A stretch of DNA of 64,000 nt from Blastococcus saxobsidens (GCF_010682065.1 NZ_JAAGWG010000009.1:1-64000); one strand, 5' to 3'; counted from the first letter of the stretch, positions 1-64,000 are shown. The notes: a model not told the origin generated them from the sequence alone. Numbers and translations are program-made.

Positions 1-1
1 A

Positions 2-331
2 CATTCCGGCGCTCAGCGCCTGACCGAACCGAAGATCACGCGGAAGCCGTCACACACCACGCCAGCGGACTTGACCGACCGTTCCAGCCGCTATCTGCGG
101 GTTCGACTGCACGACGGCACGTGGGTGGCAGGGAAGTTCGCCGACCGTTCTTACGCGGGAGGGCATCCCCATCCCACCGATCTCCTGCTGGAGGAGTCGT
201 GGGCGGTGGACCAGGAGACCGGAGAGCTCGCCGACGAACAAGGGCCGGCCTACCCTGTGTACATCCCGGCGGGGGAGATGGTGCTGCTCGAGCAGCTTCC
301 CGCCGGGGACGGGACGAGGGAGGGAGCATGA
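2..331 (+). CDS. DUF6338-like protein, C-terminal part (5' end outside window)
   Basis: The reading frame is open from base 2, so the gene starts upstream of the window and only about 109 C-terminal residues are seen. The segment RVRLHDGTWVAGKF followed by RSYAGG and a run of acidic residues (LLLEESWAVDQETG) resembles the C-terminal beta-rich domain of the actinobacterial DUF6338 family, which has no known function. A TTG at 71 could serve as a start, but the continuous frame before it argues for a longer protein. The stop overlaps the ATG of the next gene (ATGA), so the two are probably translated together. The family call is from memory of the motif, not a search. Confidence 0.55.
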   Translation, partial: HSGAQRLTEPKITRKPSHTTPADLTDRSSRYLRVRLHDGTWVAGKFADRSYAGGHPHPTDLLLEESWAVDQETGELADEQGPAYPVYIPAGEMVLLEQLPAGDGTREGA

Positions 332-501
332 CCATGGCGCAGCGCCCGAACCTTCCGCGGCCGGCCAAGGGCTCCGACAAGTTCGGGGGATACAGCGGCT
401 CCAAGCCGGCGGCTCAGATGCCTCCGCCGGCCAAGATCCCGTCGTCCTTCCCACGCCCGGCTTCCGCCGCCTCGACCAAGGGCGCTGCGCGGCCGAAGTA
501 G
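328..501 (+). CDS. small Pro/Ala/Lys-rich protein of unknown function (57 aa)
   Basis: A 57-residue ORF starts at an ATG that overlaps the stop of the DUF6338-like gene by 4 bases, with GGGAGG-type sequence just upstream. The product is basic and proline-rich (repeated PRPAKG, PPPAK, PRPAS) with no hydrophobic segment and no cysteine, so it is probably a disordered cytoplasmic protein or tail-like partner of the upstream gene. I do not recognise a family. The translational coupling and intact frame are the main reasons for calling it real. Confidence 0.6.
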   Translation: MTMAQRPNLPRPAKGSDKFGGYSGSKPAAQMPPPAKIPSSFPRPASAASTKGAARPK

Positions 502-532
502 CGCCCTGCTGGGCGTCGCCCGGACCTGAGGG

Positions 533-868
533 TCAGTCGGCGTCGGACCTGTGCACCTTGGCGGCCACCCAGCCGGCCAGGCAGTGCAGCGCGGCGTGGC
601 CCTCGGGGGAGGCGTAGCCCTTCTCGAAGGTGATGGCCTTCAGCAGCTCGGTGCTCTCCACCTCACCGCCCCGGTAGAGGCGGTCCATGAGCTGGCCGGA
701 GTCGGTGGCGCTGGTGAAGAGCCCGGCGATGCCCAGGGCCACCGCGTCGTTGACCGCCAGGCCCACGGGGGGATGGGTCATCGACCCGCGGCGGTCCAGC
801 ACCTGCTGGATGCTGGCGATCATCTGGCTCTCGGTGGCGGGCACGGTGGCCCGGCAGGTGATGCGCAC
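533..868 (-). CDS. hypothetical protein (111 aa)
   Basis: This is a 111-residue soluble protein with no signal peptide or membrane span. The segment MTHPPVGLAVNDAVALGIAGLFTSATDSGQLMDRLYRGGEVE is followed by an Ala/His-rich C-terminal helix. I do not recognise the family. It lies 73 bp downstream of the large helicase gene on the same strand and converges with the small genes at the window start. It could be co-transcribed with the helicase, but nothing in its sequence links it to that function. Confidence 0.6.
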   Translation of the reverse strand: MRITCRATVPATESQMIASIQQVLDRRGSMTHPPVGLAVNDAVALGIAGLFTSATDSGQLMDRLYRGGEVESTELLKAITFEKGYASPEGHAALHCLAGWVAAKVHRSDAD

Positions 869-941
869 TGTTCCCTCCTGCGTTCGACGTCGTCGTCCCC
901 CAGGTTTTCGGCTGATCCCGTCCGGAACTGAAGCTCAGGAG

Positions 942-3900
942 TCAGGCGGTCAGCAGGCCGTTGCCCTGCTCGGTGAGCCGGCCGGAGTCGAGCGCCGCCG
1001 CCAGCGCCTTCTCCAGCACCGGGGTGACCGACGCCGCCCGGCGCTTGTGGCCGAACACCACGGCGGTCGCCGTCAGCAGCTCGTCGCGCCGCATGCCGGC
1101 CGCCGCCCGGCACAGCGCCGCCATCGCGTTGCCGATCTCCTCGGGGGCCACGTGCTCGATCGGCCGGTCGGTGCTCGACACCTGCCGGCGGAAAGCGGTC
1201 CAGGTCTCCCGGTCGGTGCCCTCGGGCCACAGGTAGTCCCCGTCGACGGCCGAGGGGGGCAGCAGCGACAGCAGCGTCTGCTTGCGCGACTCGGTGGCCC
1301 GGTTGAGCCCGAACGCGCCGACGGTCAGCTTGGCCAGCCGGTCGACGTGGATCGGGCCCTCGGCCTTGATCCCGGCCAGCAGCACGCGGCGCACCGCGCG
1401 GGCCGGCCTGGACGCCGGCAGCTCGTCGAGCACCGACTTCTCCCCGGCCGCCTTCGGGATCCACGGCACGAACGCGGTCTCGCCCTCCAGTGCCACCGGC
1501 CCGGCCGGCTTCTTCGCGGCAGTCGCCTTCGGTGCCGGCCGGGACGGCGCGGCGGGCACGGCCATCGACGTCACCGACGAGCGCAGCGCGGCCACACCCT
1601 TGAACGACTCCAGGGCCGCGGTGGGCAGCTGCACCGGCTCAGGGACCCGGACCGAGGGCACCGGGGCGGCGTCGACCGCCGCCACCAGCCGGTCCAGCAC
1701 CAGGTCCGCCGACGACAGCCACGTGGGCAGCCACACCCGCTCGACCACCGGCCAGCGCAGCATCTCGCCGAGCACCTCCACCGGCACGGCGTCGCGGTCG
1801 CCCACCGTGCCCCGGCGCGCCCACGCCGGGCCGTCGAGCAGCACGGCCATCAGCGGGGTGTCGGGGTCGACGGGCCGGGAGATCGACAGGTCGACCCGGA
1901 ACTCCGACAGCCCGACGTCGGTGCGCACGACCAGCCCACGCTCGCGCAGCGCCGCGGCGATCTGCTCGCGGTGCCGGTCGACGACGGCGGCCGACCGGGC
2001 CGCCCGCGGCAGCACGTCCGTGCCCCGCTCGGCCATGTCCAGGTAGGCGCGCAGGTGCTTGATGCCGACCGACGACGTCTCCTCGGCCCGCAGCTGCTGC
2101 GGGTCGAAGGAGGAGAAGACGACGACCTGCCGCCGTGCCCGCGTGATCGCCACGTTGAGCCGCCGCTCGCCGCCGATCCGGTTCAGCGGCCCGAAGTTCA
2201 GCGGCAGCGTGCCGTCGGCGGTGGGGGAGAAGCCGGTGGAGAAGAAGATGACGTCGCGCTCGTCGCCCTGGACGTTCTCCAGGTTCTTGACGAACAGGCC
2301 CTCGCCGTCGGTGCGGTCCAGGGCGGCGGCCAGCCGGTCGTCGTCGGCGTCGCGCAGCAGCGCCTCGATGTAGGACCGCTGCTGGGCGTTGAAGGTGACC
2401 ACGCCGATCGAGGGCACGACGTCCATGCCGTCCCACTTCGAGACGCTGTCGAACCGCCGGCGGATCTCCGCGACGATCGCCTTGGCCTCGATCGGGTTGG
2501 TGCGCAGCAGCCGGCCGGCGCCCGAGCGGTGGAAGGTGCCGGGCACCCGCACCAGCGACACCCCGCGACCATCGGGCTCCGAGGACGCCCGCCCGTGGGT
2601 GGGCGCCGGGAACGACGACAGCCGGTTCTCGTAGTACTGGGCGTTGGAGAACGCGATGAGCGACTCGTCCTGGCTGCGGTAGTGCCACGACAGCCAGTGC
2701 CGCGGCACCCGCGCCTGCACGCACTCGCTGAGGATCGACTCCTCGTCCTCCACCGCCGTCTCGACCTCGACCGAGTCGTCGGTGGTGGTCGCCGTCGGCT
2801 CGAGGAACGACGTCGGCGGCATCTGCTTGGAGTCACCGACGACGACGGCCGCCTTGGCCCGGCCCAGCGCGCCGACGGCGTCGGCCACCCGGATCTGCGA
2901 GGCCTCGTCGAAGACGACCAGGTCGAACTGGTGCCCCGCCGCCGGGAAGAACCGTGCCACCGAGTCCGGCGACACCAGCACGCACGGCATGACCGTGGTG
3001 ATCAGCTCGCCGTACCGGGCCAGCAGCTGGCGCACCCCGAGCCCCCGGCGCTGCTTGGCCAGCTCGCGCTGCAGGGCGCCGACCTGGCCGGTGCCCATCG
3101 TGGCGTCGAAGGGCCGCGCGCCCAGCACCGAGGCCGGCAGCGCCGCCGTCAGGTGCTCGCGCACCGCCCGTGAGGCGGCGGTGAACCGGTCGATCGCCGA
3201 CTCGTGCGCGTCGGCGTCGAACGTGTCCAGCCCGGTGGCGTCCAGCCGCTCGGTCACCGAGGCCATGGCCAGGCCGCGGTCGAGCGCGCGGACGGCGTCG
3301 TCGGCGGCGATCCGGCCGGTGACCAGCAGCCGCCGGGCGTCGAACAGACCGGCGTAGCGCAGCGGCTCGAGCGTGTCGAGGAAGGAGACCCAGCGGCGCA
3401 GCGACATCAGCACCGCGCCGGTCCCGCCCGACGCCGGCGGGGTCAGCGTCCCCCGCTCCGGCCGGGTCATCGACCAGCGCAGCACGAAGCCGTCCTCGCC
3501 GGCCCAGTCGGCCAGCTGGTCCGACGTGCTGCCGCACAGCGCCAGCAGCGCCGTCAGCGAGTCACGCAGCCGGGCCACCGCCGCCGCCGTAGGACCGCCC
3601 ACCGGCATCCCGGCGACGATGAGCTTGCGCAACGCGACGTGGAAGGCCGAGCGGCCGTCGACGGCGATGCCCGCGCGGCGCAGCCAGGCGGTCCGGCGCT
3701 CGAGCAGCTGGGGATCGGTGAAGGGGTTCCAGTCGTCCGGGGCGGAGAGCCCCGGCACGGAGTTGGCCCGCGCCACGATGGCCTGCACCGCGGTCTGCAC
3801 CCGCCACAGGTTCTCCACCAGGGCCGGCACGTCCGTGGGCCGCACCTTGGCGCCCGGCTTCAGGCACGTGGCGAGCTCGTCGCGGACGGCGGTCAGCCGG

Positions 3901-6857
3901 CGCCGGCGTCCCCACCAGCTGGACGCGGCCGCGGTCTGGGCGCGGACGTAGATGTCGGCCAGCGGCAGCGCCAGCGCCTCGGGGGAGGCGACGTCCAGGC
4001 CCGGGTGGCGGAAGGCGGTGAACCCGGCGGCCTCGCCGATGACAGCCCCGGTCGCCGTCGTCCACCGGCTGCTGAAGGTCTCGTCCAGCACGTCGATGCC
4101 GACCCGCGGGCCGGAGAGCAGGTGCACCAGGGAGTCGAGGTCCTCGGGCGTGCGGGCGTGCCGCATCACCCCGCCGAGCTCGGCGACGGCCGCGACCTCG
4201 CGCACCGCCGCGTCCACCTCCGCGGCGGCCTCGCGGGCGGCGACCAGGTCGATCCCGGGGGAGTCGACGAAGGCCCAGGGGTGCCGCAGGGACGGGCGGG
4301 TCAGGTCGGCGATGTCCGGAAGCAGCGCGAGCGCCCGGCGCACCGCGGTGAGCACGTCGGCGGGCGCGTTGGCCACGAAGGGCAGCGGGACCGGCAGCGG
4401 CTCGATGTCGGTGCCGGCGGTCAGCTCGGCGGTGCGGGCGGTGTAGAGCGAGAGCCCGACGGCGTTCTCGCTGTGCAGCCGGTCGGCGTAGCGGGCCAGC
4501 TGGCGGCGGGCGGAGCGCAGCGTCTCGGAGTCCGCGGCGAGGCCCTGGTCGTCGACGGCGACGGCGTGCTCCAGGGCCAGCCGGATCTGGGCGCGCACCA
4601 TCGAGGCGCGGCTGCCCTTGTCGTGCAGGTCGAGGGCGAACATGCCCATGCCGACGGCGTCCAGCCGCCGGGCCACGACGTCGAGGGCAGCGCGCTTCTC
4701 GGCGACGAACAGCACCCGCTTGCCGTCGGCCACGGCGCGGGTGAGCAGGTTGGTGATGGTCTGCGACTTGCCGGTTCCGGGCGGGCCCTCGAGCACGAAG
4801 GTGCGCCCGGCGGCGGCCTCGGCGATCGCGCGCAGCTGCGAGGCGTCGGCCGGCACGGGCAGCTCGGCGGCCAGCGAGTCGAGGTCGACGTAGGCGCCGG
4901 AGTCGCGCGCCGGGTCGGGAAACGGCTCGGTCGGCTCGTGCACCAGATGGGCCACCAGCGGGTTCTGGGCGAAGTCCGACCAGTGCTCGTCGAGGTCCTT
5001 CCAGAGCCGGTACTTGGCGAACTGCAGGATCGCCAGGTCCGCCGTCGCCTCCACCCGGTAGGGCAGGCCGTGGCCGACCAGGCCCACGCGCATCGCCTCC
5101 AGCGCGGCCTCGACGTCCAGCGTCGTCTCGGCGGACTCCGCCAGCGTCGGGACGACCAGCCCGTGCACCTGGCGCAGCTTCTCCAGCAGGCAGTAGTTCG
5201 GCGTGCTGGAGCCGGCCTCGTCCAGCGCGAGGCGGTAGGAGCCGGTGCGCCCGACGGGGGTGAGGACGACGGGCACCAGCACGAGCGGGGAGCGCAGCGG
5301 ACGGCCGTCGAGCTCCCACACCAGCGAACCCATCGCCAGGTACAGGTTGTTGGCGCCGGTTTCCTCCTGCACCGTCTTGGCGCGGTAGGCGAGGTTCCGC
5401 AGCCGCGGCAGGTAGCCGCCGGAGGTGACGTCCGCGTGCACCTCGCGCCGCTCCACCAGCAGCTCGGTCAGCTGCTCGGCGGGCAGCTCCCCAGCGGCGG
5501 TGAGCCCGCGCTCCTCCTGGACCGCGGCCAGCTGGTCCCCGGGCAGCAGGGTGACCGGCGTCCCGTCCTGGACGAGGTTGTCCAGAACCGGCAGCGCGGC
5601 AGGCGGCAGGGTCAGCGGCAGGCCGGACCGCTCGCTGTAGTTGATCAGCCGGTTGCGCAGGCTGAGGTCCAGCAGCGAGTTCTTCCACTGCTGCACCCGG
5701 GCCGGTGCCTCGGGGCGGGTGCCGGACTGGTGCGGAGACGTCCCGGCAGGGAACGCCGGGGCGCTGTGCTCGGCCGGGCGGTACTCGACGACCTGGAGCA
5801 GGCCCTCCGGCGTCCGGGCGCGGGCGGGCAGCGGCAGGATGCCGTCGCGCCGGGCGCGGTGGACGTCGGTGACACCGAGGACGCGGTCGAGCTCGCCGGC
5901 CAGCCAGCCGTCGTAGGCCGGGGTGTGCAGGTCGGTGCCGGGGTCGTCCGTGCTCGTGAGCAGGGTGGTCTCGACCAGGCCGATGAGACGGAGGTCGACC
6001 AGGTTCACCAGCGAGGAGACGTCGGTCGTGGCGGCGCTCTCCCAGCTGCGCTCCTCGCGCCAGTAACCCAGGAACGCGTGGCCGTCCGCGAGCCACAGCA
6101 GCGGCCGGATGCCGGCCTGCTCGCAGGCGGCGGCGAGCAGGACGACGGTGTCCAGCGGCGTGCCGACGCGCCAGGTCAGCACGTCGCCGGGGGAGCGGAC
6201 CTGCTGGCCGAGGTCCGACCAGCTGGCCGGCGGCTCGGAGTGGCGGATGCCGCGGCCCCGCACCGCGGCGGCCAGCGCCTGCACGACCTCGTCGACCCGC
6301 TCGGCGGTGGCCGCGTAGCCGACCATCGCGCCGCTGCCGGTCCGCTGCTCCAGCAGCTCGGCTGCCTCGGCGACCAGCCCGCTGACGGCCGGGTGGTTGG
6401 GCATGACGTGCGCGGCCAGCATCTCCAGCGCGAGCGGCAGGGGAGTGGCCAGCCACTGGTTGGCCGCCAGCACCTGGACCGGCGCCTCGGCCTCGCCCAG
6501 CAGCAGGCCGTCCAGCTCCACCTCGACGTCGACGACGCCGGGGCGCTGCTCCTCGACGTGCAGCATCGCGGCCGGGTCCATGACCAGGCCGATCGAGCTG
6601 AGCACCGTCGTCCGTCCGGCGTCGACGTCGGCCAGCAGCTCGACCGTCCGGGCGATCGGGCCCTCCGCGTCGCGCACCGACAGCCGGACGGTGAGCCCGC
6701 GCAGCGTCTGCTCGCTGGTCAGCGCCAGGCGGGAGACGACCGGGATGCGGTTGTGCGCCAGGGCGTAGCTGAGCACCGGGGTGGAGGTGAGCTCGATGGA
6801 GACGCCCGCCGACGGCGCGACGACATCCCCGAGCTGGATGTCGGCAGTGCTCTCCAT
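942..6857 (-). CDS. giant DUF4011 / superfamily 1 helicase / Vsr-like nuclease / DUF3320 protein (1971 aa)
   Basis: A very large multidomain ATPase. From the N-terminus I see a roughly 380-residue beta-rich and transglutaminase-like region, then a DUF4011 start (WKNSLLDLSLRNRLINYSE, about residue 387), Walker A GPPGTGKSQT (about 690), Walker B VVFDEASQI (about 1309) and helicase motif VI NVAITRARRQVVVFSS (about 1566). A Vsr/MTES_1575-type endonuclease-like segment follows (FRVDLSI, LLDGPAW, DRDAVPVEVL, VERVWLPTWL; about 1625-1720), then a DUF3320 domain (GPIHVDRLAKLTVGAFGL; about 1785-1890). Such helicase-nuclease fusions are repeatedly found in anti-phage contexts, so nucleic-acid restriction is a reasonable inference, not proven. 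The histidine usual in the nuclease DG..H motif is a tryptophan here. The ATG at 6857 faces the divergent hydratase gene. Confidence 0.85.
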   Translation of the reverse strand: MESTADIQLGDVVAPSAGVSIELTSTPVLSYALAHNRIPVVSRLALTSEQTLRGLTVRLSVRDAEGPIARTVELLADVDAGRTTVLSSIGLVMDPAAMLHVEEQRPGVVDVEVELDGLLLGEAEAPVQVLAANQWLATPLPLALEMLAAHVMPNHPAVSGLVAEAAELLEQRTGSGAMVGYAATAERVDEVVQALAAAVRGRGIRHSEPPASWSDLGQQVRSPGDVLTWRVGTPLDTVVLLAAACEQAGIRPLLWLADGHAFLGYWREERSWESAATTDVSSLVNLVDLRLIGLVETTLLTSTDDPGTDLHTPAYDGWLAGELDRVLGVTDVHRARRDGILPLPARARTPEGLLQVVEYRPAEHSAPAFPAGTSPHQSGTRPEAPARVQQWKNSLLDLSLRNRLINYSERSGLPLTLPPAALPVLDNLVQDGTPVTLLPGDQLAAVQEERGLTAAGELPAEQLTELLVERREVHADVTSGGYLPRLRNLAYRAKTVQEETGANNLYLAMGSLVWELDGRPLRSPLVLVPVVLTPVGRTGSYRLALDEAGSSTPNYCLLEKLRQVHGLVVPTLAESAETTLDVEAALEAMRVGLVGHGLPYRVEATADLAILQFAKYRLWKDLDEHWSDFAQNPLVAHLVHEPTEPFPDPARDSGAYVDLDSLAAELPVPADASQLRAIAEAAAGRTFVLEGPPGTGKSQTITNLLTRAVADGKRVLFVAEKRAALDVVARRLDAVGMGMFALDLHDKGSRASMVRAQIRLALEHAVAVDDQGLAADSETLRSARRQLARYADRLHSENAVGLSLYTARTAELTAGTDIEPLPVPLPFVANAPADVLTAVRRALALLPDIADLTRPSLRHPWAFVDSPGIDLVAAREAAAEVDAAVREVAAVAELGGVMRHARTPEDLDSLVHLLSGPRVGIDVLDETFSSRWTTATGAVIGEAAGFTAFRHPGLDVASPEALALPLADIYVRAQTAAASSWWGRRRRLTAVRDELATCLKPGAKVRPTDVPALVENLWRVQTAVQAIVARANSVPGLSAPDDWNPFTDPQLLERRTAWLRRAGIAVDGRSAFHVALRKLIVAGMPVGGPTAAAVARLRDSLTALLALCGSTSDQLADWAGEDGFVLRWSMTRPERGTLTPPASGGTGAVLMSLRRWVSFLDTLEPLRYAGLFDARRLLVTGRIAADDAVRALDRGLAMASVTERLDATGLDTFDADAHESAIDRFTAASRAVREHLTAALPASVLGARPFDATMGTGQVGALQRELAKQRRGLGVRQLLARYGELITTVMPCVLVSPDSVARFFPAAGHQFDLVVFDEASQIRVADAVGALGRAKAAVVVGDSKQMPPTSFLEPTATTTDDSVEVETAVEDEESILSECVQARVPRHWLSWHYRSQDESLIAFSNAQYYENRLSSFPAPTHGRASSEPDGRGVSLVRVPGTFHRSGAGRLLRTNPIEAKAIVAEIRRRFDSVSKWDGMDVVPSIGVVTFNAQQRSYIEALLRDADDDRLAAALDRTDGEGLFVKNLENVQGDERDVIFFSTGFSPTADGTLPLNFGPLNRIGGERRLNVAITRARRQVVVFSSFDPQQLRAEETSSVGIKHLRAYLDMAERGTDVLPRAARSAAVVDRHREQIAAALRERGLVVRTDVGLSEFRVDLSISRPVDPDTPLMAVLLDGPAWARRGTVGDRDAVPVEVLGEMLRWPVVERVWLPTWLSSADLVLDRLVAAVDAAPVPSVRVPEPVQLPTAALESFKGVAALRSSVTSMAVPAAPSRPAPKATAAKKPAGPVALEGETAFVPWIPKAAGEKSVLDELPASRPARAVRRVLLAGIKAEGPIHVDRLAKLTVGAFGLNRATESRKQTLLSLLPPSAVDGDYLWPEGTDRETWTAFRRQVSSTDRPIEHVAPEEIGNAMAALCRAAAGMRRDELLTATAVVFGHKRRAASVTPVLEKALAAALDSGRLTEQGNGLLTA

Positions 6858-7055
6858 GTCACCTGTCTACCGGGTCGGACGGACTGGTCCTCCCATGATC
6901 CCCGACGGGAGGGGCGGATGTGACGGGTGCGCATGATCGTTGCCCGGGATCACAGGCCTCCGGGCCGTCCGCGGTTCCGACCCCGGGCGGTCCTGCCGAT
7001 AGGGGTCTCCCGACCCGGGCTTGCCGACGGCCGGCGTTGGCCGCAGGTTGCACCC

Positions 7056-7847
7056 ATGACCGACGCGCACCGCCACGACTCCGGACTGGCCGTCGAGGAC
7101 CGCGGGCACGTCCGCCTGCTCACCCTCGACCGGCCGGACGCCCGCAACGCGCTCTCCACCGAGCTGCAGGCCGACCTGGTGGAGGAACTGCTCCGGGTCG
7201 CCGAGGACGGCGTCCGCGCGGTGGTGCTCACCGGCAACGGGCCGGCGTTCTGCGCCGGCTTCGACCTCAAGGAGATCCGGGCGGCAGACCAGCGGGGGGA
7301 GCGCTTCCGCCCGCCGATGAACCGGCCCGCCCGTGCCGTGTTCGAGGTCGTCACCGAGACGCCGGTCCCGGTGATCGCGGCGCTCAACGGCCCCGCGGTG
7401 GCCGGTGGCTTCGAACTGGCGCTGGCCTGCGACCTGCGGGTGGCCTCGCCGTCGGTCCGGTTCGCGCTGCCCGAGGCTCAGATCGGCATGGGCGCCAACT
7501 TCGGTTCCGTCGTGCTGCCCAAGCGGATCCCGGTCGGCATCGCGATGGAGCTGCTGTTCACCGGGGATCCGATGAGCGCGGAGGAGGCCCAGCGCTGGGG
7601 GCTGGTGAACCGGCTGGTCGAGCCCGCGGCCGTGCTGCCCACCGCGCTGGAGCTGGCCGACCGGATCACCGCCAGTGCACCCGTCTCGGTGCGGCGGATG
7701 AAGGAGACGGCGGTCAAGGCGCTGGAGCTCCCGCTCTGGCAGGGGCTGCGACTCGACGTCGGCCCCAACCCCTACCTGAGCGAGGACCGCAAGGAGGGCA
7801 TCGCCGCCCGCCTGGAGAAGCGCCCCCCGCGCTGGACCGGCCGATGA
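7056..7847 (+). CDS. enoyl-CoA hydratase/isomerase family protein (263 aa)
   Basis: A crotonase-fold enzyme that would hydrate or isomerise enoyl-CoA thioesters. The oxyanion-hole segments FCAGFDLKEI and AVAGGFELALACDLR are present. Both glutamates of classical hydratases appear conserved (LPEAQIGMG and IAMELLFTG), although the usual PGxGGTQ stretch is replaced by ANFGSVVLPK, so the substrate is uncertain. I chose the ATG at 7056 because homologues begin at this distance from the core. An upstream in-frame ATG at 6927 would add 43 residues of low-complexity sequence. The gene is monocistronic and diverges from the helicase across a 198-bp gap. Confidence 0.85.
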   Translation: MTDAHRHDSGLAVEDRGHVRLLTLDRPDARNALSTELQADLVEELLRVAEDGVRAVVLTGNGPAFCAGFDLKEIRAADQRGERFRPPMNRPARAVFEVVTETPVPVIAALNGPAVAGGFELALACDLRVASPSVRFALPEAQIGMGANFGSVVLPKRIPVGIAMELLFTGDPMSAEEAQRWGLVNRLVEPAAVLPTALELADRITASAPVSVRRMKETAVKALELPLWQGLRLDVGPNPYLSEDRKEGIAARLEKRPPRWTGR

Positions 7848-8022
7848 CCGGCGACTGTTCCCGACCGGCGGCCGATCGCGACCGCGTGCGCAGCGGAACC
7901 GAACCGTTCCCATGACAGTCGGATAACGCCTCGTCACACCAGGCAGAAGTACGTGACGTGCAGGGGTCGTGACTGCCAGTGTCCGGATCGAGCGCCCCGA
8001 CCGGGGCGTCGAGGAGGTCCCC

Positions 8023-8241
8023 ATGAACTGTGCGCACTGTGGAGCCCTGGAGCAGCGTGGCCGGTACTGCATCGGCTGCGGCAAGCTCGTGCCGCCCGCA
8101 CCCCGCTCGCCACGGCGCGTGCGGCTCGCGCCGCGCCCCGCGTACGAGATCACCGACGAGATGACCCAGCCGGTGCTGCGCTTCGACGTCCGCCCGCGCC
8201 GCCCGGCGGTTCCGGAACGCGTGACCGCCGACGCCAGCTGA
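8023..8241 (+). CDS. small zinc-ribbon protein (72 aa)
   Basis: The product begins MNCAHCG...RYCIGCGKL, four cysteines in a CxxC-N10-CxxC arrangement that should bind one zinc. A basic, proline/arginine-rich linker and a short acidic segment (EITDEMTQPVLRFD) follow. The start is fixed by a strong GAGGAGG at 8011-8017, five bases before the ATG; longer upstream starts have no such site. No catalytic domain is present, so it is probably a protein- or nucleic-acid-binding adaptor. A strong hairpin terminator follows directly. Confidence 0.75.
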   Translation: MNCAHCGALEQRGRYCIGCGKLVPPAPRSPRRVRLAPRPAYEITDEMTQPVLRFDVRPRRPAVPERVTADAS

Positions 8242-8255
8242 CCGTCCCGTCCATC

Positions 8256-8288
8256 GAGGGCGCCACTCCTTCCCGGAGTGGCGCCCTC
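8256..8288. terminator. hairpin terminator after the zinc-ribbon gene
   Basis: A perfect 14-bp stem (GAGGGCGCCACTCC / GGAGTGGCGCCCTC) with a 5-base loop starts 14 bp after the stop at 8241. There is no U-tract, as is common for actinobacterial terminators. Confidence 0.75.
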
Positions 8289-8324
8289 GTGCGTTCACCC
8301 GTCCGGGTGACCAGGCTCACTGCT

Positions 8325-8339
8325 AGCAATGTGCTTGCT
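8325..8339. promoter_or_regulatory. candidate operator upstream of the ferritin-like gene
   Basis: A perfect 5-5-5 inverted repeat, AGCAATGTGCTTGCT, lies in an unusually AT-rich patch (8320-8350) about 80 bp before the ATG at 8417. TetR-type operators in actinobacteria often look like this, but no regulator gene is adjacent, so the assignment is tentative. Confidence 0.3.
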
Positions 8340-8416
8340 CTAGTTAGCGGTCGGGGGTTCCGGGGCACACCAGTACCCGTCAGGTCATCCTCGATCTCTC
8401 TGGAGCTGATCCCCTC

Positions 8417-9388
8417 ATGACTGACAACACCAAGATCATCAACCAGCTGCGCGCCCTCGTCCTGCTCACGCAGACCGAGGAGCAGGTCGCACGTACCCGT
8501 GTCTCCCAGGCCCGCACCGACGCCGTGCGCCGGGAGCTCACCAAGAACGCCGACAACGCCGCGGCCCGCAGCCTCGAGATCACCGACGCGCTGCGCTCCC
8601 TGGGTGGTGTCCCCGACGTCGTCACCCCGGCGATCGGCCGCCTGTCGGCCGTGCTGAAGGCCACCTTCGAGCAGGCCACGCCCATCGAGGAGGCCCTGCT
8701 CACCGACCTGCAGCTCGAGCACCAGCTGCTGGACCGCGCCACCTACGTCAAGGTGCTGGCCCAGTCCGCCGAGCAGCCGAAGGTGGAGCGGCTCGCCGAG
8801 AAGCTCGTCACCGCGCACAAGGCGACCGTCGAGTGGCTGACCGTCGTGCTGGCCGAGGAGGCCCTCGGTGGCCCGGCCGCCCTGGTGGCGACCCCGCTGC
8901 AGAAGGTCGCCGGCGGCGTGGCCAAGGCCGTCAACGCCCCGGTGCGCTTCGTGGCCAACACGGTGAACCAGGCCGTGGACACCGTGCAGCAGGCCGGTGA
9001 GGAGACCAGCGACAACGTCCGCGGGGTCGTGGGCCGGGCCGCCGCGCTCGCCGACGCCGCCCGAGAGACCCTCGTGGTCGGCCGCGCCGCCTCGCTGCGC
9101 CGCGCCGAGCGCATCGCCCGGCGCGAGGGCAACAAGGAGGCCGCCGACGTGGCCCGGTCCGCCCGCGAGGAGCTCGGCGACGTGACCGCCGACGAGCTGC
9201 CCGTCAAGGGCTTCGACTCGCTGAACACCACGGACGCCGCCAAGGCGGTCAAGGGGCTCACCGAGCCCCACGACATCCGGGTGATCATCCGCTACGAGGA
9301 GACCCACAAGAACCGGTCGAGCGTAATCAGCGCCGCCCAGGTCGCCCTCGCCGCGGTCGCCAAGGAGGCCGTCGGCGTCGACGCCTGA
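8417..9388 (+). CDS. ferritin-like domain protein with long helical C-terminal region (323 aa)
   Basis: The first ~160 residues form an all-helical ferritin-like segment with repeated acidic and histidine residues (TEEQVART, LQLEHQLLDRATY, AEKLVTAHKATVEWL). The second half is alanine-rich with amphipathic helices (KVAGGVAKAVN, VNQAVDTVQQAGEE) and ends in a conserved-looking segment IRVIIRYEETHKNRSSV. There is no signal peptide. Similar proteins in related actinobacteria are annotated as ferritin-like domain proteins; whether it binds metal or coats membrane or polymer surfaces is unknown. The gene stands alone between two strong terminator hairpins, with a candidate operator upstream. Its stop codon lies inside a triplicated 16-bp repeat. 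Confidence 0.7.
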   Translation: MTDNTKIINQLRALVLLTQTEEQVARTRVSQARTDAVRRELTKNADNAAARSLEITDALRSLGGVPDVVTPAIGRLSAVLKATFEQATPIEEALLTDLQLEHQLLDRATYVKVLAQSAEQPKVERLAEKLVTAHKATVEWLTVVLAEEALGGPAALVATPLQKVAGGVAKAVNAPVRFVANTVNQAVDTVQQAGEETSDNVRGVVGRAAALADAARETLVVGRAASLRRAERIARREGNKEAADVARSAREELGDVTADELPVKGFDSLNTTDAAKAVKGLTEPHDIRVIIRYEETHKNRSSVISAAQVALAAVAKEAVGVDA

Positions 9389-9424
9389 TCCGGTCGATGC
9401 CTGATCCGGTCGACGCCTGATCCG
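9377..9424 (+). repeat. 16-bp tandem repeat (3 copies) spanning a stop codon
   Basis: Three consecutive copies of GTCGACGCCTGATCCG (9377-9392, 9393-9408 with one T for C, 9409-9424). The first copy contains the last codons and the TGA of the ferritin-like gene, so the array looks like local duplication of the 3' end. Confidence 0.85.
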
Positions 9425-9435
9425 GCAGCGCCTGC

Positions 9436-9469
9436 AGGGCCCGCACTCCCGCTCGGGAGTGCGGGCCCT
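9436..9469. terminator. bidirectional hairpin terminator
   Basis: A perfect 15-bp stem (AGGGCCCGCACTCCC / GGGAGTGCGGGCCCT) with loop GCTC lies between the convergent ferritin-like and aldehyde dehydrogenase genes, and is positioned to stop both. Confidence 0.8.
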
Positions 9470-9521
9470 CGCCGTCGGTGGGGTCAGGTGCCCCGGGTAC
9501 GTCCGGTTCCCCCACCGACGG

Positions 9522-11039
9522 TCAGCGGTTCGGACCGGGGAAGCCCGAGACGTCGACGTAGTCGGCGATCGTCTGCAGTTCGGTGCACGCCTCCAGGGCG
9601 GTGATGCCGTGGCCGCGCCCGATGCCGCTGCCCTTGAACCCGCCGAAGGGCATGGACACGTCGGAGGCGCCGATGCGGTGGACGTTGATGAAGACGCTGC
9701 CGGACTCCAGTCGGCGGGCGATCCGCAGCGCGTGCTCCCGGTCCTCGCTCCAGACGGAGGCGGCGAGACCGAACTCGGTGGAGTTCGCCATGCCGACGAC
9801 CTCGTCGTCGGAGTCGAACGGGAGGATGGGGACCACCGGGCCGAACTGCTCGCATGTGACGAGCTCGGCGCCGGGCTCCACGTCGGTCACGACCGTGGGG
9901 TGGAGGAAGTAGCCGGCGTCCCAGGTGTCCGGGTCCAGTGCCGTCCCGAGGGTGCGCACCGTCGCGCCGGCCGCGCGGGTGCGGTCCAGGAGGCCCTGGA
10001 CCCGTTCGAACTGCGGCCGGTTGTTGACCGGCCCGATGGTGCTGCGCGAGTCGAGGCCGTCGCCCACCACCAGCTGGTCGACGGCCGCGGTGTACCGCTC
10101 GACGAACTGCTCGTAGTGCGATCGGTGGACGTAGATCCGCTTGACGTTGAAGCAGATCTGGCCGCTGGCGGTGAAGACGCTCTGCACCAGCTCGTCGACG
10201 AGGCGGTCGGTGACCACGGCGCTCTCCAGCACGATGGCCGGGTCGTTGCCGCCGAGCTCCAGGCTCACGTTCTTGAGGTTCCCGGCCGCGGCGCGCATGA
10301 CGTGCTGGCCGGTGGCCGTGCTGCCGGTGAAGAACACCTTGCGGATCCCGGCGTGGGCGGCGATGGCCGCGCCGGCCTCGCCGCCGCCGGGCACGACGTT
10401 GACGACCCCCTCGGGCAGCTTCGCGGCGAGGATCTCCAGCACGGCGCTCAGGGTCAGCGGCGCCAGCTCCGAGGGCTTGACGACGACGGTGTTGCCGGCC
10501 AGGAGGGCGGGGGAGATGCCGAGGAAGGCCAGGTAGACGGGGCTGTTCCACGGCACGATGACGCCGGTCACGCCCATCGGACGGCGGCCGGAGAAGATCG
10601 TGCCGCGGGAGTCGGAGCGGAACACCTCGTCCTCGGCCAGTCGCTCGGCCAGTCCGGTGTAGTACCCGAGGATGTGCGCCGCGCCGCCGACGTCGACCCG
10701 GGACTCCCAGAGGACCTTGCCCTGCTCGCGGGTCAGCAGCTCGGCGAGCGGGCCGGCGGCCGCGGTGATGGCCTCGGCGGCCCGGGCGAGGTGCTCGGCG
10801 CGCTCCGAGGCGGTCAGCTGCGACCAGGCGGGGAATGCCGCCGACGCCGCGGCGACCGCGCGGTCGACGTGCTCGCCGGTGCCCATGGCCACCTGGCCGA
10901 CCACCTCGTGCACGCGCGCGGGGTTGACGACGGGCTGGAAATCGGAGTCCAGCCGCTGCCCGGCGACCAGGACGGCCGCCTCGTGCAGGACGGCGTCCTC
11001 CCGGTCGGCGACGGCGGTGCGGCTCGGCGTCTGCGCCAT
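9522..11039 (-). CDS. NAD(P)-dependent aldehyde dehydrogenase (505 aa)
   Basis: A full-length aldehyde dehydrogenase that oxidises an aldehyde to the acid. The chain shows the entry motif VIVPWNSPVYLAF, cofactor segments VVVKPSELAPLT and FTGSTATGQHV, the glutamate motif SLELGGNDPAIV, the catalytic cysteine in SGQICFNVKRI and the C-terminal MPFGGFKGSGIGRGHG. The ATG at 11039 is preceded by an AGAGAGAG purine run and gives the usual family length (about 500). The frame stays open upstream, but that region is the divergent promoter. Its neighbours in the aromatic cluster suggest an aromatic aldehyde or ring-fission semialdehyde as substrate; the exact one cannot be read from sequence. Confidence 0.9.
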   Translation of the reverse strand: MAQTPSRTAVADREDAVLHEAAVLVAGQRLDSDFQPVVNPARVHEVVGQVAMGTGEHVDRAVAAASAAFPAWSQLTASERAEHLARAAEAITAAAGPLAELLTREQGKVLWESRVDVGGAAHILGYYTGLAERLAEDEVFRSDSRGTIFSGRRPMGVTGVIVPWNSPVYLAFLGISPALLAGNTVVVKPSELAPLTLSAVLEILAAKLPEGVVNVVPGGGEAGAAIAAHAGIRKVFFTGSTATGQHVMRAAAGNLKNVSLELGGNDPAIVLESAVVTDRLVDELVQSVFTASGQICFNVKRIYVHRSHYEQFVERYTAAVDQLVVGDGLDSRSTIGPVNNRPQFERVQGLLDRTRAAGATVRTLGTALDPDTWDAGYFLHPTVVTDVEPGAELVTCEQFGPVVPILPFDSDDEVVGMANSTEFGLAASVWSEDREHALRIARRLESGSVFINVHRIGASDVSMPFGGFKGSGIGRGHGITALEACTELQTIADYVDVSGFPGPNR

Positions 11040-11520
11040 GTCGGTGCTCTCTCTCGTCTCGTCAATCGGGCGGGAAGTCGTCCACGAGCGGGGGTCACCG
11101 TCGCTCGGCTCGCCGCCGTCCTCGGGGAGCTGCGTGCGAGTTCCGGCGCCGAGGAGACGTGCGCCACAGTAGGGGCGGGGACATGCGCTGTCCACCAGTG
11201 CGAAGACCGCAGGCGCCGGTTTCCGCATGCCAGAACGGTGTGTTGGTTCGGCAGGGTCTCGAGCCGGAGCTCGTCCGTGTGCGGTGGAGTGGAGCCGGAT
11301 CGGCGACTGAGTCCGGTCGTGACCGTCGGAGTACTCGGATTCCGGTGTACGGAATATGTTGGCGGCAGGTTTCCTCCGGGCGCTAGACCCATTAGTGTCC
11401 GGGGTCACTACGGCGTCGAGCCAGCTGCCCGTCCCGCGGTTCCTGCCGGAGGCCTTCCGAGCCCGCACGCGGCTTCCACCTGAACTCCGGCCCCCCGTCT
11501 CTGCCCGAGGAGCACCACGA
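11040..11520. other. 481-bp divergent promoter region
   Basis: No convincing gene is seen. The region separates the aldehyde dehydrogenase (minus) from the amidohydrolase (plus). It holds the inverted repeat at 11339-11355 and possible -10-like TAGTGT at 11393-11398 with a weak upstream -35. A GAGGAG-like site precedes the ATG at 11521. Confidence 0.6.
11339..11355. promoter_or_regulatory. candidate IclR operator
   Basis: ATTCCGGTGTACGGAAT is a perfect 6-5-6 inverted repeat located 166 bp before the amidohydrolase ATG in the divergent gap. TTCC/GGAA half sites are typical of IclR-family boxes, and an iclR gene is 2.9 kb away in the same cluster. The link is inference. Confidence 0.45.
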
Positions 11521-12600
11521 ATGAGCACCGACCCCGCCACGCCCCGCACCGGCGGCGCCCAGGGATACCTGCGCATCGCCACCGAGGAGGCCTTCGCCAC
11601 GCCGGATCTCTTCGACGCCTGGGCGCGGACCATGGAGCGGTCCGACGTGGACCCCGGTTTCGCCGGGCTGGCCGGCTTCTACACGACGAGCCAGGCCGAG
11701 CGTCCCCGGACCATCAAGCGGCGGCTGCTCGACCTCGGCGAGGAGCGGATCGCCGACATGGACGCCGCCGGCATCGACCGGGCCCTGCTGCTCCTGACCG
11801 CCCCGGGTGTGCAGTGGCTCGACCCGGCGGAGGGCGTGGCGCTCGCCGCCTCGACCAACGACCAGCTGGCCGATGCCTGCCGCCGGCACCCCGACCGGTT
11901 CAGCGGTCTCGCGGCGGTCGCCCCGCAGGACCCCGCGGCGGCGGCGGAGGAGCTGCGCCGGGGCGTGACCCAGCTGGGGCTGCACGGTGGGGTCATCAAC
12001 GGGCACACCCAGGGCCGGTACCTGTCCGACCAGGAGTTCTGGCCCATCTTCGAGGCCGCCGAGGACCTGGACGTGCCGATCTACATCCACCCGACCGGCC
12101 TTCCGCGGACCATGCTCCAGCCCTTCCAGGAGGCGGGCCTGGACGGCGCCATCTACGGGTTCGGCGTCGACACCGGACTGCACCTGCTGCGGATCATCAC
12201 CGCCGGCGTCTTCGACCGGTTCCCGCGACTGCGCATCGTGGTCGGGCACGCGGGGGAGGCCCTGCCGTTCTGGCTCTTCCGGCTGGACCACATGCACGCC
12301 GCCACGGTCCGCGCCGAGCGGTACGAGTCGATGAAGCCGACGCAGCGCACGATCAGCGAGTACATGCGCGAGAACGTCTACATCACCACCAGCGGCATGG
12401 CCTGGGAGCCGGCGATCCGGTTCTGCCAGCAGGTCCTCGGCGCCGACCGGGTCATGTACGCGATGGACTACCCGTACGAGTACGAGGTCTCCGAGGTCCG
12501 GACCCACGACGACCTGGACATCGATGCGGAGACGAAGCGGATGCTCTTCCAGACGAACGCCGAGCGCGTCTTCGGTCTGAACGCCACCGCCCAGGTGTGA
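11521..12600 (+). CDS. amidohydrolase-2 family enzyme, probable aromatic acid decarboxylase (359 aa)
   Basis: A TIM-barrel metal-dependent enzyme related to gamma-resorcylate, salicylate and 5-carboxyvanillate decarboxylases. Candidate metal and catalytic residues are the N-terminal glutamates in IATEEAF (about residue 22), the histidine in IYIHPTG (about 188), VVGHAGEALPFW (about 241) and the aspartate in AMDYPYEY (about 315). The metal site has EE rather than the HxH of true amidohydrolases, which favours decarboxylation of a hydroxybenzoate. The ATG at 11521 gives the normal family length. The stop overlaps the GTG of the flavin hydroxylase, so a decarboxylase-hydroxylase couple is likely, as in gamma-resorcylate pathways. 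Confidence 0.8.
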   Translation: MSTDPATPRTGGAQGYLRIATEEAFATPDLFDAWARTMERSDVDPGFAGLAGFYTTSQAERPRTIKRRLLDLGEERIADMDAAGIDRALLLLTAPGVQWLDPAEGVALAASTNDQLADACRRHPDRFSGLAAVAPQDPAAAAEELRRGVTQLGLHGGVINGHTQGRYLSDQEFWPIFEAAEDLDVPIYIHPTGLPRTMLQPFQEAGLDGAIYGFGVDTGLHLLRIITAGVFDRFPRLRIVVGHAGEALPFWLFRLDHMHAATVRAERYESMKPTQRTISEYMRENVYITTSGMAWEPAIRFCQQVLGADRVMYAMDYPYEYEVSEVRTHDDLDIDAETKRMLFQTNAERVFGLNATAQV

Positions 12601-14207
12601 CCCCGGTGGGTGGGAGCCCGGCAGCGGGGGAGTCCGTCCGGTCCCAGGTCGTCGTCGTCGGCGGAGGGCCCGTCGGGACCGGGCTGGCCATCGGGCTCGG
12701 GCAGCTCGGCATCCGGTGCGCGCTGATCGAGCGCCGCGCCGAACCCCAGCTCGTGCCGAAGGGGCAGAACCTGACCCAGCGGACCATGGAGCACATGCGG
12801 GCCTGGGGGGTCGAGGACCGCGTCCGGGCCGGCCGCACCATCCCGGCCGGGCACTCCCGGGGGCTCACCGCCTACGGGTCGCTGCTCGGGCAGTACTCCT
12901 ACGAGTGGCTGCGGCGCGGCGCCGTCCGCCGCTTCTACGCGACCGACAACGAGCGCCTCCCGCAGTACGCCACCGAACGGGCGCTGCGCGCCCGCGCTGC
13001 CGAGCTGCCGACCGTCTCGGTTCACCACGGCTGGCGGGCGGAGGACGTGAGCCAGTCCGGCGAGGGGGTGGTGGTCCGGGCGCGGGACGCGTCCGGCGCG
13101 GTGCTGGAGGTGGCCGGCGAGTACGCGGTGGGTTGCGACGGCAGCCGCTCGACGGTCCGGGAGTCAGCGGGCATCGGTCAGGACCGGACGGACCACGAGC
13201 AGTTGATGGTCCTGCTCGTCTTCCGCTCGCGGCAGCTCGACGGCCTGCTGGCGCGCTTCCCCGGCACGTCCTTCTTCAACGTCCTGCACCCCGACCACGC
13301 GGGGTACTGGCAGTTCCTGGGTCGCGTGGACGCGAGCGAGACCTGGTTCTTCCACGCGCCCGTGGACGTGGCCGATCCCGGGACCGACTTCCGCCCCCTG
13401 GTCTGGAAGGCGGTCGGGGACCGGTTCGACGTCGAGATCGAGCACGTCGGCTTCTGGGACATGCGCTTCGCGCTCGCCGACCGGTACCGCCGGGGCCGGG
13501 TCCTCCTCGCCGGGGACGCCGCGCACAGCCATCCGCCGTACGGCGGCTACGGGATCAACACCGGGTTCGAGGACGCCGCCAACCTCGCCTGGAAGCTCGC
13601 CGCCACGCTGCGCGGATGGGGCGGCCCCGGCCTGCTGGACTCCTACGACGCGGAACGACGGCCGGTCTTCGCCTCCACCCGGGACGACTTCATCGCCCGC
13701 TCCATCCAGGTGGACGGGGACTTCCTCGCCACCCACGATCCCGGCACCGACCGGGCGGCCTTCGAGGCCGAGTGGGGGGCGCGCGCCGAAGCAGCCGCGG
13801 CGGAGGTCGCCGCCTACGAGCCGCACTACGAGGGGTCGCCCGTCATCGCGGGATCCGGCGGGGGGCGCTCCGGCGCGTACGGCGACCACGAGACCCGTGC
13901 TCGCCCGGGGCACCACCTGGCGTCCCAGCCGGAGGGCACGGACGCCGACCTGTTCGACCGGCTGACCGGCGACGGGTTCGTGCTGCTGCGTGCCGGGGGG
14001 AAGGGTGACGAGCTGGTCGCGGCCGCCGAGCGGGCGTCGGTCCCGTTGCGGGTCGTCGACATCGGTGAGGACGTCCGCGCCGCCTACGGTGCGGACCTCG
14101 TGCTGGTGCGCCCGGACCAGTACGTCGCCTGGGCGGGGAACGGGTGCGAGGACCCCGGAGCGGTTCTCGCCGTCGCCACCGGGCACGGGTCCGCGCCGGG
14201 ACGCTGA
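12597..14207 (+). CDS. FAD-dependent aromatic hydroxylase, class A (536 aa)
   Basis: A single-component flavin monooxygenase that would add a hydroxyl group to a phenolic ring using NAD(P)H and O2. The FAD site is VVVVGGGPVGTGLAIGLG near the N-terminus. The middle motif GCDGSRSTVRE and the second FAD motif RVLLAGDAAHSHPPYGGYG are intact. The C-terminal thioredoxin-like tail ends with VLVRPDQYVAWAG, as in MhpA, resorcinol and pentachlorophenol hydroxylases. The GTG start overlaps the upstream stop (GTGA). Together with the decarboxylase it could convert a carboxylated phenol to a dihydroxylated or trihydroxylated ring. The substrate is not determined by sequence. Confidence 0.87.
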   Translation: MTPVGGSPAAGESVRSQVVVVGGGPVGTGLAIGLGQLGIRCALIERRAEPQLVPKGQNLTQRTMEHMRAWGVEDRVRAGRTIPAGHSRGLTAYGSLLGQYSYEWLRRGAVRRFYATDNERLPQYATERALRARAAELPTVSVHHGWRAEDVSQSGEGVVVRARDASGAVLEVAGEYAVGCDGSRSTVRESAGIGQDRTDHEQLMVLLVFRSRQLDGLLARFPGTSFFNVLHPDHAGYWQFLGRVDASETWFFHAPVDVADPGTDFRPLVWKAVGDRFDVEIEHVGFWDMRFALADRYRRGRVLLAGDAAHSHPPYGGYGINTGFEDAANLAWKLAATLRGWGGPGLLDSYDAERRPVFASTRDDFIARSIQVDGDFLATHDPGTDRAAFEAEWGARAEAAAAEVAAYEPHYEGSPVIAGSGGGRSGAYGDHETRARPGHHLASQPEGTDADLFDRLTGDGFVLLRAGGKGDELVAAAERASVPLRVVDIGEDVRAAYGADLVLVRPDQYVAWAGNGCEDPGAVLAVATGHGSAPGR

Positions 14208-14219
14208 GCCGCGGCCGGC

Positions 14220-14999
14220 TCAGGTGGCGGTGCGCAGCGAACGGGTGATCTGGTCCCGGGCCTGGAGCAGCAGGGGGGCGAGCGTCCGTCCCGCCGCCGC
14301 GTCGGGGAGGCGGCCGGACGGAACGACGATGGCCAGCGCCACCAGGGGGGTTCCGTGCAGGTCCGGTACCGAGGTGCCGACGGCGCTGATGCCGTACTCG
14401 CCCTCCTCGATGTTGATCGCGAAACCGCTGTCGCGGATGCTCTGCAGCTCGTCGAGGAGTTCGTCCAGCGTGGTGATGGACGACTCCGTGAGGCCGGTCA
14501 GTTCGCCGTCGGGGTACAGCCGCCGGAGATCGCCGGGTGACATGCCGGCGAGGACCGCCTTGCCCGCCGCCGTGCAGTGCGCAGGCATGACGACGCCGGT
14601 GCGGTCGCCGACGCGGACCGGCCGCGGGCTCTCGACGCAGTCGATGAAGCGGACGCTGCGCCCCTCGAGGAGGCACAGGCTCACGGTCTCCTGCGTCGAC
14701 TCCGCGAGGTCCTCGAGGATGGGCCGGGCGATCCGCCGGATGTCGATCCGGCCGATCGCTGCCAGCCCGATGGCGTTGAGCGCCGGCCCGGGACGGTAGG
14801 CGCTGTGCGGCTTGTCCTGGAGGACGAACCCTCGCTGGCGCAGGGCCGTGAGCAGCCGGTGTGCGGTGGAACCGGCGACGCCGAGGGCCTCGGCCGCCTC
14901 TGCCACCCGCAGCACCTGGCGCTGGCCGATGAGGTCGAGCAGGCGCAGCGCGTTGTCGACGGATCGCAGACCTCCCCGATCGGCAGGCGAATTCCCCAT
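14220..14999 (-). CDS. IclR family transcriptional regulator (259 aa)
   Basis: The N-terminal winged helix (SVDNALRLLDLIG, VAEAAEALGVAGSTAHRLL) and the C-terminal effector domain (GRIDIRRIARPILEDLAESTQETVSL, HCTAAGKAVLAG, GYGI-type EGEYGISAVG) are both complete. IclR regulators commonly sense aromatic or organic acids and control adjacent catabolic genes. The gene lies between the hydroxylase (convergent, 12 bp apart) and the ABC transporter operon (divergent, 350 bp). It probably controls the importer and perhaps the decarboxylase/hydroxylase pair; TTCC/GGAA dyads occur in both intergenic regions. Confidence 0.9.
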   Translation of the reverse strand: MGNSPADRGGLRSVDNALRLLDLIGQRQVLRVAEAAEALGVAGSTAHRLLTALRQRGFVLQDKPHSAYRPGPALNAIGLAAIGRIDIRRIARPILEDLAESTQETVSLCLLEGRSVRFIDCVESPRPVRVGDRTGVVMPAHCTAAGKAVLAGMSPGDLRRLYPDGELTGLTESSITTLDELLDELQSIRDSGFAINIEEGEYGISAVGTSVPDLHGTPLVALAIVVPSGRLPDAAAGRTLAPLLLQARDQITRSLRTAT

Positions 15000-15085
15000 A
15001 GCAGAACGCTATCAGTCGATGCGTCCGTGGCCCGGTCCGCCGCGGCACATTCGAGTTGTCGGCGTCTCGCCATCGCTCTGCGTTG

Positions 15086-15098
15086 CGGAACCGTTCCG
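15086..15098. promoter_or_regulatory. candidate IclR operator in iclR upstream region
   Basis: CGGAACCGTTCCG is a perfect 6-1-6 inverted repeat about 90 bp upstream of the iclR start. It shares CGGAA/TTCCG half sites with the dyad at 11339-11355, but in the opposite arrangement. Confidence 0.4.
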
Positions 15099-15193
15099 GG
15101 GGCCCCGTGGACCCGAGTGCAGACCTGCGAGCACGCCCGGCCGAGACCCTGGCGTGACCATGCTTCCGCAAAGAGGAAAGTCGGAGCTGTTTC

Positions 15194-15223
15194 TTGTCTC
15201 GCTGGGGAAGAGTGAGCTAGCTT
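15194..15223 (+). promoter_or_regulatory. candidate promoter of the ABC transporter operon
   Basis: TTGTCT (15194-15199) and TAGCTT (15218-15223) are separated by 18 bp. The dyad TTCCGCAAAGAGGAA at 15164-15178 sits just upstream of the -35, a position used by activators. Confidence 0.4.
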
Positions 15224-15349
15224 ACGTGGCGTCCGACACACTCCCGCGCCATTCCGCAGGGGGCAGCCGGACGCCGCGCGCGGCTTCCCGCCGCGCCGGG
15301 GGACGAGGCCATCGAGGCCGAGCGACCGGACGGAGAAGCGGGTGCTGCG

Positions 15350-16216
15350 TTGGCCATGCGGGTAGCCGAGAAGGTGACGACCGCGCCTTCCCCGCAGCCC
15401 GGGACGGGCCCGGTGGCAGGGCGGAGCCGTGAGGGCTCCCTCCGACGGCGCGCCCTCGACTGGGTGCCGCGTCTCCTGGGCATCGCGGCGATCCTCGTGG
15501 TGCTGGAGGTCTGCTCCCGCACCGGTGTGCTGCCGCGCGAGTCCTTCCCGCCGGTGAGCGAGATCTACGGTTCGCTGCTCGGCCTGGTCGGGGACCCGGG
15601 ACTGTGGGTCGAGATCGGCCGGACCATGCGCGGATGGGCCGTCGGCCTGCTCCTCGCCGCCGTCCTCGCCGTGCCGCTGGGCATGCTGCTCGGCGCCAGC
15701 CGGCGGGCGTTCCAGATGAGCCGGCTGGTCATCGAGTTCCTGCGCCCGGTGCCGTCCGTCGCGCTGATCCCGCTGGCCGTCCTGGTCTTCGGGGTCGGCC
15801 AGGACATGAAGGTCTTCCTCGTCGCGTTCGCCTGCTTCTGGCCGATCCTCTTCCAGAGCATCTACGGCGTCCAGGACGTCGACCCGGTCGCGAGGGACAC
15901 GGCCCGGTCCTACGGGTTGCCCCCGCTGGCCCGCTTCGCCCGGATCATCCTGCCGAGCGCTGCTCCCTACATCGCCACGGGCCTGCGCATCTCGTCGGCC
16001 ATCGCGCTGATCCTCGCCCTCACCGCGGAGCTGGTGGTCGGCGCACCGGGACTCGGCCGGGCCATCGTCGTCTCGCAGGTCTCGGGGTCGATCACCCAGA
16101 TGTACGCGCTCATCCTCGCCACCGGCCTGCTCGGCTGGCTGCTCAACACGGTCTTCATCGCCGTCGAGCGCCGGCTGCTGCGGTGGCACCCCTCGCACCG
16201 GGAGGTGGCCCTGTGA
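15350..16216 (+). CDS. ABC transporter permease, SsuC/TauC type (about 288 aa)
   Basis: An integral membrane subunit of a nitrate/sulfonate/taurine-type importer. A short cytoplasmic N-terminus is followed by about six hydrophobic segments. The EAA-type loop that contacts the ATPase is visible around DPVARDTARSYGLPPLARFARIILP. TTG at 15350 and ATG at 15356 are both possible; GGAGAAG at 15332-15338 is slightly better spaced for the TTG. The stop overlaps the GTG of the second permease. Members of this family also import aromatic acids such as phthalates, which fits the catabolic neighbours. Confidence 0.88.
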   Translation: MAMRVAEKVTTAPSPQPGTGPVAGRSREGSLRRRALDWVPRLLGIAAILVVLEVCSRTGVLPRESFPPVSEIYGSLLGLVGDPGLWVEIGRTMRGWAVGLLLAAVLAVPLGMLLGASRRAFQMSRLVIEFLRPVPSVALIPLAVLVFGVGQDMKVFLVAFACFWPILFQSIYGVQDVDPVARDTARSYGLPPLARFARIILPSAAPYIATGLRISSAIALILALTAELVVGAPGLGRAIVVSQVSGSITQMYALILATGLLGWLLNTVFIAVERRLLRWHPSHREVAL

Positions 16217-17169
16217 GGACCGCACCGCGGGTCGGCAACTTCCTGCTGCAGTTCCTGCTGCCCGCTGCTCTCCTCCTCGGCTACGGGGTCTGGAGCGCGC
16301 AGGCCGACAGCTTCTACTTCCCGCCGCTGACGGAGATCGGATCCACGTTCGCCGAGACCTGGCTCTTCGAGCGGGTGCCGGTCGACCTCCTGCCCAGCGT
16401 GTCCCGGCTGGCCGCGGGCTACGGCCTCGCCGTCGTCGTCGGCGTCACCGCGGGCATCGCGCTGGGGCTCTCCCGCCGGGCGCGGCTCACGGCGGAGCCG
16501 GTCGTGGAGTTCCTGCGCGCCCTGCCGGCACCGGCGCTGATCCCCTTCGCCCTGCTGCTGTTCGGCACGGGGACCAATTCCAAGGTCTTCATCATCGCGC
16601 TGGGCACGGTGTGGCCCATCCTGCTGAACACCATCGACGGCGTGCGGGGGCTGGAGAGCCAGCAGCTGGACATGGCGCGCTCCTACCGCATCCCGTCCCG
16701 CAGCGTCCTGCTGCACATCATCCTGCCCGCGGCCAGCCCGCGGATCTTCGCCGGCATGAGGACGAGCCTGTCGATCGGCATCATCCTCATGGTCATCTCG
16801 GAGATGGTCGCCAGCGCCAACGGCCTGGGCTACTTCATCCTGCAGTCCCAGCGCGGGTTCGAGATCCCCGAGATGTGGACCGGCATCGTGGTGATCGGGC
16901 TCCTCGGCTTCGTCCTCAACTGGCTCTTCCTCCGTGTCGAGGCCCGCGTCCTCTTCTGGCACCGGGGCGCCAAGGGCCTGCTCGGCGAGTCCGCCGCCGC
17001 ACCCACGGCCGACGCCGCACCCACGGCCGACGCCGCACCCACGTCCGCTGCCGCACTCACGGCCGACGCCCCGACCCCGGTCGCGGCCACCGCCGACGGC
17101 CGTGGGCCGGACACCGCCACCACACCGAACGTCCCGTCCACCGCGCGCTCGTCGCGCCCCGTCTCGTAG
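16213..17169 (+). CDS. ABC transporter permease, second subunit, with repetitive tail (318 aa)
   Basis: The second permease of the importer is translationally coupled (GTGA) to the first. The hydrophobic core and the EAA loop (SQQLDMARSYRIPSRSVLLHIILP) are intact. After the last membrane span at about residue 250 the protein carries a 60-residue Ala/Thr/Pro/Asp-rich tail made partly of four AAPTAD-like hexapeptide repeats. This tail is unusual for the family and probably disordered at the cytoplasmic face. Two different permeases imply a heterodimeric channel. Confidence 0.87.
   Translation: MRTAPRVGNFLLQFLLPAALLLGYGVWSAQADSFYFPPLTEIGSTFAETWLFERVPVDLLPSVSRLAAGYGLAVVVGVTAGIALGLSRRARLTAEPVVEFLRALPAPALIPFALLLFGTGTNSKVFIIALGTVWPILLNTIDGVRGLESQQLDMARSYRIPSRSVLLHIILPAASPRIFAGMRTSLSIGIILMVISEMVASANGLGYFILQSQRGFEIPEMWTGIVVIGLLGFVLNWLFLRVEARVLFWHRGAKGLLGESAAAPTADAAPTADAAPTSAAALTADAPTPVAATADGRGPDTATTPNVPSTARSSRPVS
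16996..17067 (+). repeat. 18-bp tandem repeat (4 copies) inside the permease gene
   Basis: Copies of GCCGCACCCACGGCCGAC start at 16996, 17014, 17032 (two changes) and 17050 (one change). Each keeps frame and encodes an AAPTAD-type unit in the C-terminal tail. Confidence 0.85.
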
Positions 17170-17186
17170 TTCTCAGGAGGTCCGGC

Positions 17187-17939
17187 GTGCTCGAGGTGTC
17201 ACACCTGCGCAAGGTCTACGGCAGCGAGGAGACCGGCAACGTCGCCGTCGGCGACCTGTCGTTCGTCGTGGGGGAGAAGGAGTTCGTCTGCATCCTCGGC
17301 TCCTCCGGCTGCGGCAAGACCACCATGCTCCGCTGCCTGTCCGGGCTGGCGCCCGCCACGAGCGGCCAGATCCTCGTGGAGGGCAACCCGGTCGACGGTC
17401 CCCCCGAGGACCTCGCCTACGTGTTCCAGGACTACAGCCGGTCGCTGCTGCCGTGGATGACGGTGGAGCGCAACGTGTCGTTCCCGCTGCGCTACAAGGG
17501 GATGTCCAAGCAGGAGGCGAAGAGCGCCACGGCGGACGCCCTGGATGCCGTCGGGCTGGGCGACCGGACCAAGGCCTTCCCCTGGCAGCTGTCCGGCGGC
17601 ATGCAGCAACGGGTCGCCATCGCCCGGGCCCTGGCCTACCGGCCGCGGGTGCTGCTGATGGACGAGCCCTTCGCCTCCGTCGACGCCCAGACGCGGTCGG
17701 ACCTCGAGGACCTCCTGCTCGGGATCTGGGAGCGCTATGCCGTGACGATCCTCTTCGTCACCCACGACATCGACGAGGCGGTCTACCTGGCCGATCGGGT
17801 GCTCGTGCTCAAGGCGCCGGCGACCGTGACCACGGTGGCCGAGGTCGACCTGCCGCGGCCGCGGGACCAGATCACGACCAAGGCGCTGCCCGAGTTCGCC
17901 CGCCTCCGCAGCGAACTGCTCTCCGCCCTCCGGCACTGA
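17187..17939 (+). CDS. ABC transporter ATP-binding protein, SsuB/TauB type (250 aa)
   Basis: The ATPase of the importer. Walker A is GSSGCGKTTM, the Q-loop is in YVFQDYSRSLLPWM, the signature is LSGGMQQRVAIARAL, Walker B is VLLMDEPFASVDAQT and the switch histidine is in FVTHDIDEAV. The GTG at 17187 is chosen because AGGAGG lies at 17175-17180 with a six-base spacer. The gene follows the permease by 17 bp and precedes the binding protein. Confidence 0.92.
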   Translation: MLEVSHLRKVYGSEETGNVAVGDLSFVVGEKEFVCILGSSGCGKTTMLRCLSGLAPATSGQILVEGNPVDGPPEDLAYVFQDYSRSLLPWMTVERNVSFPLRYKGMSKQEAKSATADALDAVGLGDRTKAFPWQLSGGMQQRVAIARALAYRPRVLLMDEPFASVDAQTRSDLEDLLLGIWERYAVTILFVTHDIDEAVYLADRVLVLKAPATVTTVAEVDLPRPRDQITTKALPEFARLRSELLSALRH

Positions 17940-18032
17940 GGCGCGGTCGTCCCACCCCGCTCCACCCGCACGGCTCCTGATGGATGGGCACCGACGCCCC
18001 CACGCACGTCCCGAGTCACCTGGAGAAACGTC

Positions 18033-19058
18033 ATGAAGTCCTCGATGTTCGCCCGCACGGCCCTGACGGCCAGCGCGCTCCTGCTGCTCTCCGCCTGTGG
18101 CGGATCGGAGGGTGGCGGCCTGTCCGACGCCCCGGACGCCGGCTCGGGCGGCGGCAACGCCGACAGCAGCGGCGAGTGCGGCGGCGAGGGGCTGACCGCG
18201 CTCACGATGGCCGAGACCCCCGGCGGTCCGCTCTCCTTCGTGTCCTACGGCCTCCAGCAGGGCCACTTCGAGGACGAGGGCATCGACCTGACGCTGACGC
18301 CGAGCCCCGGAGGTGGCACCACCAGCGTGCCGGGGCTGCTCCAGGGCGAGTACGACGTCATGGGCCTGGACATGGTGTCGGCCATCACCTCGATCGAGGC
18401 GGGCCTGCCGCTCAAGATGATCTCGGGCGGCAGCTCGACGTCGGACGAGCCGGACGGCGACTTCTCGGCGGTGCTGGTGAAGCCGGACAGCCCGATCCAG
18501 AGCCGGGAGGACCTCCAGGACGTCCGGATGGGTGTCAACGCGCTCGGCAACGTCAACGAGCTCGCGATCAACGACATCATCGAGGAGAACGGCTCGGCCG
18601 AGGGTGCCATCAGCCCGGTCGAGCTGCCCTTCCCGGAGATCATCGCGGCCATCGGCCGGGGGGACGTCGACGCCGGCATCCTCATCGAGCCGTTCGTCAC
18701 GATCGGTGCGAACCAGGGCCTCCGCGTCGTCGACCGCCCGTGGGTGGGCATCAAGCCCGGTCTGCAGATCGGCACGATGGTCATGACCGAGGAGAAGATC
18801 GACGAGTGCCCGGAGGTGGCGGAGAACTTCGCCGCTGCCGTGCAGACGACCGCGGACGACATCCGGGAGGACCCGGAGTCGTTCCGGGCGGCGCTGCCCT
18901 CGCTCATCGACCTGGACCCGGCGCTGGCCGAGGAGATCAACCTCATCCAGTGGCGCGGCGCTTCGGACATGGAGTCGGTCGAGCTGACCGGTCAGCTGAT
19001 GGCCGAGTACGGCCTGATCGACGAGGAGATCGACTACGAGGACGCCGTCATCGGCTGA
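18033..19058 (+). CDS. ABC transporter substrate-binding lipoprotein, NMT1/SsuA-like (341 aa)
   Basis: A type II signal peptide is clear: a basic start, a hydrophobic stretch and the lipobox LLSAC at about residue 25-29, followed by a Gly/Ser/Asp-rich linker. The mature part matches the NMT1/SsuA periplasmic fold (TMAETPGGPLSFVSYGLQQGHFEDEGIDLTL-type start, GEYDVMGLDMVSAI, GIKPGLQIGTMVMTEE). It should be anchored outside the membrane and deliver substrate to the permeases upstream. A GGAGA site precedes the ATG, and a strong hairpin follows the gene and probably ends the transporter transcript. Confidence 0.9.
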   Translation: MKSSMFARTALTASALLLLSACGGSEGGGLSDAPDAGSGGGNADSSGECGGEGLTALTMAETPGGPLSFVSYGLQQGHFEDEGIDLTLTPSPGGGTTSVPGLLQGEYDVMGLDMVSAITSIEAGLPLKMISGGSSTSDEPDGDFSAVLVKPDSPIQSREDLQDVRMGVNALGNVNELAINDIIEENGSAEGAISPVELPFPEIIAAIGRGDVDAGILIEPFVTIGANQGLRVVDRPWVGIKPGLQIGTMVMTEEKIDECPEVAENFAAAVQTTADDIREDPESFRAALPSLIDLDPALAEEINLIQWRGASDMESVELTGQLMAEYGLIDEEIDYEDAVIG

Positions 19059-19082
19059 CCGGTCGCTCCACCGGCACCAGGG

Positions 19083-19112
19083 CCCCGGGGCGGCCGCACG
19101 GCCGCCCCGGGG
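19083..19112. terminator. hairpin terminator after the ABC operon
   Basis: A 14-bp GC-only self-complementary stem (CCCCGGGGCGGCCG / CGGCCGCCCCGGGG) lies 25 bp after the binding-protein stop and 70 bp before the dioxygenase gene. It could attenuate rather than fully stop transcription into the catabolic genes. Confidence 0.65.
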
Positions 19113-19181
19113 ACGTCCGCCGCGCCCGCCGGCGGCCCAGCTCTCGACCCGGTCCCCGCCGGGGCACCTGGAGGACATGCC

Positions 19182-20276
19182 ATGACCATCCCCGCGCAGA
19201 CCCACGACGACGGCGAGCTCGAAGCGCTGTACCGGGACCTCGCCGCGGTCGACCTGCGACCGCTGTGGACGATCACCGAGCAGCTGCTGACCCCGACCCC
19301 GCGCCCCCGGGCCATCCCGTGGCTGTGGTCGGCGGCGACCATGAAGCCGCTGGCCCGGCGGGCCATCCAGCTGGTGCCCGTCGAGCGCGGCGGCGAGCGG
19401 CGGGTGCTGTCCCTGCAGAACCCGGGTCTCGGCGGCAAGCCCTATGCGGCCGGCTCCCTCTGGGGGGCGCTGCAGTGCCTGGGCCCGCGGGAGACCGCCC
19501 CGGCGCACCGGCACACCCCGGGAGCGGTCCGGTGGGTGCTGGAGGGCGAGGGCGTCTGGACGACGGTGAACGGCGACGCCTGCGACATGCACCCCGGGGA
19601 CCTCGTGCTCACGCCGTCGTGGAACTGGCACGACCACGTCAACGGTGGCGACTCGGAGATGTTCTGGTTCGACGGGCTCGACCTGCCGATGATCGACGCC
19701 CTGGACGGGGTGTTCTTCCAGGAGTACCCGGGTCCGGGGGAGAGCCAGCCGGAGCCGGCCGAGCACAACACCTCCGAACGCACCCACGCCGGCGGCACCC
19801 GCTACGTCGAGGGTGAGGTGGCCGACGTCCTGTCCCCGACGGCGTCACCCCTGCTGGTCTACCGGTGGGCCGACACCGCCGCCGAGCTGGACCGGCGTGC
19901 CGCGGCGTCGGACGAGCCGCTGATCGCCGTGGAGTACGTGAACCCGACGACCGGGGCCAGCGTGCTGCCGACGCTGGGCTGCGCGGTCCACCGCGTCCGC
20001 GCGGGGGCACGCACCCCGGCGGTCCGCCGCTCGGGCAACGCCGTCTACGTCGCCTTCCAGGGGTCCGGATCGTCGGTCATCGACGGCCAGCGCTTCGACT
20101 GGGGACCCGGCGACATGTTCGTCGTGCCGTCGTGGTCGGCCGTGGAGCACGCCGCCGACGAGCAGGCCGACCTCTTCCTCCTCACCGACGCACCGGTGCT
20201 GCGCGCGCTCGGCATCTACCGCACGGAGTCGCTGCCGGAGCCCCAGCCGGTCACCGGGGTCTTCGTCCCCCGGTGA
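19182..20276 (+). CDS. gentisate 1,2-dioxygenase-like bicupin (364 aa)
   Basis: A double-cupin protein of the gentisate/1-hydroxy-2-naphthoate/salicylate ring-cleaving family, which opens the ring of a dihydroxy or hydroxy aromatic acid between C1 and C2 with Fe(II) and O2. The first cupin carries the iron motif APAHRHTPGAVRWVLEGEG (His near residues 108-110) and TPSWNWHDHVNGG (His near 149). DGLDLPMIDAL is a family hallmark. The second cupin (residues ~270-340) has fewer histidines, as usual. GGAGG precedes the ATG. The next gene encodes an FAH-type hydrolase, consistent with gentisate-type cleavage to a maleylpyruvate-like product. Confidence 0.85.
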   Translation: MTIPAQTHDDGELEALYRDLAAVDLRPLWTITEQLLTPTPRPRAIPWLWSAATMKPLARRAIQLVPVERGGERRVLSLQNPGLGGKPYAAGSLWGALQCLGPRETAPAHRHTPGAVRWVLEGEGVWTTVNGDACDMHPGDLVLTPSWNWHDHVNGGDSEMFWFDGLDLPMIDALDGVFFQEYPGPGESQPEPAEHNTSERTHAGGTRYVEGEVADVLSPTASPLLVYRWADTAAELDRRAAASDEPLIAVEYVNPTTGASVLPTLGCAVHRVRAGARTPAVRRSGNAVYVAFQGSGSSVIDGQRFDWGPGDMFVVPSWSAVEHAADEQADLFLLTDAPVLRALGIYRTESLPEPQPVTGVFVPR

Positions 20277-20352
20277 CCGCACCCGACGTCCTCCTGCCCA
20301 CGCCCGCGCCGACGGCGGTCGTGCCGCCTCCTCCCGTCGTCTGGAGTCCTTC

Positions 20353-21225
20353 GTGAAGCTCGCGCTGTTCGACGACCACCGGTTGGGTGTGGTCTCCGTC
20401 GACGACCGGACGGTCGTCGACGTCACCGACGCCCTGCCGTGGCCGCACGACCCCGACCCGCTGACCGCCGGGTGGTGGCGGGCGCTCTGCCGGGACTTCC
20501 GCGCCCTGGCCCCGGCGCTCGCGACGGCCGCAGCGGAGGGCACCCCGCGTGCGGTGACCGACGTGGCGCTGCGCGCGCCGGTGCTGGGCCCCACCAAGGT
20601 GGTGGCGGCGGCGAGCAACTACGGCGAGCACGTCGCGGAGATGCACGGGGTCCAGGAGCGCACGCTGGGCCGCGTCGAGGCCTGGATGATGGAGTTCGAC
20701 GTCTTCCTGAAGGCCCCGTCGTCCATCGTCGGACCGGGCGCGGACATCGTCCTGCCCCGCGACGTGGTCGCCGCCGGGCACGAGGTGCACCACGAGTCCG
20801 AGCTGGTGATCGTGATCGGCTCCGGGGGCAAGGACATCCCGGTGGCCTCGGCCATGGAGCACGTGCTCGGGTTCACCGCCGGCCTCGACATCACCGTCCG
20901 CTCCGCGGCGGACCGGTCGCGGCGCAAGAGCTACGACTCGTTCAGCCCGCTGGGCCCCTGGATCACGACCACCGACGAGATCGGCGACGGCTCGGGGCTG
21001 GACATCCGGCTGACCTGCGGGGGAGAGGTGCGGCAGTCGGTCAACACCGGCGACCTGCTGGTGCCGGTGCCGCAGATCGTGGCCTACGCGTCGACGATCA
21101 TGACCCTCAACCCCGGTGACGTGCTGTTCACCGGAGCCCCGCCCGGGGTCGGCCCGATCGCCGCCGGAGAGCAGCTGGAGATGTCCATCAGCGGCATCGG
21201 TTCCATGACCGTCCAGGTGCGGTGA
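20353..21225 (+). CDS. fumarylacetoacetate hydrolase family protein (290 aa)
   Basis: A metal-dependent C-C bond hydrolase of the FAH fold, which would split a fumarylpyruvate- or maleylpyruvate-like ring-fission product. Metal ligands are visible in HHESELVIVIG (about residue 145) and TAGLDITVR (about 176). The substrate-pocket motifs FSPLGPW and TLNPGDVLFTGAPPGVG are intact. The GTG start follows GGAG at the expected spacing. No maleylpyruvate isomerase is seen next to it, so either the isomerase is elsewhere or this enzyme acts on the cis product directly. The stop overlaps the next GTG. Confidence 0.88.
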   Translation: MKLALFDDHRLGVVSVDDRTVVDVTDALPWPHDPDPLTAGWWRALCRDFRALAPALATAAAEGTPRAVTDVALRAPVLGPTKVVAAASNYGEHVAEMHGVQERTLGRVEAWMMEFDVFLKAPSSIVGPGADIVLPRDVVAAGHEVHHESELVIVIGSGGKDIPVASAMEHVLGFTAGLDITVRSAADRSRRKSYDSFSPLGPWITTTDEIGDGSGLDIRLTCGGEVRQSVNTGDLLVPVPQIVAYASTIMTLNPGDVLFTGAPPGVGPIAAGEQLEMSISGIGSMTVQVR

Positions 21226-22133
21226 CCGAGATGACGAACGCCGACGTCCTGGTGGAACCGCAGTCCTCCTGGACCACGCCGGTCCGGGTCGGGGTGGAGC
21301 TCGTGGAGCTCCGCCGCGACGACGGCCTGCCGATCGACGCGCTCTGGTACGCCGCGGACGAGCCGACGGTCGGGATGCTGCACGTCCACGGCAAGGGCAG
21401 CAGCGTCCTCACCGGTCCCGGGCGGTTCCTGCCGCCGCTCCTCCCGGGGATCGCGCACCTGGCCGTCAACATGCGCTGCCACGACCTCGGTTACACGGTC
21501 GGCACCGACGACTGGGCCGTCGAGGGCGGCATGTGGGAGGACCTCACGACCGGACACCTGGACCTCGCCGCCGGCGTCGCGCACCTGCGCGAACGCGGCG
21601 TGCAGCAGGTGGTCGTCTGCGGCCACTCCTCGGGCGGCTTCTACGCAGCCGACCTGATGCCGCGGGACCCCGCGATCGCCGCTTGGATCCTGCTGTCGCC
21701 CCTGACCACGAACAAGAACCCGTTCGCGCTGTGGTGGCCGGACCCCGCCGACCAGGCGCGGGCCGCCGACCTCGCCCGGACGATGGTCGCCGAGGGCCGC
21801 GGGCGCGACCTCATCCCGGTGTCCGGCTGGTACCACGCCATCAGCGCCGGCAGCCTCGTCCAGCGGCTGGAGGAGCCCGACGGCATCTGGCTGTCCGACC
21901 TGCGGCAGCGCACGGCACCGGTGCTCCTGGCGTGGGGGGACGCCGAGCCGAGGGACGCGCTGTGGAACGAGCTGTTCGCCGAGTTCGCCGGCGACGGCGA
22001 CCAGCGGCTCGTGCTCCGGGGCGCGGACCACTACTACCGCGGCCAGGAGGGGGAGCTCGCCGCCGGCATCGCGAGCTTCCTGGAGCTCGTGGGGCTCCGT
22101 CCGGGGTCCTACCAGCGCGGACCGGAGGCCTGA
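21222..22133 (+). CDS. alpha/beta hydrolase (303 aa)
   Basis: A serine hydrolase with nucleophile elbow CGHSSGGFYA (about residue 133-142), a probable acid residue in LAWGDAEPRD and a catalytic histidine in GADHYYRGQEG near the C-terminus. The core DALWYAADEPTVGMLHVHGKGSS resembles dienelactone-hydrolase/aminopeptidase-like members of the superfamily. GTG at 21222 overlaps the upstream stop; ATG at 21231 is the alternative. It stands 3 bp before the Baeyer-Villiger monooxygenase gene and may hydrolyse the aryl ester that this enzyme makes. Confidence 0.83.
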   Translation: MTEMTNADVLVEPQSSWTTPVRVGVELVELRRDDGLPIDALWYAADEPTVGMLHVHGKGSSVLTGPGRFLPPLLPGIAHLAVNMRCHDLGYTVGTDDWAVEGGMWEDLTTGHLDLAAGVAHLRERGVQQVVVCGHSSGGFYAADLMPRDPAIAAWILLSPLTTNKNPFALWWPDPADQARAADLARTMVAEGRGRDLIPVSGWYHAISAGSLVQRLEEPDGIWLSDLRQRTAPVLLAWGDAEPRDALWNELFAEFAGDGDQRLVLRGADHYYRGQEGELAAGIASFLELVGLRPGSYQRGPEA

Positions 22134-22136
22134 CGC

Positions 22137-24065
22137 ATGGCGATCTGCAATCCCATCGAGCCCATCACCGAGGACGACGAGACGCTGCGTCGCGTGCTGC
22201 GCGACGCGGACCTGCCGCCCTTGCTCCCGGCGCTGGCGCACATCACCGGCGACCTCGGCCTGATCGCCTCCGACCTGCGACCACCGCGCCGGGCCAAGGA
22301 CGCGTTCATCGCGCCCCAGGGCGGCATGGACGAGGAGACCCAGGAACGGGCACGGGAGGCCGCGTTCCAGGCGCTGCGCCGGTTCCGCGACGGCGGCTGC
22401 CAGGTCGCCGGTGAACCCGGGACGGAGGAGATGCGGCAGCTGATGCGCTTCCTCACCGGCGAGGTGTCGGAGGACTACGAGCCGCTGCTCATGCAGGAAC
22501 TCGGCCTGGCCGGCGAGGTCCGGACCCGGTTCGGGCCTCCGCCCGAGGGCGGTGCCGACGTCGACCACGCGGTCGTCGTCGTGGGCGGCGGCATGTCCGG
22601 TCTCGCCGCGGCCCATCACCTCGACCAGGCCGGCCTGTCGTTCGTCGTCCTCGAGCGCAACGACGACGTCGGCGGGGTCTGGTTCGAGAACAGCTACCCC
22701 GGGTGCCGCCTGGACACGAACAACTTCGCGTACAGCTACTCCTTCGCGCAGAAGGACGACTGGCTCCAGCAGTACTCCCGGCAGAGCGCCATCCACGGGT
22801 ACTTCCGCGACGTCGCGGCGGAGTTCGGCCTGCGCGACCGGATCCGGTTCGGCACCCAGGTGGTGGAGGCCAGGTACGACGACGAGACGTGCACCTGGAC
22901 CGTGCTGACCCGGGACCGGGACGGCGTGGAGTCGTCGGTGACCGCGCACGCCGTCATCACCGCCGTCGGCCAGCTGAACCAGCCCAACTACCCGGACGTC
23001 CCGGGGCGGGACCGCTTCGCCGGACCGTCCTTCCACACGGCGCGGTGGGACCACGACGTGAAGCTCGCCGGGCAGCGGGTGGCCGTCATCGGGACCGGCG
23101 CCAGCGCCTACCAGGTCATCCCGTCGATCGCCGACGAGGTCGCCGAGTTGCTGGTCCTCCAGCGCACCCCTCCGTGGGCGCTGCCGGCCCCCACCTACCA
23201 CGACGACATCGCGCCCGGGCTGCAGTGGCTGTTCCGGCACGTGCCCTACTACGCCCGCTGGTTCCGCTTCTACCAGTTCTGGATCGCCGTGGACGGCATG
23301 CACGCCTTCGCCGTCGTCGATCCCGAGTGGCGGGAGCCCGGATCGGTGTCGGCCCCGAACGCCCGCCTCCGTGCCCAGCTGGCCGAGCACATCCGCGGCC
23401 AGTACGCCGATCGCCCCGACCTGCTGGACAAGGTGGTGCCGTCCTATCCGCCGTACGCCAAGCGGATGCTGCGGGACAACGGTGTCTGGGCCGCCACCCT
23501 GAAGAAGGACCACGTCTCCCTCGTCACCGAGGGAATCGCCGAGATCACCGAGCGGGGCATCCGGACCCGCGACGGGGTCGAGCACGAGGTCGACGTGATC
23601 ATCTACGGCACGGGGTTCCGAGCCTCGGACTTCCTGTCCTCGATGACGGTCATCGGACGGGACGGCCGCGACCTGCACGAGCAGTGGAACGGCGACGCGC
23701 GGGCCTACCTGGGCATCACGGTCCCGGGGTTCCCGAACTTCTTCTCCCTGTTCGGGCCCAACACGAACCTCGTCCTCAACGGCAGCATCTTCATGTTCTC
23801 CGAGCTGGCGATGAACTACGTCCTGGAGTGCCTCTCCCTGCTCAGGTCCACCGGGCGACAGGCCATGGAGGTGCGCCCCGACGTCGTCGACGCCTTCAAC
23901 GAGCGGATCGACCAGGCGAACCGGTCGATGGCCTGGGGGATCCCCGAGGTCCACAACTGGTACAAGAACGCCACCGGGCGGGTCTCGCAGAACTGGCCGC
24001 TGCACACCCTGGAGTACTGGCGGCTCACCCGCCGGCCGGCACCCGACGACTACCTGTTCCTGTGA
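22137..24065 (+). CDS. Baeyer-Villiger monooxygenase, 4-hydroxyacetophenone monooxygenase-like (642 aa)
   Basis: A type I flavin monooxygenase that inserts oxygen next to a ketone to form an ester or lactone. The FAD Rossmann motif VVVGGGMSGLAAAHHLD (about residue 148), the exact BVMO fingerprint FAGPSFHTARWD (FxGxxxHxxxWD, about 297-308) and the NADPH Rossmann motif VIGTGASAYQVIP (about 318) are all intact. About 140 residues precede the first Rossmann fold; that extension and the total length (about 640) match 4-hydroxyacetophenone monooxygenase (HapE) rather than cyclohexanone monooxygenase (about 540). An ATG follows GGAGG. Flanking alpha/beta hydrolases would cleave the ester product. 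Aryl ketones are therefore the likely substrates. Confidence 0.88.
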   Translation: MAICNPIEPITEDDETLRRVLRDADLPPLLPALAHITGDLGLIASDLRPPRRAKDAFIAPQGGMDEETQERAREAAFQALRRFRDGGCQVAGEPGTEEMRQLMRFLTGEVSEDYEPLLMQELGLAGEVRTRFGPPPEGGADVDHAVVVVGGGMSGLAAAHHLDQAGLSFVVLERNDDVGGVWFENSYPGCRLDTNNFAYSYSFAQKDDWLQQYSRQSAIHGYFRDVAAEFGLRDRIRFGTQVVEARYDDETCTWTVLTRDRDGVESSVTAHAVITAVGQLNQPNYPDVPGRDRFAGPSFHTARWDHDVKLAGQRVAVIGTGASAYQVIPSIADEVAELLVLQRTPPWALPAPTYHDDIAPGLQWLFRHVPYYARWFRFYQFWIAVDGMHAFAVVDPEWREPGSVSAPNARLRAQLAEHIRGQYADRPDLLDKVVPSYPPYAKRMLRDNGVWAATLKKDHVSLVTEGIAEITERGIRTRDGVEHEVDVIIYGTGFRASDFLSSMTVIGRDGRDLHEQWNGDARAYLGITVPGFPNFFSLFGPNTNLVLNGSIFMFSELAMNYVLECLSLLRSTGRQAMEVRPDVVDAFNERIDQANRSMAWGIPEVHNWYKNATGRVSQNWPLHTLEYWRLTRRPAPDDYLFL

Positions 24066-24868
24066 CGGTCGAGCAGCAGCCGCGGACGACGACGCTCGAC
24101 GTGGACGGCGTGGGCGTCCACGTGCTGAGCGCCGGGCACGGGCCCCCGCTGGTCTACCTGCACGGAGCCGGCGACCTCGGCGGCTGGCTGCCCGCGCTCG
24201 GGGCGCTGGCGACCGGCCACCGCGTGCTGCGCCCGGACCACCCGGGCTTCAACCGGAGCGGCGACGACCCCACCGTGACCTCCGTCGGTGACCTCGCCCG
24301 GCGCTACCCGGCGATCCTCGACGCCCTCGGGGTCGACCACTTCTCCCTCGTGGGCACCTCGCTCGGCGGCTGGCTGGCCGCCGAGCTGGCCCTCCTGGCG
24401 CCCGAACGGGTCGAGCACCTGGTGCTGGTGGATCCGGCGGGGCTGCCGGCCGACCGGCCGATCCCCGACATGTTCCGCACGCCGCCCGGTGAGCTCCTCG
24501 CGCTGCTCTGCGGCGACGCGGACTCCCTGGCCGCCGGGCGGGCGCGGGCCGCCGCGGTGCAGGCCGACCCGGCGCTCGTCGAGCGGCGGACGCGGAACAC
24601 GGCGACCGCTGCCCGCCTGGCCGGGGAGCCGTACATGCACGACCCCGGCCTGGGCCCGCGACTGAGCGGCCTCCGGGTGCCCACCCTCGTGGTGTGGGGA
24701 GCGCTGGACGGCCTGTTCCCGGTCGACCTGGCGCAGCAGTGGCTGCGGGCGCTGCCCTCGGCGCGGCTGCACGTCGTCGAGGGCGCCGGGCACCTTCCGC
24801 CCGCCGACCGGCCCGAGGAGTTCGTGCGGGTCGTGCGGGACTTCCTGGCCGCCGGCCCGCCCGGGTGA
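24062..24868 (+). CDS. alpha/beta hydrolase, MhpC/esterase-like (268 aa)
   Basis: Classical alpha/beta hydrolase: oxyanion motif YLHGAGDLGGW, nucleophile elbow VGTSLGGWLAAELAL (Ser about residue 99), aspartate in VVWGALDGLFP and histidine in VEGAGHLPPADRP. It resembles ring-fission C-C hydrolases and small esterases. The GTG start overlaps the monooxygenase stop (GTGA), so the pair is coupled and the hydrolase probably cleaves the ester formed by the monooxygenase. It is the last gene of the aromatic cluster. Confidence 0.87.
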   Translation: MTVEQQPRTTTLDVDGVGVHVLSAGHGPPLVYLHGAGDLGGWLPALGALATGHRVLRPDHPGFNRSGDDPTVTSVGDLARRYPAILDALGVDHFSLVGTSLGGWLAAELALLAPERVEHLVLVDPAGLPADRPIPDMFRTPPGELLALLCGDADSLAAGRARAAAVQADPALVERRTRNTATAARLAGEPYMHDPGLGPRLSGLRVPTLVVWGALDGLFPVDLAQQWLRALPSARLHVVEGAGHLPPADRPEEFVRVVRDFLAAGPPG

Positions 24869-24948
24869 TCGGTTCCGGGGGGCCCGGGGTGCCGCAGATC
24901 GCGCCCATCGGGGTTTGCCACGCCGGGCAGGGCGGGGAACCACGAACC

Positions 24949-25359
24949 ATGAGCATCACACCCGAGGCCCTCGAGGCGGAGTTCTCGCTGACGACGGCCG
25001 CCACCCGGCTGGACTTCCTGAGCCGGCGCGACAACGGCGACACCGCCCTCAACACCGTGCGGGACGACGACGCCGACTCCTGGTCCACCCTGCTGGACGA
25101 GCAGACCCAGCTCGACGTGCACGAGTCCCTGGAGCTGCTGGCGCTGGGCGAGGTGATTGCCCGCAAGGCGCACGACAGCCAGCTGGTCGGCATGCGCGCC
25201 GCGCTGCGGGGCGGCGCCGGCTGGGACGAGATCGCCGTCGCCCTGGGCGTCACCCCGCAGCAGGCCTGGGACTCCTACACCGAGTCGGTCGCCCGTCAGC
25301 TCGACGCCGACGCGGCGGCCTCGGCCCGCGAGCTCGCCGGCAGCCGCCCGAGGCGCTGA
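24949..25359 (+). CDS. hypothetical protein with helix-turn-helix-like end (136 aa)
   Basis: An acidic helical protein. Residues ~90-115 (GAGWDEIAVALGVTPQQAWDSY) look like a helix-turn-helix of the type seen in small sigma-like or XRE-like proteins. No other domain is recognisable. The gene lies 80 bp after the aromatic cluster and converges with the DUF427 gene. Start at ATG 24949 is the first methionine of the conserved-looking part; the frame is open further upstream, across the end of the hydrolase gene in another phase. Confidence 0.65.
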   Translation: MSITPEALEAEFSLTTAATRLDFLSRRDNGDTALNTVRDDDADSWSTLLDEQTQLDVHESLELLALGEVIARKAHDSQLVGMRAALRGGAGWDEIAVALGVTPQQAWDSYTESVARQLDADAAASARELAGSRPRR

Positions 25360-25374
25360 CCCGTCCCCGCAGGG

Positions 25375-25656
25375 TCAGCGCACCTCGACGCCCTTCCAGA
25401 ACGCCACCCGCCCGGTGATCTCCCGGGCGGCGTCCTTCGGCTCCGGGTAGTACCAGGCGGCGTCGGCGTTGACCCGGCCGTCGACCTCCAGGCTGAAGTA
25501 GGACGCCGTGCCCTTCCAGGGGCACACGGTGTGCGTGTCCGACGCCCGCAGGACGTCGTCCTTCACCGCCTCCCGCGGGAAGTAGGCGTTGCCCTCGACG
25601 GTGACGATGTCGTCGGACTCGGCGATCACTGTGCCGTTCCACGATGCGGTGGTCAT
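25375..25656 (-). CDS. DUF427 domain-containing protein (93 aa)
   Basis: The short chain has the DUF427 pattern: ATWNG-like SWNGTVIAESD at the start, then VEGNAYFPREAV, THTVCPWKGTASYFSL and the C-terminal AWYYPEPKDAAREITGRVAFWKGVEV. The family is common in actinobacteria and cyanobacteria; its biochemical role is not known. I start at ATG 25656 (MTTASWNG), the usual family start, rather than the upstream ATG at 25728 that adds a low-complexity stretch. Confidence 0.9.
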   Translation of the reverse strand: MTTASWNGTVIAESDDIVTVEGNAYFPREAVKDDVLRASDTHTVCPWKGTASYFSLEVDGRVNADAAWYYPEPKDAAREITGRVAFWKGVEVR

Positions 25657-25790
25657 GCCCCGATGGTCCTCCCCGGAGGAGGATCGGTCATCCCCGCCGG
25701 CCGCTGAACCCCGAGCCGACCCGGCCACGAAGACGAGACAGCAACGGACCGGCCACCGCGGCCGCGGCCGACGACGATCGGAGACCCCCC

Positions 25791-25973
25791 ATGACCGGTG
25801 CCCACCCCGTCGGCCGTCCTGACGACGACCGGGACCCGGCCGATCGCGCCGAGCCGCCGATGTCCACCCAGGGCGGCCGCCGACGCGGTCCCTACCTGCT
25901 GCTGGCCGTCTTCCTCGGCGGGATCGCGCTGCTCGTCCTGTTCATGGTCCTGGTCGGCACGCTGGCCGGCTGA
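25791..25973 (+). CDS. small single-span membrane protein (60 aa)
   Basis: A polar, charged N-terminal half (Arg/Asp-rich) is followed by one transmembrane helix (PYLLLAVFLGGIALLVLF) and a short tail. There is no cysteine or known motif. The ATG at 25791 is preceded by GGAGA-type sequence. Function is unknown; many actinobacteria carry such small membrane proteins. It converges with the thioesterase gene 15 bp downstream. Confidence 0.6.
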   Translation: MTGAHPVGRPDDDRDPADRAEPPMSTQGGRRRGPYLLLAVFLGGIALLVLFMVLVGTLAG

Positions 25974-25988
25974 CGCCGGCGGGGACGG

Positions 25989-26372
25989 TCAGCGCTGCAG
26001 CAGGGCGAAGGTGGCGACGGCGTGCACGAGGTCCTTGCCGTCCTGCTCCACGTCGGCCTCGCACACCGTCAGGTGCTCGCCGCGGGTACGCAGCCGGGCC
26101 GTGACGGTCAGCGGCCCCGGCTTGCCCGGGCGCAGGTAGGTGACGGTCAGCTGACTGGTCGCCGGCACCTCGCCGTCGTCGGTGGTGGTGCGGACCGCCG
26201 CGCCCATCGCGGTGTCCACCAGGGTGGCCAGCACGCCGCCGTGCAGCGTGCCGGCGGGGTTGAGGTGCTCGTCGGTCACCTCGAAGGAGATCCGCGCCGT
26301 GCCGTCGTCCGCGGCCTCCGCCCGTGCACCCAGTCGCCCGGCGAACCCACCCGCTGCCACGTTCTCGCTCAT
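25989..26372 (-). CDS. PaaI-type hotdog thioesterase (127 aa)
   Basis: A hotdog-fold enzyme that hydrolyses acyl- or aryl-CoA thioesters. The active-site helix LNPAGTLHGGVLATLVDTAMGAA carries the Asn, His-Gly-Gly and Asp/Thr residues typical of PaaI. The beta-strand segment TSQLTVTYLRPGKPG follows. Length is normal for a single-domain hotdog that works as a dimer or tetramer. It is separated from the flanking genes by short gaps and is not clearly in an operon. Confidence 0.88.
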   Translation of the reverse strand: MSENVAAGGFAGRLGARAEAADDGTARISFEVTDEHLNPAGTLHGGVLATLVDTAMGAAVRTTTDDGEVPATSQLTVTYLRPGKPGPLTVTARLRTRGEHLTVCEADVEQDGKDLVHAVATFALLQR

Positions 26373-26428
26373 GGCCGGGCCCTACCCCCGGTTCCGTCCG
26401 CGCACGCCCACGGCCGCACGGGCCCCGG

Positions 26429-27124
26429 TCACTCCGGCGCGGTGACCGGGGCGGCTTCCCGGCGCTCCAGGAAGTAGGCGCCGAGGGCGCCGGCCACCGT
26501 GGCGAAGACGGCGACGGAGTAGACGCCCAGGACGACGTCGAGGAACCGGGCGAGGGTGGTGTCGGCGGACAGCGGCTCACCGCTGATGGTCGCCAGGGCC
26601 GCGTCGTAGAGCGCCTCCCCGTAGGAGCCGTACATGCCCAGCACGTAGAGCAGCTGGCTGACGGCGAGCACCACGACGACGGTGACCGCGCCCAGCCAGC
26701 CGATCCGCCCGCTGAGCAACCGGCCGGCCGAGCGCGACCCGCGCACGGCCGCCGAGAGCACACCGCCCACCCGGGCGGCCCGCAGCAGGGTGAGGGCGCG
26801 GGCGAAGCGCAGGAACGGGAGGGCGAGGAAGAGCAGCTGCCACCAGTTGCGGGCCCAGAACCGGCGCCGGTCCCGGGCGGTGGCGGCCCGGAACACGAAC
26901 TCGGCGACGAACACCGCCCACAGCAGCCAGCCGACGACGCTCAGCGTGGTCACCAGCCAGGTCTCGCGGGCGAGCGACTGCCCCAGCACGACCAGGATGA
27001 AGACCAGACCCAGCACCCCCATCGGCTTGTCCAGCCGCCGCGCCAGCCCCTCCTGCTCGGGCGCGGCCGGATCGTCCACGGCGAGCTCGGGGCCCTCTGG
27101 TCCGGGCGTCGGGTGTCGTCGCAT
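26429..27124 (-). CDS. Kv-channel-like ion transporter with non-canonical filter (231 aa)
   Basis: The protein has six hydrophobic segments in the S1-S6 order of voltage-gated cation channels. A basic S4-like helix is present (RFARALTLLRAARVGG, RGSRSAGR), and the pore-helix and S6 region is recognisable (EALYDAALATISGEPL, then LARFLDVVLGVYSVAVFATVAGALGAYF). The expected TVGYGD potassium filter is replaced by TISGEPL. It could be a channel with altered selectivity or a former channel used otherwise. The neighbours give no hint. Confidence 0.75.
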   Translation of the reverse strand: MRRHPTPGPEGPELAVDDPAAPEQEGLARRLDKPMGVLGLVFILVVLGQSLARETWLVTTLSVVGWLLWAVFVAEFVFRAATARDRRRFWARNWWQLLFLALPFLRFARALTLLRAARVGGVLSAAVRGSRSAGRLLSGRIGWLGAVTVVVVLAVSQLLYVLGMYGSYGEALYDAALATISGEPLSADTTLARFLDVVLGVYSVAVFATVAGALGAYFLERREAAPVTAPE

Positions 27125-27309
27125 CCCCGACGGCTACCCAGCCGGCACGGTTCGACCGCAGTTCGACCGCCGGGGGTCGGTGGGACGAGTGGTGCGGGCG
27201 GGTCCGCCGTGGGGTCCCCGCGTGCCCGTCCGGTGGAAAACGACCCTGGTCAGGGTGGCATGGGTCAAGATCTGCGCGTACGCACGTCGACGAATCACCA
27301 GGAGCACCC

Positions 27310-27810
27310 ATGAGCCACCCCGGACACGGCCCGGACATGAACCCGTCCGGCGAGCAGCCGGGCCAGGCCGGTCAGCCCGTCCCGCCCGGTCAGCCGTACC
27401 AGCCGTTCGACCAGCAGCCGGGGCAGCCCGCCGGAGCCTGGACCCCGCCCGGTGGCGCCTCGGCCGCCGGTGGACCGCAGAAGAGCAGTGTCGTGAAGAA
27501 GGTGCTGCCGATCGTCGGTGGCGTCGTCGTCCTCGGGGTCGCGGCGTCCGCGTTCGGCCTGTTCGGTGCCGGTGAGCCCGAGGTCGGGGACTGCGTGAAG
27601 GGCGCCATGGGCGAGGACGTCGAGACCGTGGACTGCGGTTCCGACGAGGCCGAGGCCAAGGTCGTCGGGGTCGAGAAGGAAGAGATGACCTACGACGAGT
27701 TCATGGCCAACGACGTCTGCCTGGACTTCGCGTCCGCCCAGTCGGCCATCTGGTACGGCCCCGAGGGCGACGACGTGGACGGCACCGTCTACTGCGCCGA
27801 GCCCGTCTGA
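27310..27810 (+). CDS. LppU/SCO3897-like membrane protein (166 aa)
   Basis: A Pro/Gln/Gly-rich cytoplasmic N-terminus (about 60 residues, repeated QPGQP units) is followed by one transmembrane helix (VLPIVGGVVVLGVAASAFGLF). The extracellular domain begins EVGDCVKG, contains VDCGSDEAEAKVVGV and ends with paired cysteines (NDVCLDF, VYCAEP). This matches the actinobacterial LppU family, an exported domain of unknown function with disulfide-linked cysteines. A clean hairpin terminator follows. Confidence 0.78.
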   Translation: MSHPGHGPDMNPSGEQPGQAGQPVPPGQPYQPFDQQPGQPAGAWTPPGGASAAGGPQKSSVVKKVLPIVGGVVVLGVAASAFGLFGAGEPEVGDCVKGAMGEDVETVDCGSDEAEAKVVGVEKEEMTYDEFMANDVCLDFASAQSAIWYGPEGDDVDGTVYCAEPV

Positions 27811-27823
27811 TCCCTGCTCCGCC

Positions 27824-27857
27824 CGAGTGCCCCGCCGGTCCGCCGGCGGGGCACTCG
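27824..27857. terminator. bidirectional hairpin terminator
   Basis: A perfect 15-bp stem (CGAGTGCCCCGCCGG / CCGGCGGGGCACTCG) with loop TCCG lies between the convergent LppU-like gene and the minus-strand pair ending at 27863. Confidence 0.8.
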
Positions 27858-27862
27858 TCGTC

Positions 27863-28192
27863 TCAGGGGGCCGGCGGTCCCTCGGGCAGCCGGCCGAGGA
27901 GCACCCGCGCCAGGGCGACCGCGGCCGGATCGGGCCCACCGGCGGTGGCCGCGGCGGTGAGCCAGGTGGCCAGCGGCTCGGCCACGGCGGGGGAGAGGGC
28001 GGTGATCCACGCGGCCGAGCGGGTCCGCGCCTCCGCCACGTGCTCGGTGCCGCCGTCCGGCGCGTGCGCGATCACCTCGGGCCGGCTGGCGAGCAGCCCG
28101 CCGATCCGCCAGTCCCCGCCCGTGGTCCGCGCCGCCAGCGTCCTCAGCCGGTCCGCGGCCGCCAGCAGCGTCGTCGCGTCGTCCCCGGTCAC
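27863..28192 (-). CDS. hypothetical protein (109 aa)
   Basis: An alanine-rich helical protein without membrane spans, containing DWRIGGLLASRPEVIAHAP and a histidine-containing HVAEARTRSAAWITAL segment. The motif order (small-residue helix, GDWR, ARTRSAAWI) is reminiscent of small phage-type or DUF proteins, but I cannot assign a family. It overlaps the end of the ElaA-like acetyltransferase gene by 4 bases, so the two are an operon. Confidence 0.6.
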   Translation of the reverse strand: MTGDDATTLLAAADRLRTLAARTTGGDWRIGGLLASRPEVIAHAPDGGTEHVAEARTRSAAWITALSPAVAEPLATWLTAAATAGGPDPAAVALARVLLGRLPEGPPAP

Positions 28193-28632
28193 ACCGCCTC
28201 GCGGCGCATCGGCACGTGCGGGATGCCGTCCTCGACGTAGCCCGGCCCGCTACGCCGGAAGCCGAACCGCTCGTACCAGTTCTCCAGGTGGGCCTGTGCG
28301 CCGAGCGTCAGCGGGCCGTTCCCGTAGTCGGCCAGCGCGGCCTCGACGAGCTGCGCGGCCAGGCCACGCCCACGGGCGGAGGCCGCCGTCGCCACCCGGC
28401 CGATGGCGCGGGTGGCGCCGTCGTCCAGCACCCGGATGGTGGCCAGCACCTCCTCGTCCTGCTCGAACCACAGGTGCTCGGTCCCCGGCTCAAGGTCCCG
28501 CCCGTCGAGCTCGGGGTAGGGGCACTCCTGCTCGACGACGAACACGTCGACGCGGAGCCGGCACAGCCGGTAGACCTCGAACGGGGTCAGCTCGGCGAAG
28601 CGGGCGCGGCGCAGGATCGGGGCGGAGCTCAT
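28189..28632 (-). CDS. elaA: ElaA-like GNAT acetyltransferase (147 aa)
   Basis: An N-acetyltransferase of the ElaA subgroup. The N-terminal family signature LTPFEVYRLCRLRVDVFVVEQ and PYPELDGRD is present, as is the acetyl-CoA loop RVATAASARGRGLAAQLV (RxxGxG/A type). The C-terminal GAQAHLENWYERFGFRRSG completes the fold. The acceptor substrate is not known. The downstream hypothetical gene overlaps it by 4 bases. Confidence 0.88.
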   Translation of the reverse strand: MSSAPILRRARFAELTPFEVYRLCRLRVDVFVVEQECPYPELDGRDLEPGTEHLWFEQDEEVLATIRVLDDGATRAIGRVATAASARGRGLAAQLVEAALADYGNGPLTLGAQAHLENWYERFGFRRSGPGYVEDGIPHVPMRREAV

Positions 28633-28740
28633 GCAGCAGTTCTAACCCAGGCCCACGGCCGCCCGACGCGCGGTGGTCGATCCGGGAAACATCCCGGGCA
28701 GCAGGGGACTGCCGGGCCACGGCGGGGTAGGGGAGCGCAC

Positions 28741-28965
28741 ATGTCGATGTCCACGCCCTTCGAACCGCACCTCGGCCGTCCCGACGAGGGCATCCCGGCC
28801 GCCGACCCCGGGGCCGGCGCACCGCCGCCCGCGGAGGGCTTCGGGGTGGGGGGCGAGGAGCCCGACCGTCCCGAGCAGAGCGACGCCCCGGACACCGGGG
28901 ACTCCGATGGCCGGGGCGATCCGCCGTTCCGCACCCCCGATCCGGACGAGGTGCGTCGGGACTGA
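28741..28965 (+). CDS. small acidic Pro/Gly-rich protein (74 aa)
   Basis: The ORF begins at ATG 28741 after a GGGGTAGGGGAG purine run. The product is strongly acidic and rich in Pro, Gly and Asp, with DEGIPAADPGAGAPPPAEGFGVGGEEP near the start; it is probably disordered and has no membrane span. The first half resembles the N-terminus of small actinobacterial membrane proteins (DUF6480-like), but the transmembrane helix of that family is missing. It ends five bases from the convergent PGPGW gene. Confidence 0.5.
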   Translation: MSMSTPFEPHLGRPDEGIPAADPGAGAPPPAEGFGVGGEEPDRPEQSDAPDTGDSDGRGDPPFRTPDPDEVRRD

Positions 28966-28969
28966 CCGG

Positions 28970-29470
28970 TCAGAGGCCGAGCGCCGTCGTCGCCTTGTCG
29001 ACCAGCTGGAAGTGGCCGACGGCCCAGAAGGCGACACCAGCGGCGGCCAGTCCACCGACGGTCACGGCCAGCGAGCTGACCGGGTGCTGGCGGGCGTGCC
29101 GCCAGGCGGCGACCGCCTTGCGCTTGAAGGTGGCGAAGAACCGGCGGGCCCAGTCGAACTCCGTCGACCACACCCAGAGACCGGCCAGCACCGGCGGGAT
29201 GGTGAGCGGCCCCGGCAGCACGGTGAGCGCGATGCCGAGCATCACCAGCAGCAGCCCGGCGGTGAACACGGCGACGCGCCAGGTGATGGCCACGGCGGTG
29301 TTGCTGTGCACCTTCGCGCGGAACGAGCCCGGCTTGACCTCGCGCGGCCTGCCGAGCCCGTCGGTGCAGTGGGCGCAGACGGTGGAGCCGTGGCGGTTGC
29401 GCGCCTCCTCGGCGGTGTTGCCGCTGACGCGGAACTCGGGAGCACGGGCGGTCTGCGGCGCGGTGGGCAT
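28970..29470 (-). CDS. PGPGW-type (TIGR02611-like) membrane protein (166 aa)
   Basis: The signature VLPGPLTIPPVLAGLWVWS followed by FDWARRF identifies the PGPGW/TIGR02611 family of small actinobacterial membrane proteins. Hydrophobic spans lie at about residues 65-105 and again near the C-terminus (SLAVTVGGLAAAGVAFWAVGHF). The N-terminal 50 residues carry a CAHC pair (VCAHCTDGLGRP) that could bind metal. Function of the family is not established. Confidence 0.78.
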   Translation of the reverse strand: MPTAPQTARAPEFRVSGNTAEEARNRHGSTVCAHCTDGLGRPREVKPGSFRAKVHSNTAVAITWRVAVFTAGLLLVMLGIALTVLPGPLTIPPVLAGLWVWSTEFDWARRFFATFKRKAVAAWRHARQHPVSSLAVTVGGLAAAGVAFWAVGHFQLVDKATTALGL

Positions 29471-29538
29471 GCACGCGTCGTTACCCGCGGTACCACCCGG
29501 TCATTCCAGTTGTGGGCAACCGGACTGCTCGGGCCGGT

Positions 29539-29808
29539 TCAGGTGCCGTACCGGGCAGCGGCCCGGGCCCGCGCCTTGGCCGCCTCCACCTCGCGGTCCT
29601 TGGGCGGGGCGGAGGAGACCAGCGACTCGAGCAGCCGGGCCGACGCCGCGGTCACCTCGGCCACCGCCCGGTCGAACGCCTCGGCGTTCGCCCGGGACGG
29701 CTTGACCGTTCCGCTGATCTTGCGGACGTACTGCAGCGCGGCGGCCTGGATCTCGTCGTCCGTCGTCGGCGGCTCGAAGTTGGCCAGCGGTCGGATGTTG
29801 CGGCACAT
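29539..29808 (-). CDS. DUF2277 family protein (89 aa)
   Basis: The start MCRNIRPLANFEPPTTDDEI and the following AALQYVRKISGTVKPSRAN match the DUF2277 family closely, including its nearly invariant MCRNI opening. The rest is a helical Ala/Arg/Lys-rich tail. The family is small and soluble, often considered nucleic-acid related, but its function is unknown. It stands alone, 76 bp upstream of the following membrane protein gene's end. Confidence 0.9.
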   Translation of the reverse strand: MCRNIRPLANFEPPTTDDEIQAAALQYVRKISGTVKPSRANAEAFDRAVAEVTAASARLLESLVSSAPPKDREVEAAKARARAAARYGT

Positions 29809-29884
29809 GCGCTGCAGCGTATGGCCGCGGCCCCCTGCCGGGGCCCGCCGCGAGCGTGCGAGTGGCGGGGAGCAGGGGGTCCTT

Positions 29885-30523
29885 CTAGGCGTCGAAGCCC
29901 GCCCGGTCGACCTTCCGGTGGTAGCGCTCGCCGAGCTTGCCGCCGAGGATCGCGCCGAGCAGCGTGACCAGCAGGATCGCGACGAGGGTGATGATCCCGG
30001 CGGTGGTGGCGGTGCCCTCGTCGATCGGGATGCGCGGCAGGTTGAGCTGCTCCAGCACGTTGTACTGGCTGCCGAAGAAGAAGCCGGCGGCGGCGAGCGC
30101 GAGCACCACCAGCAGGCCGATCAGCCACACGGCGAGGCCCTGGCGGACGCCGTCGAAGCGGGCCATGCGCCCGGCGACGTACCCGCCGGCCAGGTAGGCC
30201 AGGAAGAGGATGACGAGGAGGGCGATGCCCCCGCCGATGCCGACGCCGCTGTTGACCTGGTCGGCCACGTCGTCCGCGTCGTCGATCTCCTGGGCCAGGC
30301 CGATCGCGACACCGGCCGCCGACACCAGGGCGATCAGGATCACGGCCAGGCCGTTGGCCGACAGCCAGCCGAAGAAGGCCGCACCCCACTTGATGCCGCC
30401 GTAGCGGTCGTGCTGAGCGGTGACGGCGTCCCGGGCGGTGCCGCGGGTGGCCGAGGCGCCCTCGGTGGCGCCCACGGTGCCGTCGCGGTCGGAGTGCGTG
30501 TGGTCGTGGTGGTTCCCGGCCAT
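29885..30523 (-). CDS. four-span integral membrane protein (212 aa)
   Basis: A His/Asp-rich cytoplasmic N-terminus (MAGNHHDHTHSDRDG) precedes four transmembrane segments (about residues 50-75, 95-120, 130-150, 172-195) and ends with a short basic tail (GERYHRKVDRAG). The glycine-rich second helix IGGGIALLVILFLAYLAGGY resembles TIGR04086/YrzE-like membrane proteins. I start at ATG 30523, preceded by AAGGGA. The longer open frame upstream crosses the NYN gene on the other strand and is not credible. Function is unknown. Confidence 0.75.
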   Translation of the reverse strand: MAGNHHDHTHSDRDGTVGATEGASATRGTARDAVTAQHDRYGGIKWGAAFFGWLSANGLAVILIALVSAAGVAIGLAQEIDDADDVADQVNSGVGIGGGIALLVILFLAYLAGGYVAGRMARFDGVRQGLAVWLIGLLVVLALAAAGFFFGSQYNVLEQLNLPRIPIDEGTATTAGIITLVAILLVTLLGAILGGKLGERYHRKVDRAGFDA

Positions 30524-30636
30524 GGTGGTTCCCTTCGTCGGGGCCGCCGTGATCCCCCGGGCGGCAACCGGGTTGCATGCCCGAGCGCAGGGGCCGGGAA
30601 ACGACGTGGGGCGGAGGAGCCCCGGGCGGAGGACGG

Positions 30637-31053
30637 ATGACGGTGCTGCTGGTCGACGTGGCCAACGTCGTCGGGTCGCGTCCCGACGGCTGGTGGCGGG
30701 ACCGCGCCGCCGCCGCCGGCCGGCTGCTCGCGGGCCTCGCCGCCCTTCCGGGGCGGCTGCCCGGACCGGACGGCGCCTGGGTCGAGCCGGCGGCCACGGT
30801 GGCGGTCGTGGAGGGTGCGGCGCGCGACGTCCCCGGCCCCGACGGGGTGAGGCTGGTCCGGGCCACCGGCTCCGGCGACGACGCCCTGGTCGCCGTCGCC
30901 TCGGAGCTGGCCGGCGGCGGGGCGGACCTGCTGGTGGTGACCGCCGATCGCGGCCTGCGGGCGAGGCTGCCCGCCGGGGCGCGCTGCGCGGGGCCAGGCT
31001 GGTTGTGGGCGCGGATCGACGAGAACGGCATGACCACGGGACCCGCCGGGTAG
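30637..31053 (+). CDS. NYN/PIN-like nuclease domain protein (138 aa)
   Basis: The chain opens MTVLLVDVANVVGSRPDGWW and later has ATGSGDDALVAVASEL and LLVVTADRGLRARL. This places acidic residues at the ends of strands 1, 3 and 4 as in the NYN/YacP branch of PIN-like RNases, so RNA cleavage or processing is a reasonable inference. The ATG at 30637 follows GGAGGACGG directly. It stands 58 bp before an SDR gene on the same strand. Confidence 0.68.
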   Translation: MTVLLVDVANVVGSRPDGWWRDRAAAAGRLLAGLAALPGRLPGPDGAWVEPAATVAVVEGAARDVPGPDGVRLVRATGSGDDALVAVASELAGGGADLLVVTADRGLRARLPAGARCAGPGWLWARIDENGMTTGPAG

Positions 31054-31110
31054 TCGGTTGCGGACAACGGATGTCGGTCCCGACGTCCGCCGCCGTGGCG
31101 AGGAGAACCC

Positions 31111-32010
31111 GTGCCGATCCCCGAGACACCCGGAACACCGATCACCGCGCTGGTCACCGGTGCGTCCAGCGGCATCGGCCGGGCGACCGCCGTGCAGCTG
31201 GGGCAGCGAGGCGCGAACGTCGTGCTCCTGGCGCGTGGGCGCGAGGCGCTCGAGGACGCGGCGCGCGAGGTGAAGGAGGCCGGGGCCGCCTCGGTCACCG
31301 TCTGCCCGGCCGACGTGCTCGACGACGATGCGCTGCGCGCCGTGGTCGAGACCACCGTCACCCAGCACGGCGGGCTCGACGTCGTCGTCCACGCCGCCCA
31401 GGTGATGGCCTACGGGCGGATCGAGGACGTGCCCAAGGACGTCTACGAGACGGTGGTGGACACCGCGGTGCACGGCACCGCGAACCTCGCCCGGCACGTG
31501 GTCCCCGCCTTCCGGGAGCGGGGTGCCGGGCACCTGGTGATCGTGAACTCCCTGCTGGGCAACGTGGCCACGCCGCTGATGGGCAGCTACATCGCCGCCA
31601 AGTGGGGCCAGATGGGCCTGGCCCGGGTGCTGCAGCAGGAGACGCGCGACGTCCCGGGCATCTCGATCTCGATTGTCCAGCCCGGCGGCGTGGACACCCC
31701 GATCTACGTCCAGGGTGCTTCCTACGTGGGCAGCACCGGCCGGCCGCCGCCGCCGGTCTACTCCCCGCAGCGGGTGGCGCGGTACATCATGGCGACGCTG
31801 GACCGCCCGCGGCGGGTCGTCCAGGCGGGGGTGCTGAACCCGCTGATCACCGCCGGGTTCCGGCTGCTGCCCGGGGTGTTCGACCTGCTGGTCGGCCCGC
31901 TGATGAAGGTGGGTGCCCTCTCCAACGAGAAGACGCCGCCGACCGAGGGCAACGTCTTCCGGTCCAACCCCTCGGGCAACGCCACCGAGGGGCGCTGGCG
32001 CAGCATCTGA
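31111..32010 (+). CDS. SDR family NAD(P)-dependent oxidoreductase (299 aa)
   Basis: A short-chain dehydrogenase: nucleotide motif VTGASSGIGRATAVQLG, active-site serine in IVNSLLGNVATP and YIAAKWGQMGL with the YxxxK pair. The C-terminal third (KVGALSNEKTPPTEGNVF) resembles SDRs that reduce large or lipid-like substrates. The GTG at 31111 is preceded by GAGGAG. Cofactor preference by motif is probably NADP. The substrate is unknown, and it is not obviously linked to the ethanolamine operon 125 bp downstream. Confidence 0.87.
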   Translation: MPIPETPGTPITALVTGASSGIGRATAVQLGQRGANVVLLARGREALEDAAREVKEAGAASVTVCPADVLDDDALRAVVETTVTQHGGLDVVVHAAQVMAYGRIEDVPKDVYETVVDTAVHGTANLARHVVPAFRERGAGHLVIVNSLLGNVATPLMGSYIAAKWGQMGLARVLQQETRDVPGISISIVQPGGVDTPIYVQGASYVGSTGRPPPPVYSPQRVARYIMATLDRPRRVVQAGVLNPLITAGFRLLPGVFDLLVGPLMKVGALSNEKTPPTEGNVFRSNPSGNATEGRWRSI

Positions 32011-32134
32011 GGGCCGTGCTCCGGCTGTGTGAACAGCGTGTTCCGTCCCGTCGCAGGCCATTGCCCGCGCCGGGGGAACAGGGCCAGGCTGGCAGCCCCG
32101 CCGCCGGCGCGGGCTGACCGGAGAGGCCCTCGCC

Positions 32135-33601
32135 ATGACCGCGGAACCAGGAGTCCGGTCCGACCGGACCGCCCACCACCACGCCGGCGTCGAGGCGGAG
32201 GCCGTCGACGCCGGCTACCTGCAGAAGCGGCAGCTGCGGACCGGGACCGCGGGCTGGGTGCTGCTGGCCGGGCTCGGGGTCGCGGCGGTCATCTCCGGTG
32301 ACTACGCCGGCTGGAACTTCGGCCTGGCCGAGGGGGGCTTCGGCGGCCTGCTCATCGCCGTCGCCCTCATGGCGGTCATGTACTCGGCGATGGTCTTCGG
32401 GCTGGCCGAGCTCGGGTCGGCGCTGCCGACCGCCGGCGGCGGCTACACCTTCGCCCGGCGGGCGCTGGGCCCGTGGGGCGGGTACGCCACCGGCGTGGCC
32501 GTGCTCATCGAGTACGCCATCGCACCCGCGGCGATCGCCACCTTCATCGGCGCCTACGTGGAGTCCCTCGGCCTGTTCGGCATCACCGACGGCTGGTGGG
32601 TCTACCTCGTCGTCTACGCCCTCTTCGTCGGCATCCACCTGATGGGCGTCGGGGAGGCGCTGAAGGTCATGCTGGTCATCGCGGGCATCGCCGTCGCCGG
32701 GCTGGTCGTGTACCTGGCGGGGGCCATACCGGCGTTCGACTCCGCCAACCTGCTCGACATCGTCCCCACCGACGCCGCCGGAGCCTCGGACTTCCTGCCG
32801 TTCGGGCTGATGGGCATCTGGGCGGCGTTCCCGTTCGCCATCTGGTTCTTCCTCGCCGTCGAGTGCGTCCCGCTGGCCGCCGAGGAGGCGCGCGACCCGG
32901 CCCGGGCCATGCCCCGCGGCATCGTCGCGGCGATGGGCCTGCTGCTGGTGCTGGCGGTGCTCATGCTGGTCTTCACCGCCGGCGCCGGGGGATCGGAGGC
33001 GATGTCGGCGAGCGGCAACCCGCCGGTGGAGGCGCTGCAGGTGGCCGGGTCGTCGGCGGCGCTCACCTCGGTGGTCAACTACGCCGGCCTGTTCGGGCTG
33101 GTCGCCAGCTTCTTCTCGATCATCTACGCGTACTCGCGGCAGACCTTCGCGCTGTCGCGGGCGGGCTACCTGCCGCGGGTGCTGTCGGTGACCAACGGTC
33201 GCAAGGCGCCGGTGCTCGCGCTGCTGGTGCCCGGCGCCATCGGCTTCGCCCTGTCGCTCACCGGCCAGGGCGCGATGCTGCTCAACATGGCCGTCTTCGG
33301 GGCGACGGTCTCCTACGTGCTCATGATGGTCAGCCACATCGTGCTGCGCCGCCGCGAGCCCGACCTGCCCCGGCCGTACCGCACCCCCGGCGGCACCGTC
33401 ACCACCGGGATCGCACTCGTGCTGGCCGCGGCCGCGGTGGTCGCCACCTTCCTGGTCGACCCGGTCGCCGCGCTGTGGACGCTGGCCGCCTACGCGGTCT
33501 TCCTCGGCTACTTCGCCGTGCACAGCCGGCACCACCTGGTCGCCTCCGCGCCCGAGGAGGAGTTCGAGCTGCTCGCCGCCGCGGACGAGGACGTCCGGTG
33601 A
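32135..33601 (+). CDS. eat: ethanolamine permease-like APC transporter (488 aa)
   Basis: An amino acid/polyamine/organocation transporter with about 12 hydrophobic spans (VISGDYAGWNFGLAEGGFGGLL near residue 50, and SYVLMMVSHIVLRRREPDLPRPYRTPGG near 415, a family hallmark). The ISGDYAGWN motif is characteristic of ethanolamine permeases. Its stop overlaps the GTG of eutB, so the three genes form an uptake-plus-deamination operon. Substrate assignment rests on this context and the motif. Confidence 0.88.
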   Translation: MTAEPGVRSDRTAHHHAGVEAEAVDAGYLQKRQLRTGTAGWVLLAGLGVAAVISGDYAGWNFGLAEGGFGGLLIAVALMAVMYSAMVFGLAELGSALPTAGGGYTFARRALGPWGGYATGVAVLIEYAIAPAAIATFIGAYVESLGLFGITDGWWVYLVVYALFVGIHLMGVGEALKVMLVIAGIAVAGLVVYLAGAIPAFDSANLLDIVPTDAAGASDFLPFGLMGIWAAFPFAIWFFLAVECVPLAAEEARDPARAMPRGIVAAMGLLLVLAVLMLVFTAGAGGSEAMSASGNPPVEALQVAGSSAALTSVVNYAGLFGLVASFFSIIYAYSRQTFALSRAGYLPRVLSVTNGRKAPVLALLVPGAIGFALSLTGQGAMLLNMAVFGATVSYVLMMVSHIVLRRREPDLPRPYRTPGGTVTTGIALVLAAAAVVATFLVDPVAALWTLAAYAVFLGYFAVHSRHHLVASAPEEEFELLAAADEDVR

Positions 33602-35013
33602 GCACGCGCCGGACGACGCTGTCCGGGCACACCTTCGAGTTCCCCTCGCTGGTGGAGCTGATGGCGAAGGCCACCCCGGCGCGGTCGGGTGACGTGCTGG
33701 CCGGGTGCGCCGCGGAGTCGGCGGCCGAACGGGTGGCGGCCCAGACGGTGCTGGCCGACCTGCCGCTGGCCACCTTCCTGGAGGAGCAGGTGGTCGGCTA
33801 CGAGGAGGACGACGTCACCCGGCTGATCCTGGACACGCACGACGCCGCCGCCTTCGCGCCGGTGGCCTCGCTGACCGTGGGCGACTTCCGCGACCGGCTG
33901 CTCGCGTGGGCCGCGGCCGGGGACGAGGCGGCGATCTCGGGACTGGCCCGGGGGTTGACGCCGGAGATGGTCGCGGCGGTGTCCAAGCTGATGCGCAACG
34001 CCGATCTCGTCGCCGTCGGCCGGCGGACCCGGGTGGTGACCGGCCTGCGGTCGACCCTCGGCCTGCCCGGGCGGCTGGCGTCGCGGCTGCAGCCCAACCA
34101 CCCGACCGACGACCCGGTCGGCGTGACCGCGTCCATCGTCGACGGCCTGCTGCAGGGGTCCGGCGACGCGGTCATCGGCATCAACCCGGCGACGGACTCA
34201 CCGGCCCGGACGGTGGCGCTGCTGGAGCTGGTCGACGCGGTCATCCGGCGCTACGACATCCCCACCCAGTCCTGCGTGCTCGCCCACGTGACGACGACGC
34301 TGCGCGCCCTGGAGCAGGGCGCGCCGGTCGACCTGGTCTTCCAGTCGGTCGCCGGCACCCAGGCGGCCAACCGCGGCTTCGGGGTGACGCTGGACCTGCT
34401 GGCGCAGGCACGGGCCGGTGCGCTGGAGCTGGGCCGGGGGACGGTGGGCCGCAACGTCACCTACTTCGAGACCGGCCAGGGGTCGGCGCTCTCGGCGGAT
34501 GCGCACCGCGGGATCGGCGGCCGGCCGGTGGACCAGCAGACCCTGGAGTGCCGCGCCTACGCGGTGGCCCGGCACTTCGAGCCGCTGCTGGTCAACACCG
34601 TCGTCGGCTTCATCGGCCCGGAGTACCTCTACGACGGCAAGCAGGTCGTCCGGGCCGGGCTGGAGGACCACTTCTGCGGCAAGCTGCTCGGCCTGCCCAT
34701 GGGGGTCGACGTCTGCTACACCAACCACGCCGAGGTCGACGCCGACGACACCGACTCGCTGATGCTGCTGCTCGGCGCGGCCGGCTGCTCGTTCCTCATC
34801 GCCGTGCCCGGGTCCGACGACGTGATGCTGCACTACCAGTCGCTGTCGTTCTCCGACGTCCTCACCGCCCGGCAGGTGCTCGGCCTGCGACCGGCGCCGG
34901 AGTTCGAGGAGTGGCTGGCGCGGATGGACCTGCTCGACGACGGCGGCCGGGTGCGCGACCTCGCTCCCGATGCCCCCACCGCCCGCGCCCTCCTCGCGGC
35001 CGCCGCCCGATGA
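33598..35013 (+). CDS. eutB: ethanolamine ammonia-lyase large subunit (471 aa)
   Basis: The catalytic subunit of the adenosylcobalamin-dependent lyase that converts ethanolamine to acetaldehyde and ammonia. Family motifs include GDAVIGINPATDSPART, THYFETGQGSALSADAHRG-type NVTYFETGQGSALSADAH, and PMGVDVCYTNHAEVDADD with LHYQSLSFSDVLTAR near the C-terminus. Length (471) is close to the E. coli enzyme. The GTG start overlaps the permease stop, and its own stop overlaps the eutC ATG. No microcompartment, EutA reactivase or acetaldehyde dehydrogenase is adjacent. Confidence 0.96.
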   Translation: MSTRRTTLSGHTFEFPSLVELMAKATPARSGDVLAGCAAESAAERVAAQTVLADLPLATFLEEQVVGYEEDDVTRLILDTHDAAAFAPVASLTVGDFRDRLLAWAAAGDEAAISGLARGLTPEMVAAVSKLMRNADLVAVGRRTRVVTGLRSTLGLPGRLASRLQPNHPTDDPVGVTASIVDGLLQGSGDAVIGINPATDSPARTVALLELVDAVIRRYDIPTQSCVLAHVTTTLRALEQGAPVDLVFQSVAGTQAANRGFGVTLDLLAQARAGALELGRGTVGRNVTYFETGQGSALSADAHRGIGGRPVDQQTLECRAYAVARHFEPLLVNTVVGFIGPEYLYDGKQVVRAGLEDHFCGKLLGLPMGVDVCYTNHAEVDADDTDSLMLLLGAAGCSFLIAVPGSDDVMLHYQSLSFSDVLTARQVLGLRPAPEFEEWLARMDLLDDGGRVRDLAPDAPTARALLAAAAR

Positions 35014-35813
35014 GCACCCTCCCGGGCCGAAGTGGCGACAATGGCCCTGATCCGTGGGCCGTGCTGCGGGGCGCCACCAGGGCACGGGTGGCGCTGGGCC
35101 GGGCCGGGGACGGCCTGCCGACGGCCCGGGAGCTGGAGTTCCGGCTGGCGCACGCGGTGGCCCGGGACGCCGTGCACACGGCCCTGGACCCCGAGGTGGT
35201 GCGGGCCGGGCTCGACGGGCTGCCGGTGGTCGAGGTGCACTCGGCCGCCGCCGACCGCGCCGAGTACCTGCAGCGGCCCGACCTCGGCCGGCGGCTGGCG
35301 CCGGGGTGGTCGCTGCCGCGACCGGAGGCCGACGTCGCGATCGTGCTCGCCGACGGCCTCTCGCCCCGGGCGGTGCACGAGCACGGCGCGGCGCTGACCA
35401 CCGCACTCCTGGACCGGCTGGCCGACTGGTCGGTCGGCCCGGTGGTCCTCGCCGCCCAGGCCCGGGTGGCGCTCGGCGACGAGATCGGCGCGGCGCTGGG
35501 CGCCCGCGTGGTGCTGGTGCTGATCGGGGAACGGCCCGGGCTCTCCGCGGCGGACTCGCTCGGCATCTACCTCACCTGGGCGCCGCGGCCGGGCCGCACC
35601 GACTCGGAGCGCAACTGCGTGTCCAACGTCCGGCCACCGCACGGGCTGGGCTACGCGGAGGCCGCCGACCTGGTGCTGCGGCTGCTGGAGGGCGCCCGCG
35701 AGCTGGGCGCCTCCGGTGTGGCGCTCAAGGACGAGGGGCCCTCGCTGCCGTCGGAAAGCGGGCATCGTTCCCCGCCGGGGATCCCTGCGGGGGCCGATCC
35801 ACGGACCGGATGA
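35010..35813 (+). CDS. eutC: ethanolamine ammonia-lyase small subunit (267 aa)
   Basis: The light chain that with EutB binds adenosylcobalamin. Conserved segments are LEFRLAHAVARDAVHTALD, DVAIVLADGLSPRAVHEH, GDEIGAALGARVVLVLIGERPGLSAADSLG and RNCVSNVRPPHGLGY. The start ATG lies within ATGA overlapping eutB. The C-terminal 20 residues (ESGHRSPPGIPAG) extend beyond the usual end and are poorly conserved. Cobalamin dependence means the host must make or import B12. Confidence 0.95.
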   Translation: MSTLPGRSGDNGPDPWAVLRGATRARVALGRAGDGLPTARELEFRLAHAVARDAVHTALDPEVVRAGLDGLPVVEVHSAAADRAEYLQRPDLGRRLAPGWSLPRPEADVAIVLADGLSPRAVHEHGAALTTALLDRLADWSVGPVVLAAQARVALGDEIGAALGARVVLVLIGERPGLSAADSLGIYLTWAPRPGRTDSERNCVSNVRPPHGLGYAEAADLVLRLLEGARELGASGVALKDEGPSLPSESGHRSPPGIPAGADPRTG

Positions 35814-35865
35814 CCGATACGCACGCAATGCTGACGCCGGCGGTCCGGTGCGGGAAGCTCTCGGC

Positions 35866-36258
35866 ATGACGATCGTCGTGGGCTACGTCCCCACTGCCGA
35901 GGGCGAGGCGGCACTGACCGCGGCGATCGCCGAGGCGCGCCGCCGCGCCGAGCCACTGCACGTGCTCAACACCTCGCGCGGCGACGCCTACGTCGACAAC
36001 CGGCTCCTGTCCGAGGAACTCCTGGTCGCGCTGCGGGAGCAGCTCGGCGCCACGGGCGTCGACTACGAGGTCGAGCAGCGGGTGCGCGGTCACGAAGCGG
36101 CCGAGGAGCTGGTCGAGACAGCCGACCGGGTGCAGGCCAGCCTGATCGTCATCGGTATCCGCCGGCGGACCGCCACCGGCAAGTTGCTCACCGGCAGCCA
36201 GGCGCAGCGCATCCTGCTCGACGCCAACTGCCCGGTGCTCGCGGTCAAGGCCGGCTGA
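35866..36258 (+). CDS. universal stress protein, UspA family (130 aa)
   Basis: A single UspA domain. The ATP-binding pattern (GxRRRTATGKLLTGSQAQRIL, corresponding to G-2x-G-9x-G-S/T) lies in the last third, and the chain begins MTIVVGYVPTAEGEAAL and ends CPVLAVKAG. The ATG at 35866 gives the normal length; the frame is open upstream but without family features. It lies 52 bp after eutC on the same strand and may share its transcript or have its own promoter. Confidence 0.9.
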   Translation: MTIVVGYVPTAEGEAALTAAIAEARRRAEPLHVLNTSRGDAYVDNRLLSEELLVALREQLGATGVDYEVEQRVRGHEAAEELVETADRVQASLIVIGIRRRTATGKLLTGSQAQRILLDANCPVLAVKAG

Positions 36259-36283
36259 GCCCGGCCTCGGCCGACGTCGCCGT

Positions 36284-36520
36284 TCAGCGCCGGCGGCGCA
36301 GGACGCGGGCCAGCCGGTGCCGGCGGCCCGCGGTGAGCTCGCCGGCGGTCGCCGGGGCCGGCTCCGGCGGCTCCGGGGCCGCCGCCGCACGCTCGTGCAG
36401 GCGGGCCCGCACGTCGTCGGGGGTGTAGGCGCGGCGCTGCCGCTCGTTGCGGGCCAGCACGACACCGCCGGCGGTGACTCCGGCGAGGCCGGCCAGTCCG
36501 AGCAGCTTCCAGAGGCGCAC
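36284..36520 (-). CDS. small membrane-anchored protein (78 aa)
   Basis: One N-terminal transmembrane helix (LLGLAGLAGVTAGGVVLA) is followed by a highly charged cytoplasmic tail rich in Arg, Ala and Pro, ending in a run of arginines. The pattern (MRLWKLLGLAG...NERQRRAYTPDDVRARL) is seen in small actinobacterial membrane proteins of unknown function. Its start is only 17 bp from the divergent papain-like gene, so promoters must overlap. Confidence 0.65.
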   Translation of the reverse strand: MRLWKLLGLAGLAGVTAGGVVLARNERQRRAYTPDDVRARLHERAAAAPEPPEPAPATAGELTAGRRHRLARVLRRRR

Positions 36521-36537
36521 GTCCGTACGGTAGCGCC

Positions 36538-37167
36538 GTGCCGACGCTGACCCTGGACGAGGCGGTCGACCTCACCCGCACCGGCGACGTGTGGATCTTC
36601 CGCGGCGCGTCCGTCGCCGACCGGGCCATCCAGACGCTGACCAACGCCCCGGTCAACCACGTCGGGATGGCGGTGGTCCTGGAGGACCTGCCGCCGCTGC
36701 TGTGGCACGCCGAGCTGGGGCGCTCGCTGCCCGACGTCTGGACCGGGAAGCACCAGCGCGGCGTCCAGCTGCACGACCTCGGCGACGCCGTCCGCACCTG
36801 GCGGCACAAGTACGGCCAGCGACCGTGGCTGCGCCAGCTGGTCGGCCCGTCCGACGACGGCGGCGTGACGCCGGCCATGGAGGACGCGGTCCTGCGCACG
36901 ATCGCCCGGATGGACGGCCGGCCGTTCCCGACCACCCGGCACCTGGCCGGTGGCTGGATCAACGGGCGGCTGCGCCGCGGGACGACGACGGAGGCCGTCT
37001 ACTGCGCCGAGCTGGTGGCCGCCACCTACACCGCGATGGGTCTGCTGCCCGCCGACCGGCCGGAGAACTGGTACGACCCGGGCAGCTTCTGGTCCGGCGA
37101 CCAGCTCGACCTGCTGCAGGGCGCGGCCCTCGGCCCGGAGGTCGCCGTGGAGGTGCCGCCGGCCTGA
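36538..37167 (+). CDS. NlpC/P60-superfamily papain-like protein, YiiX/YycO-like (209 aa)
   Basis: A soluble protein of the papain-like fold. The catalytic-type histidine lies in APVNHVGMAVVLED (about residue 43) and the cysteine in EAVYCAELVAATYTAMGL (about residue 158), in the permuted order of YiiX/YycO/LRAT-like enzymes. Such proteins cleave or transfer acyl groups on lipids or peptides; the exact reaction is unknown. No signal peptide is seen. The start is a GTG at 36538. Confidence 0.8.
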   Translation: MPTLTLDEAVDLTRTGDVWIFRGASVADRAIQTLTNAPVNHVGMAVVLEDLPPLLWHAELGRSLPDVWTGKHQRGVQLHDLGDAVRTWRHKYGQRPWLRQLVGPSDDGGVTPAMEDAVLRTIARMDGRPFPTTRHLAGGWINGRLRRGTTTEAVYCAELVAATYTAMGLLPADRPENWYDPGSFWSGDQLDLLQGAALGPEVAVEVPPA

Positions 37168-37171
37168 CCGG

Positions 37172-37726
37172 TCAGCGGCGCACCCGGTAGGTGGTCTGCA
37201 CCATCCCGCCGGGGAAGGTGCGGGTCCGCTCGTGCTCCAGCCGGATGTCGGCCGGCAGCTCGCCGAAGGGCGTGTGGCCCGTGCCGATGAGCACCGGGAC
37301 GCGGGAGAGCGTGAGGTCACCGACCAGCCCGGCGGCCAGGAAGGCGTGCACGGTGCGCCCGCCGTCGACGTAGACCCGGCGGTGCCCCGCGGCGGTCATC
37401 GCCGCGACCGCGTCGTCCAGCGAGCGGTGCACGGTGATCCGCGCATCGTCGCCGGGCGTCAGCGTCGTGCTCAGCACGTGCACCGGCCTGCCCTGGTAGG
37501 GCCACTCGGCGAACGGCGCGATGAACTCGTAGGTCGAGCGGCCCATGACCAACGCGTCGACGCCCGCGACGAACTCGCCGAAACCGAAGTCACCGCCCTC
37601 GCCGTCGTCGGGCGCGCCGCCGGCGTCCTGCCCGCCGGTGAGCCAGGAGAGGTCGCCGTCGAGCCGGGCGATGAACCCGTCGACGCTCATGCCGAGGAAG
37701 ACCGAGCCGGTGAAGGAAGCGTCCAT
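37172..37726 (-). CDS. dihydrofolate reductase/RibD C-terminal family protein (184 aa)
   Basis: A RibD_C/DHFR-fold reductase: VFLGMSVDGFIARLDGDLSWL at the start, DALVMGRSTYEFI, and the C-terminal HRRVYVDGGRTVHAFLAAGLVGDLTLSRVPVLIG with TPFGELP. The family reduces pteridine- or riboflavin-like substrates with NADPH; the true substrate here is unknown. I start at ATG 37726; a GTG at 37747 would add seven residues. A strong terminator separates it from the cyd operon upstream on the same strand. Confidence 0.88.
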   Translation of the reverse strand: MDASFTGSVFLGMSVDGFIARLDGDLSWLTGGQDAGGAPDDGEGGDFGFGEFVAGVDALVMGRSTYEFIAPFAEWPYQGRPVHVLSTTLTPGDDARITVHRSLDDAVAAMTAAGHRRVYVDGGRTVHAFLAAGLVGDLTLSRVPVLIGTGHTPFGELPADIRLEHERTRTFPGGMVQTTYRVRR

Positions 37727-37775
37727 GCGGCGCAGCGTGCCGCACACCTACGACAACGCCCTGCGTCCGGGCCCC

Positions 37776-37805
37776 GCCTCCGGATGCTCCGCCTCCGGAT
37801 GCTCC
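37776..37805. repeat. 15-bp tandem duplication
   Basis: Two exact copies of GCCTCCGGATGCTCC (37776-37790 and 37791-37805). The second copy supplies the first bases of the terminator arm that follows. Confidence 0.85.
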
Positions 37806-37839
37806 ACCTCTGCCCACCCGAGCTGGGCAGAGGTGGAGC
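37801..37839 (-). terminator. terminator of the cyd operon
   Basis: A perfect 16-bp stem (GCTCCACCTCTGCCCA / TGGGCAGAGGTGGAGC) with a 7-base loop lies just past the cydDC stop (37860) in the leftward direction of transcription. Confidence 0.8.
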
Positions 37840-37859
37840 TCCCGGACACCACGTGTCCC

Positions 37860-40800
37860 TCACGCGGTGGTGCGGGCCGCCGTCTCGCCGAGCCGGACGA
37901 CGGTGTCGCCGGGGCGTTCCACCTCGTCGTCGTGGGTGACGCAGACGACGACGCGTCCGGCCAGCGCCGCCCGCAGGTCCCGCAGGAGCGCGTCGGCGGT
38001 CGGCCGGTCCAGGTGCGCCGTCGGCTCGTCGAGCAGGACGACGTCCCGCTCGGCCAGCAGCGCGCGGGCGGCGGCCAGCCGTCGGCGCTCGCCACCGGAC
38101 AGCGCCGTGCCGCCCGCGCCGACCGCCGTGTCCAGCCCGTCCGGCAACCCGGCGAGGAGCCCGGCGAGCCCGGCGGCGGACAGCGCCGCGCGCATCCGCG
38201 CCTCGCCGACGGCGCCGGACAGCTCGCCGCGTGGCGCGGCCAGGGCCAGGTTGGCGCGGATGCTGGAGGAGAACACGTGCGCCTCCTGCGGCAGCCACGC
38301 CATGCGGGCGCGCAGGTCGTCCCCGCGCAGCCGGTCGGCGGGCAGCCCGTCCACCGCGTACTCGCCGGCCCGTGGCCGCAGCGCCGCCATGAGGACCGCC
38401 AGGAACGTCGACTTCCCGGTGCCCGACGGCCCGCGCACGACCAGCCAGCCCTCGCCGGCGTCGGCCCGCGCGTCCACGCCGCGCAGCACGTCCGGCCCGC
38501 CGGGCCAGCCGGCGACCAGCCCCTCGGTCCGCAGCGAGGCGACCGCGGACGGCGCGGGCAGCGGCCCGGCCGGGTCGGCGGCCACGGGAGCGCCGAGGAC
38601 GGCGTCCAGCCGCGACCGCGCGTCGGCCAGCGCACCCCGCCGCTGCAGCCCGCTCACCAGACCGGCGAGGGGCTCGGCCAGCGCCAGCGGGGCCAGTGCC
38701 AGCACGGCGAGCGAGGGGCCGGCCGGCCCGGACGCGGCGGCGACGGCCGTGCCGAGCACCGCCGCCAGCCCGGTGCCCAGGACGACCAGCCCGGTGCCGA
38801 GGGCGGCCGCACGGGCGCCGCTGTGCGCGGCTCGCGACTGCCGGTCGGCCAGCGCCGCCAGATCCGCCGCCGCCCGGTCGCCCAGGCCGTGTGCCCGCAG
38901 GTCGCCCAGCCCGTCGAGCACGGTGCCGGTCTCCCGCAGGGCGGCGACGCGCAGGGTGCTCTCCGCCCGGGCCGCCCCGGCGTCGACCCGGCGGTGCACC
39001 AGCACGACCAGCGCCCCGGTCGCGGCCAGCACCGCACCGGCGGTCGCGGCGGCCGGGAGGTGCACCAGCGCCAGCGCGAGCACGGTGAGCGACGGGACGA
39101 CGACGGCCACGGCCAGCGGGGTGCGCACCCGGACGGTCAGGTCCTGGACGACGCCGACGTCGCCGACCACGCGGGCCAGCGCCGATCCGGGGGTGCGGTC
39201 CGCGGCCAGGCCCTGGGCGGCCAGCGCCCGCCACACCCGCACCCGCAGGTCCGCGGCCTGCCGCAGCGCCGCGTCGTGCGCCGTCATGCGCTCCAGCCAG
39301 CGCAGCAGCGCCCGGCCGAGGCCGAAGAAGCGGACGCCGACGATCGCGACCAGCAGGGTGAGCACCGGCGGCATCTCGGCGGCCCGCACGATGAGCCAGC
39401 CGGACACGGCGGTCAGCGCCACGCCCGCGCCCGAGGACAGCGCACCGGTGAGCACCGCGCGTCGCATCGCCCCCGCGGTCGGCGCGGGCGTCGTCGGCCC
39501 CCCGCCGGCACCCGGGGCCCCGACCGCGGCGGTTCGTGCACTTTCCGCCGCGGCGGAACGTGCACGAACCGCCACTGGGGGAGCGGGAGGTGACGCGGCG
39601 GGCAGGTCGACGGTCCGGTCGGCGAGGGCGGCCAGCACCGGGTCGTGCGTGACGAGGACGACGGTGACCGTGCCGTGCAGCGCGGCCAGGAGCGCGGTCA
39701 CCCGGTCCCGGGCGGCGTCGTCGAGGTGGGCGGTGGGCTCGTCGAGCAGCAGCAGCCGGGCCCCGCGGCGCACCCGCACCAGGGCGCGGGCCAGGGCCAC
39801 CCGCTGCAGCTCGCCGGGGGAGAGGGACTCCGGTGCCCGGCCGGCCAGGTCCGCGGCGCCGACGCGGTCGAGGGCGTCGATGACGAGGGCCTCACCGGCG
39901 ATCTCGTCGGGTCCCGGCTCCGAGGCCGCATGCCGGCGCAGCTCGTCGGCGACCGTCGCGCCGGTGGTGCGGGGGAACTGCGGCACCACGGCGACCGCGC
40001 CGGCCGGCACGCCCGAGACCGACCCGGTGACCTGGGCCTCCGGCCCGATCAGACCGGCGAGCGCGGCCAGCAGGGTGGACTTGCCCGACCCGCTGGGCCC
40101 GCGCAGGGCGACCAGCTCGCCGGGGCGCACCACGAGGTCGGTGGGCGGCAGCGCGGCGGCCGCCCGGCCCGGGTAGCCGACGGTCAGGCCCGCGACGGCC
40201 AGGTCGGCGCCGCGCGGGTCGTCGTCGGCGGCGGACACCGGGGCGGACGGGGTCGCCGGCGCGGCCAGCACCGCGCGGGCCTCGGCGGCCGCGAGCGCGG
40301 CGTCCTCGGCTGCGTGGTGGGCCGAGCCGAGCGCGCGCAGCGGGGCGAACGCCTCCGGGGCGAGCAGCAGCGCGGTCAGCCCGAGGCCCAGCGCGAGGTG
40401 GCCCTCGACCAGCCGCAGCCCCACGGTCACCGCGACCAGCGCCACCGACAGCGTGGCGATCAGCTCCAGCACCAGCGCCGAGAGGAATGCGACGCGCAGG
40501 GTGGCCAGCGTGCGGGTGCGGTGCGCCTCGCCGAGCGCGGCCAGCGCGGCGGTCTGCTCCGCGGCGCGGCCCAGCCCGACGAGCACCGGCAGCCCGCGCA
40601 CCAGCTCGGCGACGTGTCCGGCGATCCGGTCCAGGGCCCGGGCGGAGTCCGCCGTCGCCACCTGGGTGTGCCTGCCCACCAGGACCATGAACAGCGGCAC
40701 CAGCGGCAGGGTCACGGCCACGAGCACGGCGGAGAGCAGGTCGGTGAAGGCCAGGACGAGCAGCAGCACCGGGGGGACGACGATCGTCTGGGCGAGCGCC

Positions 40801-41231
40801 GGCAGGTAGGTGGCCAGCGCCGGCCCGAGGTCGTGCAGCCGGGTGGTCGCGAGCACGGCCGCGGGAGCCGGTCCACCCGCGGCGGCGAGGGCGGCGGGGG
40901 AGGTGGCGAGCCGGTCGAGCAGGTGGCGGCGGAGCAGGTCCTCGGCCCGGCGGGCGTCCCGGGCGGCCATGGCCTCGCCGGCGCTCCCGGCCCCGGCCCG
41001 CAGCGCCGCGCCGACGGCGGCGAGCACCAGGGGAGCGGTCGGCGAGCCGTCGGCCTGCCCGGCGGCCCGCGCCACCGCGTGCGCCAGACCGGCGGCCAGC
41101 AGGACCAGGCCGCCGGTCTGGAGGAGGGCGGCGAGCGCGGCCCGCACGAGCGCGCCGGTCAGCCCCGGGACGCCGGCCAGCGCACCCAGCGGCCCTCGAG
41201 GGGCCATTGTGGCGATATCGGCCCTGCTCAT
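37860..41231 (-). CDS. cydDC: fused CydDC thiol-reductant ABC exporter (1123 aa)
   Basis: Both halves of the CydDC exporter are joined in one chain; it exports cysteine/glutathione-type thiols and is needed for assembly of cytochrome bd. Each half has a membrane domain then an ATPase. The CydD half carries Walker A LRGPSGSGKSTLL and signature LSPGELQRVALARAL. The CydC half carries Walker A VRGPSGTGKSTFL, signature LSGGERRRLAAARALL and DEPTAHLDRPT. Fusion is common in actinobacteria such as Streptomyces. The ATG at 41231 overlaps the cydB stop (ATGA); the open frame beyond it runs antiphase through cydB and is ignored. An in-frame palindromic DNA element encodes part of the linker (about residues 553-568). 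Confidence 0.95.
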   Translation of the reverse strand: MSRADIATMAPRGPLGALAGVPGLTGALVRAALAALLQTGGLVLLAAGLAHAVARAAGQADGSPTAPLVLAAVGAALRAGAGSAGEAMAARDARRAEDLLRRHLLDRLATSPAALAAAGGPAPAAVLATTRLHDLGPALATYLPALAQTIVVPPVLLLVLAFTDLLSAVLVAVTLPLVPLFMVLVGRHTQVATADSARALDRIAGHVAELVRGLPVLVGLGRAAEQTAALAALGEAHRTRTLATLRVAFLSALVLELIATLSVALVAVTVGLRLVEGHLALGLGLTALLLAPEAFAPLRALGSAHHAAEDAALAAAEARAVLAAPATPSAPVSAADDDPRGADLAVAGLTVGYPGRAAAALPPTDLVVRPGELVALRGPSGSGKSTLLAALAGLIGPEAQVTGSVSGVPAGAVAVVPQFPRTTGATVADELRRHAASEPGPDEIAGEALVIDALDRVGAADLAGRAPESLSPGELQRVALARALVRVRRGARLLLLDEPTAHLDDAARDRVTALLAALHGTVTVVLVTHDPVLAALADRTVDLPAASPPAPPVAVRARSAAAESARTAAVGAPGAGGGPTTPAPTAGAMRRAVLTGALSSGAGVALTAVSGWLIVRAAEMPPVLTLLVAIVGVRFFGLGRALLRWLERMTAHDAALRQAADLRVRVWRALAAQGLAADRTPGSALARVVGDVGVVQDLTVRVRTPLAVAVVVPSLTVLALALVHLPAAATAGAVLAATGALVVLVHRRVDAGAARAESTLRVAALRETGTVLDGLGDLRAHGLGDRAAADLAALADRQSRAAHSGARAAALGTGLVVLGTGLAAVLGTAVAAASGPAGPSLAVLALAPLALAEPLAGLVSGLQRRGALADARSRLDAVLGAPVAADPAGPLPAPSAVASLRTEGLVAGWPGGPDVLRGVDARADAGEGWLVVRGPSGTGKSTFLAVLMAALRPRAGEYAVDGLPADRLRGDDLRARMAWLPQEAHVFSSSIRANLALAAPRGELSGAVGEARMRAALSAAGLAGLLAGLPDGLDTAVGAGGTALSGGERRRLAAARALLAERDVVLLDEPTAHLDRPTADALLRDLRAALAGRVVVCVTHDDEVERPGDTVVRLGETAARTTA
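39528..39573. repeat. 46-bp near-perfect palindrome inside cydDC
   Basis: Outer arms GGCGGTTCGTGCAC (39528-39541) and GTGCACGAACCGCC (39560-39573) enclose the 16-bp perfect palindrome TTCCGCCGCGGCGGAA (39543-39558); only the T/C pair at 39542/39559 is mismatched. It lies in frame in the non-conserved linker between CydD and CydC. I saw no second copy in this window. Confidence 0.9.
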
Positions 41232-42247
41232 GCCGTCGCGACCTCGGCCGCCTCCTCGTGCACCGGCTCGGCGGTGAGCCGCTTCCGGAACACCCAGTAG
41301 GTCCAGGCCTGGTAGCCCAGCACCACCGGCAGGCCCACGCCAGCGGCCCAGGTCATGACGGTGAGGGTGTAGTCGCTGACCGAGGCGTCGGCGATCGTCA
41401 GGTCGAAGGCGGCGTCGACCGTCGAGGGGACGACGACCGGGTAGGCCGCCCCGAAGATCGTCGCCGCCGCGGCGACGAGGAACAGCGCCCAGGCGGTGAA
41501 CGCGGCACCCTCGCGGTCGAGCTTCATCCGCGTCCACGCCCCGACGACCGCGACGGCCGCGAGCACCCACAGCGCGGCGGTGATCGCCGTGCCGTACCGC
41601 AGGTGCACGATCGCGGCCCACGCCAGCAGCGGGAGCGCGGCGGCCGGTGCCCAGCGGAGCGCGAAGGCCCGCGCCCGCAGCCGCACGTCGCCGTCCACCT
41701 TGAGCGCCAGGAACAGGGCCCCGTGCACCATCGAGAAGGCGAGCACCGCGACCGCGCCGAGCAGCGCCGGCCAGCCCAGGCCGGAGAAGGCCCCGCCGAC
41801 CCGGTTGCCGTCGCCGTCGATCGGCAGCCCGAGGGTGGTGGCGCCGAGCGCGGCGCCGATACCGAGGGCGGCGATCAGCGAGCCGGCGGTGATCACGTGC
41901 GTCCAGGTGGCGTCCCACTGGGCGGTGTGGTGGGAGTGCCGCCACTCGAAGGCGACGGCCCGGATGATCAGGCCGAAGAGCACCAGCACGAAGGGCAGGT
42001 ACAGGGCCGGGAGCCAGGAGGCGTACCAGCCGGGGAAGGCGGCGAACACCGCGCCGGCGGCGGTGATCAGCCACACCTCGTTGCCGTCCCACAGCGGGCC
42101 GATGCTGCGCAGCATCAGGTGCCGGTCGGCGGGTCGCCGGCCGAGCACGGGCAGCAGGGCGGCCACGCCGAAGTCGAAGCCCTCCAGCAGCAGGAAGCCG
42201 ATCCAGAGGACGGCGACGGCGGCGAACCAGACGGTCTGCAGATCCAT
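41228..42247 (-). CDS. cydB: cytochrome bd quinol oxidase subunit II (339 aa)
   Basis: The second membrane subunit of the bd oxidase. The start MDLQTVWFAAVAVLWIGFLLLEGFDFGV is the family hallmark, followed by RSIGPLWDGNEVWLI and AFEWRHSH; about nine hydrophobic segments are seen. ATG at 42247 lies 20 bp after cydA. The stop overlaps the cydDC start. It supports the heme subunit CydA and shares its quinol oxidase function at the cytoplasmic membrane. Confidence 0.97.
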   Translation of the reverse strand: MDLQTVWFAAVAVLWIGFLLLEGFDFGVAALLPVLGRRPADRHLMLRSIGPLWDGNEVWLITAAGAVFAAFPGWYASWLPALYLPFVLVLFGLIIRAVAFEWRHSHHTAQWDATWTHVITAGSLIAALGIGAALGATTLGLPIDGDGNRVGGAFSGLGWPALLGAVAVLAFSMVHGALFLALKVDGDVRLRARAFALRWAPAAALPLLAWAAIVHLRYGTAITAALWVLAAVAVVGAWTRMKLDREGAAFTAWALFLVAAAATIFGAAYPVVVPSTVDAAFDLTIADASVSDYTLTVMTWAAGVGLPVVLGYQAWTYWVFRKRLTAEPVHEEAAEVATA

Positions 42248-42267
42248 GGCTGTGCAACTCCTGCGGC

Positions 42268-43824
42268 TCAGTAGGCGAACTGGAGGACGTCGTCGTCGCG
42301 GTCGCGACGCGGTGCGCCGGCGTCGTCCGCGTCGTCCGGCGGTTCGGGCGTGAAGCCCGGCGTGGGGTGGCCGTCGCCGGTGGTGACGCCGGCCCGGACG
42401 AAGCGGCCGATCAGCCACAGCTCCACCACGGCCAGTGCGCCGTAGACCAGGGTCAGCGCGATCAGCGAGGTCCAGACCTCGGCGGCGGTGACGCCCGGCG
42501 AGACGGCCTGGGCGGTGAAGAAGTACACCTGGTCCTCGACCGGGACGTCGGGGTTCGGGTAGACGACGAAGGGCTGGCGGCCCATCTCGGTGAAGATCCA
42601 GCCGGTCGAGTTGGCCACGAACGGCGCGGCCACCGCCAGCAGCGAGCCGTAGACCCCCACCCGCGACGTCGGCACCCGGCCGCGGCGGGTGGCCCACAGG
42701 GCGTAGGCCGCGACCCCCGCGGACACCGCACCCATGCCGATCATGAGCCGGAAGCTCCAGTAGGTGACCGAGAGGACCGGGGTGTAGTCGATCGGCTCGC
42801 CGGCCTTGTTCCCGAACGACGGGTCGTCGGGGTAGGTCTCGCCGTAGACCGCCGCGTACTCCTCCTGCAGCTCGTTGACGCCCGGGACGGCGGTCGAGAA
42901 GTCACCGTGCGCCAGGTAGCTGAGGATGTACGGGATCGTGATCGAGTGGACCTCGTCGCACTCGTTGGAGCCGAGCTTGCCCCAGGCGAAGACCGAGAAG
43001 GACGCCGGCGCCTCGGTCTCGCACAGCGCCTCGGCCGAGCTCATCTTCAGCGGCTGCTGCTCGTACATGAGCTTGCCCTGCCAGTCGCCGGTGAGGGCGA
43101 CGAGCACGAACGCGGCCAGCGACACCCAGCCACCGAGGCGGACCGACCGGCGCCACACTCCCTGGTCGGGCTCCTCGGTCGAGCGCTCCTCGAGCTTCCG
43201 CTTGCGCAGGTGCCACAGCCCGATGCCGACCAGCAGGGCGCCGGCGACCATGAGCGCGGCGACGATCGCGTGGCTGAAAGCGGCCAGCGCGGTGTTGTTG
43301 GAGAGGACGGCGAAGAAGTCGACCTGCAGCGGGCGGCCCGTGGCGTCGTCGGTCACGACGCCGACCGGGTGCTGCATCCAGGAGTTCGCCGCGATGATGA
43401 AGTACGCGCTGACGATCGAGCCGATGACCGCGGCCCACAGCGCGGCCAGGTGGACCTTCTTCGGGATCCGGCCCCAGCCGAAGATCCACAGGCCCAGGAA
43501 CGTCGACTCGAGGAAGAAGGCCAGCAGCGCCTCGAGCGCCAGCAGCGAGCCGAACACGTCGCCGACGAAGCGCGAGTACTCGCTCCAGGCCAGGCCGAAC
43601 TGGAACTCCTGGACGAGGCCGGTGGCGACCCCGAGCACGAAGTTGATCAGGTAGATGCGGCCCCAGAACCGGGTCATCCGCAGCCACTCGGGGTTGTCGG
43701 TCCGCACCCACATCGTGTGCATGACCGCGACCAGGACGCCCAGGCCGATGGTCAGGGGAACCATCAGGAAGTGGTAGACGGTGGTGATCCCGAACTGCCA
43801 CCGTGCGATGTCGAGTACGTCCAC
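42268..43824 (-). CDS. cydA: cytochrome bd quinol oxidase subunit I (518 aa)
   Basis: The heme-carrying subunit of the high-affinity terminal oxidase. Heme ligand residues are visible: the histidine in TTVYHFLMVPLT (about 18) and in AAFSHAIVAAL (about 185). The quinol-binding loop region GDWQGKLMYEQQPLKMSSAEA with its Lys and Glu, and the GRQP motif (TEMGRQPFVVYP, about 395), are intact. The Q-loop is of the short type. The start is a GTG at 43824 preceded by AAGGAGAG. The gene is the first of cydA-cydB-cydDC and is divergent from a BlaI-type repressor. Confidence 0.97.
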   Translation of the reverse strand: MDVLDIARWQFGITTVYHFLMVPLTIGLGVLVAVMHTMWVRTDNPEWLRMTRFWGRIYLINFVLGVATGLVQEFQFGLAWSEYSRFVGDVFGSLLALEALLAFFLESTFLGLWIFGWGRIPKKVHLAALWAAVIGSIVSAYFIIAANSWMQHPVGVVTDDATGRPLQVDFFAVLSNNTALAAFSHAIVAALMVAGALLVGIGLWHLRKRKLEERSTEEPDQGVWRRSVRLGGWVSLAAFVLVALTGDWQGKLMYEQQPLKMSSAEALCETEAPASFSVFAWGKLGSNECDEVHSITIPYILSYLAHGDFSTAVPGVNELQEEYAAVYGETYPDDPSFGNKAGEPIDYTPVLSVTYWSFRLMIGMGAVSAGVAAYALWATRRGRVPTSRVGVYGSLLAVAAPFVANSTGWIFTEMGRQPFVVYPNPDVPVEDQVYFFTAQAVSPGVTAAEVWTSLIALTLVYGALAVVELWLIGRFVRAGVTTGDGHPTPGFTPEPPDDADDAGAPRRDRDDDVLQFAY

Positions 43825-43864
43825 CGGGGTCTCGCTCTCCTTCGTGCTGCGCCGACGTACTCTT

Positions 43865-43881
43865 TTCTACGCCTTGTAGAA
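43865..43881. promoter_or_regulatory. candidate BlaI-type operator 1
   Basis: TTCTACGCCTTGTAGAA is a perfect 6-5-6 inverted repeat with the CTAC/GTAG arms expected for BlaI/MecI operators, located between cydA (start 43824) and the BlaI-type gene (start 43941). Confidence 0.7.
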
Positions 43882-43889
43882 GACAAAGT

Positions 43890-43904
43890 TCTACGTCTCG
43901 TAGA
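43890..43904. promoter_or_regulatory. candidate BlaI-type operator 2
   Basis: TCTACGTCTCGTAGA is a perfect 5-5-5 inverted repeat with the same arms as operator 1. The centres of the two sites are 24 bp apart, about two helical turns, so two dimers could bind on one DNA face. Confidence 0.7.
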
Positions 43905-43940
43905 CAATCGGCGTGTGACCCGCCGGACAGGGAGGGACCT

Positions 43941-44309
43941 TTGGCCTCACTTGGAGAGCTGGAACGGACCGTGATGGACCGGCTGTGGGCGGCCGAAGGT
44001 CCCGTGGCCGCCGCGACGCTGCGTGACGAGCTCGCCGATCGCGGTCTCGCGCTGACCACCGTGCACACCGTGCTGACCCGGCTGGAGCAGAAGGGGTTCG
44101 TCGTCCACGACGACGGTCGCCCCCGCCGCTTCTCTCCCTGCGCCAGCCGCGAGGAGCACGCCGCCCAGGTGATGCGCGAGGTGCTCGGTCAGGCCGCCGA
44201 TCGTCAGGCGGTGCTCGCCCGCTTCGTCGGGGGCGTCGACGCCGACGAGGTGCGAATCCTCCGCGACCTGCTCGCCGGGGCCCGCCCGGACGACGCCCCG
44301 CGCGACTGA
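43941..44309 (+). CDS. BlaI/MecI/CopY family repressor (122 aa)
   Basis: A winged-helix repressor: LGELERTVMDRLWAAEGPVAAATLRDEL, LALTTVHTVLTRLEQKGFVVHDDG, then a dimerisation tail. BlaI-type repressors are cleaved or inactivated by M56 proteases such as the one encoded next. The start is a TTG at 43941 with GGAGGG at 43931-43936; no ATG fits the family N-terminus. Two matching operators lie just upstream, between this gene and cydA, so it probably represses itself and the cyd operon. Confidence 0.9.
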   Translation: MASLGELERTVMDRLWAAEGPVAAATLRDELADRGLALTTVHTVLTRLEQKGFVVHDDGRPRRFSPCASREEHAAQVMREVLGQAADRQAVLARFVGGVDADEVRILRDLLAGARPDDAPRD

Positions 44310-44327
44310 CCAGCGGCCCCGCCACCG

Positions 44328-45260
44328 GTGCTCCCCGCCACTGCCCTCACCCTGGCCGTCCTGGCCGCGCTCCTGGCCTGGCCGGTCCCGGCGGCGCTCG
44401 CCCATTCCCGCTGGCCGGTGCGCGACCCGCTGGTGGCGCTGCTGTGCTGGCAGGCCGTCGGGCTGGCCGGTGGCCTGTCGATGATCGGCGCGCTGCTGGT
44501 GCACGGTCTCGCGCCGTGGGGGCACTCGCTGCCGGAGGCGGGATGGGCGGTCCTCGTCTCGCGGCCCGCCGAGGGGGCGGTGCGCGGCGACCACTGGGTC
44601 GCGCTGACCCTCGCCGCGGTGCTGGCGTTCCAGCTGGTCGGCGTCCTCGTGCTGTCCTGGGTGCGGATCGCGCGCACCCGGCGCCGGCACCGGGAGCTGC
44701 TGGAGCTGGTGGTGCAGCCGGCGCCGCAGGAGGACGCGCGGCTGCTCGAGCACCCGGCGCCGGTCGCCTTCTGCATCCCGGGGGCCCGCCCGCTGCTGGT
44801 GCTCTCCTCGGGGATGGTCGCGGAGCTCGACGAGGAGCAGCTCGCCGCGGTGGTGGCGCACGAGCGGGCTCACCTGGCCGAGCGGCACCACCTGCTGCTG
44901 CTGCCGTTCGTGGCGTGGAAGGCCGCCCTGCCGGTGCTGCCGGCCGCGGAGCGCGCCCACGGTGCGGTGCGCGAGCTGGTCGAGATGCGCGCCGACGACG
45001 TCGCGCTGGGCTCCCTGCGCGGCGCCGCGCCGCGCCGCACGCTGGCCGAGGCCATCGTGGCCGCCGCGGGGGGACCCGGGGGAGGGGTGGTGCCCACCGG
45101 CGCGCTGGCCGTCGGCGGAGCGGGGGTCCGCGCCCGGGTGGTGCGCCTGCTGGAGCCGGCCGACCCGCTGCCGGCGCCCGCCCGCTGGGCGGCGCTCACC
45201 GCCGCCGTCCTGCTGCTCCTGCTCCCCACGGCGCTGCTGCTCCTGCCCGCGGTGGGCTGA
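44328..45260 (+). CDS. M56 family metalloprotease, BlaR1-like without sensor domain (310 aa)
   Basis: A membrane zinc protease with several hydrophobic spans and the HExxH site in VVAHERAHLAERHH (about residue 180). RRRHRELLELVV precedes the catalytic domain, and PAPARWAALTAAVLLLLLP is the last span. There is no C-terminal penicillin-sensing domain, as in most actinobacterial BlaR1-like proteins, so the signal is unknown. It starts at a GTG 18 bp after the BlaI-type gene. The pair probably acts as a signal-released repressor switch for cytochrome bd, possibly sensing membrane or respiratory stress. Confidence 0.85.
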   Translation: MLPATALTLAVLAALLAWPVPAALAHSRWPVRDPLVALLCWQAVGLAGGLSMIGALLVHGLAPWGHSLPEAGWAVLVSRPAEGAVRGDHWVALTLAAVLAFQLVGVLVLSWVRIARTRRRHRELLELVVQPAPQEDARLLEHPAPVAFCIPGARPLLVLSSGMVAELDEEQLAAVVAHERAHLAERHHLLLLPFVAWKAALPVLPAAERAHGAVRELVEMRADDVALGSLRGAAPRRTLAEAIVAAAGGPGGGVVPTGALAVGGAGVRARVVRLLEPADPLPAPARWAALTAAVLLLLLPTALLLLPAVG

Positions 45261-45275
45261 GCGGGGCCGGGTCGG

Positions 45276-46010
45276 TCAGCGCTGCTGGTAGGCCAGCAGG
45301 TGCTCGCGCAGGTAGGTGAGGTGCTCGATCATCGCCTCCTCCGCCGCGGCGGGGTCCTGCTCGGCGAGCGCGCGCACGATCCGCTGGTGCTGGCGCACGG
45401 TCGTCCGGCCCACCTCGGGGGAGAGGTCGAGGTAGTGCACCGGCTCGGTCTCGAAGTGCAGCGCGCTGACGAACGAGGCCAGGACGCGGTTGCCCGAGGC
45501 GCGGGCGATGGCCCCGTGGAACTGCTCGTCCAGCGCGGGGACCCGGGGGTCCTCCACGGAGATCGACTTCTGCAGCGCCACGATGTCCCGGAGCTCCTGC
45601 AGGTCCTCCTCGCTCCGGTGGGCGGCCGCCAGGCGCACGGCGGGCACCTCGAGGTGCTGCCGCACCAGCGCGACCTCCTCGAAGTCGATCGTGCCGAGCG
45701 CGAGCAGGTGGTGCACCGAGTCCACCAGCGCACTGCGCAGCGCGGAGTGGTCGACCTTCTGGACGAAGCTGCCACCACCGGCCCCAGGGGTCTTGGTGAT
45801 CAGGTTCTGGGTGGACAGGGAGCGCAGGGCCTCGCGCACCGTGGTGCGGCTGACCGCGAACTGCCGGGCCAGCTCCAGCTCCCCGGGCAGCCGGTCGCCC
45901 GGGCGCAGGGAGCCGGACAGGATCGCCGCCTTGATCTGGTCCTCGACCTGCTCGCGCGGGCGCAGCACCTTCTTGCCGATGCTCCCGTGCACCGCGACGG
46001 ATTCCGTCAC
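45276..46010 (-). CDS. FadR-type GntR family regulator (244 aa)
   Basis: The N-terminal winged helix is clear (EQVEDQIKAAILSGSLRPGDRLPGELELARQFAVSRTTVREALRSL region) and the C-terminal FCD domain (EVALVRQHLEVPAVRLAA, DEQFHGAIARASGN, HQRIVRALAEQD) carries the histidines and aspartate that bind a metal-carboxylate effector. I start at GTG 46010 because GAGGGGA lies upstream; an earlier start would add an Arg/Pro-rich stretch. Two FadR-type palindromes in the MFS/operon gap 1.6 kb away are its most likely targets, which makes it the regulator of region 5. Confidence 0.9.
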   Translation of the reverse strand: MTESVAVHGSIGKKVLRPREQVEDQIKAAILSGSLRPGDRLPGELELARQFAVSRTTVREALRSLSTQNLITKTPGAGGGSFVQKVDHSALRSALVDSVHHLLALGTIDFEEVALVRQHLEVPAVRLAAAHRSEEDLQELRDIVALQKSISVEDPRVPALDEQFHGAIARASGNRVLASFVSALHFETEPVHYLDLSPEVGRTTVRQHQRIVRALAEQDPAAAEEAMIEHLTYLREHLLAYQQR

Positions 46011-46060
46011 TGCGTCCCCTCGTAAGTCGGTCCGGCGCCGAGATGGTACGTCGCCGAGCG

Positions 46061-46092
46061 GGCGGCCCCGGTTCCGAGGAACCGGGGCCGCC
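46061..46092 (-). terminator. terminator downstream of the MFS gene
   Basis: A 15-bp perfect stem (GGCGGCCCCGGTTCC / GGAACCGGGGCCGCC) lies between the MFS stop (46125) and the start of the GntR gene, so the two minus-strand genes are probably separate transcripts. Confidence 0.75.
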
Positions 46093-46124
46093 ACTGGTGG
46101 AGTGCCATCGCTCGTGCGGTGACG

Positions 46125-47465
46125 TCAGGAGTCGAGCGCCGGCTCCTTGTCCGCCGCGGCGAAGTCGACGTCCTTGGTCTCGGGACCCATCGCCGCCCCG
46201 ATGGTGATGAACGCGCAGCCGATGACCAGCAGCGGCAGCACCGTCCACTCGAAGGGCATGACCGACTCCAGCCCCGACTGGTAGAAGGCGTAGAACGACG
46301 GGATGACCACTGCGAGGCTGTAGCCGAGCCCGAAGCCGGTCGCCCGGACCCCGGTCTGGAAGCGCTCGTTGATGTAGACCGTCGTGAGACCCCACACCGA
46401 CACGACCAGCACGGCGATGAGCGTCACCACGATCATGACGACGAAGAGGTTCTGCGGCTTCATCGCCAGGTAGGCGGCGTAGACCGCGGTGCCGCCGATG
46501 CCGGCGATCCCGCCCCACACCATGAGGAACGGCCGGCGACCGGTCCGCTGGCTGATCACGGCGCAGACCACGTAGCCGACGGCGACGATGAGGTAGGCGA
46601 CGATCAGGGTGGCGCTGACCTGGGTCGGCGTCAGGTTGCTCTCCGTGCGCAGCAGGCCCGGCAGGATCGCCGTGACGCAGTTCAGCGACAGCCAGAAGCC
46701 GGTCATCAGGACGAAGACCTGGATGAAGTTCTTCCGGTTCTGCCCGGTGAACAGGTCCTTGACCGGCGTGCCGCCACCGCCGCTGCCCTCGAACAGCTCC
46801 GACTCGCGGACGCTCTTCAGGTAGTAGCCGACGAAGGCCAGGGCCATGATGCCGCCGAGGAAGAACGGGATCCGCCAGCCCCACTGGGTGTAGGCGGAGT
46901 CGATGTCCCCGGCCGGGGCGATCTGCAGCATGATCAGGGTGATCACCGCGACCGCCACGTAGGCGAGCGGGAAGCCGGTCATGATCAGCCCGCCGTTGAG
47001 GCCGCGCTTCTCCTTGGGGGAGTACTCCATCGCCAGCGGGCTGGCCGCCGTGTACTCGCCACCGACGAAGATGCCGATCACGAAGCGCAGCAGCACGAAG
47101 ACGACGACCGAGGCGATGCCCCAGGTCTGGTAGCCGGGCAGCAGGCCGACGACGATCGTCAGGATGCCGAAGCCGCCGACGGCGATGACGGTCGCGTTCT
47201 TGCGACCGTGCATGTCCGCGTAGCGGCCGAAGATGAGCGCGCCGAGGGGCCGGCCGATCAGCGTCGCGGCGAAGATCATGCCGGTGATGACGGCCGTGGT
47301 CGACGCGTCCAGGTCGGGGGAGATGAAGTACCCGATCGCGGGCGCCAGCGCGATGATCGGCAGGTAGATGTCGAACATGTCGACGAAGAAGCCCAGGAAC
47401 GCGCCTCGCTGGGCGTGCTTGCGATTCCGTTCGTGCTCGTCGGTGGCCTGCGCGGCTGTCGTCAT
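46125..47465 (-). CDS. MHS-type MFS transporter, probable aromatic or alicyclic acid/H+ symporter (446 aa)
   Basis: A 12-span major facilitator of the metabolite:H+ symporter group. The first cytoplasmic loop GRPLGALIFGRYADMHGRKNAT and the segment VGGEYTAASPLAMEYSPKEKRG are family markers; VWGLTTVYINERFQTGVRATGFGLGYS is typical of the aromatic/carboxylate branch. It faces the long catabolic operon across 399 bp that hold two copies of one operator, so it most likely imports that pathway's substrate. Confidence 0.88.
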   Translation of the reverse strand: MTTAAQATDEHERNRKHAQRGAFLGFFVDMFDIYLPIIALAPAIGYFISPDLDASTTAVITGMIFAATLIGRPLGALIFGRYADMHGRKNATVIAVGGFGILTIVVGLLPGYQTWGIASVVVFVLLRFVIGIFVGGEYTAASPLAMEYSPKEKRGLNGGLIMTGFPLAYVAVAVITLIMLQIAPAGDIDSAYTQWGWRIPFFLGGIMALAFVGYYLKSVRESELFEGSGGGGTPVKDLFTGQNRKNFIQVFVLMTGFWLSLNCVTAILPGLLRTESNLTPTQVSATLIVAYLIVAVGYVVCAVISQRTGRRPFLMVWGGIAGIGGTAVYAAYLAMKPQNLFVVMIVVTLIAVLVVSVWGLTTVYINERFQTGVRATGFGLGYSLAVVIPSFYAFYQSGLESVMPFEWTVLPLLVIGCAFITIGAAMGPETKDVDFAAADKEPALDS

Positions 47466-47602
47466 GCCTTCTTCCTCCGTATCAGGGCCAGGTTCCGCGA
47501 GCGCGGATCCTGCTGTCGGAACCGGGGGACGCCCGAGGGAGTCCGCTGCCGTACCGCGCGCCCACCGGTCGCTCGCCGAGCGGCCGAGGAACGCGTGCCG
47601 GG

Positions 47603-47632
47603 AGAATGTCGGTCATTAACCAGGTGTGTCAA
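47603..47632 (-). promoter_or_regulatory. candidate promoter of the MFS gene
   Basis: On the minus strand TTGACA (47632-47627) is followed after 18 bp by CATTCT (47608-47603). The operator at 47605-47617 overlaps the -10 and spacer. Confidence 0.5.
47605..47617. promoter_or_regulatory. candidate GntR (FadR-type) operator 1
   Basis: AATGTCGGTCATT is a 13-bp palindrome with one central mismatch pair. It is a near copy of the site at 47784-47796 (11 of 13 bases) and overlaps the MFS promoter. Confidence 0.6.
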
Positions 47633-47783
47633 GGGTCACCGCCGGATCGGGGGCCCGCCGACGAGCGGATCGGGTCGGTCACGACACGCCGTCGGGACCA
47701 TAACGCCTGGTGAAACGTGCTGGACAGCGCCTTGTCGAGACGTGGGTCACCCGCCGAGGCGTGCGGTCGATCACGATTGCGTA

Positions 47784-47796
47784 AATGTCCGACATT
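47784..47796. promoter_or_regulatory. candidate GntR (FadR-type) operator 2
   Basis: AATGTCCGACATT is a perfect 6-1-6 palindrome whose core TGTCCGACA fits the FadR-subfamily yGTm-N-kACr pattern. Its end overlaps the TTGACA -35 of the catabolic operon, the position expected for a repressor. Confidence 0.65.
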
Positions 47797-47824
47797 GACA
47801 CCGCCGCCGCTGACTGCCTACGTT
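47795..47824 (+). promoter_or_regulatory. candidate promoter of the long catabolic operon
   Basis: TTGACA (47795-47800), 18-bp spacer, TACGTT (47819-47824). It would start RNA about 35 bases before the GTG of the first gene. Confidence 0.6.
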
Positions 47825-47864
47825 TCGGCCCAGGCCGCGAGACGCGAGAGGGCGGTGCCGAACA

Positions 47865-49112
47865 GTGCAACCGACGACGACCAGGGCGGGCTCCCCGCCA
47901 CCCCTGGACGGGCTGCGGGTGGTCGACATGTCGACCTCCTACGCCGGCCCGACCGCCTCCATGTACCTCGCCGACCTCGGTGCCGACGTCGTCAAGGTCG
48001 AGCGCCCGCGGACCGGCGACGACGCCCGCTCGTGGAGCCCGCCGAGCGTGGACGGGGCGTCGGCGTGGTTCGCCTCGGCCAACCGGAACAAGCGCAGCGT
48101 GGCGATCGACCTGCGCTCCGCCGACGGGATCGCCGTCCTGCACCGCCTGCTGGCCGACGCCGACGTCCTCATCGAGAACCTCAACCCCTCGAAGCTCGCG
48201 GCCCTCGGGCTGACGCCCGACGAGGTCCGGGCCCGCCACCCGCGGCTGGTCTACTGCGCGATGTCGGGCCTCGGCCTCACCGGGCCCGACGCCGCGCTGC
48301 CGGGCTACGACCTCGTCGCGCAGGCCCGGTCCGGCCTGATGTCGGTCACCGGGCCTGCTGGTGGCTCACCCCAGCGCGTCTCGACGGCGCTGTCCGACAT
48401 CGTCACCGGGATGGCCGCGGCGCTCGCCGTGACCGCCGCCGTCGTCCGGCAGCGCGCCACCGGGCTGGGCGACCTCGTCGACGTCTCCCTGCTGGACTCC
48501 GACCTCGCCCTCCTCGCGCCGCGGGTGGCCGCCTACCTGGCCGGGGAGCCCGAGCCCGCCCCCAGCGGCGGGACCGACTCGGTGCTGGCCGTCTACCAGC
48601 CCTTCCCGACCGCCGACCGGGACATCGTCATCGCGATCGGCAACGACGTGATCTGGCGGCGGTTCTGCGTCGCCGTCGGCCTGCCCGCGCTCGCCGAGGA
48701 CGACCGGCTCGGCGACAACGCGGGCCGGCGCGCGCACCGGTCCGAGCTGGTCGACGCGATCACCGAGGTCCTGGCCCGGCGGCCGGCGGCCGAGTGGCTG
48801 ACGGTCCTGGCCGACGCCGGCGTGCCCGCCTCCCTCGTGCAGGGCCTGTCGGAGGTGACGGCCGACCCCCAGGTGGTCGCGCGGGGTGCGATCCTGCCGG
48901 TGCCCGGCTTCGACGGCGTGCTCAACGGCGTGCGCAGCCCGTTCCGGCTGGCGTCGATCGCCGAGCCGCGCAACGAGCGGTTCCCCGACCTCGGAGAGCA
49001 CACCGTCGAGGTGCTCCAGGAGGCCGGCTTCGACCGCGGGGCCATCGACTCCCTCCTGGCCTCCGGCGCGGTCGCCGCGCAGGCGCCCCTCCCGACCCGG
49101 AGGGTCTCGTGA
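47865..49112 (+). CDS. class III CoA transferase, CaiB/BaiF family (415 aa)
   Basis: Transfers CoA between acyl donors and a carboxylic acid. The Rossmann opening LDGLRVVDMSTSYAGPTASMYLADLGADVVKVE and the motif SANRNKRSVAIDL are typical. The catalytic aspartate is expected in RVSTALSDIVTGMAA (about residue 183). The start is a GTG at 47865 with a weak purine-rich site upstream. First gene of the operon, it could activate the pathway's acid by CoA transfer. Its stop overlaps the next GTG. Confidence 0.9.
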   Translation: MQPTTTRAGSPPPLDGLRVVDMSTSYAGPTASMYLADLGADVVKVERPRTGDDARSWSPPSVDGASAWFASANRNKRSVAIDLRSADGIAVLHRLLADADVLIENLNPSKLAALGLTPDEVRARHPRLVYCAMSGLGLTGPDAALPGYDLVAQARSGLMSVTGPAGGSPQRVSTALSDIVTGMAAALAVTAAVVRQRATGLGDLVDVSLLDSDLALLAPRVAAYLAGEPEPAPSGGTDSVLAVYQPFPTADRDIVIAIGNDVIWRRFCVAVGLPALAEDDRLGDNAGRRAHRSELVDAITEVLARRPAAEWLTVLADAGVPASLVQGLSEVTADPQVVARGAILPVPGFDGVLNGVRSPFRLASIAEPRNERFPDLGEHTVEVLQEAGFDRGAIDSLLASGAVAAQAPLPTRRVS

Positions 49113-49918
49113 GCGGCGCAGCCGTCGTCGAGGTCGACCGGGACGGGCCGGTCGCGACCGTCCGGATCACCCGGCCCGAGGTGCACAACGCGCTCAACGC
49201 CCGGGTGCTGCGCGACCTGGACGCGGCGATCGCGGGCCTCCCGGCCGACGGCGTCCGGGCCATCGTGCTGACCGGTACCGGGCAGCGGGCGTTCAGCGCC
49301 GGCGCCGACCTCGACGAGCTCGCCGGGCTGTCCGCCGACGACGCCTACGACGTGCTCGCCGCCGGCCAGGCCGTGGTCGGGCGGATCGAGCGCTGCCCCG
49401 TCCCGGTGATCGCGGCGGTCAACGGGCTCGCCCTCGGCGGCGGCTTCGAGGTGGTGCTGGCCTGCACCTTCGCGGTCCTGGCCGACACCGCCCAGCTCGG
49501 GCTGCCCGAGGCCGGCCTCGGGCTCATGCCCGGCTACGGCGGCACCCAGCGGCTGGCCCGCCGGGTCGGGCAGCCCGTGGCGGCGCACACCATGCTCACC
49601 GGGGCCCGGATCCCGGCCGACCGCGCCCACGCCCTCGGCCTGACCCCGGTGCCGCCGGTCCCGGTGGCGGACGTGCTGGCGACGGCGCAGGAGCTGGCCG
49701 GCCAGATCGCGGCCCGCGGACCCCGGGCGGTGCGCTCGGTGCTGCTCGCGCTGCGGCACGGGGCCGACGCCCCCCTCGAGACCGGGCTGGCCTTCGAGAC
49801 CGCCCTGGCCGGCCTGGTCACCGGGGGCGCCGAGGCCGCCGAGGGGATCGCCGCCTTCAAGGAGCGCCGCCCGCCGCGGTTCGACGCCGCCCCCGCCCCC
49901 CAGGAGGACCAGGCATGA
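49109..49918 (+). CDS. enoyl-CoA hydratase family protein, BadK-like role possible (269 aa)
   Basis: Crotonase fold with oxyanion motifs FSAGADLDEL and LALGGGFEVVLAC and the hydratase stretch LPEAGLGLMPGYGGTQRLARR. The first catalytic glutamate (PEAGLG) is present, but the position of the second, usually in AMEMVLTG, reads AAHTMLTG with His for Glu, so chemistry may differ from classical hydration. GTGA overlap with the CoA transferase and ATGA overlap with the next dehydrogenase show tight coupling. In an alicyclic pathway it would hydrate the cyclohexene-carboxyl-CoA. Confidence 0.86.
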   Translation: MSGAAVVEVDRDGPVATVRITRPEVHNALNARVLRDLDAAIAGLPADGVRAIVLTGTGQRAFSAGADLDELAGLSADDAYDVLAAGQAVVGRIERCPVPVIAAVNGLALGGGFEVVLACTFAVLADTAQLGLPEAGLGLMPGYGGTQRLARRVGQPVAAHTMLTGARIPADRAHALGLTPVPPVPVADVLATAQELAGQIAARGPRAVRSVLLALRHGADAPLETGLAFETALAGLVTGGAEAAEGIAAFKERRPPRFDAAPAPQEDQA

Positions 49919-51168
49919 CCGGGCCCACCGCCGTCCCCGCGTCGTTCGAGACCGATCCCGACGCCTACCTGGCGCTGCACGGCGCGCTCGACGAGGAGGT
50001 CGCCGACGCGCTGCTGGACCCCCGGGAGCGCGCGGTGCGCGACCGCACCCGCGCGGTGGTCGCCGAGCACGTCGCCCCCGGCGCGGCCGCCCGCGACCGG
50101 GACCACGTCTTCGCCCACGACAGCTACCAGTCCCTCGCCCGGGCCGGCCTGGGTGGACTGCTGGTGCCGGAGGAGTACGGCGGCACGGCGGACAGCACGG
50201 TCGCCTACGCCGCGGCGATGGAGGAGATCACCGCCGGGTGCCCCGCCACGAGCCTGGTCTACATGACCCAGATGCACGCGGCGTACCCGATCCTGCACGC
50301 CGGCAGCCCGGAGCTCGCGCGGCAGTACGTCCCCGGCCTGGTCGACGGCAGCCGGTACGGCTCGCTCGGCGTCACCGAGCCCGGGGCGGGCAGCGACGCC
50401 TCCTCGCTGCGGACTCTGGCGGTGGCCGAGACGGACGCGACCGGGGAACCGACCGGGTACGCGATCACCGGGTCGAAGACCTTCATCACCACCGGCGACC
50501 GCTCCGACGTGGTGGTCTGCTTCGCCACCGTCGACCCCCGCGCCGGCCGGCGCGGCGTCACCGCCTTCGTCGTCGACGGCGACGCCCCCGGCCTGTCCCG
50601 GGGCGCGCCGATGGCCAAGACCGGGATGCACGGGTCGACCACCGCGGAGGTCTTCTTCGACGCGACGCCGGTCCCGGTGTCGCACCGGCTCGGGGGTGAG
50701 GGCGAGGGCTGGGCGATCGTGGTCAGCTCGGTGACCAAGTCGCGGATCAGCGCCGCCGCCCAGGGGGTCGGCCTGGCCCGCGGGGCGTACGCCGCCGCGC
50801 TCGCCGCCCTGCACCGGGCGCACGGCGCCGACGTCCCGCCCGACGCCGCGTTCGCCCTGGCCGACATGCGCTCGGCGGTGCTGCGCGGACGGCTGACGCT
50901 CCTCGGCGTCGCCCGCGAGGTGGATCGGACCGGCGGGGCGACCGGCGGCGCGATCGCGCTCATGAAGCAGGCCTGCACCGACATCGGCTGGCAGGTCGCC
51001 GTGGCGGCCACGAAGGTGCTCGGCCGGGTCGGCGACCTGTCCGCGCTCGGCGTCGAGCGGTACCTGCGGGACGCCAAGGTGACCCAGATCTACGACGGGA
51101 CCAACGAAGTGCAACGACTACTCATCGCCCGCGACACCGCCGGACGGCTCAAGGGGGTGCTCCGGTGA
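49915..51168 (+). CDS. acyl-CoA dehydrogenase with Asp at the usual base position (417 aa)
   Basis: A full-length acyl-CoA dehydrogenase. FAD and substrate motifs are present: SLGVTEPGAGSDASSL, ITGSKTFITTGDRSDV and MAKTGMHGSTTAEVFFD. The C-terminal motif that carries the catalytic glutamate (YEGTxEIQR in medium-chain enzymes) reads QIYDGTNEVQRLLIARD, so the base would be aspartate. Dehydrogenases for cyclohexane- and cyclohexene-carboxyl-CoA have been described with Asp bases, which fits the BadI-like partner in this operon. ATG overlaps the upstream stop. Confidence 0.9.
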   Translation: MTGPTAVPASFETDPDAYLALHGALDEEVADALLDPRERAVRDRTRAVVAEHVAPGAAARDRDHVFAHDSYQSLARAGLGGLLVPEEYGGTADSTVAYAAAMEEITAGCPATSLVYMTQMHAAYPILHAGSPELARQYVPGLVDGSRYGSLGVTEPGAGSDASSLRTLAVAETDATGEPTGYAITGSKTFITTGDRSDVVVCFATVDPRAGRRGVTAFVVDGDAPGLSRGAPMAKTGMHGSTTAEVFFDATPVPVSHRLGGEGEGWAIVVSSVTKSRISAAAQGVGLARGAYAAALAALHRAHGADVPPDAAFALADMRSAVLRGRLTLLGVAREVDRTGGATGGAIALMKQACTDIGWQVAVAATKVLGRVGDLSALGVERYLRDAKVTQIYDGTNEVQRLLIARDTAGRLKGVLR

Positions 51169-51932
51169 CCGCCGCGCAGCCGCAGACCCTGCAGGGCAAG
51201 GTCGCCGTCGTCACCGGCGCCGGCCGCGGGCTCGGCCGGGAGATGGCGCTGGCGCTGGCCGGCGCGGGGGCCGACGTCGCGGTCGCCGCGCGCAGCCGCG
51301 ACCAGCTGGAGTCGGTCGCCGCGGAGATCGAGGCCACCGGGCGGCGGTCGCTGGTCGTGCCCACCGACGTCACCGACGCGGCCGCCGTCCAGCGGCTGGT
51401 CGACACCACGCTGGCCGACCTCGGCGGCCTGGACGTCCTGGTGAACAACTCCGGCGTCATCGACAGCACCCCGCTGCTGGAGCAGGACCCGGCGGACTGG
51501 GACCGGGTGCTCGACACCAACGTCCGCGGCACCTACCTGGCCACCCGCGCCGCCGGCGCGCACATGGTGGCCCAGGGGTCGGGCAAGGTCGTCAACATCG
51601 CCTCGAACTTCGCGTTCAAGGGCGTTCCCGGGCATGCGGCCTACTGCGCCTCCAAGGCCGCGGTCGTGGCCTTCACCCGGGCGATGGCCGTGGAGTGGGC
51701 CCGCCACGGGGTCCAGGTCAACGCCCTCGCGCCGGGCTACTTCGCCACCGACATGAACGCCGACCTGCGGGCCGACGGCGAGGCGCTGTCGCGGGTGCTG
51801 CGCGCGGTCCCCGCCCGTCGGATGGGCGAGGCGTCCGAGCTGGCCCCGTGGCTGCTGCTCCTGGCCGGCCCGGCCTCGGACTTCATGACCGGGGAGGTGG
51901 TCGTCGTCGACGGCGGCCAGACCGCCCGATGA
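51165..51932 (+). CDS. SDR dehydrogenase, BadH-like role possible (255 aa)
   Basis: A classical SDR: GKVAVVTGAGRGLGREMALAL, NNSGVI (NNAG variant), active-site serine in VNIASNFAFKG and YCASKAAVVAFTRAMAVEW with YxxxK. C-terminal GEVVVVDGGQTAR is standard. NAD-type motif. Placed directly after the acyl-CoA dehydrogenase and before a BadI-like hydrolase, it is a good candidate for oxidising a cyclic 2-hydroxyacyl-CoA to the 2-keto acyl-CoA, as BadH does. The GTG start overlaps the upstream stop. Confidence 0.88.
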   Translation: MTAAQPQTLQGKVAVVTGAGRGLGREMALALAGAGADVAVAARSRDQLESVAAEIEATGRRSLVVPTDVTDAAAVQRLVDTTLADLGGLDVLVNNSGVIDSTPLLEQDPADWDRVLDTNVRGTYLATRAAGAHMVAQGSGKVVNIASNFAFKGVPGHAAYCASKAAVVAFTRAMAVEWARHGVQVNALAPGYFATDMNADLRADGEALSRVLRAVPARRMGEASELAPWLLLLAGPASDFMTGEVVVVDGGQTAR

Positions 51933-51982
51933 CCGCCCGACCGCACCCGAGCACCGCTCCGACGAGGAAGAAGGCGCAACCG

Positions 51983-52861
51983 ATGACCCAGGACAAGCTC
52001 ACGGTCGCCGTGGTGGGCGGCGGCACCATGGGGGCAGGGATCGCCGTCGTGGCCGCCCGCGCCGGGCACCGCACCATCCTCCGGGACCTCGACGACGCCG
52101 CCGTCCAGCGCGGCCTCGACACCGCCGAGGCGTTCCTGCGCCGCAGCGCCTCCCTGGGCAAGCTCACCGAGGACCAGCTCTCCGCCGCGCTGGGCAACCT
52201 GACCGGCACCACCGAGCTGCGCGACCTCGCGCCGGCCCAGGTCGTGATCGAGGCGGTGTTCGAGGACCTCGAGGTGAAGAGGACCCTCTTCGCCGAGCTC
52301 GACGACATCGTCTCCCGCGACGCGCTGCTGCACACCAACACCTCGACGCTCTCGGTCACCTCGATCGCCTCGGGCTCGCGCCACCCTGAACGGGTCGTCG
52401 GCACGCACTACTGCAACCCCGCGCAGCTGATGAAGCTCGTCGAGGTCGCCGAGGGCCGGCACACCGCGTCGGAGGCCACCAAGCGGTCGATGGAGTTCCT
52501 CGCCGGGGTGGGCAAGACGACGGTCCTCACCAAGGACCGGCCCGGCTTCATCCTCAACCGCTTCCTCATCCCGTGGGAGAACAACTGCATCCGGGCGCTG
52601 GAGGCGGGGCTCGGCACCGTCGAGTCGATCGACCGGGCGGTGCTGGGCGCGCTGCGGCACCCGATGGGCCCCTTCCAGCTGCTGGACGTCGTGGGCCTGG
52701 ACGTGCACAAGGCGGTGTCGATGCGGCTCTACGAGCAGCTGCGCGAGCCGCGCTTCGCACCGCCGCCGCTGGTCGACCGCATGATCGCCGCCGGCGACCT
52801 GGGGCGGAAGACCGGCCGCGGCTTCTACACCTACGACAGCACCCGGGCCTTCGGTGCCTGA
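51983..52861 (+). CDS. 3-hydroxyacyl-CoA dehydrogenase 1 (292 aa)
   Basis: NAD-binding VAVVGGGTMGAGIAVVAARAG, then VVIEAVFEDLEVKRTLFAEL and TNTSTLSVTSIA. The catalytic histidine sits in GTHYCNPAQLMKLVEVAEG. The C-terminal helical domain LNRFLIPWENNCIRALEAG, HPMGPFQLLDVVGLDVH and KTGRGFYTY completes the fold. The ATG at 51983 follows GAGGAAGAAGG at a slightly long distance. It oxidises a 3-hydroxyacyl-CoA to the ketoacyl-CoA. It is one of two paralogues in tandem. Confidence 0.92.
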   Translation: MTQDKLTVAVVGGGTMGAGIAVVAARAGHRTILRDLDDAAVQRGLDTAEAFLRRSASLGKLTEDQLSAALGNLTGTTELRDLAPAQVVIEAVFEDLEVKRTLFAELDDIVSRDALLHTNTSTLSVTSIASGSRHPERVVGTHYCNPAQLMKLVEVAEGRHTASEATKRSMEFLAGVGKTTVLTKDRPGFILNRFLIPWENNCIRALEAGLGTVESIDRAVLGALRHPMGPFQLLDVVGLDVHKAVSMRLYEQLREPRFAPPPLVDRMIAAGDLGRKTGRGFYTYDSTRAFGA

Positions 52862-52910
52862 GCCGGGCACGCCCGGCCCCACCACCGCCGACCACGAACG
52901 GAGCACGAGC

Positions 52911-53786
52911 ATGAGGACCTTCCCGAAGGTCGCCGTCCTGGGTTTCGGGACCATGGGGGGCGGCATCGCCCAGGTGGTCGCCGCCTCCGGCCGCGACGTC
53001 GTCGTCCTGGAGACCGAGCAGGCGCGGATCGACCGGGGCACTGCGGCGGTGCGCACCTTCCTCGACGGCGGCGTGAGCCGCGGCAAGACCACCGCCGAGG
53101 AGCGGGAGGCCGTCCTCGGCCGGATCCGCGGCACCACCGACGTCGCCGACCTCGCCGGCGTCGACCTGGTGATCGAGGCGGTCGTCGAGCAGCACGACGT
53201 CAAGGTGGAGCTGCTCGGCCGGGTCGCTGCGATCGTCGGGCCGGACGCCGTGCTGACGACGAACACCTCGGCGCTGTCGGTCACCGACCTGGCCGCGTCG
53301 CTCGCCGCCCCCGGCCGCATGGCCGGCCTGCACTTCTTCAACCCCGCGCCGGTCATGGCGCTGGTCGAGGTGGTGCGGGCGCTGCAGACCGACGCCGACG
53401 TCGTCGCCGACCTGGTGGCCTTCGTCGAGGACATCGGCAAGTCCCCGGTGGAGGTCAAGGACCGGCCCGGCTTCCTGGTCAACCGGCTGCTGATGCCCTA
53501 CCTCAACGACGTGGTGCAGGAGTACGACGACGGCCTGGCCAGCGCCGAGGACATCGACGTCGCCATCCAGCTGGGCCTGGGCTACAAGCTCGGCCCGCTG
53601 GCGCTGCTGGACCTGATCGGCATCGACGTGCACCGGCACGCCACCGAGTCCGCCTACGAGGCGACGCTCGACCCCCAGTTCGCCCCGCCGCCGTTGCTGC
53701 ACCAGATGGTCGCGGCCGGCTACCTCGGCACGAAGAGCGGCCGAGGCTTCCGCGCGGGCGCAGAAGAGCACGGAGAGGTTCGATGA
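52911..53786 (+). CDS. 3-hydroxyacyl-CoA dehydrogenase 2 (291 aa)
   Basis: The second tandem paralogue: VAVLGFGTMGGGIAQVVAASG, LVIEAVVEQHDVKVELL, TNTSALSVTDLA, the His motif GLHFFNPAPVMALVEVV, VEVKDRPGFLVNRLLMPYLND and KSGRGFRAG. It differs clearly from the first copy, so the pair is an old duplication with different substrates, for example ring and side-chain or successive beta-oxidation rounds. The ATG at 52911 lies after CGGAGC. The stop overlaps the next ATG. Confidence 0.92.
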   Translation: MRTFPKVAVLGFGTMGGGIAQVVAASGRDVVVLETEQARIDRGTAAVRTFLDGGVSRGKTTAEEREAVLGRIRGTTDVADLAGVDLVIEAVVEQHDVKVELLGRVAAIVGPDAVLTTNTSALSVTDLAASLAAPGRMAGLHFFNPAPVMALVEVVRALQTDADVVADLVAFVEDIGKSPVEVKDRPGFLVNRLLMPYLNDVVQEYDDGLASAEDIDVAIQLGLGYKLGPLALLDLIGIDVHRHATESAYEATLDPQFAPPPLLHQMVAAGYLGTKSGRGFRAGAEEHGEVR

Positions 53787-54562
53787 GCGACTACACCGAC
53801 ATCCGGAGCGAGACCTCGGGGCCGGTCCTGACCCTGACCATCGACCGGGAGGCCGCCGGCAACAAGCTGCGCGTGCAGACCCTGCTGGAGCTCAAGGACG
53901 CGCTCCAGCGGTTCCGCACCGACCCGGCGCTGCGGGCCGCGGTGCTCACCGGGGCCGGCGACAAGTTCTTCTGCATCGGTGGGGAGCACGACGAGACGAC
54001 GTCGCTGGACTACTCCCAGGTGCTGCCGATCATCGACGTCTACGAGGCGATCGACACCATCGCCAAGCCGGTGATCGCGGCCGTGAACGGCTTCGCGGTG
54101 GGCGGCGGCAACGTGCTGCACAACGTCTGCGACCTGACCATCGCCGCGGAGAACGCCGTCTTCCGGCAGGTCGGGCCCATGGTCGGCAGCTTCGACGCCG
54201 GCTACGGCACCTGGTACCTGGAGGACTCCATCGGCCGGAAGCGGGCCAAGGAGATGTGGTACCTCAACCGCAAGTACACCGCGGAGCAGGCGCTGGCCAT
54301 GGGACTGGTCAACGAGGTCGTCCCCGCCGGCCAGGCGGTGACGCGGGCCCAGGAGGTCGCCGCGGAGATCGCCACCCGCAGCCCGATGGCCATCGGCGCG
54401 CTCAAGGGCGCCTTCTCCGCCCGGCACACCGGGGTGCTCGGTCAGGCCCGCATGGCCCACGACCAGCAGCTCACCCTCTACCTGGCCACCAAGGAGGCGC
54501 ACGAGACGGGGAACGCCTTCGGCGCCAAGCGGGCGCCGGACCCGGAAACGTTCTGGTCGTGA
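53783..54562 (+). CDS. MenB/BadI-type crotonase, probable ring-opening 2-ketoacyl-CoA hydrolase (259 aa)
   Basis: The motif run QVGPMVGSFDAGYGTWYL followed by GRKRAKEMWYLNRKYTAEQALAMGLVNEVV is specific to the MenB/BadI branch of crotonases. The aspartate in GSFDAG is kept. MenB makes the naphthoyl-CoA ring of menaquinone; BadI hydrolyses 2-ketocyclohexane-carboxyl-CoA to pimeloyl-CoA. No menaquinone gene is near, and the operon supplies BadK/BadH/dehydrogenase-type partners, so ring opening of an alicyclic 2-ketoacyl-CoA is the better reading. FCIGGEHDE replaces the usual CxGGD. Confidence 0.85.
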   Translation: MSDYTDIRSETSGPVLTLTIDREAAGNKLRVQTLLELKDALQRFRTDPALRAAVLTGAGDKFFCIGGEHDETTSLDYSQVLPIIDVYEAIDTIAKPVIAAVNGFAVGGGNVLHNVCDLTIAAENAVFRQVGPMVGSFDAGYGTWYLEDSIGRKRAKEMWYLNRKYTAEQALAMGLVNEVVPAGQAVTRAQEVAAEIATRSPMAIGALKGAFSARHTGVLGQARMAHDQQLTLYLATKEAHETGNAFGAKRAPDPETFWS

Positions 54563-55589
54563 GGCGGCCCTGGGCCGGCCCCCGGCTCGACGACGACCAG
54601 CAGGCGGTCCTCGACCTGGTCGACGACCTCGCCGCGGACCGGCTCGCCCGGCGAGGCGACGACCGGCCCGACGACGTGGACGCCGCGCGGCGGGTCCTCG
54701 CCGAGCAGGGGTTGTGGACGCTGGGCGTCGCCGAGTCCGACGGCGGCGGAGGAGCGCCGGCGCCCACCATGCTGGTCGCCCTCGCCCGGCTCGGCGGCAC
54801 GTGGCCGGCCCTGGCGTGGGCGTCGGTCCAGGCGCACGCCGCGGCACCGGCCCTGGCGGCCGCCGGCCGGATGCCCGCGCTGCTCGACGGCCTGCACGAC
54901 GGCGCCCCGGTGGCGGTCGCGGCGGCCGACCCGGGCTCGCTGATGCTGACCGGCGGGCGGCTGACCGGCACCCTGGACCGGATCGACCCGGCCGGCCGGG
55001 AACCCCGGCTGGTGGTGCTGCTCGACGCCGACACCGCCGTCCTCGTCCCGCCGGAGGGCATCTCCTTCGGGCCCCCGGTCGCCCGCACCGGGTTCGACGG
55101 CGCGCTGACCGTCGGCGTCCGGCTGGACGCTGCGGTGCCCGAGGGCGACGTGCTGCGCGGCCCGCAGGTGCGGCGGGCCCGCACCCTCCTGGACGCCGGG
55201 GCGGCGGCGATCGCCGCCGGGATCGCCGAGTCCGCCGCGGCGACGGCGCTGGACTACAGCGCCGGCCGCGTGCAGTTCGGCGCCGCGCTCACCGAGCTCC
55301 CGACCGTCCGAGCGTCACTGGCGGCGCAGGCCGCGACCGCACGGGCGCTGCTGGTCACCGCCGTCACCGCCGACCTGGACCGGCCCGACGCGGTGGCCGC
55401 GGCCCTGCTGCCGGCCTGCGACGCGGCCCTCGACGTCGCGGCCGCCGCGGTGCAGTCGCACGGCGGCTACGGCTACATGACGGAGTACCCGGTCGAGGGC
55501 CTGCTGCGCGACGCGGTGTCGCTGCGGGCCGCCGCGGGCGCCGTGGAAGCCGCCCGGACGGCGGCGCGCACGCTGGTGGGGGCGGACGG

Positions 55590-55593
<4 letters not shown>
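54559..55593 (+). CDS. short acyl-CoA dehydrogenase-like protein lacking the catalytic base motif (344 aa)
   Basis: An acyl-CoA dehydrogenase fold of reduced length. The N-terminal helical part (LAEQGLWTLGVAESDGGGG), a shortened middle domain and a C-terminal part with LDYSAGRVQFGAALTELPTVR and QSHGGYGYMTEYPVEGLLRDAV are visible. The YEGTxxIQ segment after that is absent. Actinobacterial steroid pathways use hetero-oligomeric dehydrogenases in which one subunit is catalytically incomplete, so this chain may pair with another dehydrogenase of the operon. GTG overlaps the upstream stop, and its stop overlaps the next ATG. Confidence 0.82.
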
Positions 55594-56752
<1,159 letters not shown>

Positions 56753-56756
<4 letters not shown>

Positions 56757-57748
56757 GAGCAGCACTGGTCCAGGAGTTCGGCCCGCCGGGGACGCTCGTC
56801 GCCGGCGAGCTGCCCGATCCGGTGGCCGGCCCCGGCGAGGTGCTCGTCGGGGTCGCGGCGGCTGGGGTCAACTTCCCCGACATCCTCGTCGTGGCCGGGC
56901 AGTACCAGATCCTCCCGGAGCGCCCGTTCAGCCCCGGCAAGGAGATCGCCGGCACCGTCCGCGCGGTCGGGCCGGGCGTGGACGGCTTCGCCGTCGGCGA
57001 CCGGGTGCTCGCCCAGATCGAGCACGGCGGCTACGCCGAGCTGGTCGCGGTGCCCGCGCCGCAGGTCGTCGCGCTGCCCGACGAGGTCCCCTTCGTCGAC
57101 GCCGCCGCCTTCGGGCTGGGGGCGATCACCGCGCACTTCGCCCTCGTCCGCCGGGCCGGTCTGCGGCCGGGGGAGACCGTCCTGGTCACCGGCGCCGGCG
57201 GCGGGGTCGGCTCGGCGGGGGTGCAGATCGCCAAGGCGCTGGGCGCGAGCGTCGTCGCCGTCGCCCAGGACGAGGAGCGGGCCGCGCTCGCCCGCTCGCA
57301 GGGCGCCGACTCCGTGGTGCTGGCCGGCCCGTCGATGCGCGACGAGGTCATGGCGCTGACCGACGGACACGGGGCCGACGTGGTCCTCGAGCTCGTCGGG
57401 GGCGAGGTGTTCGCCCAGTCGCTGCGCTGCACCGCCTGGGAGGGGCGGCTGGTCGTGATCGGGTTCGCCTCCGGGGACCTGCCGACCATCAAGGCCGGTC
57501 ACGTCCTGGTCAAGAACCTCGCCGTGCTGGGCCTGCAGGTCTCGGACTACCGCGACCGCGAACCGGAGTCCGTCCGGGCCGCGACCGAGCACCTGCTGGA
57601 GCTCTACGTCGCGGGGCGGCTCACCGTCCCGGTCGCGCGCACCTACCCGCTCGAGCAGGCCGGCGCCGCCCTCGAGGCCGTCCGGTCCGGGAGCGTCGCC
57701 GGGAAGGTCGTCCTCACCGTCGACCCGGTCGCCGCCGCACCCAGCTGA
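56753..57748 (+). CDS. NADPH:quinone oxidoreductase/zinc-free MDR alcohol dehydrogenase (331 aa)
   Basis: Medium-chain dehydrogenase/reductase of the quinone oxidoreductase branch: GVNFPDILVVAGQYQ, PGKEIAGTVRAVG, VLVTGAGGGVGSAGVQIAKALGA and IGFASGDLPTIKAGHVLVKN. Zinc-binding cysteines are absent. It would reduce a double bond or carbonyl of the pathway intermediate, or recycle NADPH with a quinone. GTG start overlaps the upstream stop. Substrate is unknown. Confidence 0.9.
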
Positions 57749-57795
57749 GCCCCCCACCTCCAGCCCCACCGACCCCCCCACGAGGAGCGATCGCG

Positions 57796-59490
57796 GTGAC
57801 CGACCAGCGAACCAGCACGCCGTCCCCGACCCCGACCGGAGCGCACCCGGGCATCCGGCCCGACAGCCGGCTGACCGCCGAGCTCGCCCGCGAGTACGAG
57901 AGCAGCGGGGCCTGGACCGCCGAACCGCTGCGCCGGCTGCTCACCACCGCGGCCGCCGAGCACCCGGACCGGGTGGCGGCGGTCGACCGGACCAGCGGGC
58001 AGCCGGGCGCGCGGCGGACGACCTACGCCGAACTCGACGAGCGGGCGCACCGGTACGCCTGCGGGCTGCACGCCCTGGGCGTCCGGCCCGGCGACTTCGT
58101 CGCGGTGATGCTGCCCAACTCCACGGACTTCGCCGCCCTGATCTTCGCGATCAACGAGCTGGGTGCGGTCTACAGCGGCATCCCGGTGGCCTACGGCGAG
58201 CGGGAGGTCGAGGTCATCCTGCGCCGGACCGGCGCCGCCGTCGTGGTGGTGGCGGAGCGGTTCGGCAGCAACAGCCCGCGAGCGCTGGTGCAGGGCCTGC
58301 GGGGCGGGCTACCGGCGATCCAGCACGTGCTGGTGGCCGGCGAGGTCCCGGACGGCCCGGACGGCGACGGCGTCGCGCCCCTGTCCTCGCTGCTCGACGC
58401 CCCCGACGTGCAGCTGCCCGAACCCGACCCGCGGGCGCTGTGCCACGTCGGCTTCACCTCGGGCACGACCGGGGAGCCGAAGGGGGTCATGAACACCCAT
58501 CAGACCCTGTTCGCGGTGCTGCGGAACTGGGTGGCGCACATGGGCCGGGAGACGCTCGGCGACCCCCTGGTCAACCTGATCGCCTCACCGGTCGGGCACC
58601 ACACCGGGTTCCTGTGGGGCGTGCTGCTGACCACCCACCTGCGCGGGACGGGCGTGTACCTGGACCGGTGGGTGCCCGAGCAGGCCGTGACCGTGGTGCG
58701 GGAGGAGGGCGTCACGACGATGTTCTCCGCACCCACGTTCCTGCAGGACCTGGTGCTCACCGGGCTGGCGCAGGACGAGGAGTGCTCGCTGCGCACCGTG
58801 GTGCTGGCCGGCGCCCCGGTGCCGCGGACCCTGCCGACGGTGGCCGGCGAGATGTTCGGCGCCTACGTCTGCCCGGCCTGGGGCATGACCGAGCTGGGCA
58901 TCGGGATCTCCTGCTCGCCGGCGCTGCCCGCCGCGGCGCAGGCGACCGACGGCGTCCCGGTGCCGGGCACCGATGTCAGCGTCGTCGACACCGACGGGGC
59001 CGACGCCGAGCCGGGGGTCATCGGCGCGCTGCGGATCCGCGGGGCCGGGCTCTTCCTGGGCTACCTCGACCTGCCAGAGGCGACAGCCCGGGAGATCGAC
59101 GCCGACGGCTGGTTCACCACCGGCGACACCGCCCGCCGCACCGAGGAGGGTTACCTCCTGCTCGAGGGGCGCACCAAGGACATCGTGATCCGCGGTGGGG
59201 AGAACATCCCGGTCACCGTGGTGGAGAGCCTGCTGTTCCAGCACCCGCAGGTGGTCGAGGCCTCGGTCATCGGGGTCCCCGACGTCCGGCTGGGGGAGCG
59301 GGCCTGCGCGATCGTGGTGCCGCAGGGCGACGCCGAGCCCACGCTGGCCGAGGTGTGCGAGTTCCTCCTGGCCCAGGGGCTGAGCAAGCACTTCCTGCCC
59401 GAACGGCTGGAACTGGTCGACGCGCTCCCCAAGACGCCCAGCGGCAAGATCCGCAAGGTGGAGCTGCGCACCCGGTACGCGGGCTCGTGA
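57796..59490 (+). CDS. acyl-CoA synthetase/AMP-dependent ligase (564 aa)
   Basis: An ANL-superfamily ligase that activates a carboxylic acid with ATP and CoA. Core motifs: VGFTSGTTGEPKGVMNTHQT (A3), ACPAWGMTELGIG, the A8-A10 region DGWFTTGDTARRTEEGYLLLEGRTKDIVIRGGENI and the C-terminal lysine in PKTPSGKIRKVELR. The GTG at 57796 is preceded by GAGGAG. It resembles cyclohexanecarboxylate-, 4-chlorobenzoate- and fatty-acid CoA ligases; the acid is not determined. A second ligase begins at 63897. Confidence 0.92.
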   Translation: MTDQRTSTPSPTPTGAHPGIRPDSRLTAELAREYESSGAWTAEPLRRLLTTAAAEHPDRVAAVDRTSGQPGARRTTYAELDERAHRYACGLHALGVRPGDFVAVMLPNSTDFAALIFAINELGAVYSGIPVAYGEREVEVILRRTGAAVVVVAERFGSNSPRALVQGLRGGLPAIQHVLVAGEVPDGPDGDGVAPLSSLLDAPDVQLPEPDPRALCHVGFTSGTTGEPKGVMNTHQTLFAVLRNWVAHMGRETLGDPLVNLIASPVGHHTGFLWGVLLTTHLRGTGVYLDRWVPEQAVTVVREEGVTTMFSAPTFLQDLVLTGLAQDEECSLRTVVLAGAPVPRTLPTVAGEMFGAYVCPAWGMTELGIGISCSPALPAAAQATDGVPVPGTDVSVVDTDGADAEPGVIGALRIRGAGLFLGYLDLPEATAREIDADGWFTTGDTARRTEEGYLLLEGRTKDIVIRGGENIPVTVVESLLFQHPQVVEASVIGVPDVRLGERACAIVVPQGDAEPTLAEVCEFLLAQGLSKHFLPERLELVDALPKTPSGKIRKVELRTRYAGS

Positions 59491-60425
59491 GCACGCTCTT
59501 CGTGGGGCTGGGCCGCATGGGCGCACCCATGGCCCGCCGGCACGCCGCCCACTTCGACACGGTGCTGTCCGACGCCGATCCCGCCGTCGCCACCGCGCTG
59601 GCCGAGGAGCTGGGCTGCCGCGCCCTGGCGACGCCTGCCGAGCTGCCCGACGACGTCGACGCCGTCGTCCTCATGCTGCCCGACAGCCGGGTGGTCGAGA
59701 CGGTGCTCCTGACCGACGGGCTGCTCGGCCGGCTGCCGGCCGGGTCGCTGGTCGTCGACATGGGCTCCTCCGAGCCCGCCAGCACCCGGCGGCTGGCCGC
59801 CGACGCACGGGCCCGCGGCGTGGGGTACGTGGACGCGCCGGTCTCCGGCGGCGTCGCGCGCGCCGTCACCGGAGAGCTGTCGATCATGGTCGGCGGGGAC
59901 CCGGAGGACGTCGAGCGCGCCCGGCCGCACCTGGAGCCGCTGGGCGGTTCCGTGCTCGTGGTGGGCGGGGCCGGCACCGGCCATGCCGCCAAGGCGCTGA
60001 ACAACCTGCTGTCGGCGAGCAACCTGGCCGCGGCCGCCGAGGTGCTCACCGTCGCTGCGGGCTCCGGGATCGCCCCGGAGGTGATGGTCGAGGTGCTCAA
60101 CGCGTCGACCGGCCGGTCCCAGGCCACCGAGGTGAAGTACCCGAAGCACGTCCTGACCGGCAGCTACGACTCCGGCTTCGCCATGGACCTGATGATCAAG
60201 GACCTCGGCATCGCCCGGTCGCTGGGCACCGCCCAGGGGGCGAGCACGCCGGTCACCGACGCGGCCTTCGCCGCAGCGGTCGCCGCCCGCGAGGCGCTGG
60301 GCGGCCCTGGGCTGGACCACACCGAGGTCGCCCGCCACTACGAGTCGGTCAACCGGGTCTCGCTGCGCAGCGGGACCGGGGACCGGCAGGCACCACCCGC
60401 AACCGACGACGAGGAGACCCCGTGA
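59487..60425 (+). CDS. 3-hydroxyisobutyrate dehydrogenase-like NAD(P) oxidoreductase (312 aa)
   Basis: A beta-hydroxyacid dehydrogenase: FVGLGRMGAPMARRHAAH (nucleotide site), VDAPVSGGVARAVTGELSIMVGG, AKALNNLLSASNLAAAAEVL and the conserved lysine in KDLGIARSLG. The family oxidises 3-hydroxyisobutyrate, glycolate-type or other 2/3-hydroxy acids. Here it probably acts on a branched-chain fragment released by the pathway. GTGA overlap upstream; the stop overlaps the CMD gene. Confidence 0.9.
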   Translation: MSTLFVGLGRMGAPMARRHAAHFDTVLSDADPAVATALAEELGCRALATPAELPDDVDAVVLMLPDSRVVETVLLTDGLLGRLPAGSLVVDMGSSEPASTRRLAADARARGVGYVDAPVSGGVARAVTGELSIMVGGDPEDVERARPHLEPLGGSVLVVGGAGTGHAAKALNNLLSASNLAAAAEVLTVAAGSGIAPEVMVEVLNASTGRSQATEVKYPKHVLTGSYDSGFAMDLMIKDLGIARSLGTAQGASTPVTDAAFAAAVAAREALGGPGLDHTEVARHYESVNRVSLRSGTGDRQAPPATDDEETP

Positions 60426-60832
60426 CCGACGACCCGCAGGCCTACATCGACGACATGGCCCGATCCCGGGGCTACGTCCTCGACTACCACAAGGTCATGG
60501 CCAAGCACGACTTCCCGGTGCTCCAGGCGGCCAACGGGCTGGTGAGCGCGGCGTACCTGGACCAGCGCCGGCTCGACCGGAGGACCAAGGAGCTCATCTT
60601 CATCGTCAGCCTGACGGTGATCCGGGCGTCCAAGGGGCACATCCAGAGCCACATCCGGGTGGCGCTGGACCTCGGGGTCAGCCCGGAGGAGATCCTCGAG
60701 GCCATCGAGATCGCCCTCCCGGAGGCCGGGATCGTGGCGTTCCAGGCCGGCTTCGACGCCTGGCGCGAGGTCGTGGGCGCCGACGGGCTCGAGCCCACGG
60801 TCGCGGTGCACGAGGGCGGCAGCGGGGCCTGA
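60422..60832 (+). CDS. carboxymuconolactone decarboxylase-fold protein without AhpD cysteines (136 aa)
   Basis: An all-helical CMD/AhpD-type protein: DRRTKELIFIVSLTVIRASKGHIQSHIRVALDLGVSPEEI is the family helix pair. The CxxC pair used for peroxidase chemistry in AhpD is absent; KGH stands where the first cysteine would be. This is closer to the gamma-carboxymuconolactone decarboxylase branch, which acts without redox cysteines. It may decarboxylate or isomerise a lactone or keto-acid intermediate. Tightly coupled on both sides. Confidence 0.85.
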   Translation: MTDDPQAYIDDMARSRGYVLDYHKVMAKHDFPVLQAANGLVSAAYLDQRRLDRRTKELIFIVSLTVIRASKGHIQSHIRVALDLGVSPEEILEAIEIALPEAGIVAFQAGFDAWREVVGADGLEPTVAVHEGGSGA

Positions 60833-61677
60833 TGACCGGGGCCGGGGAGGGCGGAGGCGCACCGGCGGGGCCGGTCGACGTCTACGAGGTGGTCGTCGTC
60901 CGGCACGGCACCCGCCGGGCGCGGCGCAGCGAGGTGTTCCTCAACTACGCCCAGTACGGCGAGCCGGACGCCGACTTCACCGTCGACTACTACCTGTGGG
61001 TGCTGCGCAGCCCGACCACGACCGTGCTCGTGGACACCGGGTTCGCCCGCGGCCCGGCGGAGGCGCGGGGCCGCACCGTCCTCGTCGACCCCGCCGACGC
61101 CTACCGGCGGCTGGGGGTGGACACCGCCGCGCCGCACACGCTGGTGGTCACCCACGCGCACTACGACCACATCGGCAACGTCGGGCTGTTCCCGTCGGCG
61201 ACCGTGGTGGTCAGCGGCGCCGAGGTCGACTTCTGGACCTCGCCGATGGCGGCCAAGCCGCTGATCGGGCACTTCACCGAGGCCGACGAGGTGGCCGCGC
61301 TGACGCGGGCGGACGCCGAGGGGCGGCTGCGCCGGTTCACCGGCTCGGTGGAGGTCGCCCCGGGCGTCGTCGTCACCGAGGTCGGCGGACACACCCCGGG
61401 GCAGGCCATGGTCACCGTGCGCACCGGCGCCGGCGTCGTGCTGCTCGCCTCCGACGCCGTGCACTTCACCGAGGAGCTGGAGCGCGACATGCCCTTCATC
61501 GCCGTCACCGACCTGCCCGCTCTCTACCGGGGGCTGCAGACCGTCCGCGACCTGCTCGCCTCCGGCGCGGTCGACTCCGTGCTCACCGGCCACGACGCCG
61601 GCGTGCTGGACCGGCTCGAACCGGTGTCCCCGGAGCTGGCCGGGGTGGCCGGGGTGCTGGGACGGCTGCCGTCGTGA
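60832..61677 (+). CDS. metallo-beta-lactamase-fold hydrolase, lactonase-like (281 aa)
   Basis: The zinc site HxHxDH is present in VVTHAHYDHIGNVGLF (about residue 105), followed by the distal histidines in GGHTPGQAM and LTGHDAG. The arrangement resembles N-acyl-homoserine lactonases, but in this operon a lactone or thioester of the pathway is a more likely substrate. The start ATG overlaps the previous stop by one base (TGATG). Cytoplasmic, no signal peptide. Confidence 0.87.
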   Translation: MTGAGEGGGAPAGPVDVYEVVVVRHGTRRARRSEVFLNYAQYGEPDADFTVDYYLWVLRSPTTTVLVDTGFARGPAEARGRTVLVDPADAYRRLGVDTAAPHTLVVTHAHYDHIGNVGLFPSATVVVSGAEVDFWTSPMAAKPLIGHFTEADEVAALTRADAEGRLRRFTGSVEVAPGVVVTEVGGHTPGQAMVTVRTGAGVVLLASDAVHFTEELERDMPFIAVTDLPALYRGLQTVRDLLASGAVDSVLTGHDAGVLDRLEPVSPELAGVAGVLGRLPS

Positions 61678-62063
61678 TCCCCGAACGGCTGGCCGGCTGG
61701 GCCCGTGCGGTGGCCCACGACCCGGAGAACGCCCACATCGGCCGGTTCACCGCCTTCACCGCCCGCCTGGTCGACGACCGCGGGGGAGACGTCCTGGTCA
61801 GCTACGACCACGGCGCGGTGACGGTCGAGGACGGTGTGCCCGGCGCCGACCTGGAGCTGCGCGGTCCGGTCAGCGCCTGGCGGGAGCTGGTCGACCCCGA
61901 CGCCGCTCCCCGCCGGCACGACCTGCTGGCCCTGACCAAGGCCCCCGACGGCATCGAGGTGGTGTCCGGCCGGGAGCAGCTGATCCGGCACCTGCGGGTC
62001 ATCACCCGGCTGGTGCAGCTCGCGCGAGCGGCCGGCGACGACGGCGCGGAGGTGGACCGGTGA
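61674..62063 (+). CDS. small SCP2-like protein (129 aa)
   Basis: A small alpha/beta protein: ENAHIGRFTAFTARLVDDRGG, then DVLVSYDHGAVTVEDGVPGADLELRGPVSAWRELVD and a C-terminal helix KAPDGIEVVSGREQLIRHLRVITRLVQLA. The strand-helix order resembles the SCP2 sterol/lipid-binding fold, but the match is weak and no catalytic motif is seen. It may bind a hydrophobic CoA intermediate. GTG start and stop both overlap neighbours. Confidence 0.68.
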   Translation: MIPERLAGWARAVAHDPENAHIGRFTAFTARLVDDRGGDVLVSYDHGAVTVEDGVPGADLELRGPVSAWRELVDPDAAPRRHDLLALTKAPDGIEVVSGREQLIRHLRVITRLVQLARAAGDDGAEVDR

Positions 62064-62947
62064 TCGAGGACCCGGTGATCGAGGACATCGTCGGCCGGTA
62101 CGTCCACCTCCGGTCCTCCGGCACCGACTACCGCGTGTACTTCGAGGAGGCCGGCAGCGGACCGGTGCTCCTGGCCCTGCACACCGCGGGCTCGGACAGC
62201 CGGCAGTTCCGGCACCTGCTCACCGATGCCGAGGTCACCGGCCGGCACCGCGTGGTCGCCTTCGACCTGCCGTGGCACGGCCGATCGCTGCCGCCGGAGG
62301 GCTGGTGGACCGAGGAGTACCTGCTCACCACCGACCGCTACGTCGCGATCGTGGAGGACTTCTGCGCGGCCCTCGGCCTGGACCGCCCGGTCGTCCTCGG
62401 CTGCTCCATGGCCGGCTCGCTCGTTCTCGAGCTCGCCCGGCGCGACCCGGAGCGGTGGGGCGGGGTCATCGGCCTGTCCGGGGCGCTGCACGTCGAGGGC
62501 CGGTTCCAGGACTGGTCGCTGCACCCGGACATCAACGCCCAGCAGTCCGTCGCGTCCTGGACGTCGAGCCTGATGTCGCCGTCCAGCCCGGAGGTCTCCC
62601 GCCGCGAGGTGTGGTGGACCTACAGCCAGGGCGGACCGGGGATCTACCGGGGCGACACGTACTTCTACTCCGAGGACCTGGACCTCCGCGGCCGGGCAGG
62701 GGACATCGACACCGCGCGGTGCCCGGTGTACCTGCTCACCGGCGAGTACGACCACGCCTGCACGCCCGACGACACCGCCGAGGCCCTGGCGGCCGTCCCC
62801 GGCGCCCGCGGCGGCACCATGCCGGGCATCGGGCACTTCCCCATGGCGGAGAACTACCCGCTGTTCCGCACCCACCTGCTGCCCGTGCTGGCCGAGCTGG
62901 CCTCGGCCCGCGACGGCCGGGCCGACCTCCCGGAGGACCGCCGATGA
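62060..62947 (+). CDS. alpha/beta hydrolase (295 aa)
   Basis: Canonical fold: oxyanion segment LLALHTAGSDSRQFRHLL, nucleophile elbow VLGCSMAGSLVLELARRD (Ser about residue 116), acid residue in LLTGEYDHACTPDD and histidine in GIGHFPMAENYP. CSMAG rather than GxSxG-rich SMGG suggests a lactone or ester hydrolase. The start GTG lies within GTGA. Between two lactonase-like proteins, it probably opens a cyclic ester or thioester made by the pathway. Confidence 0.88.
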   Translation: MIEDPVIEDIVGRYVHLRSSGTDYRVYFEEAGSGPVLLALHTAGSDSRQFRHLLTDAEVTGRHRVVAFDLPWHGRSLPPEGWWTEEYLLTTDRYVAIVEDFCAALGLDRPVVLGCSMAGSLVLELARRDPERWGGVIGLSGALHVEGRFQDWSLHPDINAQQSVASWTSSLMSPSSPEVSRREVWWTYSQGGPGIYRGDTYFYSEDLDLRGRAGDIDTARCPVYLLTGEYDHACTPDDTAEALAAVPGARGGTMPGIGHFPMAENYPLFRTHLLPVLAELASARDGRADLPEDRR

Positions 62948-63849
62948 CCGGTATCGATGCCCACTGCCACGTCTTCGTCGCCGAGGGCGTCGACATGTCC
63001 CGGCTCGTCGGCGGAGCGGCCTACGAGCCCCCGCCGTTCGACGTGCACGACCACGCCGAGCACCTGCGGGCCGCGGGCTGCGACCGCGGGGTGCTGGTCC
63101 AGCCCAGCGCGTACGGCGACGACCACCGGTGCCTGCTCGCCGCGCTGCGGACCAGGCCGGAGGCGCTGCGCGGCGTGGTGTGCGTCGCGCCGGGAACTCC
63201 TGCCGACGAGCTGGCCGAGATGCACGCCGCCGGTGTCCGCGGCACCCGCGTGCAGGACGGCTACCCCGGTGGCGTCCCCGTCGAGGCCCTGGTGGAGGTC
63301 GGCGAGATGGTGGCGCCGCTGGGCTGGCACGTGGAGGTCTGGACCGACGTCCGCCGGCACGTCGACGGCCTCGGGGACGCCGTCCGCCGCTGCCCCGTCC
63401 CGGTCGTCCTCGACCACCTCGGGTACCTGCCGTCGGACGTCGGGCTCGACGCCCCCGCCGTGCGGCTGGTGCTGGAGCTGCTGGCCGAGGACCAGGTCTG
63501 GGTGACGCTCTCGGGGCTGGAGCGGCTGCTGCCGCCCGGCGTCGACGCCGAGGGCGGCGAGCCGGTGCCCGCCGAGGTCTGGGAGCGGCACGAGCAGGCG
63601 ATCGCCGACCGGGTCCGCGCGCTGGTCCAGGTGCGGCCGCAGAACCTGCTGTGGGGCAGCGACTGGCCGCACGTGGGCGTCCGGCTGCCCGTGCCCGGCG
63701 CCGCCGGCATGCGTGAGCGGCTCGAGCACTGGCTGCCCGACCCGGCCGTCCGGCAGGCGGTCCTGGTGGACAACCCGGCCCGCCGCTACGGGTTCGACCA
63801 CGGCGGGGCCGCCGCCGAGCCGGTTGCCGCCCGACCCGGCAGTGTGTGA
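62944..63849 (+). CDS. amidohydrolase-2 family, PDC-lactonase-like (301 aa)
   Basis: A metal-dependent TIM-barrel hydrolase with the N-terminal metal pair IDAHCHVF (HxH) and the C-terminal family motif LLWGSDWPHVGVRLP. This is the GSDWPH branch that includes 2-pyrone-4,6-dicarboxylate lactonase (LigI). Intermediate motifs are GTRVQDGYPGG and VVLDHLGYLP. It most likely hydrolyses a cyclic lactone. ATG overlaps the upstream stop. A second acyl-CoA ligase starts 47 bp later. Confidence 0.88.
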   Translation: MTGIDAHCHVFVAEGVDMSRLVGGAAYEPPPFDVHDHAEHLRAAGCDRGVLVQPSAYGDDHRCLLAALRTRPEALRGVVCVAPGTPADELAEMHAAGVRGTRVQDGYPGGVPVEALVEVGEMVAPLGWHVEVWTDVRRHVDGLGDAVRRCPVPVVLDHLGYLPSDVGLDAPAVRLVLELLAEDQVWVTLSGLERLLPPGVDAEGGEPVPAEVWERHEQAIADRVRALVQVRPQNLLWGSDWPHVGVRLPVPGAAGMRERLEHWLPDPAVRQAVLVDNPARRYGFDHGGAAAEPVAARPGSV

Positions 63850-63896
63850 CCCAGGGTTCACCACGCTCCGTTCCGCCGACCGCTCCAGGAGAACCG

Positions 63897-64000
63897 ATGG
63901 CCTCGTTCACGTTCAGCCAGCTCAGCCCGACGGCCTACCTCGAGCGCTCGGCGCGGGTCTTCCCCGAGCGGACCGCGATCATCGACGGCGACCGCCGGTT
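63897..64000 (+). CDS. acyl-CoA synthetase, N-terminal part (3' end outside window)
   Basis: The ORF begins at ATG 63897 after AGGAGAACC, a good ribosome site. About 34 residues are visible before the window ends. They read as the start of an acyl-CoA ligase (SPTAYLERSARVFPERTAIIDG), the typical opening of long- or medium-chain ligases in which the phrase FPERTAIIDG is near invariant. It would be the second ligase of the same operon. Confidence 0.8.
   Translation, partial: MASFTFSQLSPTAYLERSARVFPERTAIIDGDRR

What the first reader, a model, noticed from the sequence alone, without database searches (positions are those of the whole stretch)
47865..64000. Repressor-controlled operon that looks like an aerobic alicyclic acid (BadI-type ring opening) pathway
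Eighteen same-strand genes lie with stop-start overlaps or gaps under 51 bp. They include the parts of the cyclohexanecarboxylate route (acyl-CoA ligase, acyl-CoA dehydrogenase with Asp at the base position, enoyl-CoA hydratase, SDR, MenB/BadI-type hydrolase) plus two CaiB transferases, two 3-hydroxyacyl-CoA dehydrogenases, a short second acyl-CoA dehydrogenase, a CMD-fold protein, two lactonase-like hydrolases and a second ligase. The combination is richer than the known aliA/B-badK-badH-badI set and is in an actinobacterium, so the substrate may be a substituted alicyclic or terpenoid acid.
Basis: partly seen in the sequence, partly recalled or inferred. Interest (0 to 1): 0.75.

Follow-up and report, generated by a model that had tools for sequence, protein, structure and literature searches.

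The report
Uncharacterised BadI-like ring-opening catabolic operon
A soil actinobacterium carries a regulated 20-gene operon, parts of which recur in distant bacteria, that probably breaks open carbon rings with an enzyme related to, but distinct from, the known ring-opening enzymes, which points to a degradation pathway that may not have been named yet.

Summary
In detail: 18 same-strand genes run from 47865 to the window end, and the contig shows two more (20 genes, ending at 67991). The "BadI-like" protein is neither MenB nor BadI. In a 63-row tree it forms its own clade (100/100) beside MenB, NCBI-named BadI and cyclohexanecarboxylate-cluster (chc) hydrolases, and it keeps their catalytic Ser/Asp. 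Two plasmids and a third strain carry a named badI as well as this gene. The gene sits in a cassette that recurs in Actinobacteria and Proteobacteria: ligase, acyl-CoA dehydrogenase, hydratase, SDR, two 3-hydroxyacyl-CoA dehydrogenases, PIG3-like reductase and two CaiB-fold proteins. One CaiB is transferase-type; the other has racemase His/Asp/Glu in 47 of 47 aligned homologues. A GntR/FCD regulator and an MHS-type transporter lie divergently. The palindrome AATGTCnGnCATT occurs at only two places in the 4.09-Mb genome, both in this intergenic region, one overlapping a -35-like box. Best reading: a CoA-dependent ring-opening pathway, distinct from the cyclohexanecarboxylate one, for an alicyclic acid yielding an alpha-branched dicarboxylyl-CoA. 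The substrate is unknown; no reaction or expression was shown. New variant of a known kind.

The parts
45276..46010 (-). GntR/FCD (FadR-type) transcriptional regulator, probable repressor of the operon
   Evidence: Pfam FCD 1.8e-26 and GntR 4.2e-21; homologues near the cassette in many of the actinobacterial loci
46125..47465 (-). MFS transporter of metabolite:H+ symporter (MHS) type, possibly uptake of the acid substrate
   Evidence: TIGR00883 176.2 bits, below its 443.45-bit cut-off; Pfam MFS_1
47605..47617 (.). Probable operator 1 (AATGTCGGTCATT), transporter side of the divergent intergenic region
   Evidence: One of two exact places in the genome; visible in the ten-locus alignment, weak in L067
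47784..47796 (.). Probable operator 2 (AATGTCCGACATT, perfect palindrome), operon side
   Evidence: overlaps the -35-like TTGACA at 47795-47800, with TACGTT at 47819-47824 (sequence printed)
47865..49112 (+). CaiB1: family III CoA-transferase, transferase-type (GYD). Start 47865 or 47919
   Evidence: PF02515; best NCBIfam model succinate--glutarate CoA-transferase 300.2 of 750 bits; top PDB hits 10uh (named formyl-CoA transferase) and 9br6/9br7; Y130/D160, numbered from 47919, in 51 of 51 aligned actinobacterial homologues
49109..49918 (+). Enoyl-CoA hydratase family (ECH)
   Evidence: PF00378
49915..51168 (+). ACAD1: acyl-CoA dehydrogenase with Asp at the base position (IYDGTNE)
51165..51932 (+). 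SDR dehydrogenase
51983..52861 (+). HBDH1: 3-hydroxyacyl-CoA dehydrogenase
   Evidence: PF02737 + PF00725
52911..53786 (+). HBDH2: 3-hydroxyacyl-CoA dehydrogenase, directly upstream of BadIL in 52 of 55 counted actinobacterial loci
53783..54562 (+). BadIL: MenB/BadI-superfamily hydrolase of a separate clade (predicted beta-keto-acyl-CoA C-C hydrolase)
54559..55593 (+). ACAD2: short acyl-CoA dehydrogenase homologue without the base motif, possible partner subunit of ACAD1 (inference)
55590..56756 (+). CaiB2: alpha-methylacyl-CoA racemase-type protein (H146, D176, E261)
   Evidence: Aligned to M. tuberculosis FAR 2g04 over residues 11-370 and to AMACR 8rmw over 10-326; the three residues in 47 of 47 aligned homologues. 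The best E-value is to a transferase, over residues 11-278
56753..57748 (+). PIG3-like NAD(P)H quinone oxidoreductase / enoyl reductase (QOR1)
   Evidence: TIGR02824 240.6 of 296.8 bits
57796..59490 (+). Lig1: AMP-forming acid-CoA ligase, AliA-like
   Evidence: TIGR03208 436.5 of 792.3 bits; 38% to named AliA, 41% to the G032 ligase
59487..60425 (+). 3-hydroxyisobutyrate dehydrogenase-family protein (HIBD)
   Evidence: PF03446 + PF14833; below the cut-off of every NCBIfam model listed
60422..60832 (+). Carboxymuconolactone decarboxylase-fold protein (CMD)
   Evidence: PF02627
60832..61677 (+). Metallo-beta-lactamase-fold hydrolase, lactonase-like
   Evidence: PF00753; AidB-lactonase model 69.9 of 360 bits
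61674..62063 (+). Protein of 129 aa without a Pfam or NCBIfam match at E <= 0.001
62060..62947 (+). Alpha/beta hydrolase
   Evidence: PF00561
62944..63849 (+). Amidohydro_2 protein related to 2-pyrone-4,6-dicarboxylate lactonase
   Evidence: PF04909; PDB 2ffi 1.7e-28
63897..64000 (+). Lig2: second AMP-forming ligase (continues to 65459 on contig C75); followed outside the window by an SSADH-like aldehyde dehydrogenase (65520-66944) and a PIG3-like reductase (66999-67991)

Best explanation
The operon encodes a CoA-dependent pathway that opens an alicyclic ring and differs from the known cyclohexanecarboxylate (bad-ali/chcpca) and menaquinone systems. Proposed steps, all inferred from family membership and conserved order: the MHS-type transporter imports an acid; Lig1 makes its CoA thioester; ACAD1 (perhaps with ACAD2) dehydrogenates it, ECH hydrates it, and the SDR or an HBDH oxidises the ring hydroxyl to a beta-ketone; BadIL hydrolyses the ring C-C bond by a reverse Dieckmann reaction with its conserved Ser136/Asp138, giving a dicarboxylyl mono-CoA; CaiB1 moves or supplies CoA at the other carboxylate; CaiB2 epimerises the resulting alpha-branched acyl-CoA so that beta-oxidation by ACAD and HBDH can continue. 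HIBD, the lactonase-like hydrolases, CMD and the aldehyde dehydrogenase are lineage-specific extras. The GntR/FCD protein probably represses both directions at the two AATGTCnGnCATT sites and lets go in the presence of an acid or acyl-CoA. Shown here: separate hydrolase clade, recurrent cassette, racemase residues, operator-like sites unique in the genome. Not shown: substrate, any reaction, any expression, any binding.
For: BadIL is one clade at 100/100, with the MenB, BadI-named and chc groups each one clade (63 rows; larger tree). Ser136, Asp138, Gln129, Gly131 and Trp159 are invariant in 87 of 87 BadIL proteins, while E. coli MenB Arg91 and Tyr97 are not kept. Cassette (81 of 85 loci counted): in 55 actinobacterial loci HBDH2 is directly upstream in 52 and ACAD2 directly downstream in 41; in 22 proteobacterial or unassigned loci CaiB1 is directly upstream in 18 and a clustered ligase directly downstream in 18. 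AliA-like ligase. Racemase-type residues of CaiB2 in 47 of 47 from both phyla. Named badI and BadIL are separate genes in C. basilensis, P. fungorum (59, 63) and S. abyssi (58, 64). The operator pattern occurs at two places only in 4.09 Mb, with none for the backward control. A near form (AATGTCnGACATT, up to one mismatch) is intergenic somewhere in the fetched stretch of 26 of 55 actinobacterial loci, against 0 of 55 reversed-sequence controls and 0 of 30 other loci. The second PIG3-like copy occurs in exactly the 4 of 23 genomes of the genus that hold BadIL.
Against: No thiolase in the window operon (a thiolase cluster occurs near some other loci). Four relatives place an extradiol dioxygenase and an HsaA-like gene in the cassette (families tested on L071 only), which suggests an aromatic-derived substrate there. 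The Asp base of ACAD1 is not general: four of four proteobacterial proteins printed have Glu. The ligase and hydratase are about as close to cyclohexanecarboxylate-cluster genes as those are to each other. The racemase call for CaiB2 rests on three residues and alignment; curated models and the best PDB hit name transferases. CaiB1 residues were counted only in actinobacterial homologues. The Tyr258 equivalence of MenB is ambiguous (Y233 or the next column). The GntR homologue is not found in every fetched stretch that has the motif (10 of 26 without one at 55% or more). No substrate, activity or expression data.
Confidence: 0.57

Rival explanations
1. BadIL cleaves a non-alicyclic beta-keto (retro-Claisen) CoA thioester, for example one formed after meta-cleavage of an aromatic ring, so the cassette is a lower pathway for aromatic-derived or acyclic branched acids.
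For: In R. rhodnii, Amycolatopsis sp. MtRt-6 (two loci) and S. jeddahensis (L071, L076, L077, L078) the cassette holds an extradiol dioxygenase cluster and an HsaA-like monooxygenase cluster, with a flavin reductase cluster in three of the four and an acetoacetate--CoA ligase cluster in all four (families tested on L071). In R. opacus pROB02 bph genes lie nearby, beyond transposase genes.
Against: AliA-like ligase and closeness of the hydrolase to BadI and MenB, which both make or break rings. The extradiol cluster is in 5 of 85 loci and the HsaA-like one in 4 of 85; unrelated aromatic genes in other loci were not sought.
Confidence: 0.24
2. It is simply the cyclohexanecarboxylate (bad-ali/chcpca) pathway of an actinobacterium.
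For: Ligase, dehydrogenase, hydratase, SDR and BadI-superfamily hydrolase are all present. The ligase and hydratase are about as similar to those of cyclohexanecarboxylate clusters as those are to each other.
Against: Hydrolase outside both the BadI and chc clades and far below the badI cut-off (213 of 467.6 bits). ACAD1 29% to named AliB, against 47% between that AliB and the G032 dehydrogenase. A chcpca-like cluster exists separately in the family (G032). Named badI and BadIL coexist in three strains.
Confidence: 0.09
3. The hydrolase is the menaquinone MenB of this organism.
For: MenB models score highest among curated models (252.8 and 232.7 bits), and MenB structures rank first for the predicted fold.
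Against: Scores below the cut-offs (380 and 342.7). The genome has another MenB/BadI-superfamily protein (C14:74158-74958) that groups with MenB in the larger tree, on a long branch. BadIL is outside the MenB clade and patchy.
Confidence: 0.02
4. A beta-oxidation operon for alpha-methyl-branched fatty or dicarboxylic acids in which BadIL is only an enoyl-CoA hydratase.
For: Racemase-type protein, two HBDHs, HIBD and acyl-CoA dehydrogenases fit branched-acid oxidation. Ordinary crotonase structures align nearly as well as MenB to the model (first 50 rows Z 25.0-27.4).
Against: MenB/BadI catalytic Ser and Asp are invariant in 87 of 87, and the operon already has an ordinary ECH.
Confidence: 0.08

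Closest known systems
bad-ali cluster with BadI (Rhodopseudomonas, Aromatoleum; PMC9795900, passages read) and the actinobacterial chcpca cluster (R. aetherivorans BCP1; PMC5906575, passages read)
   Same: Acid-CoA ligase, acyl-CoA dehydrogenase, enoyl-CoA hydratase, SDR and a MenB/BadI-superfamily hydrolase
   Different: Separate hydrolase clade; extra transferase-type and racemase-type CaiB proteins, paired 3-hydroxyacyl-CoA dehydrogenases, GntR/FCD or sigma-54-type regulators; named badI and this gene coexist in three strains
Monoterpene ring cleavage (mrc) genes of Castellaniella defragrans 65Phen (PMC4109377, abstract and passages read)
   Same: Ligase, hydratase, dehydrogenase and BadI-type ring hydrolase proposed to act on an alkyl-substituted cyclohexene acid; a methacrylyl-CoA branch is proposed there
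   Different: MrcE is 88% identical to an Azoarcus BadI according to the paper; the window protein is in another clade, and the window operon lacks the mrc dienoyl-reductase and MaoC-type genes. MrcE itself was not in the trees
thn operon of anaerobic naphthalene degradation (ThnP, ThnO; PMC11659651, passages read)
   Same: A CoA-transferase that shifts CoA between two carboxylates of an alicyclic dicarboxylate so that beta-oxidation can go on
   Different: ThnP is a family I enzyme; CaiB1 is family III, and intramolecular transfer is only inferred
EchA20/IpdAB steroid ring opening (PMC5380842, passages read)
   Same: Crotonase-superfamily beta-keto ring hydrolase
   Different: EchA20 is reported as about 28% to MenB and 24% to BadI, while BadIL averages 40-44% to both. 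EchA20 was not compared with BadIL directly
[quoted passage not shown]
   Same: Fold and catalytic Ser/Asp (Z 27.4 to 2iex)
   Different: Separate clade; Arg91/Tyr97 of E. coli MenB not conserved; catabolic context

Membership tests
BadI (2-ketocyclohexanecarboxyl-CoA hydrolase, TIGR03210) | Score over the curated cut-off (467.6 bits) | tested here: not met
   213 bits; L143 homologue 219 bits
BadI (2-ketocyclohexanecarboxyl-CoA hydrolase, TIGR03210) | Falls in the clade of NCBI-named BadI proteins | tested here: not met
   Separate clades, BadIL 100/100 and BadI 100/99, five named BadI proteins (bootstrap not fully settled)
BadI (2-ketocyclohexanecarboxyl-CoA hydrolase, TIGR03210) | Catalytic Ser and Asp shared with MenB (roles recalled) | tested here: met
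   S136/D138 in 87 of 87 BadIL proteins
BadI (2-ketocyclohexanecarboxyl-CoA hydrolase, TIGR03210) | Hydrolyses 2-ketocyclohexanecarboxyl-CoA | not testable with these tools
   Needs enzyme assay
chcpca-type actinobacterial cyclohexanecarboxylate cluster | Hydrolase in the clade of the chc-type proteins | tested here: not met
   chc group one clade 100/99, BadIL outside. The group comes from a G032-seeded search; the R. aetherivorans proteins themselves were not in the tree
MenB | Inside the MenB clade or over a MenB cut-off | tested here: not met
Alpha-methylacyl-CoA racemase type (CaiB2) | Catalytic His, Asp, Glu (recalled: M. tuberculosis MCR H126, D156, E241) | tested here: met
   H146, D176, E261 in 47 of 47; aligned to 2g04 and 8rmw
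Alpha-methylacyl-CoA racemase type (CaiB2) | Closest curated or solved relative is a racemase | tested here: inconclusive
   Best PDB E-values are to a transferase over the first two thirds; racemases follow, FAR aligned over residues 11-370. The NCBIfam families listed are transferases and one CoA isomerase
Alpha-methylacyl-CoA racemase type (CaiB2) | Racemase activity | not testable with these tools
   Needs assay
Family III CoA-transferase (CaiB1) | PF02515 fold with catalytic Asp and no racemase His | tested here: met
   PF02515 2.6e-119; D160 and Y130 in 51 of 51 actinobacterial homologues; proteobacterial ones not counted
AliA cyclohexanecarboxylate-CoA ligase (TIGR03208) | Over the curated cut-off | tested here: not met
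   436.5 of 792.3 bits, although it is the best model
AliB cyclohexanecarboxyl-CoA dehydrogenase (TIGR03207) | Over the curated cut-off | tested here: not met
   113.9 of 575.35 bits; 29% to a named AliB
GntR/FCD repressor of this operon | Binds the palindrome and is released by an inducer | not testable with these tools
   Sites unique in the genome and recurrent in relatives, but binding not shown

The most novel reading that the evidence does not exclude
The cassette is an unnamed pathway that recurs in Actinobacteria and Proteobacteria (and, for the hydrolase with a CaiB-fold neighbour, Rokubacteria). A fourth lineage of the MenB/BadI superfamily opens the ring of an alkyl-substituted alicyclic acid next to its carbonyl; a family III transferase then re-activates the new carboxylate, and an AMACR-type racemase corrects its alpha-branch before further beta-oxidation.
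Probability: 0.42. Interest if true: 0.7.

Novelty: new variant of a known kind. Interest (0 to 1): 0.5.

Why it matters
If right, it adds a recurrent ring-opening route to the short list of known ones (bad-ali/chcpca, mrc, thn, steroid EchA20/IpdAB), and gives a testable gene set for the breakdown of substituted alicyclic acids such as terpenoid and naphthenic acids. The divergent regulator and its two operator-like sites make inducer screening with a reporter straightforward. In 16 of 17 plasmid records found, the hydrolase carries only the label 'enoyl-CoA hydratase-related protein' (the 17th has no annotation), so the pathway is hidden in annotation.

Tried and rejected
Substrate guesses. 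Neighbouring genes were used to look for a substrate and gave no consistent answer. MmgE/PrpD, HIBADH, isochorismatase and allantoinase-like genes occur beside some loci. Extradiol dioxygenase and HsaA-like genes occur in one subgroup, a pair of CoA-transferase subunits in another (L097, L098, L140; L089 has one of the two clusters), and an Asp/Glu racemase in a third (L104, L106, L108; family tested on L104). Nicotinate-like, steroid, estrogen and plain monoterpene (mrc) assignments were considered and not adopted.

Literature. Nine searches listed no paper whose title or abstract describes this cassette. Only listings were seen except for six papers of which passages were read. The library holds open-licence PubMed Central papers only, so this is weak evidence of absence. 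The one relevant paper using 'BadI-like' (PMC7793797) concerns an estrogen cluster in Novosphingobium; its protein was not compared with BadIL.

Numbers and choices. A first regular-expression count of the racemase His left many rows unread and was replaced by the alignment count (homologues of at least 45% identity and over 300 aa). The same script's count of the ACAD1 base shows YDGTN in 36 of 48 actinobacterial rows; in the others an earlier motif or FDGTRV matched, and they were not resolved. Tree 1 used 103 of 115 sequences (near-copies thinned). It held two crotonases of about 30% identity mislabelled as BadIL (second copies in L088 and L093) and a long-branch outgroup; the organism's own MenB was also on a long branch. 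These four were left out of tree 2, which kept every second remaining row named by a locus id (63 rows). After seeing tree 1, two rows of the G032-seeded search (L157, L158) were put in the MenB group and one (L038) in BadIL. In one search, 81 of 85 loci were counted: L120, L132 and L135 gave no gene calls, and in L130 the hydrolase was not called. Group labels A/P/R were set by locus number after reading record titles; L128 (unassigned) is counted with the proteobacterial set. Gene labels are loose best-hit labels (33-35% identity and up). The motif form scored (AATGTCnGACATT, up to one mismatch) differs slightly from the pattern, and its hits are not all at the cassette promoter. A glycine-loop argument for intramolecular transfer was considered and not used.

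Fold search. One search is a second look at Foldseek hits. MenB ranks first, but ordinary crotonases follow within Z 1-2, so it does not separate functions.

Full report
What is there. The window is bases 1-64000 of a 152-kb contig in a 4.09-Mb, 77-contig genome, with 74% G+C over the 100 kb examined. The nearest named carriers of the key gene in the species scan are Blastococcus saxobsidens DSM 44509 and B. capsensis (97% identity), so the host is a Geodermatophilaceae actinobacterium, probably Blastococcus (inference). Codon-usage gene calling confirms 18 co-directional genes from 47865/47919 to the window end. Reading on gives the rest of the second ligase, an aldehyde dehydrogenase over the NCBIfam cut-off for NADP-dependent succinic semialdehyde dehydrogenase (778.8 of 730 bits) and a PIG3-like oxidoreductase over its cut-off (443.9 of 296.8 bits). 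The run is thus 20 genes, ending at 67991. Divergently upstream lie an MFS transporter, MHS-like but below that model's cut-off, and a GntR/FCD regulator.

The hydrolase is a separate lineage. NCBIfam scores it below the relevant cut-offs: MenB 252.8 of 380 and 232.7 of 342.7 bits, BadI 213 of 467.6 bits. I built trees with five NCBI-named BadI proteins, MenB proteins, a group of chc-type proteins seeded by the Geodermatophilaceae locus G032, and homologues of the window protein. In the careful tree (63 rows) each of the four groups is one clade: BadIL 100/100, chc 100/99, BadI 100/99, MenB 100/98 (the program notes that its bootstrap had not fully settled; three rows were assigned to groups after the first tree). 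Mean identity of BadIL to BadI is 42-44% and to MenB 40-43%. The residues equivalent to E. coli MenB Ser161, Asp163, Gln154, Gly156 and Trp184 are invariant in 87 of 87 BadIL sequences. Arg91 and Tyr97 are not conserved, and 20 positions (for example F62, Y87, D91, R128, W144, E147, N162, R214, H215) are diagnostic of the clade. Catalytic roles are recalled from MenB work and were not tested; the Tyr258 equivalence is open. An AlphaFold model (mean pLDDT 80.4, pTM 0.83) has the crotonase fold with MenB structures at the top (Z 27.4), but ordinary crotonases follow closely.

Two systems side by side. Cupriavidus basilensis plasmid pRK1-1 and a Paraburkholderia fungorum plasmid each carry an NCBI-named badI gene in one place and a BadIL cassette in another. 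Salipiger abyssi has them on two plasmids. In the window's own family, G032 carries a chcpca-like cluster (BadI-type hydrolase, ACAD, SDR, ligase, ECH), resembling the chcpca cluster that R. aetherivorans BCP1 induces on cyclohexane- and cyclopentanecarboxylate (PMC5906575, passages read). So the window operon is probably not that pathway.

A recurrent cassette. One scan of a collection of 84,980 species genomes returned 80 loci, the best of 213 relatives, and a plasmid search gave 17 records. With five of the plasmid loci added (85 loci), 81 could be counted. Among 55 actinobacterial loci the same-strand run holds HBDH1 in 50, HBDH2 in 50, CaiB1 in 48, ECH in 48, ACAD1 in 47, SDR in 43, ACAD2 in 41, the ligase in 31, CaiB2 in 30 and the PIG3-like gene in 21 (some loci are cut by contig or fetch ends). 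Among 22 proteobacterial or unassigned loci CaiB1 is directly upstream in 18 and a clustered ligase directly downstream in 18. A clustered sigma-54-dependent activator (named) occurs in 15 of the 85 loci, on the opposite strand in 11. Four Rokubacterial MAG loci hold the gene, three with a CaiB-fold gene directly downstream but without the rest of this order. The gene is patchy. At E <= 1e-60 there are matches in 8 of 112 genomes of the family, own included; one of them (G032) belongs to the chc clade, so 7 of 112 are BadIL. At E <= 1e-70 there are 4 of 150 in the order sample (own included; one of them, G127, sits on a side branch within BadIL) and 2 of 396 in the phylum sample (own included). 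Within the genus 4 of 23 genomes have it, and exactly those four carry a second PIG3-like gene, which ties the downstream genes to the operon.

Two CaiB-fold proteins. CaiB1 is transferase-type (Tyr130/Asp160, numbered from 47919, in 51 of 51 actinobacterial homologues); its best curated model is succinate--glutarate CoA-transferase (300.2 of 750 bits), and its top PDB hits are a protein named formyl-CoA transferase and succinate--hydroxymethylglutarate CoA-transferases. CaiB2 matches a transferase best over its first two thirds, but aligns along most of its length with an M. tuberculosis racemase, and its His146, Asp176 and Glu261 are invariant in 47 of 47 homologues, 31 actinobacterial and 16 proteobacterial. 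A plasmid search with CaiB2 alone returned 18 records; 8 of the 12 listed are also BadIL records. A racemase in the core of the pathway would mean an alpha-branched acyl-CoA intermediate. Ring cleavage of a 2-oxocycloalkane-carboxyl-CoA with a substituent next to the ketone would give exactly this, once CoA is moved to the new carboxylate. Precedent for such a CoA shift after alicyclic ring cleavage is ThnP (PMC11659651, passages read), although ThnP is a family I enzyme. This ordering is my inference.

Regulation. Aligning the transporter-CaiB1 intergenic regions of ten loci showed two conserved palindromes, weak in L067. The pattern AATGTCnGnCATT occurs in the whole genome at two places only, 47605-47617 and 47784-47796, and the backward control pattern at none. 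In the window the two places give four strand matches with up to one mismatch, against 0.06 expected from shuffles. The near form AATGTCnGACATT with up to one mismatch is intergenic somewhere in the fetched stretch in 26 of 55 actinobacterial loci, found in 0 of 55 reversed-sequence controls, and intergenic in 0 of 30 other loci. Some of these hits are not at the cassette promoter. The second window site overlaps TTGACA (47795-47800), 18 bases before TACGTT (47819-47824; sequence printed). This fits a repressor at the promoter. Loci with a GntR homologue of at least 55% have the motif in 16 of 29, those without one in the fetched stretch in 10 of 26, so the link to this particular GntR is suggestive only.

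What it is not. The ligase is the most AliA-like gene. The dehydrogenase is 29% to a named AliB, whereas that AliB and the G032 dehydrogenase share 47%; but the ligase and the hydratase are about as close to the cyclohexanecarboxylate-cluster genes as those are to each other. Asp at the ACAD1 base position is real, but four of four proteobacterial cassette proteins printed have Glu. The lactonase-like hydrolases, HIBD and CMD are shared mainly with Geodermatophilaceae, Prauserella and Pseudonocardia nigra.

Verdict. The alicyclic reading is plausible, but the system is a distinct, apparently unnamed variant rather than an enriched BadI pathway. The substrate is open: a substituted alicyclic acid is favoured, and an aromatic-derived beta-keto acid is the main rival because four loci add extradiol dioxygenase and HsaA-like genes. 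On rechecking, the hydratase and ligase comparison was found to be less one-sided than first written, and the odds were moved slightly towards the ordinary cyclohexanecarboxylate pathway (0.58 to 0.57, and 0.08 to 0.09).

Noticed in passing
L071, L076, L077, L078: BadIL cassettes with an extradiol dioxygenase cluster directly before CaiB1, an HsaA-like monooxygenase cluster directly after ACAD2 and an acetoacetate--CoA ligase cluster; flavin reductase and peptide-type ABC transporter clusters in L071, L076 and L077 only. Families were tested on L071.
   Followed up: partly
L122, L124, L126, L127, L130: A gene for a sigma-54 factor lies close to the BadIL cluster; in four of the five it is next to the sigma-54-dependent activator, as if some alphaproteobacterial clusters carry a dedicated rpoN copy (domains checked for L122 only).
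   Followed up: partly
L097, L098, L140: A gene pair annotated as CoA transferase subunits (L140) lies just before the cassette; it could be a plain CoA-transferase or an IpdAB-like ring hydrolase.
   Followed up: no
37860-45260: Cytochrome bd subunit genes and a 1115-aa ABC exporter with two ATPase domains (possibly fused CydDC) lie beside a BlaI-like repressor and an M48 peptidase pair, suggesting protease-controlled regulation.
   Followed up: no
61674-62063: 129-aa protein with no Pfam or NCBIfam match, kept in the operon of Blastococcus and Modestobacter relatives.
   Followed up: no
L143, 5901-8759: In Cupriavidus basilensis a type II 3-dehydroquinate dehydratase, a DUF4286 protein and two SDRs lie next to the divergent sigma-54 activator of the BadIL cluster; a DUF4286 gene also lies near the Ancylobacter cluster (L170).
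   Followed up: no
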